Part shown: positions 1 through 28,210 of the stretch, piece by piece
How the letters are laid out: the number at the start of each line of letters is the position of its first letter
Numbering within the stretch: position 1 is the stretch's first letter
Translations under genes and position numbers: made by a program
DNA from: a virus
Length of the DNA: 28,210 bases
Virus record (IMG/VR): IMGVR_UViG_3300001460_000130
Span: 1 to 28,210 of that record
Reading direction: 5' to 3' (one strand)
The notes under the pieces: generated by a model
The model's database searches: none
The model's input: only the letters and a program-made list of their open reading frames with translations
What the model was told of the DNA's origin: nothing

Positions 1-33
1 AGCCTCATCGATTGAATCATAATTATTATTCAT
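1..33 (-). CDS. N-terminal start of next late gene, probably terminase small subunit gp16 (partial)
   Basis: An ATG at 33-31 on the minus strand opens a frame that runs off the window edge after 11 codons (MNNNYDSIDEA). It begins five bases after the gp15 stop codon, in the same direction and at the same spacing as the other genes here. A GAGGA sequence (complement of 46-50) lies about 13 bases upstream, rather far for a ribosome binding site. In T4 and T4-like marine phages gene 16, the small terminase subunit that recognises concatemeric DNA for packaging, follows gene 15. The assignment therefore rests on synteny alone, because 11 residues carry no family signature. It could also be an inserted small gene. 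Confidence 0.5.
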   Translation of the reverse strand, partial: MNNNYDSIDEA

Positions 34-38
34 AACAA

Positions 39-842
39 TCAAATATCCTCTTGTCTAGTAGGACTATAATCTTTAGAGTCACCTAAAAATTCCCAACTCT
101 CTGTAAATCCAAAATCATCACCAGGTTCTGCAGTAATGGGATTAGGAACAGCAGTATATCTCATTTCACGTTTTGCGGTCTTTATATTAGTATCGGCATA
201 AACATCTGCCTGAACCTTACGGATGAGACCCTCAGTAGATTCTGCAATTGGGCCGAACAGATAAGTTTTTGCACTAAATCTTAATGTGTAGATAAGTGCT
301 CTTCTTGTTTGAAATGATCCCTCATAATCATCTTGGAAATCAATACTATCGAGAACAATTGGAATGTCTCTTTTTTCTCCAATAGAACTGACTAAATCAA
401 CAGTCAAATTAAAAGATGGTTGGAAAAATGGCAGTATCTGCTCAATAATTTGAAGAGCATCATCATTCAATTTACTGAAAATATTAAGTTCAAATCCAAT
501 AGTGTAAGGAACTGGCATGAACACCTTTTTCGTTTTGTCATCAGTTTTATCAACAGCTTTAAATGTTTGTGTTACTCCTGTTTTTCTAGTCGAATCATAT
601 TGAATCGTAGTCATCTCAAATGACATTCTTGGAAGAGTGATTGCAATAGATTTCGTTAACTGTTCTTGTTCTTGAATCTTTGTTAAAAACTTTTGCATTG
701 GTCCATAAGATAGACCAACTTTTGTTTCATCTAAAATAGTTCCATCACTCTTTGTATGTCGAATGGAAATATCATTAAATAAAGTTCCAAAACTAATAAT
801 AGTTTTTCTTATAATTTCGTGATAAAAATATGTTCCTAACAT
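39..842 (-). CDS. 15: gp15, tail completion / sheath stabiliser protein
   Basis: This 267-residue protein matches T4 gp15 in length (272 residues) and in place, directly after gp13 and gp14. In T4, gp15 forms a hexameric ring that caps the finished tail tube and sheath and gives the surface to which the neck and head attach. The opening MLGTYFYHEIIRKTIISFG and the following charged stretch are typical of gp15 of marine T4-like phages. There is no signal peptide or membrane segment, as expected for a virion protein assembled in the cytoplasm. The ATG shares one base with the gp14 stop codon (TAATG junction), which fixes the start and suggests translational coupling to gp14. No strong Shine-Dalgarno sequence is visible. 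The protein is free of the G-x-G-Y repeats seen in its neighbours. Confidence 0.9.
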   Translation of the reverse strand: MLGTYFYHEIIRKTIISFGTLFNDISIRHTKSDGTILDETKVGLSYGPMQKFLTKIQEQEQLTKSIAITLPRMSFEMTTIQYDSTRKTGVTQTFKAVDKTDDKTKKVFMPVPYTIGFELNIFSKLNDDALQIIEQILPFFQPSFNLTVDLVSSIGEKRDIPIVLDSIDFQDDYEGSFQTRRALIYTLRFSAKTYLFGPIAESTEGLIRKVQADVYADTNIKTAKREMRYTAVPNPITAEPGDDFGFTESWEFLGDSKDYSPTRQEDI

Positions 843-2272
843 TAATAACTACCAAATGGATTTGACTCTGTAAAATCTATAATATTATCTGCTTGTGTTT
901 CTATTTCTTCATTAACATCATATGGGTTATCATAACTTTCTTCATCATAACTCTTAACAACATATCTAGCTGATGATATTGAACCAACTACAACTTCACC
1001 TGAACCAAACGTACCAGTATTTAGTGCAACTCTTAAATTGATTGGAGGATCTATCGTACTAACATCAAAGTCTCTTCTAAAATCTCTAACTACTGCCGTT
1101 ACACCTGTAGTTTGTCCTGTAATTGTTTCATTATAAAAGAATGTTCCAAAACCAACTGTAGATAGTCCTGTAATATTGATAGTTGGTGCTTCTGTATATC
1201 CAAAACCAGGTCTAGTTAGATTAATTGAGTTGACTTCGCCATCACTTGAAATGCTTGCGATACCAGTAGCAGTTATTCCAGAACCAGTAGGTCCACTAAT
1301 TATTACATCAGGTGGAGTTACATATCCCTTTCCTTTATTGTCAATTTGAATTTTAAAAATATTAGATTCTTCTGATGTATTTACAGAACATGTAGCAGCT
1401 GCTCCAGAACCTCCACCACCAGAAAATGTTATTGTTGGAGCAACCGCATATCCTATACCAGATTCTATAATTTCAATTCTTTCTATGGATTGTACGTTTG
1501 CGACACTAGTGGTAATTGCAACTGCAGTAGCTCTAATTCCAGATTCTGGTGCTGAAATTGTTACGACTGGTGCAGATGTATATCCAAAACCATCATTATT
1601 CAAAAATATTTCTGAAATTCCTCCCGTTGCGAGGATGGGTGTTGCTGTAGCAGTAATAGCAATTCCCGTAAGGGTTAAAGATGTAATATACCCTTCATCT
1701 TCTACTGTATTATCAACTTCTTCAATCGCAGTATCAATAAGTTCATTTTCATATTCATAAAGTTCACAACTCAATTCATAAACATAATTTGTTCCGAGTT
1801 GATAAAAAGGTTTTTCCGATTCAACTCTTTTAATTTCAAAAAGTCTTTCTCCGAGTGGGAAATAAATTAAATCTCCTTCCTTTGGTCTAGTAATTAAATC
1901 TGCAAAATCATACTCTGTAATTTTTCCTTCTCTGATCCCAGCAGAAATACCCTCTAAAAATGGAGCAATAAATTCTTCGTATTTTTCTCTAGATATAGTC
2001 AAACTTATTTCATTTTTTAATCTAAGACCAAACTTGGTCATTATGTCACTATCTGGAGCATATCCATCATAATTATTAATATATGCCTCCATCATAAAAA
2101 CATCATCAAATTTTGATGATTGAATTTCACGAATTATATTGTCAGTTTTAAAAATTTTTCTTGGTAGATAATATATGTCTACACCGTAAATTTTTAATTG
2201 TTCATTGATCAAATCCTGAATAAGAAACTGTTCATTTGTAGATCCTTGTAGAAAAAATGGATTTAAAGACAT
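842..2272 (-). CDS. 14: gp14, neck protein with an inserted repeat domain
   Basis: At 476 residues this is much longer than T4 gp14 (256 residues). In T4, gp14 forms the neck with gp13 at the portal vertex and makes the filled head competent to join the tail. Residues 1 to about 195 (MSLNPFFLQGSTNEQFLIQD at the start) and the last ~75 residues (ending in NPFGSY) look like the conserved gp14 body. Between them, residues ~218-370 hold four tandem repeats, each with G-x-G-Y-x-x-x-P followed by a V/I-rich strand and a G/S-rich turn. The key tyrosines are Y231, Y275, Y317 and Y359, so spacing is 42-44 residues. A G-x-x-x-x-G-Q-T-T-G-x-x-A module follows at ~380-395. The gene starts five bases after the gp13 stop. 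The repeats probably form a beta-rich decoration on the neck; this is inferred. Confidence 0.87.
   Translation of the reverse strand: MSLNPFFLQGSTNEQFLIQDLINEQLKIYGVDIYYLPRKIFKTDNIIREIQSSKFDDVFMMEAYINNYDGYAPDSDIMTKFGLRLKNEISLTISREKYEEFIAPFLEGISAGIREGKITEYDFADLITRPKEGDLIYFPLGERLFEIKRVESEKPFYQLGTNYVYELSCELYEYENELIDTAIEEVDNTVEDEGYITSLTLTGIAITATATPILATGGISEIFLNNDGFGYTSAPVVTISAPESGIRATAVAITTSVANVQSIERIEIIESGIGYAVAPTITFSGGGGSGAAATCSVNTSEESNIFKIQIDNKGKGYVTPPDVIISGPTGSGITATGIASISSDGEVNSINLTRPGFGYTEAPTINITGLSTVGFGTFFYNETITGQTTGVTAVVRDFRRDFDVSTIDPPINLRVALNTGTFGSGEVVVGSISSARYVVKSYDEESYDNPYDVNEEIETQADNIIDFTESNPFGSY
1163..1621 (-). repeat. Four tandem ~43-residue G-x-G-Y repeats inside gp14
   Basis: Four copies of a module with pattern hydrophobic strand, N/S-x-G-x-G-Y, three residues, P, V/I strand, G/S-rich turn and an A/T-rich strand occupy residues 218-370 of gp14. 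The tyrosines fall at 231, 275, 317 and 359. The DNA copies have diverged, so the repeat is visible at protein level only. Similar modules are present in three other proteins of this window. Confidence 0.85.
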
Positions 2273-2277
2273 AACTA

Positions 2278-3120
2278 TTAACCAATAAGATCAAGAGGTG
2301 GCATTTCATAGTCCATTGCCATTCTCTGTTTTATTTCATCTAACTCTCTTTGCCCATCATCGTATAATTGTCTACCATTTAATTCAATTCCGCCAGGAAG
2401 TTTTACACCTTGAAATTTAATTAAGTTTTGTCCCCATTGCCTTTTAATTGCAGAAGTAAGATATCTCTTTACAAAACTATCATTAAAAACTTTTGAAAAA
2501 TTATTTGGATCTAATGCTCTCTGACAATCAATAACGAAAAATGTGTCTTTATTTTGAGCACCCCAATCTATATCAAGATATAATCTGTTTTGTCTTTTAT
2601 TAAATCTTATTTGCTTATCTGTGGTAAGAAGAAAATCTATATCCTCAAGATAAGTTTTTGTCATAGCATACTGCAATAATTCAATAGAATTAAAAGAATA
2701 CAAGTCATTTAAGAATAACTGATACTTAATACCAAACATTCCTGCAGAAATGCTACTAGTATCAAACTTAAATATTTTTTCTATACCAATTACTGAATCG
2801 GGAACTTGAATATAATTTGAATTTTCATAGAAATTAAATGTTGTTGTTCCAAATCCAACAATATTTGAGGTTCCGGTTGTGGTTGTTATACCAATACCAT
2901 CGGTTCCAGTTGCCTTTCCTCTATTAATATCATCTTGAGATACCTTATATTTAAGGTACATTCTTTCTACACCATCATAATGTCTCTCATTAAAATACTG
3001 CAAAGTATCATCAAGTAGATCTTCAACCTGCTCATCGGCAACGTTGATTTCTAAAACAGGAGCACCAAGTTGTCTGAGACAATACTCCTTCAATTCTTCT
3101 CTAGTAGTTGGTTTTGCCAT
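2278..3120 (-). CDS. 13: gp13, neck protein
   Basis: This 280-residue protein is close to T4 gp13 in length (309 residues) and sits immediately before gp14 and gp15, as in T4. In T4, gp13 binds the portal vertex after DNA packaging and with gp14 forms the connector to the tail. The N-terminus MAKPTTREELKEYCLRQLGA and the following acidic helix (DEQVEDLLDDTLQYFNERHY) are characteristic of gp13 in marine T4-like phages. The C-terminal half, with a W-G-Q-N segment and a P-P-L-D-L-I-G end, also fits. Residues ~75-95 hold a G/T-rich segment with a V-G-F-G-T-T-T motif that also recurs in the giant protein, at one site with 28 bp of identical DNA. A strong Shine-Dalgarno sequence precedes the ATG, which overlaps the upstream stop by one base. 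Confidence 0.9.
   Translation of the reverse strand: MAKPTTREELKEYCLRQLGAPVLEINVADEQVEDLLDDTLQYFNERHYDGVERMYLKYKVSQDDINRGKATGTDGIGITTTTGTSNIVGFGTTTFNFYENSNYIQVPDSVIGIEKIFKFDTSSISAGMFGIKYQLFLNDLYSFNSIELLQYAMTKTYLEDIDFLLTTDKQIRFNKRQNRLYLDIDWGAQNKDTFFVIDCQRALDPNNFSKVFNDSFVKRYLTSAIKRQWGQNLIKFQGVKLPGGIELNGRQLYDDGQRELDEIKQRMAMDYEMPPLDLIG
2838..2865 (-). repeat. 28-bp direct repeat, copy 1 (in gp13)
   Basis: These 28 bases are identical to positions 17919-17946 in the giant structural gene. Both copies are read in the same frame and encode N-I-V-G-F-G-T-T-T. Flanking bases diverge at once on both sides. Confidence 0.9.
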
Positions 3121-4577
3121 TAATATGTTCCTCCATCAATGAGTCCGGCATCCAGTGTTCCTACAACAAAAACATTATTTTCGAAAGTTGATATTCCTAC
3201 AAATGTTGATAGACCAGCAACTCTTAGATTTTGTGTAGTAGTTAATCCAGTAACTCCAAGAGTTCCTATCGTTGCAATGCCAGTGATACTAGCATCTCTT
3301 AAAGTAACTTCGTCTAGAGTTACGTCATCAGCAACATATAAATCACCTCCAACATAAAGATCACCAAGTGTTGTAGTAATACCGGAGGAACTAGCAGAAC
3401 CAAGTGTGGTTAAACCTACAACAGTTAAGTTTTGGGAGGTTGATAATCCAGTAACACCAAGAGTTCCTATATTATAAGTATCAGTTCCAGTGCCAACTGT
3501 TCCGTTTAAATTTCTATTAACTAATTCCCACCAATTTCCTGCATGAGCATAGTATGCTTTGCCAGTCGAGTGAACATGTGCAAATGCACCATGATATGTT
3601 GCAGCACTAGGAAGATCGGATAAAGTACTATAAAGAAATGGAATTACATTACTAGTTGCAGCTCCAACTATTCTTCCACCAGTAGTATCTAAAATTCCAT
3701 TTACATCTAATAATGTTCCTACAGTGGCAATACCAGTAATTTCACCATTTCTAGCATCAAATTCGTCAAATTCTAAGTCATCTGCAACATATAAATCACC
3801 ACCAACATATAAGTCGCTTATAGTTGTAACAATACCTGTAAAGGTGGAAAGACCAGAAACACTTAAGTCTTTTGTTGATACAAGACTACCAAACTTTCCA
3901 TCTCTCCACCTTTGAGTGGTAATACCAATATCATAAGTATTATCAGTATTTGGAACTAAATTCGATACAAATTCTCCACCAACATCAATGTCATCTCCAG
4001 TAGAATCACCAATTCCAATTGTGCCTCCCCTGAAGGTGGCATTGCCAATAAATTCTGATGTTCCGTCAACTTTAAGGTTACTTGCTACTGTTAAATTAGC
4101 ACCAACAAATAAATTGCCACCAGTAGTAGTAATCCCTCCGGCAGAAGCAAGAGTTGTAATTCCAACGGAGTTGAATGTAGAATTTACTGTTAATCCGTTT
4201 AATATGTCAACAGCAGCATTTATATCTAAAGCAGATGAGAAGGTTGAAATTCCTGCAACTGTAATCCCTTCTCCGAGATGTACTTCTTTTGCAATTCCAA
4301 CACCACCATTAACAACTAATGCTCCGGTGGATATTGAAGTTGATTGAGTTGTATTAGAAAATGTTGCGATGCCGGTAACAGATAAAGATGCGGAATCAAT
4401 CGCATCTGTCATAAAGAATTTTTCTGTGGATAAATCCCATACAAGGAGCATCCCATCTTCAGACTTTCTAGTCGATTCTACATCAGTTAAATTGACTATT
4501 CGTGTTGGTGGTGCAGAAGCATTAGATAATACACGAATAACATTCTGAGAACCAATCCTGTCGTTAATATTAGGCAT
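3120..4577 (-). CDS. Fibre-like virion structural protein (485 residues)
   Basis: This protein is not a recognisable T4 homologue. It is nearly free of long helices and rich in short beta repeats of the type G-I/L-x-T-F and L-x-V-x-G, as in trimeric phage fibres. Residues 75-105 carry a S-T-G-A-L-V-V-x-G-G-V-G-I-A motif and residues ~206-230 carry a V-P-N-T-D-N-T-Y-D-I-G block; both recur in tail-fibre-like proteins of marine phages. The motif DLYVGGDLYVADD occurs twice (255-267 and 406-418) in a longer repeat ending in I-T-G-I-A-T-x-G-T-L. Residues ~309-356 form a distinct insert with clustered histidines (H329, H334, H336, H345) and aromatic residues. It starts on a TAATG overlap with the 111-residue gene and ends overlapping gp13. 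It sits where T4 has gp12/wac, so a fibre or whisker-like role is plausible but inferred. Confidence 0.75.
   Translation of the reverse strand: MPNINDRIGSQNVIRVLSNASAPPTRIVNLTDVESTRKSEDGMLLVWDLSTEKFFMTDAIDSASLSVTGIATFSNTTQSTSISTGALVVNGGVGIAKEVHLGEGITVAGISTFSSALDINAAVDILNGLTVNSTFNSVGITTLASAGGITTTGGNLFVGANLTVASNLKVDGTSEFIGNATFRGGTIGIGDSTGDDIDVGGEFVSNLVPNTDNTYDIGITTQRWRDGKFGSLVSTKDLSVSGLSTFTGIVTTISDLYVGGDLYVADDLEFDEFDARNGEITGIATVGTLLDVNGILDTTGGRIVGAATSNVIPFLYSTLSDLPSAATYHGAFAHVHSTGKAYYAHAGNWWELVNRNLNGTVGTGTDTYNIGTLGVTGLSTSQNLTVVGLTTLGSASSSGITTTLGDLYVGGDLYVADDVTLDEVTLRDASITGIATIGTLGVTGLTTTQNLRVAGLSTFVGISTFENNVFVVGTLDAGLIDGGTY
3127..3134 (-). promoter_or_regulatory. Strong Shine-Dalgarno sequence of gp13
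   Basis: The minus-strand sequence GGAGGAAC lies six bases before the gp13 ATG, inside the last codons of the upstream 485-residue gene. It is the clearest ribosome binding site in the window. Most other genes here have only weak A-rich leaders. Confidence 0.8.
3255..3362 (-). repeat. Internal repeat, copy 2, of the 485-residue fibre-like protein
   Basis: Residues 406-441 repeat residues 255-290. The first 13 residues (DLYVGGDLYVADD) are identical, followed by an acidic, more divergent stretch and I-T-G-I-A-T-I-G-T-L. Confidence 0.85.
3708..3815 (-). repeat. Internal repeat, copy 1, of the 485-residue fibre-like protein
   Basis: Residues 255-290 form the first copy of the DLYVGGDLYVADD repeat, ending in I-T-G-I-A-T-V-G-T-L. 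The second copy is 151 residues further on, and the histidine-rich insert lies between them. Confidence 0.85.
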
Positions 4578-4912
4578 TACCTAGTTACTCCCCCTCGTAG
4601 TAGTGCTGTGCCTTCGACAGCTTTATACTCTCTACCAGCATTTAAAATTTTTACATCATATACATATCTTCCTGGTTTCAAACTGACTGTTTGATTTGCA
4701 GTCATTGAAATTGAAATAATCCCCTGATCCGGACTAGTAATTGTAGATGCAAAAGATACTGATGTAGACGCTCCATAGTGTTTTCTCATTTGTGCCGTTG
4801 TGGAGGCATTATTGAGGTTTAAAGGTGCATTTGTTCTAGTGTCCTCCAATTGGAAGGATGTATCAAAATCAAATCCTTTTTCAATCACTATATTGGATAC
4901 ATAAACAGCCAT
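4577..4912 (-). CDS. Small beta-sandwich structural protein, BppU-N/Ig-like (111 residues)
   Basis: This 111-residue protein opens with MAVYVSNIVIEKGFDFDTSF and ends in a P-G-R-Y-V-Y-D-V-K-I...G...G-G-V-T-R pattern. That arrangement (early D-x-x-x-x-x-L, a central Q-M-R segment, then P-G-x-Y-x-Y-D-V and a closing V-T-R) resembles small beta-sandwich domains of phage baseplate and fibre proteins such as BppU N-terminal domains. I infer a virion adaptor or decoration protein; the exact role is unknown. It is the first gene after a perfect late promoter element, with 27 bases between the element and the ATG, and so probably leads the transcript for the fibre-like protein, gp13, gp14 and gp15. 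Its stop overlaps the next ATG by one base. The leader is AT-rich with no strong Shine-Dalgarno sequence. Confidence 0.7.
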   Translation of the reverse strand: MAVYVSNIVIEKGFDFDTSFQLEDTRTNAPLNLNNASTTAQMRKHYGASTSVSFASTITSPDQGIISISMTANQTVSLKPGRYVYDVKILNAGREYKAVEGTALLRGGVTR

Positions 4913-4933
4913 TATTATTGATGCTAATATACC

Positions 4934-4947
4934 TTTAGATATTTATA
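4934..4947 (-). promoter_or_regulatory. T4-type late promoter upstream of the 111-residue gene
   Basis: The minus strand reads TATAAATATCTAAA, whose first eight bases (4947-4940) are the exact T4 late -10 element TATAAATA recognised by the gp55 sigma factor with gp33 and the gp45 clamp. It lies in the 51-base gap between the 66- and 111-residue genes, the largest gap in the window. Transcription would start about ten bases before the coding sequence region at roughly 4930-4933. The same 14 bases occur before gp8. Confidence 0.82.
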
Positions 4948-4963
4948 TCATTTCACTAGGCAG

Positions 4964-5164
4964 TCATTTATTTAGAAATTGTTTTAGTAAGTCTTTAATT
5001 TCTTCAATGTCGTTTTTAATATTATCCAACTCTTTTCTTTGAAATTTTTCTGATTCAATTTTCTTTAATCTTTGATTATACCCAATTGTATCATAATTTA
5101 TAATTGCTCCAGTATCATCCCTATAAAGATGGGGATGGTCTTTAACTTTTGTTAATTTTGTCAT
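4964..5164 (-). CDS. Small conserved-type protein with C-terminal coiled coil (66 residues)
   Basis: The 66-residue product has a compact N-terminal part (K-V-K-D-H-P-H-L-Y-R-D, then G-A-I-I-N-Y-D) and a C-terminal amphipathic helix from about residue 30. In the helix, L, I and F residues recur every three or four positions among many K and E residues, which predicts a coiled coil. Small proteins with a P-H-L-Y-R-D start are, from memory, common in marine T4-like phages, but no function is established that I know of. The ATG overlaps the stop of the 2439-residue gene by four bases (ATGA), so translation is probably coupled. It may be an oligomerising assembly factor or minor virion component; this is inference. 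It ends just before the late promoter of the next transcript. Confidence 0.75.
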   Translation of the reverse strand: MTKLTKVKDHPHLYRDDTGAIINYDTIGYNQRLKKIESEKFQRKELDNIKNDIEEIKDLLKQFLNK

Positions 5165-8100
5165 TTCACTGCTAAAGTTCTTAGATCTTTAATTATTGGA
5201 GCATTTGCCTGATCCGTTGATGACATAACAATCTTAATAGCATATCCACTAAAATCTTCTAGATCATTTGCAGTAAATTCATACTCTAAATATTGATCTT
5301 TTTGACTTGGGGGAACTTTGGCATCAGATCTTCCGTCATTCAACTTAGGATTGACAATTTTTAAAACACCTTGAGATGTTAATTCCAAGTTATCAAATCC
5401 TGGGAATAATTCAAATGTTTGTTCTACTTCTGCAGAATCTTCTCTGATTAGACTATAAAGAACTCTTATATCTGCTACTTTTGGTCTATATGCTGACAAT
5501 AAAACCTTTAAGGAAGATGCTGGTTGCGCGAGATTTACTGGATTTGTAACGTAAATTACTTCATGAGGGTCATTTGATAATGAATTTACTCTAGAATCTG
5601 TAGCATAATTCGTTATTGGACTATTAATATTGTCTAAGATGAATTCAACAGTAGATGTATCTGTGAATACTATTGGAGAAAGATTTTTATCCGTTGTACT
5701 AAGTGTTAATGTAGAATTAAATGATCTCTTTCCAGATATATTATTGAATTGTGATTGATTTAATTCATTAACTCTAGAGCAAACCATACGAACAGAAGTT
5801 AAATCATTCTGTCTATTTGGTATTACTTCTTGAATAGTATTTTCAAGAGTGAATGAAACTTCATTTCCATCGATACTAGTTCCTGATGTAGTTCTTATAT
5901 TAGAAGTTACAGAAGTTTGTCTTCCTGGAGAAATAATATCAAATCTAGGATTGATTCTATTGAACATGATATTTTCTGATGCTTTGATATCATCTCCACC
6001 ACCAATCAATAATGTTGAGAACGATACTTGTGGCAGTGTTCCGGCACTAGTTGATCTATCATTTCCTATCGATTTTCCTTCTATACTGGATGTTGCTCCT
6101 CTATCAACTTCAATATAGTAAGAACCACTTTGAATTTCAGTATCAGAAATATCATAAACTACATTATTAATTCTTCTTAATGAGATTCCATTAAACTCAT
6201 ACTTCATTACTGGATCATTAATCGCATGATCTTCTGCAATTCCTTCCACTGCCCTTGAATTGATAGTTAATTGATTGTTTACTGCTGCTTGATATGCAAT
6301 AACTTCATCTCCAATTTTAATATATCCAACATTGTTAGAGTTAACAGGTTGTCCTTCAAAAGTAGTAAATACTGATGAATCATCAACTGAAATAGTTGCA
6401 TTAGATGAAACTGTAGCACTAAGATCTCCTTTTAATACTGTAGGTGCTGTATCAGAAATAATATCATCTAACAATACCTTGTTGTTATTTGCATACATTC
6501 CATGATTGAAGTGTTGAACTTGTAAATAATTTCCAGAATTAATTCCTCCGTCTTCAGTTGAGGTTAAAACATCAGATCCAGAATTTGCGGTGCTCGAAGC
6601 ACTAGTATAATACAATAGATTGCCAGTTGGAATATCACCCTGAACGTTGCTTAGATACAAAGTATCCGTGTTCCCACTAGCAGTAATAGTAAGGATTGCA
6701 TTTCTTCCAGTTTGACTAGAAGTATTGGTAAGTGAAACAATATCACCTGTACTATATCCTGTTCCTCTATTATTAACAGTCGCAGCAGTAACGCTACTGC
6801 CGGTACCAACAGAATTTATATTTACAGTTAGTCCACTACCTTGTCCCGAAATGTTAACAGTAGAAACATTAGTACGAACTGTATAATTTGCTCCTCCATT
6901 AACTATATTAACATTAGTAGCACTACTTCCAGTAGAAACAATAGTTCCAAAACTATTTCCTACACCAGCAATTTTTCTGCCTGCAGTTAAAATTCCTATT
7001 GTTGCAGCACTATTGGTTGTTGTAATGCCAAGTGTTACATTTTTTGGTAATGCTGTTAATGCATTCTGATTAAGTGTGGGAATGTATCCATTACTAGAAT
7101 CAAGAGGTGGATTCGAGAAATGTGCAATACCTGTGTTTGCAGTGAATTTTGCCTTATAAAGTTTAAACTTAAGGTCTGATTCTTGAGCAGGAGTCCATGT
7201 TGATCCATTTTGAGATTTGAAAAGACTTCCAAGAGCAAATTGTTTGCTATATCTTATAGATTCTGTAGCAGGAAGGTCCTTGGTTTCAATGGTTGTTTCT
7301 CCCATTTTTGCTGTCCAAACCTCATATTGATCAGAGTTTGGAGCAAGCAGAACTATTGCATATTCCTGTCCGGGTGGGAGATAAATTGGAAAATCAAAGA
7401 CAACTGTAGTTGCAGTTTTTCCATCATTTGAAGTTGCTATTTGATCGGGAGTTAATGTTTTTGGTTCACCTACAATATCTAATGTTGGTATTCCTAATTG
7501 AACAGTTCTTATTTCAACAGTAAGTGGTTGACCTCCACTTGGTTTTGATGCGAAGAATAAATCTACCTTAGTTACAAATACTCCATTATCATCATCAGTA
7601 TCACCAAACCCAGTTGGAGCATCAATATCTCTACCAACAACAAAACTTTGTGCTAGTGGATCTACTCTACGTGCCCTGACGTTTCTTCTGGTTGTAATCG
7701 TAGTTATAGTAGAAGTTATATTAGCAACATTTGTTGTTGTATTTGTAGTTATTTGTCTTGTCTTTCTTAGAGTTCCGTTTGCAGTATAGGTAGTATCTCC
7801 AGCAGAAATTAGTGTGCTACCAGGGAGTGGTTTTTGATTTGTAGAACTACTAGATAATCTATAAGTTTTTCTTCCGGTGAGGATTCTGGGATTTGGGGCG
7901 GGCCTTACATGAGGATTTTTTATAAAGAATGAACCAAATAAAGTTCCATTAACATCAGAAATAAGTTTTAAATCTTTTACATATGCAATAGCACCACTAG
8001 TCTGTCCAACTATTTTTGAACCTTTTTCAAGATATCCTTTAAATCTTCCCTGATCTTCGGCAGATAGTGAGTTTAAATCAATGTTTATCGTCCTAGAAGA

Positions 8101-11100
8101 TTGACTATATGCTGAAGATATATTTTCCGAATTTGCATATGGATTGATGCTATATGTGGTTGTTGGGGACTTAAACGGACCTGTTTTGTGATTTGATGCT
8201 GCTAATCTAAATTTTCCTATTCTTTTTCCTGCAGTAAATACTTTTATAGTCTCTCCTGCCCGGAAAGAATTGTTGGAAGATCCGGAATTTGTTAAAGTAC
8301 GAGAATTTGCAATCTCGACAAGTTTTGGAATGAAAGTTAAATTACTATGACTATCTAAGAATTGGTAATGTCTTGCAAGAGGTCTGAAAAGAGCTCCGAA
8401 GAAAGCAATGTTCCTAGAACGGACATATTTTTCTTCTCCTGAGGAAACAAGAATAGTTCTGACGTCAGTAACAGTATTACTGGTAGTATTAGTGTTAGTT
8501 GTAGTGTTAGTTGTTCTTCTTACAACTTCTGAATGTTCTACAAAATCATCAAAGGCATCTGGATTTAAATCTACAATTCTGTCTCCAACGGTATTTTGTC
8601 TCGATATATTGACTGTTCTATTAACTGCTCTATTGATTGTTCTTTCAACAACACGAGGTGGAAGACTGAGAGTTCTTACCCATACATCATGATCCGGAGA
8701 AAGTGTAATTATTCCATTGTATTCTACAACATGGAATGGATTAACATTCTCAACCGTCGTAGCAAAAGATTGATTTAACCAATCTACAGAATCATATTTT
8801 AAAGTAACTGCAGGACCAGTTTTTTGCACATTTGGATCCAATAAAGCATAATTTTGCGATAAATCTAGTTGACTTTCTGGTACTTCTACTGCAGGAACTA
8901 ATCTTTGCTGTAAAGAATCTCTAAATGCAAAAGATCTGAGTTCTCCATTTCTGACGTCAGAAGTTGTTAAATTTCTATTCGATAGATCTTTATTGTTAAA
9001 ATTATCTACAAATATTCCACTTTTGAATCTATCATTTCCACCAGCATCTTCAACTTTTAAAGTTTTTGTATTAAGTTCGAGTAAAGTTAACGATGTAACT
9101 CTCTCTAAATTATCAATTCTATCTTCAAGATGACCAATATCTCTCATAGTATATCTTCTATTGTCTATAGTAGATATAGTAACCTCATCAGTATCATATA
9201 GATAAGCAGGAATATTAATTTGTGCTATTTGCATTAAGTCATTATCTTCATTTGATGGTGGTTTTGGATCTGCAGCAGAAACTCCTTTTCTTACAATAAC
9301 ACTTCCAAACTTATCAAGATATACTCTATCAATTCTGGGAAGATAAAAATCATACCCGAGTAATGATCCCTCTCCAGGTTTTAATGTTAATTTTGGATCA
9401 CCAGCAGCAAAATTTCTTGAGGTAAAATCAAATGGAGATCTAGTTGTTGATGTATCAAAGGTTGGTACTCTAGGTCTGAAATCAAGAGTATCGGAAGCTC
9501 TGACATTTTTTGATCCTATGACAGGAATATCTTTGGAAAATCTTTCCGCATCATAACTGAGAACAGTAAAGACATCACCATTATCTGAAGTTGGAATTAT
9601 ATAGTGATCATATACAACTAAAAGTTTCTTTTCTGGAACTTGAGTTCCAACTCTGATCAATCTCGAATAATCATAGTATTCGTCTCTTTGACCTTTATCT
9701 AGAGTAAAATTATTCGTAATATTTTTATATTTTCCGAGAGTTATTGATTCTAATGTCGAAATTATATTAGACTCTTTGAATACTATATTTTCTCCTGGAT
9801 CAAATTTTTGATCATTCAGATAAACGATTCCAATATTATTTGACGGAATTGGTGGTGTTGCTGACGAAGAAGAATTTTGGACAATTCTTGCCAGAGCTCC
9901 ACTATCGGAACCAATAATATCTTCACCAATAATCGCATTAGTATCTACTTGAGATATTGAAGAGAATTTAAATAAATCTAAAACAGGATTTGCAGTATTT
10001 GTGGATTCATATACCGCAAGAACTTTAGATACATCAGGAACATTTAAAGATATTTTATCATCCTGAACTCGCAATCCATAATATTGATTATAGGTTAATC
10101 CATCATTAATTGAATCACTAGTTGCTGCACCAGACTGAACAAGTTGTGATAGATCTATAATATCTAAAGCACTTCTCGTAAATTCTTTAATCTTACTTTG
10201 AATGCCATTTTTTATAAGAGTTGCATTTACAACAACAGATCCATTATCTAATCCATTAATGGTTACAGTATTGCCTGATAAATTGAAAGAATCGGATGTA
10301 ATTGATCCAATTCCACCACCACTTGTATAATGAACAGAGTATCTTTCTTGGTCAAATGATTCATAAGATGCACTAGTAATTCCACTATTGCCTAAATCAA
10401 AAGTTAAACTATTTCCAGAAACAGTTAAACCAGTTATTTGTTTAGTTATTGCTAACTGAGAGTTGGAAAGATTTACTGAAGAAATATTAGAATCAGGAAG
10501 ATCTGCATAAAGAGATCCATTTTCATTATTTCTCAGTTCTGGAACTGCAAGTTCAATAATATAATTTCCATCTGGTTTAGCACTAATATAAACACCAGAT
10601 ACACTACCACCAGGGGAGTCGATTGTTATTGATGTCAGATTTCCATCTACTGCAGTAACTCTATTATAATTAGGAATACTATTTCCGGATGTTCCATACC
10701 TAATAATATCACCTACTTTGATGCCGGTAAAAAGATTACCTGCACTGGTAAAAACGTTGGAATTTAAATTTGCTTCAGCAATTCCTGCAATTTTTCTAGA
10801 ACTAAGAGCACTATCTGCTGTAAACGTTGTTGGGTATCCAGAGAAACTACTAGTATCTTGAAGCACGGATTTAATGTCTCTGATACCATAAACAATAAAA
10901 CTCTTTAATGTTAATGAAGCATCAACACCATTGACAAGTAATTGTTCATCAGCAACGAAAGTTCCTGAGGTTTGATAAACATTTAATGATGCTCCACTAC
11001 CAGCAGCGACTGCAAAACCTGTTGCACCACTACTCTTACCTTTAATAAATGATGTTGCTAGAACTTCTGTTCCTGATACGGATCTATTAAAAGTCAAATT

Positions 11101-12480
11101 TGTATAAGTTTGAATATCATAAAGATATAAATCCCATTGAGTTGCCGCACCAGAGTATGCTGCATCTGTTAAATTGAATGTATATACTTTTGCTTTTCCT
11201 ATAGTAGAACCACTATCCCCCTTTAACCGAGATTTTAATTCAATTTCTTCATGTTCTTTTGGAGCGCCAACAACATTATTAACTCTCAGAAGGTGTCCCA
11301 TCTCAAAGGGAACATTGATGCTTGATATATTTTCAGTATCTCTTGGTTTTTCGACATCAGAAGTTACGGCTGCATCAAGTTCAACATCATATCCAGATAC
11401 ATATGCTTTTCCAGGTGATACCTGAACACACATCAAATCATCAGATGGAGTATTTAATTCTTCTGTAACTTCATTTTCTAAAAATAAACCATCATTATCA
11501 ATTCTATCGTTCAAAGATTCTAGAACATTTACTCTAAATTCATCAACAGTATAATGCCCAGATTCATCAAAAGTTCTTTCTGCAATATAATCTCTAACAA
11601 TATTATATACTGTTTTATCGACTACTTTCTTTAATTTTCCATCATCAACTCTAAGAAGTTCTATAAAATCCGTATCATTGAAATCTGTTAAAGATTTTTT
11701 AACTAAAGTTAAACCAATTTTAAATCTATCTGCACCAGGTGCTGCGAAGTTTGTAAACCCTTTTGCGTTATCATATAAAGAACTATCATCTTTGGCATTT
11801 ACTACAGTTTCACTTACCTTTAATCCAACTCTATAAGATGAAACATTTGTATAATAATCTAATATCAAAGTTTCTTTAGAAACATTAACAAAATTGCCTC
11901 TTACAAAGTAAACTCCATTATCAATAGACGCAGCAGCACCAATAAATATTGCGTCTTGCTCCAAGACAGAGGAAAATACCGTTCCAGAATTAATAACAGT
12001 ATTTCCAAAGGTTATATTTTCGGATGCAGTTAAATTTTCTCCAGGTGTAAAAGTAGTTGATTCAGAATCAGTACCTGCATTGAAATATTTTACATAAATC
12101 GTTAAATTATCTACCTCATCACTATCTGTAGTCAATGCAAAGTTTTTAATTGTGGCACTTACACCAGATAATACACCTGTTATAGTTTTTCCAATGGCAT
12201 CTTTAATATAGACTGAAACATCTACCCCTAAATTGGTAGCATTTAATTTTACCGCACAATAGTCATTATCAAAGGTTATTCCTCCTGGAAGAACCATAGA
12301 ACCTTCTTTGAAAATATTACTCCCAAAAGATTCTACTTGATTTTGTAAGATGGACTGAAGAGTGGTTAATTCTCTAGCCTGAACTGGAAATCCTGGTTTA
12401 AATAGAACTTTATAAAAGTTTTTACTTTTATCAAAGTCATCATAATATGGGTTAATATTTAAGTCTGTTTTTTGTGCCAT
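5161..12480 (-). CDS. Giant virion structural protein with DUF4815-like N-terminus (2439 residues)
   Basis: The N-terminus has the pattern NPYYDDFDxSKNFxxVLFxPG then V-Q-A-R-E-L-T-x-L-Q-S-I-L-Q-N-Q, which I recognise as the DUF4815 family of phage tail/baseplate proteins. Around residue 1607 comes D-P-L-A-Q-S-F, followed by V-D-L-F-F-A-S-K and, at ~1692-1727, P-I-Y-L-P-P-G-Q-E-Y and V-W-T-A-K-M-G. This block is common in structural proteins of marine T4-like phages. Two Asn/Thr-rich linkers lie at ~1319-1338 and ~1574-1597. Two G-x-G-Y-type repeats are at Y1866 and Y1909, and an I-x-x-E-x-I-x-Y module is at ~2016-2092. There is no signal peptide or membrane segment. It follows gp8 by six bases and occupies the place of T4 gp9-gp11, so a peripheral baseplate or fibre-anchoring role is likely but unproven. 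The leader contains seven A residues and only a weak ribosome binding site. Confidence 0.8.
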   Translation of the reverse strand: MAQKTDLNINPYYDDFDKSKNFYKVLFKPGFPVQARELTTLQSILQNQVESFGSNIFKEGSMVLPGGITFDNDYCAVKLNATNLGVDVSVYIKDAIGKTITGVLSGVSATIKNFALTTDSDEVDNLTIYVKYFNAGTDSESTTFTPGENLTASENITFGNTVINSGTVFSSVLEQDAIFIGAAASIDNGVYFVRGNFVNVSKETLILDYYTNVSSYRVGLKVSETVVNAKDDSSLYDNAKGFTNFAAPGADRFKIGLTLVKKSLTDFNDTDFIELLRVDDGKLKKVVDKTVYNIVRDYIAERTFDESGHYTVDEFRVNVLESLNDRIDNDGLFLENEVTEELNTPSDDLMCVQVSPGKAYVSGYDVELDAAVTSDVEKPRDTENISSINVPFEMGHLLRVNNVVGAPKEHEEIELKSRLKGDSGSTIGKAKVYTFNLTDAAYSGAATQWDLYLYDIQTYTNLTFNRSVSGTEVLATSFIKGKSSGATGFAVAAGSGASLNVYQTSGTFVADEQLLVNGVDASLTLKSFIVYGIRDIKSVLQDTSSFSGYPTTFTADSALSSRKIAGIAEANLNSNVFTSAGNLFTGIKVGDIIRYGTSGNSIPNYNRVTAVDGNLTSITIDSPGGSVSGVYISAKPDGNYIIELAVPELRNNENGSLYADLPDSNISSVNLSNSQLAITKQITGLTVSGNSLTFDLGNSGITSASYESFDQERYSVHYTSGGGIGSITSDSFNLSGNTVTINGLDNGSVVVNATLIKNGIQSKIKEFTRSALDIIDLSQLVQSGAATSDSINDGLTYNQYYGLRVQDDKISLNVPDVSKVLAVYESTNTANPVLDLFKFSSISQVDTNAIIGEDIIGSDSGALARIVQNSSSSATPPIPSNNIGIVYLNDQKFDPGENIVFKESNIISTLESITLGKYKNITNNFTLDKGQRDEYYDYSRLIRVGTQVPEKKLLVVYDHYIIPTSDNGDVFTVLSYDAERFSKDIPVIGSKNVRASDTLDFRPRVPTFDTSTTRSPFDFTSRNFAAGDPKLTLKPGEGSLLGYDFYLPRIDRVYLDKFGSVIVRKGVSAADPKPPSNEDNDLMQIAQINIPAYLYDTDEVTISTIDNRRYTMRDIGHLEDRIDNLERVTSLTLLELNTKTLKVEDAGGNDRFKSGIFVDNFNNKDLSNRNLTTSDVRNGELRSFAFRDSLQQRLVPAVEVPESQLDLSQNYALLDPNVQKTGPAVTLKYDSVDWLNQSFATTVENVNPFHVVEYNGIITLSPDHDVWVRTLSLPPRVVERTINRAVNRTVNISRQNTVGDRIVDLNPDAFDDFVEHSEVVRRTTNTTTNTNTTSNTVTDVRTILVSSGEEKYVRSRNIAFFGALFRPLARHYQFLDSHSNLTFIPKLVEIANSRTLTNSGSSNNSFRAGETIKVFTAGKRIGKFRLAASNHKTGPFKSPTTTYSINPYANSENISSAYSQSSRTINIDLNSLSAEDQGRFKGYLEKGSKIVGQTSGAIAYVKDLKLISDVNGTLFGSFFIKNPHVRPAPNPRILTGRKTYRLSSSSTNQKPLPGSTLISAGDTTYTANGTLRKTRQITTNTTTNVANITSTITTITTRRNVRARRVDPLAQSFVVGRDIDAPTGFGDTDDDNGVFVTKVDLFFASKPSGGQPLTVEIRTVQLGIPTLDIVGEPKTLTPDQIATSNDGKTATTVVFDFPIYLPPGQEYAIVLLAPNSDQYEVWTAKMGETTIETKDLPATESIRYSKQFALGSLFKSQNGSTWTPAQESDLKFKLYKAKFTANTGIAHFSNPPLDSSNGYIPTLNQNALTALPKNVTLGITTTNSAATIGILTAGRKIAGVGNSFGTIVSTGSSATNVNIVNGGANYTVRTNVSTVNISGQGSGLTVNINSVGTGSSVTAATVNNRGTGYSTGDIVSLTNTSSQTGRNAILTITASGNTDTLYLSNVQGDIPTGNLLYYTSASSTANSGSDVLTSTEDGGINSGNYLQVQHFNHGMYANNNKVLLDDIISDTAPTVLKGDLSATVSSNATISVDDSSVFTTFEGQPVNSNNVGYIKIGDEVIAYQAAVNNQLTINSRAVEGIAEDHAINDPVMKYEFNGISLRRINNVVYDISDTEIQSGSYYIEVDRGATSSIEGKSIGNDRSTSAGTLPQVSFSTLLIGGGDDIKASENIMFNRINPRFDIISPGRQTSVTSNIRTTSGTSIDGNEVSFTLENTIQEVIPNRQNDLTSVRMVCSRVNELNQSQFNNISGKRSFNSTLTLSTTDKNLSPIVFTDTSTVEFILDNINSPITNYATDSRVNSLSNDPHEVIYVTNPVNLAQPASSLKVLLSAYRPKVADIRVLYSLIREDSAEVEQTFELFPGFDNLELTSQGVLKIVNPKLNDGRSDAKVPPSQKDQYLEYEFTANDLEDFSGYAIKIVMSSTDQANAPIIKDLRTLAVK
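6745..6900 (-). repeat. Two G-x-G-Y repeats in the 2439-residue protein
   Basis: Residues ~1861-1912 hold two copies of the module, N-G-G-A-N-Y (Y1866) and N-R-G-T-G-Y (Y1909), 43 residues apart. They have the same V/I strand and G/S turn pattern as the repeats in gp14 and gp8. Confidence 0.75.
8467..8525 (-). repeat. Low-complexity Asn/Thr codon tract in the 2439-residue gene
   Basis: An imperfect repeat of the plus-strand unit ttagt/tagtgt encodes T-T-N-T-T-T-N-T-N-T-T-S-N-T at residues ~1319-1338. It is probably a flexible linker between domains. A similar T/N/I-rich tract lies at about 7690-7760. Confidence 0.7.
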
Positions 12481-12486
12481 CTTTTT

Positions 12487-14007
12487 TTAGAATTCCAGAA
12501 TAATTTTAACGTCTTCTTTTTGTCTAGAGTCTCTTTGAACTTCGGGTCGATTATCAATGTAGATTATATCCCCTGTCTTCTTATTTATCTCAGGACTTGC
12601 AAGTCCTTTTGAGAAAGTAACTCCTAAATTAATTTGTTTAGAGTTAATTGTTATGACACTACCATTAAAACTTGTGTCTATAGTTCCGGCAGGACTTAAT
12701 CCTATAACAGCAGTACTAAATCCCACAATAGCAGAAGTCAAATTATTGTCTATTTGGTCTACTTTATTACCAAAACTCAGGGATCTATCTTGATAATACT
12801 TTACAATATTAGTTTCTTTATCGTAAGAAGCCACATATCCTTTTGCAACTGTTGTAACATTGTTAGTGGTTACAGTTTGTGTTAAAATGTCTCCCTTATT
12901 AAGTGTTACTTCACTAGTTAACTTAATGGCAAAAAGTGAAGAAAATTGATTATCTGTAAAAGTTGTTCCTCCTCCAAAGGTTTCGGGATTTTTTATGATA
13001 CCGACCTGAGCAAATTTTGTATCTGTAGGAAAATCTTTAGTTGAATCATCAAATCTAGCGTATAATAATACTTTATCAGTTCCTAACTCTTGATAAATGT
13101 TATATCCATGACCTTTAGATGGTGGAATTATTGGAATCAATTTTGCATTTTGTCCCGATTGACTCCTCAAATTAATAGCTCCGTAAGTATATCCCCGACC
13201 TCCTTGAGTTACTGTTACTTCAGTTATTATACTATTAGTTACTTCAATATTTACTTTTCCTCCAGTTCCATCACCTATAATATCTGCGGGTCCCTGTGTA
13301 TATCCAGTTCCACCATTTTCAATATATACCTTTCGAATTTGATTGTTATTATTATCAGAATTTCCACCATCTCTGATTATTTGAATATCAGAATCTGTGG
13401 TCGTTAACCAATTATTTGGAACAACAAAAAATTCTGTAGAGTCAAATTTAATAACATCTGCTGGTGATACTTTAAACAAATACTGCCATACATACCCATC
13501 ACTTAGTTTAGCTGGTTGTGCATCAGTATGTGTTGGTTTAACTGTTGACAGAGGAACAGTGACATTATCATTAGGTCCTGTAGGACCAGAAGTTCCATTA
13601 TCAAGACAGACATAAATTTTAAACTCATCAGTAATCACATAATATTCTGCACCATACAATGTTAGAGACTTATTAACAGGAGATTGATTTCCTTGTTTAT
13701 AATCATGCCTATACATATCATATTGGTTATCTGAAATCCAATCAATTCTTCTTACAACTCTTCTAGCGTTTTCTGTGGTAATTTTTTTGCCAAATAAACT
13801 AGTATCTCTATAATGATATAAGTATTGTAAATTATCGACCGGATTATTATTTGTGCTTGTATCCCAGTTAACATCTCTACCAAATCCAGGATCTGGTGAT
13901 TTTGGATTTGATAATCCCAAAAAAGCATAATAAGAATTATTACTGATAGACTCTACAAAGGAACCAGCATTCAATATTCTAAATTGGTCTGTTACGAATG
14001 CAGCCAT
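12487..14007 (-). CDS. 8: gp8, baseplate wedge protein
   Basis: The 506-residue product is larger than T4 gp8 (334 residues). In T4, a gp8 dimer joins the baseplate wedge on gp7 and gp10. The N-terminus (F-V-T-D-Q-F-R-I-L-N-A), the Y-x-F-L-G segment at ~28, the conserved D-G-Y-V-W-Q-Y-L-F-K-V at ~170-180 and the P-P-S-K-G-H-G-Y segment at ~295-302 followed by E-L-G are gp8 landmarks in marine T4-like phages. Two G-x-G-Y repeats (Y236 and Y273) lie between the last two landmarks. The C-terminus has an N-K-K-T-G-D-I-I-Y-I-D-N-R-P segment and a K-I-I-L-E-F end, typical of the family. The gene has its own late promoter 17 bases before the ATG, so it probably heads a transcript that also covers the 2439- and 66-residue genes. 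Confidence 0.87.
   Translation of the reverse strand: MAAFVTDQFRILNAGSFVESISNNSYYAFLGLSNPKSPDPGFGRDVNWDTSTNNNPVDNLQYLYHYRDTSLFGKKITTENARRVVRRIDWISDNQYDMYRHDYKQGNQSPVNKSLTLYGAEYYVITDEFKIYVCLDNGTSGPTGPNDNVTVPLSTVKPTHTDAQPAKLSDGYVWQYLFKVSPADVIKFDSTEFFVVPNNWLTTTDSDIQIIRDGGNSDNNNNQIRKVYIENGGTGYTQGPADIIGDGTGGKVNIEVTNSIITEVTVTQGGRGYTYGAINLRSQSGQNAKLIPIIPPSKGHGYNIYQELGTDKVLLYARFDDSTKDFPTDTKFAQVGIIKNPETFGGGTTFTDNQFSSLFAIKLTSEVTLNKGDILTQTVTTNNVTTVAKGYVASYDKETNIVKYYQDRSLSFGNKVDQIDNNLTSAIVGFSTAVIGLSPAGTIDTSFNGSVITINSKQINLGVTFSKGLASPEINKKTGDIIYIDNRPEVQRDSRQKEDVKIILEF
13130..13340 (-). repeat. Two G-x-G-Y repeats inside gp8
   Basis: Residues ~224-292 contain N-G-G-T-G-Y (Y236) and Q-G-G-R-G-Y (Y273), 37 residues apart. 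Each is followed by a short strand and a G-rich turn. They precede the conserved P-P-S-K-G-H-G-Y segment directly. Confidence 0.78.
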
Positions 14008-14018
14008 ATTGATAGTTT

Positions 14019-14032
14019 TTTAGATATTTATA
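14019..14032 (-). promoter_or_regulatory. T4-type late promoter upstream of gp8
   Basis: The minus strand reads TATAAATATCTAAA, with the exact T4 late element TATAAATA at 14032-14025. It lies in the 33-base gap between the giant gene and gp8, 17 bases before the gp8 ATG. The 14-base sequence is identical to that before the 111-residue gene, which suggests that bases downstream of the core are also conserved in this phage. Confidence 0.82.
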
Positions 14033-14040
14033 CGACAAAT

Positions 14041-17000
14041 TTAAGATTCTCTTTTCGGAAGAGCACCGGTTTTTCTAATTCCAACACCTTTTCTTTGAAT
14101 AGTAGGATATGTTGATAGACCAGAAACGACATTTCCAGTTACAGCAATTGATACTGGATTTGAAGATCTTGTTCCACTAGATAGTCTTCCCCAAGAATAT
14201 CTTCCAACAATATTATTTGGATTACTTCCAGTGGTAGCAATTCCAACAGTATTTGTATTGGAATGTACATTGCAGGTTATAACTCCCACATATTTAGGTC
14301 CTACTAACAGTTTGGATGACCAGTCACCAACATAATAAATGTTATCTAAACACGTAGTTCCAATACCAACCGTTTCAGAATTTAAACCAGTAGTATTAAT
14401 TGAGATCACACCATTGCCAACATTAGTTTCATTAATATAAATGGGATATCCTGTAGATAATCCACTGAGTGTTGCACTTTCATCAATAATTGTAAACACA
14501 ATAGCTAATGGATTTGATGCAGTTCCTGCGGATGTTGTGATTCCGGTAATAATTCCAGAAGAACCGTTTATAGCACCAAATGATGTGATTTTTTCAACTA
14601 ATCCAGTCGTAAATCCTGTTGTTGCAATTCCGTTTACAATTAAAGCATCACATGGAGTTGAAAGATCACTATAACTACCATTATCGGTTTCAAAACTGAA
14701 CAGTTTTGAATTTTCAATAAACACTTCAGTATCAGTTGTTGATACATCCTTAATAATTCTTGCGGTTGGAAAAACTAGAGGTTCTATTGAATCTCTAGTT
14801 TTGGGTACAAACTCACCATTAATTTTCTTACCTATTTTTTGTTTAGTCCATGAAACTGGTTTTTGATTTTGTTCGTCAACTCCAATACCAGCATAACGGT
14901 TAGTTTCAATTCTATCAGACTCTGTTAAATTATAAACTGTTCTATTTTCCTGTGTTACTGTGTTTGAAATAGTGTTATTACTATTAACTTGAACAATGTC
15001 ACCAGGTTCTATAGTTGGTACGACATTATCATTTTGTGAGGCATCCGTGCCTTTAAGACCTTTATAGTAATAAATTTCAACTTCATCTTCAGGTAAAGGT
15101 GCTTTTGTAAATACAAAAGAGGTTCCACCTTTAAATATGTAATTAGTTACAGGTTTTTGGAGAACACCATTTATAAAGATTACCAATACATTGTTCATGT
15201 TATCTTTGATTGGTTCATTATTATCAGCTTCGAAACTTAGAAGTTCTCCATTATAATTAAGTGGGAATCTAGTTCTGCTTCCATCTTGAAGTTCTTTGGT
15301 ACTATCAATATAATCAAGTTCTCCAAATTCCCAAGCAGCAAAATTATCAAAATACGTTTCAAGCACGGTAAGTTCAAAATTAGATAATGGTGAGGATAAT
15401 CTAGAATCCGTAACTAAACCAACCGGTTTAAGTACATCACCTTTCTGGAAAGAATATCCCGACCTTGAAATTTTAAACTCTGTTATTTCAAAATGAGTAG
15501 ATCCTATTCCTACAGTTGTAGAAGATCCACCAACTTTAACATCCAACAATAATCCAATTCCAGTATCTGTTGTTGCTCCAACTCCAAGTCTAGAAACTCC
15601 AGTAATAGGGAGATTTTTATATGATGGATCGTTTACAAATACTGCTGGATTTACATAATTGGTTCCAGCAGAACCAACATTAAAGGATAGAGTTCCACCA
15701 ATACCTATAGAATCTACTGAAACTACTGCTCCTGTACCGGCACCACCACCACTTCCTACACCAATTTGAATGGTATTTAATGTCGTTGCTGCAATTGCAA
15801 CTGTAGGAACATTATGAATTGGGTCTCCTCCAGACTGTCCTCTTCTTAATTTTGTCTTAGATACAGACCTTGGATATGAATGATTTGTTGCATGACCATC
15901 CTTAGAACAAGTAAATACCAATCCATCAGTTTTGATACCAATTGTATTTGATGTTGTTAAACCGTGATTGAGAATAGTTAGGATCAAATCACCAGTTCTA
16001 GAATTGTAAATAGCATCTGTTGCAGTATGAGTGCCCCCAGTATTATCCGTAATTGAATTTACTCCAGCACTTACAAATTTGTGATCATACTCTATGTCTA
16101 CTACACTTACTCCAATGGAAACCAATCCATTATATCCAGATCCTAGATTATCAGTGGTTCCTAAACCAACAGATACGAAAGAACCTCCAGCACCAACAAC
16201 AGCAGTGACAGAAGCACCTACAAGTGGTGCAAATCCAAGTCCAGGAGTAGATCCAAGTGAAACTATAATTCCACCTCTAGGAGTTTCATTTTGATTAACA
16301 TCCGTATCTGAGGTTACAAATTCGACAGGATCTACTTTTGGTTTTGTAATTCCAGAAAATTCTACGGTTGTTATTCCTACAGAAGTATCTTCATTAATTT
16401 CATAATTGAATATAGCAGGATTGTTTGCAGTTTTTGGTGATTGATAAATGCTATTAACAAAGATAAGACCACTTCCACCTATGGTTCCAATACCAGTAGT
16501 ATTTGCTCCACCAACAGTTAGTGTAAATGTTCTTCCTATTCCCGTAAATTGATCGGATATATTATCATAAACTTTATTAGTATCTCGTAAAATGCCACTA
16601 GAATCAACAACAGATTTCAGGAATGTTCTTCCAGTGAATGATGATGTCTCAAAATCTAAGTTAAATTTTGTTTTATCTATTTGAGGATTTCCTCTAGGTG
16701 GTTCTGCAAAATGAATTTCATCATCTACAATGTTAAATGCTCCTTTGTAAATTCTTGCTTCAGTACTATCTGAATGAGATGTTGCAGAAGATCCAACAAA
16801 TCCTCTATTAACTTCAACAAGATTTATACTTCCTCTGTTAGTAATTGGACCAATATTTGTGGTTCCAAGTCCAACATTAACTATACCCATAAACTCATTA
16901 TCAACATATAATATATCTCTTATATTGATTGTCGAAATTCCACTCAAAGAAACAAAAGTGGTGCTAACTCCTAATGTACCTGCAATATTTCCTGATAAAC

Positions 17001-20000
17001 TGTGTGCTACTTCAGTGTATGCGACTGGATATTGAACCAGTTCATCAACTGTAATAATAGATTTGGAATTTTTCTTCTTCATAGTAAATCTATGAGCATT
17101 TCCTTCTCCTAAAGAAGTAAATGTTGTTCCAATTCCACTTATAGCATTTGAAGTTGATGTTGCGACTTTAAAAGTATCTTCAGTGAGTTTAATAGCATAT
17201 ACTGAACTTGGTAAAAGATCAGTAGCACTTGTCATCATGGCACTAGTTCCAACACCAACAATTGTGGAGTTTGGAGTATAAACTAACTCTTCACCAGTGT
17301 AGAAGAAGTGATCTTTGATAGTGAATAGTCCAGTGGTTGCTGCCAAGGATACTGAATTGGGATTAAACTGTTTTGAGAAGATTGGTGTATTGTTTGTAGT
17401 CAGTTTAAAGTTTGTTCTATTAATTCTTTCTCCATTAATTGAGTTATAGAATTTTTCATCAATGCTCTCAATAACAGATCCATATCTTAAATCATCATAA
17501 TCATTAAGAGTATCTGTTCCAGAATATAATGATTTGCTGAAAATTTCAATATTAGTTTCTTGACTCTGATCATCTGGATAGAATTTTAATATTAAATTAC
17601 TGCCAGACACTTCTCCACCAAATGTCCCAATACCAGATGCGGTATCAAGAATACTAGTACTACCTACAGAAAGGAAAGGTAATTGTTGAGTATAAACATC
17701 AATTCCATCAAATAACATCATAACTTGATGAAGTGCCTTAGTAGAACCTGCACTTACTTGTACTACAGATTTTGATGCATTAAATAATGTCTTATCTAGA
17801 GTATGAATTGCTGTGGATGCTAAAGAAACTGTAGATTGGAAATTGGATTGGTATATTGCACTTCTCTCCTGCCCATCTAATTGATCAGAAGACTTAAATC
17901 TAAATGCTCCTATTCCAGATGTTGTTGTTCCAAATCCAACAATATTAGTTCTTATTTTAATCGGATTAGAAGAAGTATTTTCATGTATCAATGATAAAAC
18001 TCCACCTCCTAGATCAGTGCAGGTAAATAAACCTATCGGATCTCCTGTTGAAGAACTTAAATCATTATCAATATAATATTCAGACATATATGTATTTGTT
18101 CCATCATGTGCGATATACAATCTCACATAATTCATATCATCAGTACTGGTATTTCTTACCTGTGCATTAACATAAAGAGATTCAAAATTGCTAGAATTTA
18201 GTGAAATAATCGTAGTTGTTCCTATACCAACCGAATTAGTCTCTATATTTACAGATCCAATTAAATCTACAAATCCAATAGATGTTGTTCCTACTCCAGT
18301 GACATTCGAATTAAAAGTTTGTTTAATTAGTTTCAGATCATAATTTGTATTGAGTGGATCAACCGGATTGAATCTTAAGAAAGTTTCATCAAATTCATTT
18401 ACAAATAATTCAAATGTTCCATATGGAGTATTTGAATTCTGTAAAGATTCATTTTCAACAATAACAACCTCTTTTTGATCACTCAATATAGTTACATCGG
18501 TTAATTGTACTTCACTACCATTTTCGCTAACAACTCTGAACAAATAATTATGATATGATATATCGTCAACTTCTTGTATTGATAAAAATTCAGTATTTTC
18601 ATCTTCGGAATTTGAAAACTGATTGCTAATATTATCAATATTCAATACATTGAGATTTTTTAAATCTGTATAATTAGTTAATTTTTTATTTTGGAATCTT
18701 AAGAACTTTGATTTTGCATCAACAACTTCACTATCAATAACATTATCAAAATTATTAATGGTGTCTACTCTCTTTTGATCAATTGCATCATAAACAATGA
18801 TAAATCCATCACTAGATTTTTCTAATCCTGCATTAACAGAACTTGATACTTGAGTATCTGCAAAGTTCTTCAATCCACTGGTATGAACTAAGTTTTCTAC
18901 AGGAGATTGTTGATCTTTATATGTTGCTGAACTTTTTATTGAATATGACAAATTCTGATAATAATCATTATCTGCAGTAACCTGAAAATCTTCACTTAAT
19001 TTTCCAGTTTCAGTATCCCATCCAATATTTCGTAAATTGGAATAATTTACATTAAAGATTGCTTTATTGTCAGTTAATGTTTCTATTGTGGCAATATTGC
19101 CAGACTCAGTTCCTCTAATAATTTCACCGATAGATAATTCATACAATCCAGAAACTTTTAATTTATTCCCTTCACTTTCTACAACTGTCAAATCTATATT
19201 TTGATTATTTGAGGATAAAGTTTCTCCAACTAAGAATGTAGATTGTTTCTGAGTTAGTTTGAATGATGGATAATCATTTTTATTAATTAAAACTCCACTA
19301 AAATCCTGAACAGTTTTTGCAATACCAGTGTTTGTAGTTAATCCGGATATATCAAATGTTACTTTATTATTGATAGACGAAGCATTATCATAGTTACTTA
19401 CCTTAAACAGTTTAAATCCATAATCTTCTGAATTAAATCCATCACCACTATTACCAAGTTTTTGAATTCCTTCAACATATACAAGATCACCAACTCCAAA
19501 TGGTTCAACTGTAAAAAATCCAGTTCTTGGTGTTGTTATGGAGCATGTAAATATACCAGTATTTGAAGATGCTACATCAACAACAGAGATTCCATTACTA
19601 TTATTAGTGGTAAAGATTTCTACTCCACCATCAGATAATCCTTTTGGAGAAACTTCAATATCTACAGATGAAATTGAAGCTCCTGCTATATTTGCATTCA
19701 ATAAACCAGAATTAACAACATTTCTTGTGGTGGAATCGACAATAGTTAATATCGGAGTTTCAGTATATCCATTTCCACTATTTAAAATTGTCAGAGTGTC
19801 TATAGTATTAGAATTTTTTAATACTATATTTGGAGACACACTAGCTTCGGGTCTTAGTGTTTTATCTGAAGAATAAGTAAATCTGTTATTTAAAATTCTT
19901 TTTTCTTTTATTGAACCAATTAAATTTGATTCTATATCTACAATTAAATCGGAACCAGAAACTGAGTTTGTAGATTTTAAAATTGGTGTCTTCTTATATT

Positions 20001-23000
20001 CGGATCCAAAAGATAAGACATTTAATGATTTAACAGACCCAGTTGTAGAAATTGATGTTGTAGAATATTCCAGAGTATCACACTCCGTAGAAATATACGA
20101 AGATCTCTCAGGTTTTTTATCAATATTTAAATTGAAAGTTGTTGTTCCTACACCACTTATGCTATAAGTATTATTATAAAGACTGACATTATATCTAATA
20201 CTGGAATTTTCCTGAACATCAGTATCTGGATTTAATATTACTCCATTTTTTTCCAGATTGTAATATAATTCCTCTGAAATTGTAGAATCATATTCTAAAG
20301 TTAGTGTTGCAGTGGTTCCAAGTCCGACAGTACCTACTCCAGATAAACTAAATGAAGTTGTAGATCCAGTAGATACAAATTCATTTTTGAATTGAGAATC
20401 TGTATAAAGTTTTAAACTATAATTGACCAAGCTTGTATCAGAAAGATCGAATACTAAGTTATTATTCTTTATGATATTCAATCTTGGATTAATCAATGCC
20501 AGATTTTGATTGGACCCTCCTGTTGAAGCAAAACCTACGATGGATGGGGGAATTTGTTGAGAATTAAAGTAAGTTTCACACAACTTAATTTTATTTTTAT
20601 TGACTTTATATACAAAGTATTCAATTCCACTTAAAGGACCATTTTCATAAATGACTTTATCTCCAGTCTTTAATTCATGATTGGCAATGGTAATTTCATT
20701 GGTTGTTGAATTGATTCCAGTAGAATTAAATCCAATTGGATTTATGACAATATTGTTAATCTCGGTATTATAGATGACACGAACTGATGTAGAAGTTCCA
20801 ATACCAACAGAAAGATTTGGTTCTATATCTAAAGTAATACTATCACCATTTTGAAGTCCATGCGATGTAGAAACGGAAACGGTTGCTACATTCTTTTCAA
20901 TATCACCAGTTATTTGTGTAAAGTTGGATCTCAGTGAATATTCATCATTATCTGTACCATTAGTATGGAAGAATACCTCTTCACTATTAATCTCAGTCTT
21001 TAATCCAATAAGATTTGGATTTTTGTTGATAACAAAAAGATTTGATGGAATATTACTTTGAGTTTGACCATCAGTAGATATTGATAATGTTGTTCCTTTA
21101 GCAGTATAAATGACTGATTGGTTTGTTTTGAATGGGTGGTTTTCAATATGAAGACCCTTGGTTGGAATATCTCTTATTACAGAAATATCTCCAAAGATAA
21201 AGGACGTTGAATATCCAACACCAGATATTGTTCCTACTCCAACAGATTCATGGGGATTAAAGAAAGCAGTATTGTTTACTGCAGATTCAAACTTATCTAC
21301 AGATTTTGAAATAGTAAATGAATCTGGTAAGAAGGATACTGAAGTTCCCTCACTATGGGATACTCCCGATAATCCTCTCTTAACTCTTAAAATATTTTCA
21401 TTTCGATATATATCAAGAATTTTTAATGTTTCTGTTCCAACTGAAATACTACTACCAATTGAAACTTCATCTGGAACTGGTGCAACATATATTTCTGTTG
21501 TAAATCCAGCAGATGCTACACTTGTTACTGTAGAAAGACATCTTCCACTTGTATAAGATGGAACAGTAATTTGATGTATTCCGTTTAAAGATGTTAAATT
21601 AGTAGAAAATCCTGATATTGCAATAAAATCTAAATTTGAAAAATTATGTTTTGGTAATATTGAAATTTTTATTTTTTGAGGAGATTCCCATGTAAATAGA
21701 GAATTTAAATTGGTAGTGGTATTTGTAACAATAGTTGTAATATCTCTACCATTTATAGATTTTACCTCAACATTTAATCCACTTCCAAAAGTGTCAGTTT
21801 CATCAAATATTAATTTATCTCCAACTTTAAAATTATTACCTCCATTCTGAATCTTTACAGATTCTACTGCACCAGAATTCACAGATAAAATTTCTATCTT
21901 TTGATCTAAAACATCACTAGTTTCGTTGATAAAATCATAATCTGCATTTTTTTCTGCCGATTTGTATGGTAAAGTATTTCTTAATAGATTGGATCCATTA
22001 AAATCAAATGATTGTTCTAGATTAGAATCGGAAATTAACTTTGATCTATACTTATTACCTATGAAATATGGAAATTCGTCTATTGTTGCATGATAAGCAT
22101 ATACACCATTTGGATATTCGTTATTTTTTTCATACCTACCATTATACTCATCTAAATCACCACTTCCATCAAATTTGTAATCTTCAATGAAGAACCCTGA
22201 AGGAAATTCACTCGGTCTATCTACCACATTTGATATATCGAGAACATATCCAGATTCTAATGTTTTTAAATTGCCAGGAGATCCAGGAACCGAATATCCG
22301 GTTGGACCATAAATTGGATTTCCATCATATGCCCATCCAATAATTCCTGATAAAGATCCATCTTCTAAGAAAGAATTTCTCAATCTTTCAAAATATTTTA
22401 ATGTTGTATATTGAAGTTTATCCTTACCAATTGATAAAAGTTCTCCTGTGGAAGATCTTTCATTACCATCAACTGTCAATGTTCTTATTTGAGGATCAAT
22501 AATAGCATCTTTTCCTGAAGAAATAACTTGAATCTTTGTATTTGTAGAAGAATATCCAATACCAGTAGTAACAACTTTAACTTCTGATATTTTTCCTGAA
22601 GCATCGACTATTGCTCTTAATTCTGCTCCAGTTCCAGAACCAGTAACAACTAAATCCGGAACAGAATAGTACTCTATTCCTTCATAACTGATAGTAACAC
22701 TAGAAATTCTACCTCCAACAACAATTGGGGTTAATTGAGCAAGTTTACCGTTCTCTACAGTTACTGTTGGTTTGTTTTCATAATTCAAAACTGTTGATCC
22801 ATAACCAGTTCCAGATTCATAAACATAGGCATCAACAATACTTCCCTTTACTACTGGAGTAACTACCAAATCTTCAAGTGTTTGTGTGGTTGATCCAATT
22901 CCAGCAGTAACATAGTTGATTGAAACAGAAATATCAGGATATTTAAAGTATTGTTCTCCAGATCCAGTACTATTAAATTTTTCATAATTTTCCTGTTCAT

Positions 23001-26000
23001 AATTTGAAGATACTGTTCCTCCAACACCAGCATTGCATAATCTGAATGCATTATCATCAATCTTCAAAACATAAAATTGATTTGCTGTTGAAATGCCAGA
23101 AATTTGAGTGGTCTCAAAATCATACTCTATAATTTCACCACTATTAAATCTATGGTTATTAAAATTAACCGTGTGTTCTGTTGTAGATATTCCAGTGGGG
23201 TTAACAATCAATCTTCTATTGGTATATCCTTCTCCACTGTTAATAATTTTGATACTATCAACTTGTTTTTTGGTAGAAAGAGTTGAAAATTTATGACTAC
23301 CGGTAGATCCCGTAAAAATTCCAACAGGATTATTTTTTGATTCAAAATCACTTAAATTGAAATATAATCTTACTGCTTTGGTATTAGTAACTTCAACAAA
23401 ATAAATTGAATTATCGGGCATCAATGAATTATTTCCTAATGTTCCGATTCCTATAGCAGGATTTCCTAAAGAATTATAAATTATCTGCTCACCGTTAATA
23501 AAATTATGATCTGTTAAAAATGCAATTTGATTAGTATTCTGATTAACTCCACCTCCAGTAGAAGATTCATCTGCATCAAATGAAACTTCTCTAGATCTAA
23601 AAACCAATACTGGTTCAAGATCAGCACCACTTCCATTTCCACCAGAAATATCAATAGAAGTAATTCTATCAATATTATAATCTTGAGAATCTACATATAC
23701 TTTTTCAAATTTTCCGCTGATAACTGGTTGAATTTTTGCAGTAGTACCAATACCGGTAGAAACCCTGATGATGGGTAAATTAATTACATCATAATTTGTT
23801 CCACCAAATAAGATATCTACATCTTCAATTGGTCCAAAATAAATGTTATCGTTAGACTTATAGTTGCTAATTTCTACTCCATTTATTAACATTCCCGTGG
23901 TTCCGGGAACTGTTAATTCCCCAGAACCTTGTTTGATATTTTTTTCTAATGGAAATTTCCTAAAAAGTTTTTGTATTCCCAATTCAGAATCTTTTTGAGA
24001 ATTTAAAATAAATTTATGAGATCCTATATTATCACCAATAGTTGTGCTTGGTATTCCAAATGTCAAATTACTTCCAGATTCTATTAATGATGCCGAACCA
24101 TATAATTTGAATTGATTGGTAGATATTTTCTTTACAAAATATGTTCCTGTTGTCAATCCAACTAAAGTCTCTCCTTGAGAAGAATAGGATATTTGATCGC
24201 CCGTTATAAATGGAACTTGAGTTCCTCCTAAAGAAATAATATTAAATTTGCTATTTTCTTTATCTTTAAGATTATTGGTGCTAGCAATACTAACAGATTT
24301 AATATTTGAATTCAAATCGAAATCATATCGAAAACTGGTAATTCCACTTTCTCTTACACTTGATGGTAACGAGTTTGAAGCAACATATCCAAACTCATCT
24401 TTTTCAAAATAAACATTTGAAACATCCGATAATAAAAAATTATTTGTAAATCCTGCTCCAGATTGATTAATTTTATTTACTTTTCTTCTTATGTCATATT
24501 CTCTACCTGCTAGCAAAGTTGGATCATTTCTCAAATCTAAAGTATTTTTCGAAACATCAATATCGTCAATATAAACCAAATTTGATGTAGATACTACAAC
24601 TTCACTGCCCCTTTCTAATATTTCAACCTCATCTCCTATCTTTAAACTAGATCTATCAATCGAAGATGCTAGTTTAATCTTGAAGTTATCCTCAATTTGA
24701 TATCTGGTGCTTGTATTGTATATAAAAGAATTTGCAAAAATTTCTTTCCAATTTGAATTGTTATTATTTACCTTATCTCCAAGGTTTTTAATTTTAATTA
24801 TATCTCCTTCAGATGTTTTGAAATTTTTACTCTGTTCTTGTATAGTATCAATCACTCCTAAAAGAAACAATTCAACCTTTTTGGAGATATCTCCATTTTC
24901 GTAGGAGAAGTATGTATCATTCGATCTAATATTTGATGCTTTGGATATATTAGTGATAATACCAGTACATCCAAAAAATTGATTAATACTCTTTCCAGTA
25001 TAGGTGATAGTATTGAATCCTGAGATCAAAATTCCTGACTCTGGGAAACTAACAGTAGAATCCACCGTTAAAATGGAATCTCCTGCCGATACACTCTCAA
25101 TCAACTTTGTGTTTGGCGTAATTATAAAGTTACCTTCAACAGAAGAATTTCCGTCATTGCCTATGTAAAATTCAATTCTGTAAAAAGTTTCTCCCTTTCT
25201 TGTAAAAGGTTCTAATGCAGAAATTGAAGCAGATGTATTTTCATCATTACTCTTTGTAAGAGTCTGTCCTACAATTTTCGAAATATCTCCAGAAATTACT
25301 TCTGCAACTGCAACTTCTCTTCTTACATAATTTGCAGAGGATGGTTTAATCAAATAATCCTCCAAGTTTATAATAGAAGGAGTTTCACCAAAAATGACTT
25401 TAAATAAGATTTTTATCGATTCGTCAGTTCCTTTAGACGAATAGAAATCTTTTGCTCTTTTTAAAAAGTTACCTGCATCAATACTTTCTGAAAATGAAAT
25501 ATTTTCCAGTCCTGGAGCAAAAGTCGATTTTAATTTTTTATAGAATTCTTTTAAAAATAATGAACTCAAATTCTGTACAGTTACACCACTACTATGAGAT
25601 ACTGCAGTTGATGTAGAAAATATCAAATCTTCATTATTTAAATCTTGATGATAATCAGTAATTCCACTAAAACCACGTATACAACCAGTAAAACTATTTG
25701 AGGTTATTCCAGTATAAGTGATAATTTCATTATCAATTTTTAAAAGACCATATTGATTTGGAAATCCCTTGGTGCTAGAAACACTAATTGTAGTCTCACT
25801 AGATGTTATATCACCACTTAATGTAACACTATCAACAATAACTTCTGGTTTTAAATTATCAAATTTTAAATATTCATCTAAATTATCACTAAGATCAATG
25901 GGACCACCCTGATATTCTTGCGAAATATAATATTGCTTTAAAAAATCAACTGTTTTTGGACTTTCATCCAAAATAAATTCTGGTAATTGACTGGAAATTA

Positions 26001-26043
26001 TGTCCTGAATCTTGACTTTTGATTCAATTCCTGTTTGTATCAT
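14041..26043 (-). CDS. 4000-residue giant virion protein in the gp7 (baseplate wedge) position
   Basis: This single frame covers 12 kb, about 43% of the window. It lies between gp6 and gp8, exactly where T4 has gene 7 (1032 residues), which links wedge proteins gp6, gp8 and gp10. I see no direct gp7 sequence match, so equivalence is by position. The first ~270 residues look non-repetitive (E-F-I-L-D-E-S-P, then L-K-E-F-Y-K-K-L and I-L-F-K-V-I-F-G-E). The rest is a chain of beta modules: I-x-x-E-x-I-x-Y...RG units (~72-127, 315-362, 1525-1572, 3027-3095), H-x-F/L-x-x-G units (~608-3000), G-x-G-Y repeats (tandem Y1081, Y1125, Y1164 and others), a YHYH-type domain (~1205-1335), two related domains (~2607-2700 and ~2732-2832) and an F-I-N-G-V-L-Q-K-P domain near ~3575-3660. 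The start is one base after the gp6 stop. A baseplate or host-contact scaffold is likely. Confidence 0.82.
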   Translation of the reverse strand: MIQTGIESKVKIQDIISSQLPEFILDESPKTVDFLKQYYISQEYQGGPIDLSDNLDEYLKFDNLKPEVIVDSVTLSGDITSSETTISVSSTKGFPNQYGLLKIDNEIITYTGITSNSFTGCIRGFSGITDYHQDLNNEDLIFSTSTAVSHSSGVTVQNLSSLFLKEFYKKLKSTFAPGLENISFSESIDAGNFLKRAKDFYSSKGTDESIKILFKVIFGETPSIINLEDYLIKPSSANYVRREVAVAEVISGDISKIVGQTLTKSNDENTSASISALEPFTRKGETFYRIEFYIGNDGNSSVEGNFIITPNTKLIESVSAGDSILTVDSTVSFPESGILISGFNTITYTGKSINQFFGCTGIITNISKASNIRSNDTYFSYENGDISKKVELFLLGVIDTIQEQSKNFKTSEGDIIKIKNLGDKVNNNNSNWKEIFANSFIYNTSTRYQIEDNFKIKLASSIDRSSLKIGDEVEILERGSEVVVSTSNLVYIDDIDVSKNTLDLRNDPTLLAGREYDIRRKVNKINQSGAGFTNNFLLSDVSNVYFEKDEFGYVASNSLPSSVRESGITSFRYDFDLNSNIKSVSIASTNNLKDKENSKFNIISLGGTQVPFITGDQISYSSQGETLVGLTTGTYFVKKISTNQFKLYGSASLIESGSNLTFGIPSTTIGDNIGSHKFILNSQKDSELGIQKLFRKFPLEKNIKQGSGELTVPGTTGMLINGVEISNYKSNDNIYFGPIEDVDILFGGTNYDVINLPIIRVSTGIGTTAKIQPVISGKFEKVYVDSQDYNIDRITSIDISGGNGSGADLEPVLVFRSREVSFDADESSTGGGVNQNTNQIAFLTDHNFINGEQIIYNSLGNPAIGIGTLGNNSLMPDNSIYFVEVTNTKAVRLYFNLSDFESKNNPVGIFTGSTGSHKFSTLSTKKQVDSIKIINSGEGYTNRRLIVNPTGISTTEHTVNFNNHRFNSGEIIEYDFETTQISGISTANQFYVLKIDDNAFRLCNAGVGGTVSSNYEQENYEKFNSTGSGEQYFKYPDISVSINYVTAGIGSTTQTLEDLVVTPVVKGSIVDAYVYESGTGYGSTVLNYENKPTVTVENGKLAQLTPIVVGGRISSVTISYEGIEYYSVPDLVVTGSGTGAELRAIVDASGKISEVKVVTTGIGYSSTNTKIQVISSGKDAIIDPQIRTLTVDGNERSSTGELLSIGKDKLQYTTLKYFERLRNSFLEDGSLSGIIGWAYDGNPIYGPTGYSVPGSPGNLKTLESGYVLDISNVVDRPSEFPSGFFIEDYKFDGSGDLDEYNGRYEKNNEYPNGVYAYHATIDEFPYFIGNKYRSKLISDSNLEQSFDFNGSNLLRNTLPYKSAEKNADYDFINETSDVLDQKIEILSVNSGAVESVKIQNGGNNFKVGDKLIFDETDTFGSGLNVEVKSINGRDITTIVTNTTTNLNSLFTWESPQKIKISILPKHNFSNLDFIAISGFSTNLTSLNGIHQITVPSYTSGRCLSTVTSVASAGFTTEIYVAPVPDEVSIGSSISVGTETLKILDIYRNENILRVKRGLSGVSHSEGTSVSFLPDSFTISKSVDKFESAVNNTAFFNPHESVGVGTISGVGYSTSFIFGDISVIRDIPTKGLHIENHPFKTNQSVIYTAKGTTLSISTDGQTQSNIPSNLFVINKNPNLIGLKTEINSEEVFFHTNGTDNDEYSLRSNFTQITGDIEKNVATVSVSTSHGLQNGDSITLDIEPNLSVGIGTSTSVRVIYNTEINNIVINPIGFNSTGINSTTNEITIANHELKTGDKVIYENGPLSGIEYFVYKVNKNKIKLCETYFNSQQIPPSIVGFASTGGSNQNLALINPRLNIIKNNNLVFDLSDTSLVNYSLKLYTDSQFKNEFVSTGSTTSFSLSGVGTVGLGTTATLTLEYDSTISEELYYNLEKNGVILNPDTDVQENSSIRYNVSLYNNTYSISGVGTTTFNLNIDKKPERSSYISTECDTLEYSTTSISTTGSVKSLNVLSFGSEYKKTPILKSTNSVSGSDLIVDIESNLIGSIKEKRILNNRFTYSSDKTLRPEASVSPNIVLKNSNTIDTLTILNSGNGYTETPILTIVDSTTRNVVNSGLLNANIAGASISSVDIEVSPKGLSDGGVEIFTTNNSNGISVVDVASSNTGIFTCSITTPRTGFFTVEPFGVGDLVYVEGIQKLGNSGDGFNSEDYGFKLFKVSNYDNASSINNKVTFDISGLTTNTGIAKTVQDFSGVLINKNDYPSFKLTQKQSTFLVGETLSSNNQNIDLTVVESEGNKLKVSGLYELSIGEIIRGTESGNIATIETLTDNKAIFNVNYSNLRNIGWDTETGKLSEDFQVTADNDYYQNLSYSIKSSATYKDQQSPVENLVHTSGLKNFADTQVSSSVNAGLEKSSDGFIIVYDAIDQKRVDTINNFDNVIDSEVVDAKSKFLRFQNKKLTNYTDLKNLNVLNIDNISNQFSNSEDENTEFLSIQEVDDISYHNYLFRVVSENGSEVQLTDVTILSDQKEVVIVENESLQNSNTPYGTFELFVNEFDETFLRFNPVDPLNTNYDLKLIKQTFNSNVTGVGTTSIGFVDLIGSVNIETNSVGIGTTTIISLNSSNFESLYVNAQVRNTSTDDMNYVRLYIAHDGTNTYMSEYYIDNDLSSSTGDPIGLFTCTDLGGGVLSLIHENTSSNPIKIRTNIVGFGTTTSGIGAFRFKSSDQLDGQERSAIYQSNFQSTVSLASTAIHTLDKTLFNASKSVVQVSAGSTKALHQVMMLFDGIDVYTQQLPFLSVGSTSILDTASGIGTFGGEVSGSNLILKFYPDDQSQETNIEIFSKSLYSGTDTLNDYDDLRYGSVIESIDEKFYNSINGERINRTNFKLTTNNTPIFSKQFNPNSVSLAATTGLFTIKDHFFYTGEELVYTPNSTIVGVGTSAMMTSATDLLPSSVYAIKLTEDTFKVATSTSNAISGIGTTFTSLGEGNAHRFTMKKKNSKSIITVDELVQYPVAYTEVAHSLSGNIAGTLGVSTTFVSLSGISTINIRDILYVDNEFMGIVNVGLGTTNIGPITNRGSINLVEVNRGFVGSSATSHSDSTEARIYKGAFNIVDDEIHFAEPPRGNPQIDKTKFNLDFETSSFTGRTFLKSVVDSSGILRDTNKVYDNISDQFTGIGRTFTLTVGGANTTGIGTIGGSGLIFVNSIYQSPKTANNPAIFNYEINEDTSVGITTVEFSGITKPKVDPVEFVTSDTDVNQNETPRGGIIVSLGSTPGLGFAPLVGASVTAVVGAGGSFVSVGLGTTDNLGSGYNGLVSIGVSVVDIEYDHKFVSAGVNSITDNTGGTHTATDAIYNSRTGDLILTILNHGLTTSNTIGIKTDGLVFTCSKDGHATNHSYPRSVSKTKLRRGQSGGDPIHNVPTVAIAATTLNTIQIGVGSGGGAGTGAVVSVDSIGIGGTLSFNVGSAGTNYVNPAVFVNDPSYKNLPITGVSRLGVGATTDTGIGLLLDVKVGGSSTTVGIGSTHFEITEFKISRSGYSFQKGDVLKPVGLVTDSRLSSPLSNFELTVLETYFDNFAAWEFGELDYIDSTKELQDGSRTRFPLNYNGELLSFEADNNEPIKDNMNNVLVIFINGVLQKPVTNYIFKGGTSFVFTKAPLPEDEVEIYYYKGLKGTDASQNDNVVPTIEPGDIVQVNSNNTISNTVTQENRTVYNLTESDRIETNRYAGIGVDEQNQKPVSWTKQKIGKKINGEFVPKTRDSIEPLVFPTARIIKDVSTTDTEVFIENSKLFSFETDNGSYSDLSTPCDALIVNGIATTGFTTGLVEKITSFGAINGSSGIITGITTSAGTASNPLAIVFTIIDESATLSGLSTGYPIYINETNVGNGVISINTTGLNSETVGIGTTCLDNIYYVGDWSSKLLVGPKYVGVITCNVHSNTNTVGIATTGSNPNNIVGRYSWGRLSSGTRSSNPVSIAVTGNVVSGLSTYPTIQRKGVGIRKTGALPKRES
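15060..15320 (-). other. F-I-N-G-V-L-Q-K-P domain near the C-terminus of the giant protein
   Basis: Residues ~3575-3660 have the pattern D-G-S-R-T-R-F-P-L, then V-F-I-N-G-V-L-Q-K-P, Y-I-F-K-G-G, F-T-K-A-P and E-I-Y-Y-Y. This beta domain is a common building block of phage fibre and baseplate proteins (F-x-L-x-x-N-G...Y...G...F-x-x-A-P...Y-Y). Its function is not known to me. Confidence 0.6.
17545..18230 (-). repeat. Two tandem related domains in the giant protein
   Basis: Residues ~2607-2700 and ~2732-2832 share an order of landmarks: T-x-I-x-x-L, then a V-x-A/S-x-x-x-T strand, then Y/M-x-L-x-x-D-G-x-x-V/T-Y, and then G-G-x-x-x-x-L-x-L near the end. They look like diverged copies of one domain. 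The linker between them holds the copy of the 28-bp repeat shared with gp13. Confidence 0.6.
17919..17946 (-). repeat. 28-bp direct repeat, copy 2 (in the giant gene)
   Basis: Identical in all 28 bases to 2838-2865 in gp13 and in the same reading frame (N-I-V-G-F-G-T-T-T). The two copies are about 15 kb apart. Confidence 0.9.
22040..22430 (-). other. YHYH-type domain in the giant protein
   Basis: Residues ~1205-1335 contain G-W-A-Y-D-G-N-P-I-Y-G-P (W1237), D-L-D-E-Y-N-G-R and V-Y-A-Y-H-A-T followed by F-P-Y. This order (G-x-x-x-D-G-x-P-I-Y-G, L-D-x-x-N-G-R, Y-H-Y-H, P-Y) is that of the YHYH domain. The name-giving motif here reads Y1315-A1316-Y1317-H1318, so the first histidine is lost. The domain lies directly after three tandem G-x-G-Y repeats. 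Confidence 0.75.
22520..22830 (-). repeat. Three tandem G-x-G-Y repeats before the YHYH-type domain
   Basis: The modules centre on Y1081, Y1125 and Y1164 of the giant protein (spacing 44 and 39 residues). Each has a strand, G-x-x-Y, a V/I strand and a G-rich turn, the same pattern as the gp14 repeats. Confidence 0.78.
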
Positions 26044-26044
26044 G

Positions 26045-27997
26045 CTACTTTCTTATTAAATTTCCGTTTGAATAACTTGAATTGTAGAAATCGTTAACAA
26101 ATCTGGTCCCAGATATTTCATCACCAGAAGCAATCACGTCCCTTACCATATTTATTGTACTTTTTGGAATGTTTAATGAGACATATAAATCTCTCAATCC
26201 AACAACGTCATTAGATTCTGGGAATGCCTGAATCTCTATGACATTATTTGGAGATGTCGTTCCTGTAATGTTTATAGGGAAAAGAATAATCTCACCCTTT
26301 TCATAATCAACCGTTCCTGTCTGCTTTAATACGACAACATTATTATTAGAATCAAATTTAATTAAAGAAATGAAACCATCTTTTGCAATTTCTTTACTTG
26401 GCAAATTAGTTAAAAGATTGGGTGTATCTGTCAGATATACTGTAGAACTTTCTCCAACAATATTAAATCCGGTAGATTTAATATTAAAACCCTGAGATTT
26501 TACATGGAAACGATTTCCATAACATAATTCATATTGAGCAAGAGTATTTAATGCTACTTTCAAGTCTCTACGAATAATAATCTTTGTTATATTTGATGTA
26601 ATAGCAATATCAGTATTATCAATAACTTGCTGTACTTTACTATATCTCAATCTTCCTCCAAACTTATTAAGATCTAAAGATTCTGAATATTTTGTAAGAG
26701 TATTTAAAACAGATGTTTTTAAAGTATCTTCTGACGATAATTGAGAATAATTGTAGTAAACAGAACTATCCAGTTCAACATAAAGAATTTTAAGATCTGT
26801 TATTTTTTGATTTATTCCAGAAACTGTGTATTGTTTTAAATCTGATGAGATTCTAGTTTTATCAAAATCAGAAACAAAACTACCATTCTTTGGTTTGATA
26901 CTGATTTGTACCGTTCCAAATTGTGGAGGATCTAGTTGCTCACCCCCGACAACAGAAACAGATTCTGTATTTGGATAAATTTCTTTGATGATTGCTTCAT
27001 AATCTCTTGATGTAACTGCTCTATATTGTGAAGAATATAGTTTTGGGGCAAAATACTTAACAGAGTCTACAGGTTCAATATCTCCACCATTAGAAGAAAT
27101 TTGATTTGTAGTAATTGTTACTGTTCCAGGATCAATAATTTCTTCAGGTGTGGAGGCATTAGCCAAACTACCTGAGAAAGAAAAATTAGAGGCACCATTA
27201 CCATCTCTTCCATCGGTTATAATGTAATTTGCAGTAATATATGTTCCATCACCATCTTCACCTAATTTTTTACCTATAAGACCATCACCAAATCTTAGTT
27301 CATATTTTTCATCTTGAATCTCACTGATAAAAAATACTCTAGAATTTTTGTCGATATTAAAAATATTTTTACTAAGAGTATATTCTATGCCCCTAGTATT
27401 CTCATCTTTACCAATATAAACTTTTAATTTGGAAGTATCAATAAAAGAATTATTTAAAATAAATCTTTGATCTAAAGAACCATCATATAAAAACTGTTTA
27501 GTTAAATATATTCCTTGAGATATATTGATATTGTTAAATGATGCAGTTCCCTTTACAAAATTGCCCCCATTATCAAGTGTGGGTATAGAATTTGCTGTAG
27601 TATCTTCTATAATGGAAAAAGTAAATATAGTGTCACTAGTACTCCCTGTACACACTATACCTGCCTTCAGGGTGAGTGTAGGAGTGGGATCGTTAGTTTC
27701 TATATCAAAAGATACTTGTGCCGTTGCAGCAGTTCTAGAACGTGGCATATAACCAATATTTCCAGCAAGAGAAACAACATTTTCTCTTAAAGTTGCAGAA
27801 TCCAAGAAGGACTCATTCACAATCATATTAGAATTAAATGCTGTAATATAACTGTTATATGCTAACGTGTCTATCAGAACAGAAAAGTTTGACCCTTCAA
27901 AGTCAAAATCCGTAAAGTCGGAATTTGAACGTAGATAATCTTTGATGGATGTTTTTATCTGATCAAAGTCTAGATTTGCGTATTTTGTAAAAGGCAT
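26045..27997 (-). CDS. 6: gp6, baseplate wedge protein (baseplate J-like)
   Basis: The 650-residue protein is almost the length of T4 gp6 (660). In T4, two gp6 copies with gp7 form the core heterotrimer of each baseplate wedge, and gp6 dimers close the inner baseplate ring around gp25, gp53 and the hub. The N-terminus (MPFTKYANLDFDQIKTSIKD) with S-V-L-I-D-T-L-A-Y-N at ~39-48, the E-L-R-F-G-D-G at ~233-239 and the block A-P-K-L-Y-S-S-Q-Y-R-A-V-T-S-R-D-Y-E at ~317-334 followed by I-Y-P-N (340-343) are gp6/baseplate-J landmarks. It starts one base after the gp25 stop and ends one base before the giant gene, so the three genes look translationally linked. The repeat modules of the neighbours are absent here. 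No late promoter is visible in front of it. Confidence 0.92.
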   Translation of the reverse strand: MPFTKYANLDFDQIKTSIKDYLRSNSDFTDFDFEGSNFSVLIDTLAYNSYITAFNSNMIVNESFLDSATLRENVVSLAGNIGYMPRSRTAATAQVSFDIETNDPTPTLTLKAGIVCTGSTSDTIFTFSIIEDTTANSIPTLDNGGNFVKGTASFNNINISQGIYLTKQFLYDGSLDQRFILNNSFIDTSKLKVYIGKDENTRGIEYTLSKNIFNIDKNSRVFFISEIQDEKYELRFGDGLIGKKLGEDGDGTYITANYIITDGRDGNGASNFSFSGSLANASTPEEIIDPGTVTITTNQISSNGGDIEPVDSVKYFAPKLYSSQYRAVTSRDYEAIIKEIYPNTESVSVVGGEQLDPPQFGTVQISIKPKNGSFVSDFDKTRISSDLKQYTVSGINQKITDLKILYVELDSSVYYNYSQLSSEDTLKTSVLNTLTKYSESLDLNKFGGRLRYSKVQQVIDNTDIAITSNITKIIIRRDLKVALNTLAQYELCYGNRFHVKSQGFNIKSTGFNIVGESSTVYLTDTPNLLTNLPSKEIAKDGFISLIKFDSNNNVVVLKQTGTVDYEKGEIILFPINITGTTSPNNVIEIQAFPESNDVVGLRDLYVSLNIPKSTINMVRDVIASGDEISGTRFVNDFYNSSYSNGNLIRK

Positions 27998-27998
27998 T

Positions 27999-28210
27999 TT
28001 ATCTTGTTGCCTCTAAGAGGAATGAATATTCTTGTGTTGGAAACTCTTGACCAATAATATCAAATATAACTGTTACATTAAATGTGTTTTCGTCTGCTAT
28101 TGGATCTACCTGAACGATCAAATTTTCGACTCTATCTTCAAAATTATTAATCGCAATTTCAATTTGATCCTGAATAACTGATGCAGTACCAAAATCAACA
28201 AATTCAAATA
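27999..28210 (-). CDS. 25: gp25, baseplate wedge protein (C-terminal part)
   Basis: A minus-strand frame enters from the window edge and ends in TAA at 28001-27999, giving the last 69 residues of a protein. It reads F-V-D-F-G-T-A-S-V-I-Q-D-Q-I, then N-N-F-E-D-R-V and closes with Y-S-F-L-L-E-A-T-R. The helix with I-x-x-A-I-x-x-F-E-x-R followed by beta strands is the GPW/gp25 family fold, and the ending is typical of gp25 of marine T4-like phages. In T4, gp25 is a small wedge component that packs on the gp6 dimer and the sheath-initiating inner ring. Here it lies directly upstream of gp6, one base away, whereas in T4 gene 25 is next to uvsY and far from gene 6. The N-terminal part is outside the window. 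Confidence 0.86.
   Translation of the reverse strand, partial: FEFVDFGTASVIQDQIEIAINNFEDRVENLIVQVDPIADENTFNVTVIFDIIGQEFPTQEYSFLLEATR

Follow-up and report, generated by a model that had tools for sequence, protein, structure and literature searches.

Genes and repeats in the window

The window, meaning the whole 28,210-nucleotide stretch of the marine IMG/VR virus record IMGVR_UViG_3300001460_000130 that was analysed, encodes on its minus strand a neck protein (gp14), a baseplate wedge protein (gp8), a 2439-residue VrlC-type protein and a giant 4000-residue protein. The giant gene occupies the slot between gp6 and gp8, which is annotated gp7 in S-SM2 and P-SSM2. An earlier note had described one G-x-G-Y (GxGY) repeat family in all four proteins with a spacing of 37–44 residues, a value that we also obtain. 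The family was correctly located by that note but not correctly delimited: rather than 1163–22830, the repeats span approximately 1115–23826, as gp14 copy 4 (1115–1240) extends slightly past 1163 and the giant protein has two additional places beyond 22830. The features are as follows, with bit scores from profile searches and hhalign scores from profile–profile comparison.

842–2272, minus strand: gp14 neck protein (head closure Hc2), 476 aa, four repeats; Pfam T4_neck-protein 1.2e-28, phrog_460 6e-123
1499–1624, minus strand: gp14 GxGY repeat 1, residues 217–258; 55.6 bits
1367–1492, minus strand: gp14 GxGY repeat 2, residues 261–302; 48.5 bits
1241–1366, minus strand: gp14 GxGY repeat 3, residues 303–344; 47.8 bits
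1115–1240, minus strand: gp14 GxGY repeat 4, residues 345–386; 45.4 bits
5161–12480, minus strand: VrlC/DUF4815 protein, 2439 aa, two weak repeats; Pfam DUF4815 1.8e-55, phrog_358
6805–6927, minus strand: 2439-residue protein, probable GxGY repeat 1, residues 1852–1892; hhalign 19.3, iterated profile 8–12 bits
6679–6798, minus strand: 2439-residue protein, probable GxGY repeat 2, residues 1895–1934; hhalign 18.5, iterated profile 8–13 bits
12487–14007, minus strand: gp8 baseplate wedge protein, 506 aa, two repeats; Pfam Phage-Gp8 1.3e-8, phrog_438 3.5e-143
13234–13344, minus strand: gp8 GxGY repeat 1, residues 222–258; 8.1 bits with the gp14-only profile, also hhalign
13114–13233, minus strand: gp8 GxGY repeat 2, residues 259–298; 7.4 bits with the gp14-only profile, also hhalign
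14041–26043, minus strand: giant protein orf4000, 4000 aa, YHYH domain, 8–11 repeats; phrog_2885 baseplate wedge, Pfam YHYH 3.5e-19
23596–23826, minus strand: giant protein, degenerate repeat pair, residues 740–776 and 777–816; second repeat hhalign 25.7, first by motif and a weak score
23158–23268, minus strand: giant protein, repeat at residues 926–962; 8.4 bits with the gp14-only profile, hhalign 24.6
22486–22845, minus strand: giant protein, three consecutive repeats, residues 1067–1108, 1111–1147 and 1150–1186; the middle one (1113) 7.2 bits with the gp14-only profile and hhalign 32.3, the other two by motif and weak scores
21754–21873, minus strand: giant protein, repeat at residues 1391–1430, a 'VGD' variant as in T4 gp18; iterated profiles 17–21 bits, hhalign 21.8
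19954–20040, minus strand: giant protein, repeat at residues 2002–2030; hhalign 27.6
19570–19809, minus strand: giant protein, repeat pair, residues 2079–2115 and 2122–2158; 18.4 bits with the gp14-only profile, hhalign 37.7 and 26.2
15574–15693, minus strand: giant protein, repeat at residues 3451–3490; hhalign 25.2

Detection of a common repeat

A four-sequence seed profile did not clearly separate gp8 from shuffled sequences, and it was therefore replaced by a profile trained on 114 gp14 repeat sequences (the gp14-only profile). With this profile, the module was recovered from gp8 and the giant gp7-slot protein at scores above those of all decoys, which consisted of 100 local shuffles of every other window protein (maximum 6.4 bits) and the reversed sequence (maximum 5.2 bits). 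In the reverse direction, a profile trained on gp8 matched gp14, VrlC and sheath copies. The reversed and shuffled controls rule out chance or composition as the source of the likeness. The four copies claimed for gp14 were each recovered at 45–56 bits, and the two claimed for gp8 also exceeded the decoy maximum. Profile–profile comparison of gp8 with gp14, a cross-protein check of the kind called for by the earlier note, likewise revealed similarity, with a probability of 94% and an E value of 1e-7 over 58 columns spanning two units. Taken together, the profile searches and profile–profile comparisons bear out the presence of the same repeat in four virion proteins.

With respect to the 2439-residue protein, the two proposed copies gave non-significant scores of 0.7 and 1.7 bits with the gp14-only profile, and the iterated profile that scored them higher included window proteins in its training set. 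Both copies are nonetheless the two best profile–profile matches in this protein (19.3 and 18.5, compared with a reversed maximum of 13.7), and its relative in S-N03 contains clear copies at nearly the same position (37 bits with the gp14-only profile). The sequence evidence thus supports the two copies as probably real, with that support coming entirely through relatives. In the giant protein, the gp14-only profile located repeats at residues 2081 (18.4 bits), 928 (8.4 bits) and 1113 (7.2 bits), while profile–profile comparison identified places at 2081, 1113, 2004, 2124, 779, 3453, 928 and 1393, each scoring at least 21.8 (reversed maximum 12.7). Three further places (740, 1067 and 1150) rest on motif, which makes the original estimate of about ten copies a fair one. 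A scan of NCBIfam yielded nothing useful, and our literature searches found no description of this GxGY repeat.

Insertion, gain and loss of repeat pairs

The gp14 core is the part that matches T4 gp14 in both the PDB sequence search and the fold search, and the repeats form an insertion between this conserved T4-like core (residues 1–191) and a conserved C-terminal arm (435–474). Depending on the phage, gp14 contains 0, 2, 4 or more copies, with four in the cultured cyanophages P-SSM2 and S-SM2; of 249 intact homologues, 247 have 0, 2 or 4 (84, 81 and 82, respectively). The comparison of gp14 lengths among relatives that had been suggested earlier shows growth with repeat number, length being equal to 284 residues plus 50 per repeat. 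A natural deletion is provided by P-SSM4, whose gp14 is nested within a two-repeat clade and has 308 residues, versus 386–390 in its two-repeat relatives; the approximately 80 lost residues cover exactly both repeats. Sequence identity in gp14 is 48–70% in the repeats versus 89% in the core. The gp8 repeats are no more variable than the remainder of gp8, and all aligned gp8 homologues keep both of them, each with its invariant Gly and Tyr.

Across proteins, 60 of 70 arrays of at least two repeats are even-numbered (geometric expectation 69%, P 0.001, for arrays that are not fully independent), the other 10 being apparently odd-numbered. Given the predominance of even arrays and the joint loss of both repeats in P-SSM4, the pair emerges as the folding unit, and a single repeat in this capacity was rejected in its favour. 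The functional unit is a pair of repeats, a feature missed by the earlier note. Giant proteins contain many apparently single copies (43 runs of one). Unrecognised partner repeats would yield both odd arrays and single copies.

In terms of architecture, each repeat would constitute a half-domain in which a long strand, the G-x-G-Y turn, a short strand, a G-x-G-A turn and a second long strand follow one another, and two such repeats of three strands each may close into one six-stranded β-barrel. The AlphaFold prediction for gp14, which the earlier note had recommended, places three strands in each repeat (219–229/236–239/249–257; pTM 0.41), and that for gp8 does the same (226–231/239–245/248–257; mean pLDDT 66.6 in one of five models and 52–55 in the other four). 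When the complete gp14 and gp8 models were used in fold searches, the matches were mostly to the cores (T4 gp14 and T4 gp8) rather than to the module; gp18 was absent among the 50 matches listed, and there were non-significant matches to other barrels, namely EF-Tu, F1-ATPase, FliI and PilZ. Cradle-loop barrels include the GD-box barrels (for example RIFT, EF-Tu and F1-ATPase N-terminal domains). These are two-fold symmetric, with six strands in two similar halves. A 'VGD' motif occurs in some GxGY units.

Probable relationship to domain I of T4 sheath protein gp18

An unbiased PDB-wide sequence search with a two-repeat profile returned T4 tail sheath domain I as its top match (E 0.023), with both repeats aligned. 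Similarly, the Pfam family matched by the largest number of isolated module pairs was Gp18_dom_I (2 of 15, best E 0.0011). In Pfam scans, gp14, gp8, the 2439-residue protein and the giant protein gave no match to PF22639 (Gp18_dom_I) up to E 1 (curated cut-off 27 bits), and T4 gp18 itself scored 126 bits. In a held-out test from which all Straboviridae and all sheaths were excluded, domain I of the Aes508 and RB49 gp18 proteins scored 17.9 and 13.9 bits, respectively, against a maximum of 11.0 bits in 2000 shuffles and at most 2.4 bits for any other T4 ORF. Direct profile–profile comparison of gp14 repeats 3–4 with gp18 domain I gave 28.5, versus 11.6 for the reversed sequence. These signals agree but are weak, and none alone is significant at 0.001 in a database search.

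Undisputed copies are found in the sheaths of IME-SM1 (40 and 32 bits) and in a Bartonella phage-like sheath. In a first sheath alignment, the repeats of IME-SM1 did not coincide with T4 domain I, and Pfam domain order was therefore used instead; by this measure, both sets of copies sit in the slot that is occupied in T4 by domains I and II and is flanked by the two parts of domain III. T4 domain I (PF22639, residues 98–188) also resembles the module in having two GxxY units in one domain and in being inserted in another domain. It differs in that it consists of just one pair, whose second unit is degenerate, and contains an additional helix; in the window, pairs can be arranged in tandem, and their hosts are proteins of the neck and baseplate. 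Overall, we consider it likely, from sequence comparisons of moderate strength, that the GxGY pair and T4 gp18 domain I share detectable ancestry, a connection to a domain of known structure and role that the earlier note did not make.

In T4, domain I of gp18 forms a barrel of six strands that protrudes from the particle without making gp18–gp18 contacts; its binding partners are the baseplate and the long tail fibres in their retracted state (PMC3004832). Moreover, the gp18 mutation G106S blocks fibre retraction (PMC3004832), and the residue affected (in numbering with Met removed) is the Gly that is invariant in the GxGY motif.

Distribution and proposed role

The module is not confined to the window proteins: tail sheaths, a tail tube, gp13 and tail fibres carry it too, as do bacterial proteins that do not belong to phages, including surface-type carriers such as a Tad-like protein and a right-handed β-helix protein. 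When a single consensus-like pair was used in a tblastn search, only Stenotrophomonas phage sheaths were matched, a narrow reach that arises because single-sequence searches miss diverged copies. The earlier proposal of an add-on element common to unrelated virion proteins is supported by the insertion in gp14, by gain and loss, and by the sheath, tube, gp13 and fibre copies. For its further suggestion that the module moves between genes, a search for recent copying within one genome gave no example: of 210 units, none is closest to another protein of the same phage. The repeats are of common ancestry, have been inserted in an older core, have been gained and lost, and are mostly even-numbered. 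We conclude that the module is a mobile element that probably forms a surface-projecting barrel.

Other add-ons offer points of comparison. The Ig-like domains of tailed phages are surface additions to capsid, tail and baseplate proteins that likewise come and go between relatives, and adhesion or virion stability has been suggested for those of sheath proteins (PMC9230969). They belong to a different sequence family, the unit here being two 37–43-residue repeats, and in Pfam scans no Ig-like model scored above its cut-off, with one sub-threshold match to Big_3_3 (E 0.0047). BACON repeats of a crAss-like phage protein are also tandem β domains and a possible hotspot of change (PMC6949934); the families differ, however, and the BACON model was absent from Pfam scans of module-bearing proteins and pairs. 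Otherwise unrelated phage proteins, baseplate proteins included, are known to share domains (PMC10684548); the portion of that source considered here was found to mention neither this module nor its occurrence across neck, baseplate and sheath, nor any connection with gp18 domain I.

On balance, we favour a model in which the two-repeat barrel is a dispensable add-on, distantly related to gp18 domain I, that most likely serves in docking. The barrel would be inserted in loops, or at the borders between domains, of virion proteins that have no other common ancestry, and would project from the particle with a face on which retracted fibres or adjacent virion components could dock. Specifically, the gp14 ring may display two outward-facing barrels per subunit around the neck, while gp8, the gp7-slot protein and the VrlC protein would place barrels on the baseplate. 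Docking of fibres or neighbouring virion proteins thus appears to be the likeliest role. More tentatively, the barrel could be a general virion connector wherever a fibre or accessory protein is parked (neck, sheath, tube, wedge or giant wedge), with the T4 knob as a specialised descendant and the loops of the GxGY and GxGA turns as a common binding face.

Several other explanations were weighed against docking. The barrels might instead be filler or cement, packing against their neighbours for stability or acting as neutral spacers without a specific ligand. This is a minority possibility that would account for the dispensability of the pair, the even-numbered arrays, the restriction of conservation to fold-determining residues and the very different host proteins, non-virion ones included. 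Nevertheless, T4 domain I makes no sheath–sheath contacts, yet binds fibres and the baseplate (PMC3004832), and the retention of both repeats in gp8, with their invariant Gly and Tyr, argues against pure neutrality. Somewhat less probable is a role in glycan or cell-surface decoration, in which outer barrels would bind host envelope sugars weakly and aid adsorption, as proposed for phage Ig-like add-ons. The occurrence of the module in tail fibres, sheath, baseplate and surface-type bacterial proteins fits this role, and gp14 repeats vary far more than the core, as an exposed element with variable partners would; the gp8 repeats, however, vary no more than the rest of gp8, the units have no conserved aromatic or polar patch besides the structural Gly, Tyr and Pro, a neck ring is ill-suited to receptor binding, and the cultured phage P-SSM4 has naturally lost its gp14 pair.

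Independent origin of short Gly/Thr/Ala-rich β repeats in each protein is very improbable and already largely refuted: despite the low-complexity composition, the short units and the weak scores of the 2439-residue protein, agreement runs column by column along the whole unit, extends between gp8 and gp14 across both units, and far exceeds that of reversed and shuffled sequences of the same composition. Metal binding by RTX-like or other calcium-binding repeats, a role raised by the earlier note, has Gly-rich turns and an occasional Asp in its favour but is scarcely credible, since across 210 units the potential ligands are not conserved, with no column exceeding 20% Asp plus Glu and with His and Cys at practically 0%.

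Implications

Repeats shared between virion proteins explain automatic misannotation: in HTVC008M, the protein in the gp7 slot is labelled 'head closure Hc2', probably because it shares repeats with gp14. The even-number rule and the P-SSM4 deletion indicate that repeats come and go as pairs, and show where to cut. Finally, through the likely kinship with gp18 domain I, a hitherto unnamed repeat, present in numerous proteins of phages and bacteria, would be connected with a domain whose structure is solved and whose mutants have a phenotype, so that its role becomes testable.

A repeat family shared by different virion proteins

Every gene in the window is on the minus strand of its parent IMG/VR contig, which is 28,763 bases long. 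In the direction of transcription, the window's genes are gp6, a 4000-residue giant protein, gp8, a 2439-residue protein, small fibre-related genes, gp13, gp14 and gp15. Five of them have these coordinates.

26045-27997, minus strand: gp6
14041-26043, minus strand: 4000-residue giant protein, in the gp7 slot as annotated for S-SM2 and P-SSM2
12487-14007, minus strand: gp8
5161-12480, minus strand: 2439-residue VrlC/DUF4815 protein
842-2272, minus strand: gp14

The phage is closely related to T4-like cyanophages; by gp14 and gp8, S-SKS1, S-SRM01 and P-SSM2 are among the nearest isolates. In S-SKS1 (L082, 22900-35283) the gp7-slot region consists of several shorter frames, which could reflect true splitting or sequencing error, whereas the window, S-SM2 and P-SSM2 each have a single long frame.

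The earlier note had proposed that one GxGY repeat family of about 43 residues runs through gp14, gp8, the 2439-residue protein and the giant protein, and profile searches of the window and other phages bear this out. When a profile was trained only on gp14 repeats, taken from 94 homologues plus the gp14 of the window, it scored the window's four gp14 copies at 45-56 bits and the two in gp8 at 8.1 and 7.4; in the giant protein it detected one clear copy at 18.4 bits and two weaker ones. Decoy maxima were 6.4 bits for 100 shuffles of the other window proteins and 5.2 for reversed sequences. In other phages, it matched gp7-slot proteins (up to 28 bits), a VrlC protein (37), a fibre protein (42), gp13 (13) and a tail sheath (40). 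Profile-profile comparison related gp8 to gp14 at 94% probability over 58 columns; within the giant protein eight sites, and within the 2439-residue protein two, outscored everything in reversed alignments. Conversely, a gp8-only profile matched the gp14 repeats, one VrlC copy and the sheath of Stenotrophomonas phage IME-SM1; several locus-labelled rows of that output are gp14 proteins, not sheaths. The gp14 repeat region is also matched by PHROGs models of head closure, baseplate wedge, tail fibre and hub proteins.

The giant protein may carry a second repeat-like pattern as well, H/P-x-F-x-x-G-D/E-x-I-x-Y ... Y-F-V-x-K-I-x-x-x-x-F-x-L, at about eight places (residues 611, 846, 964, 1636, 1728, 1789, 2912 and 3360), some directly adjoining GxGY repeats.

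Gain, loss and spread of the repeats

The T4-like core of gp14 extends to about residue 191 and conservation resumes at about 435; the interval, including the repeats, is missing or different in repeat-less gp14. In T4 gp14, the region following the core forms the gp15-binding arm (PMC12270204). Repeat counts in 249 intact gp14 homologues are zero in 84, two in 81 and four in 82, with 50 residues of added length per repeat; clear repeats number seven in S-8S56 and five in S-SSM7, the two outliers, whose totals are uncertain given weaker candidates. The 308-residue, repeat-less gp14 of P-SSM4 nests in a two-repeat clade of the gp14 core tree and lacks about 80 residues spanning both repeats while its flanks still align, a natural deletion of both repeats in a cultured phage. 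Identity of gp14 relatives to the window is 48-70% in the repeats versus 89% in the core, such that the repeats evolve faster; those of gp8 evolve no faster than the rest of the protein.

The module also occurs in bacterial genomes, often as a single pair, and was therefore not invented by marine phages. In bacteria it sits in a T4-like gp8 and a right-handed beta-helix protein, in a sheath of phage type from Bartonella and in a Kordia protein of the DUF2589 family. In the same group, a pair is inserted at about 128-206 of a lambda-like tail tube protein (Phage_TTP_11) of Pseudomonas guariconensis (L350:2626-3393), and a Tad-like pilus-type protein of a Rickettsiales MAG (L352:2050-4287) has six tandem repeats in a non-phage setting. 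The gp7-slot protein of Pelagibacter phage HTVC008M (L096:33435-36482), named 'head closure Hc2' in RefSeq, has three repeats and was not recovered as a homologue of the gp14 core, so its name probably derives from the repeats.

As presence, absence and copy number vary among orthologues, the module is gained and lost. None of 210 aligned units, though, was closest to a unit from a different protein of its own phage, and thus no recent transfer between genes was found; the spread between proteins is old, or its traces are erased.

The pair as unit and its probable relation to T4 gp18

AlphaFold2 models of gp14 and gp8 both show three strands per repeat, with pLDDT mostly 85-92 across gp14 repeats 1-3 and low overall pTM (0.41 for gp14, 0.58 for gp8). 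Of 70 arrays with at least two repeats, 60 have an even number, versus 69% predicted by a simple length distribution (P 0.001), counting reference phages and 34 bacterial loci, with three near-duplicate Bartonella loci left out and homologues not fully independent. Two three-strand repeats would form one six-stranded barrel, whose closure we infer.

A profile was built from 15 diverse two-repeat segments that included no T4-type sheath. When it was searched against all 177,635 distinct PDB sequences, the best match was the T4 tail sheath protein gp18 (E 0.023), with both repeats aligned at residues 102-171, within domain I; of all Pfam families, Gp18_dom_I was the one that the segments matched most often, with 2 of the 15. 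With every Straboviridae sequence and every sheath excluded from training, a held-out profile scored 17.9 in Aes508, 13.9 in RB49, 10.1 in JS98 and 7.7 in T4 at the domain I position, compared with at most 11.0 in 2000 shuffles and 2.4 in other T4 ORFs. Aes508 and RB49 therefore beat the decoys, whereas T4 alone does not. Unmistakable copies are present in Stenotrophomonas phage sheaths and in the sheath from a Bartonella phage-like locus. They lie between the two parts of domain III of the sheath, where T4 carries domains I and II. The IME-SM1 sheath (L091:32935-34986) has a clear pair at 242-316, common to all 17 matching Stenotrophomonas phage records.

Putative function

Across the 210 units, the conserved positions are hydrophobic strand residues and turn Gly, Tyr, Pro and Ala. 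The metal binding entertained in the earlier note is disfavoured, as is catalysis, since these units conserve no acidic residue, His or Cys at any position. It is possible that the module stabilises the virion or binds sugar. The likeliest role is that of an exposed knob where fibres or neighbouring parts dock, as inferred by homology to T4 gp18 domain I, the sole member with genetics. That domain is described as a protruding six-stranded barrel without gp18-gp18 contacts that binds the baseplate and the retracted long tail fibres, and three gp18 mutations block fibre retraction (PMC3004832). The published mutant residue letters match the sequence only when the initial Met is not counted; in this numbering, G106 corresponds to the opening Gly of the GxxY motif, a Gly that all 210 aligned units share, while S175 and A178 fall within a Gly/Ala-rich stretch weakly assigned as the final strand of repeat two. 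In the window's virion proteins, the module would likewise offer a docking site for fibres or neighbouring parts.
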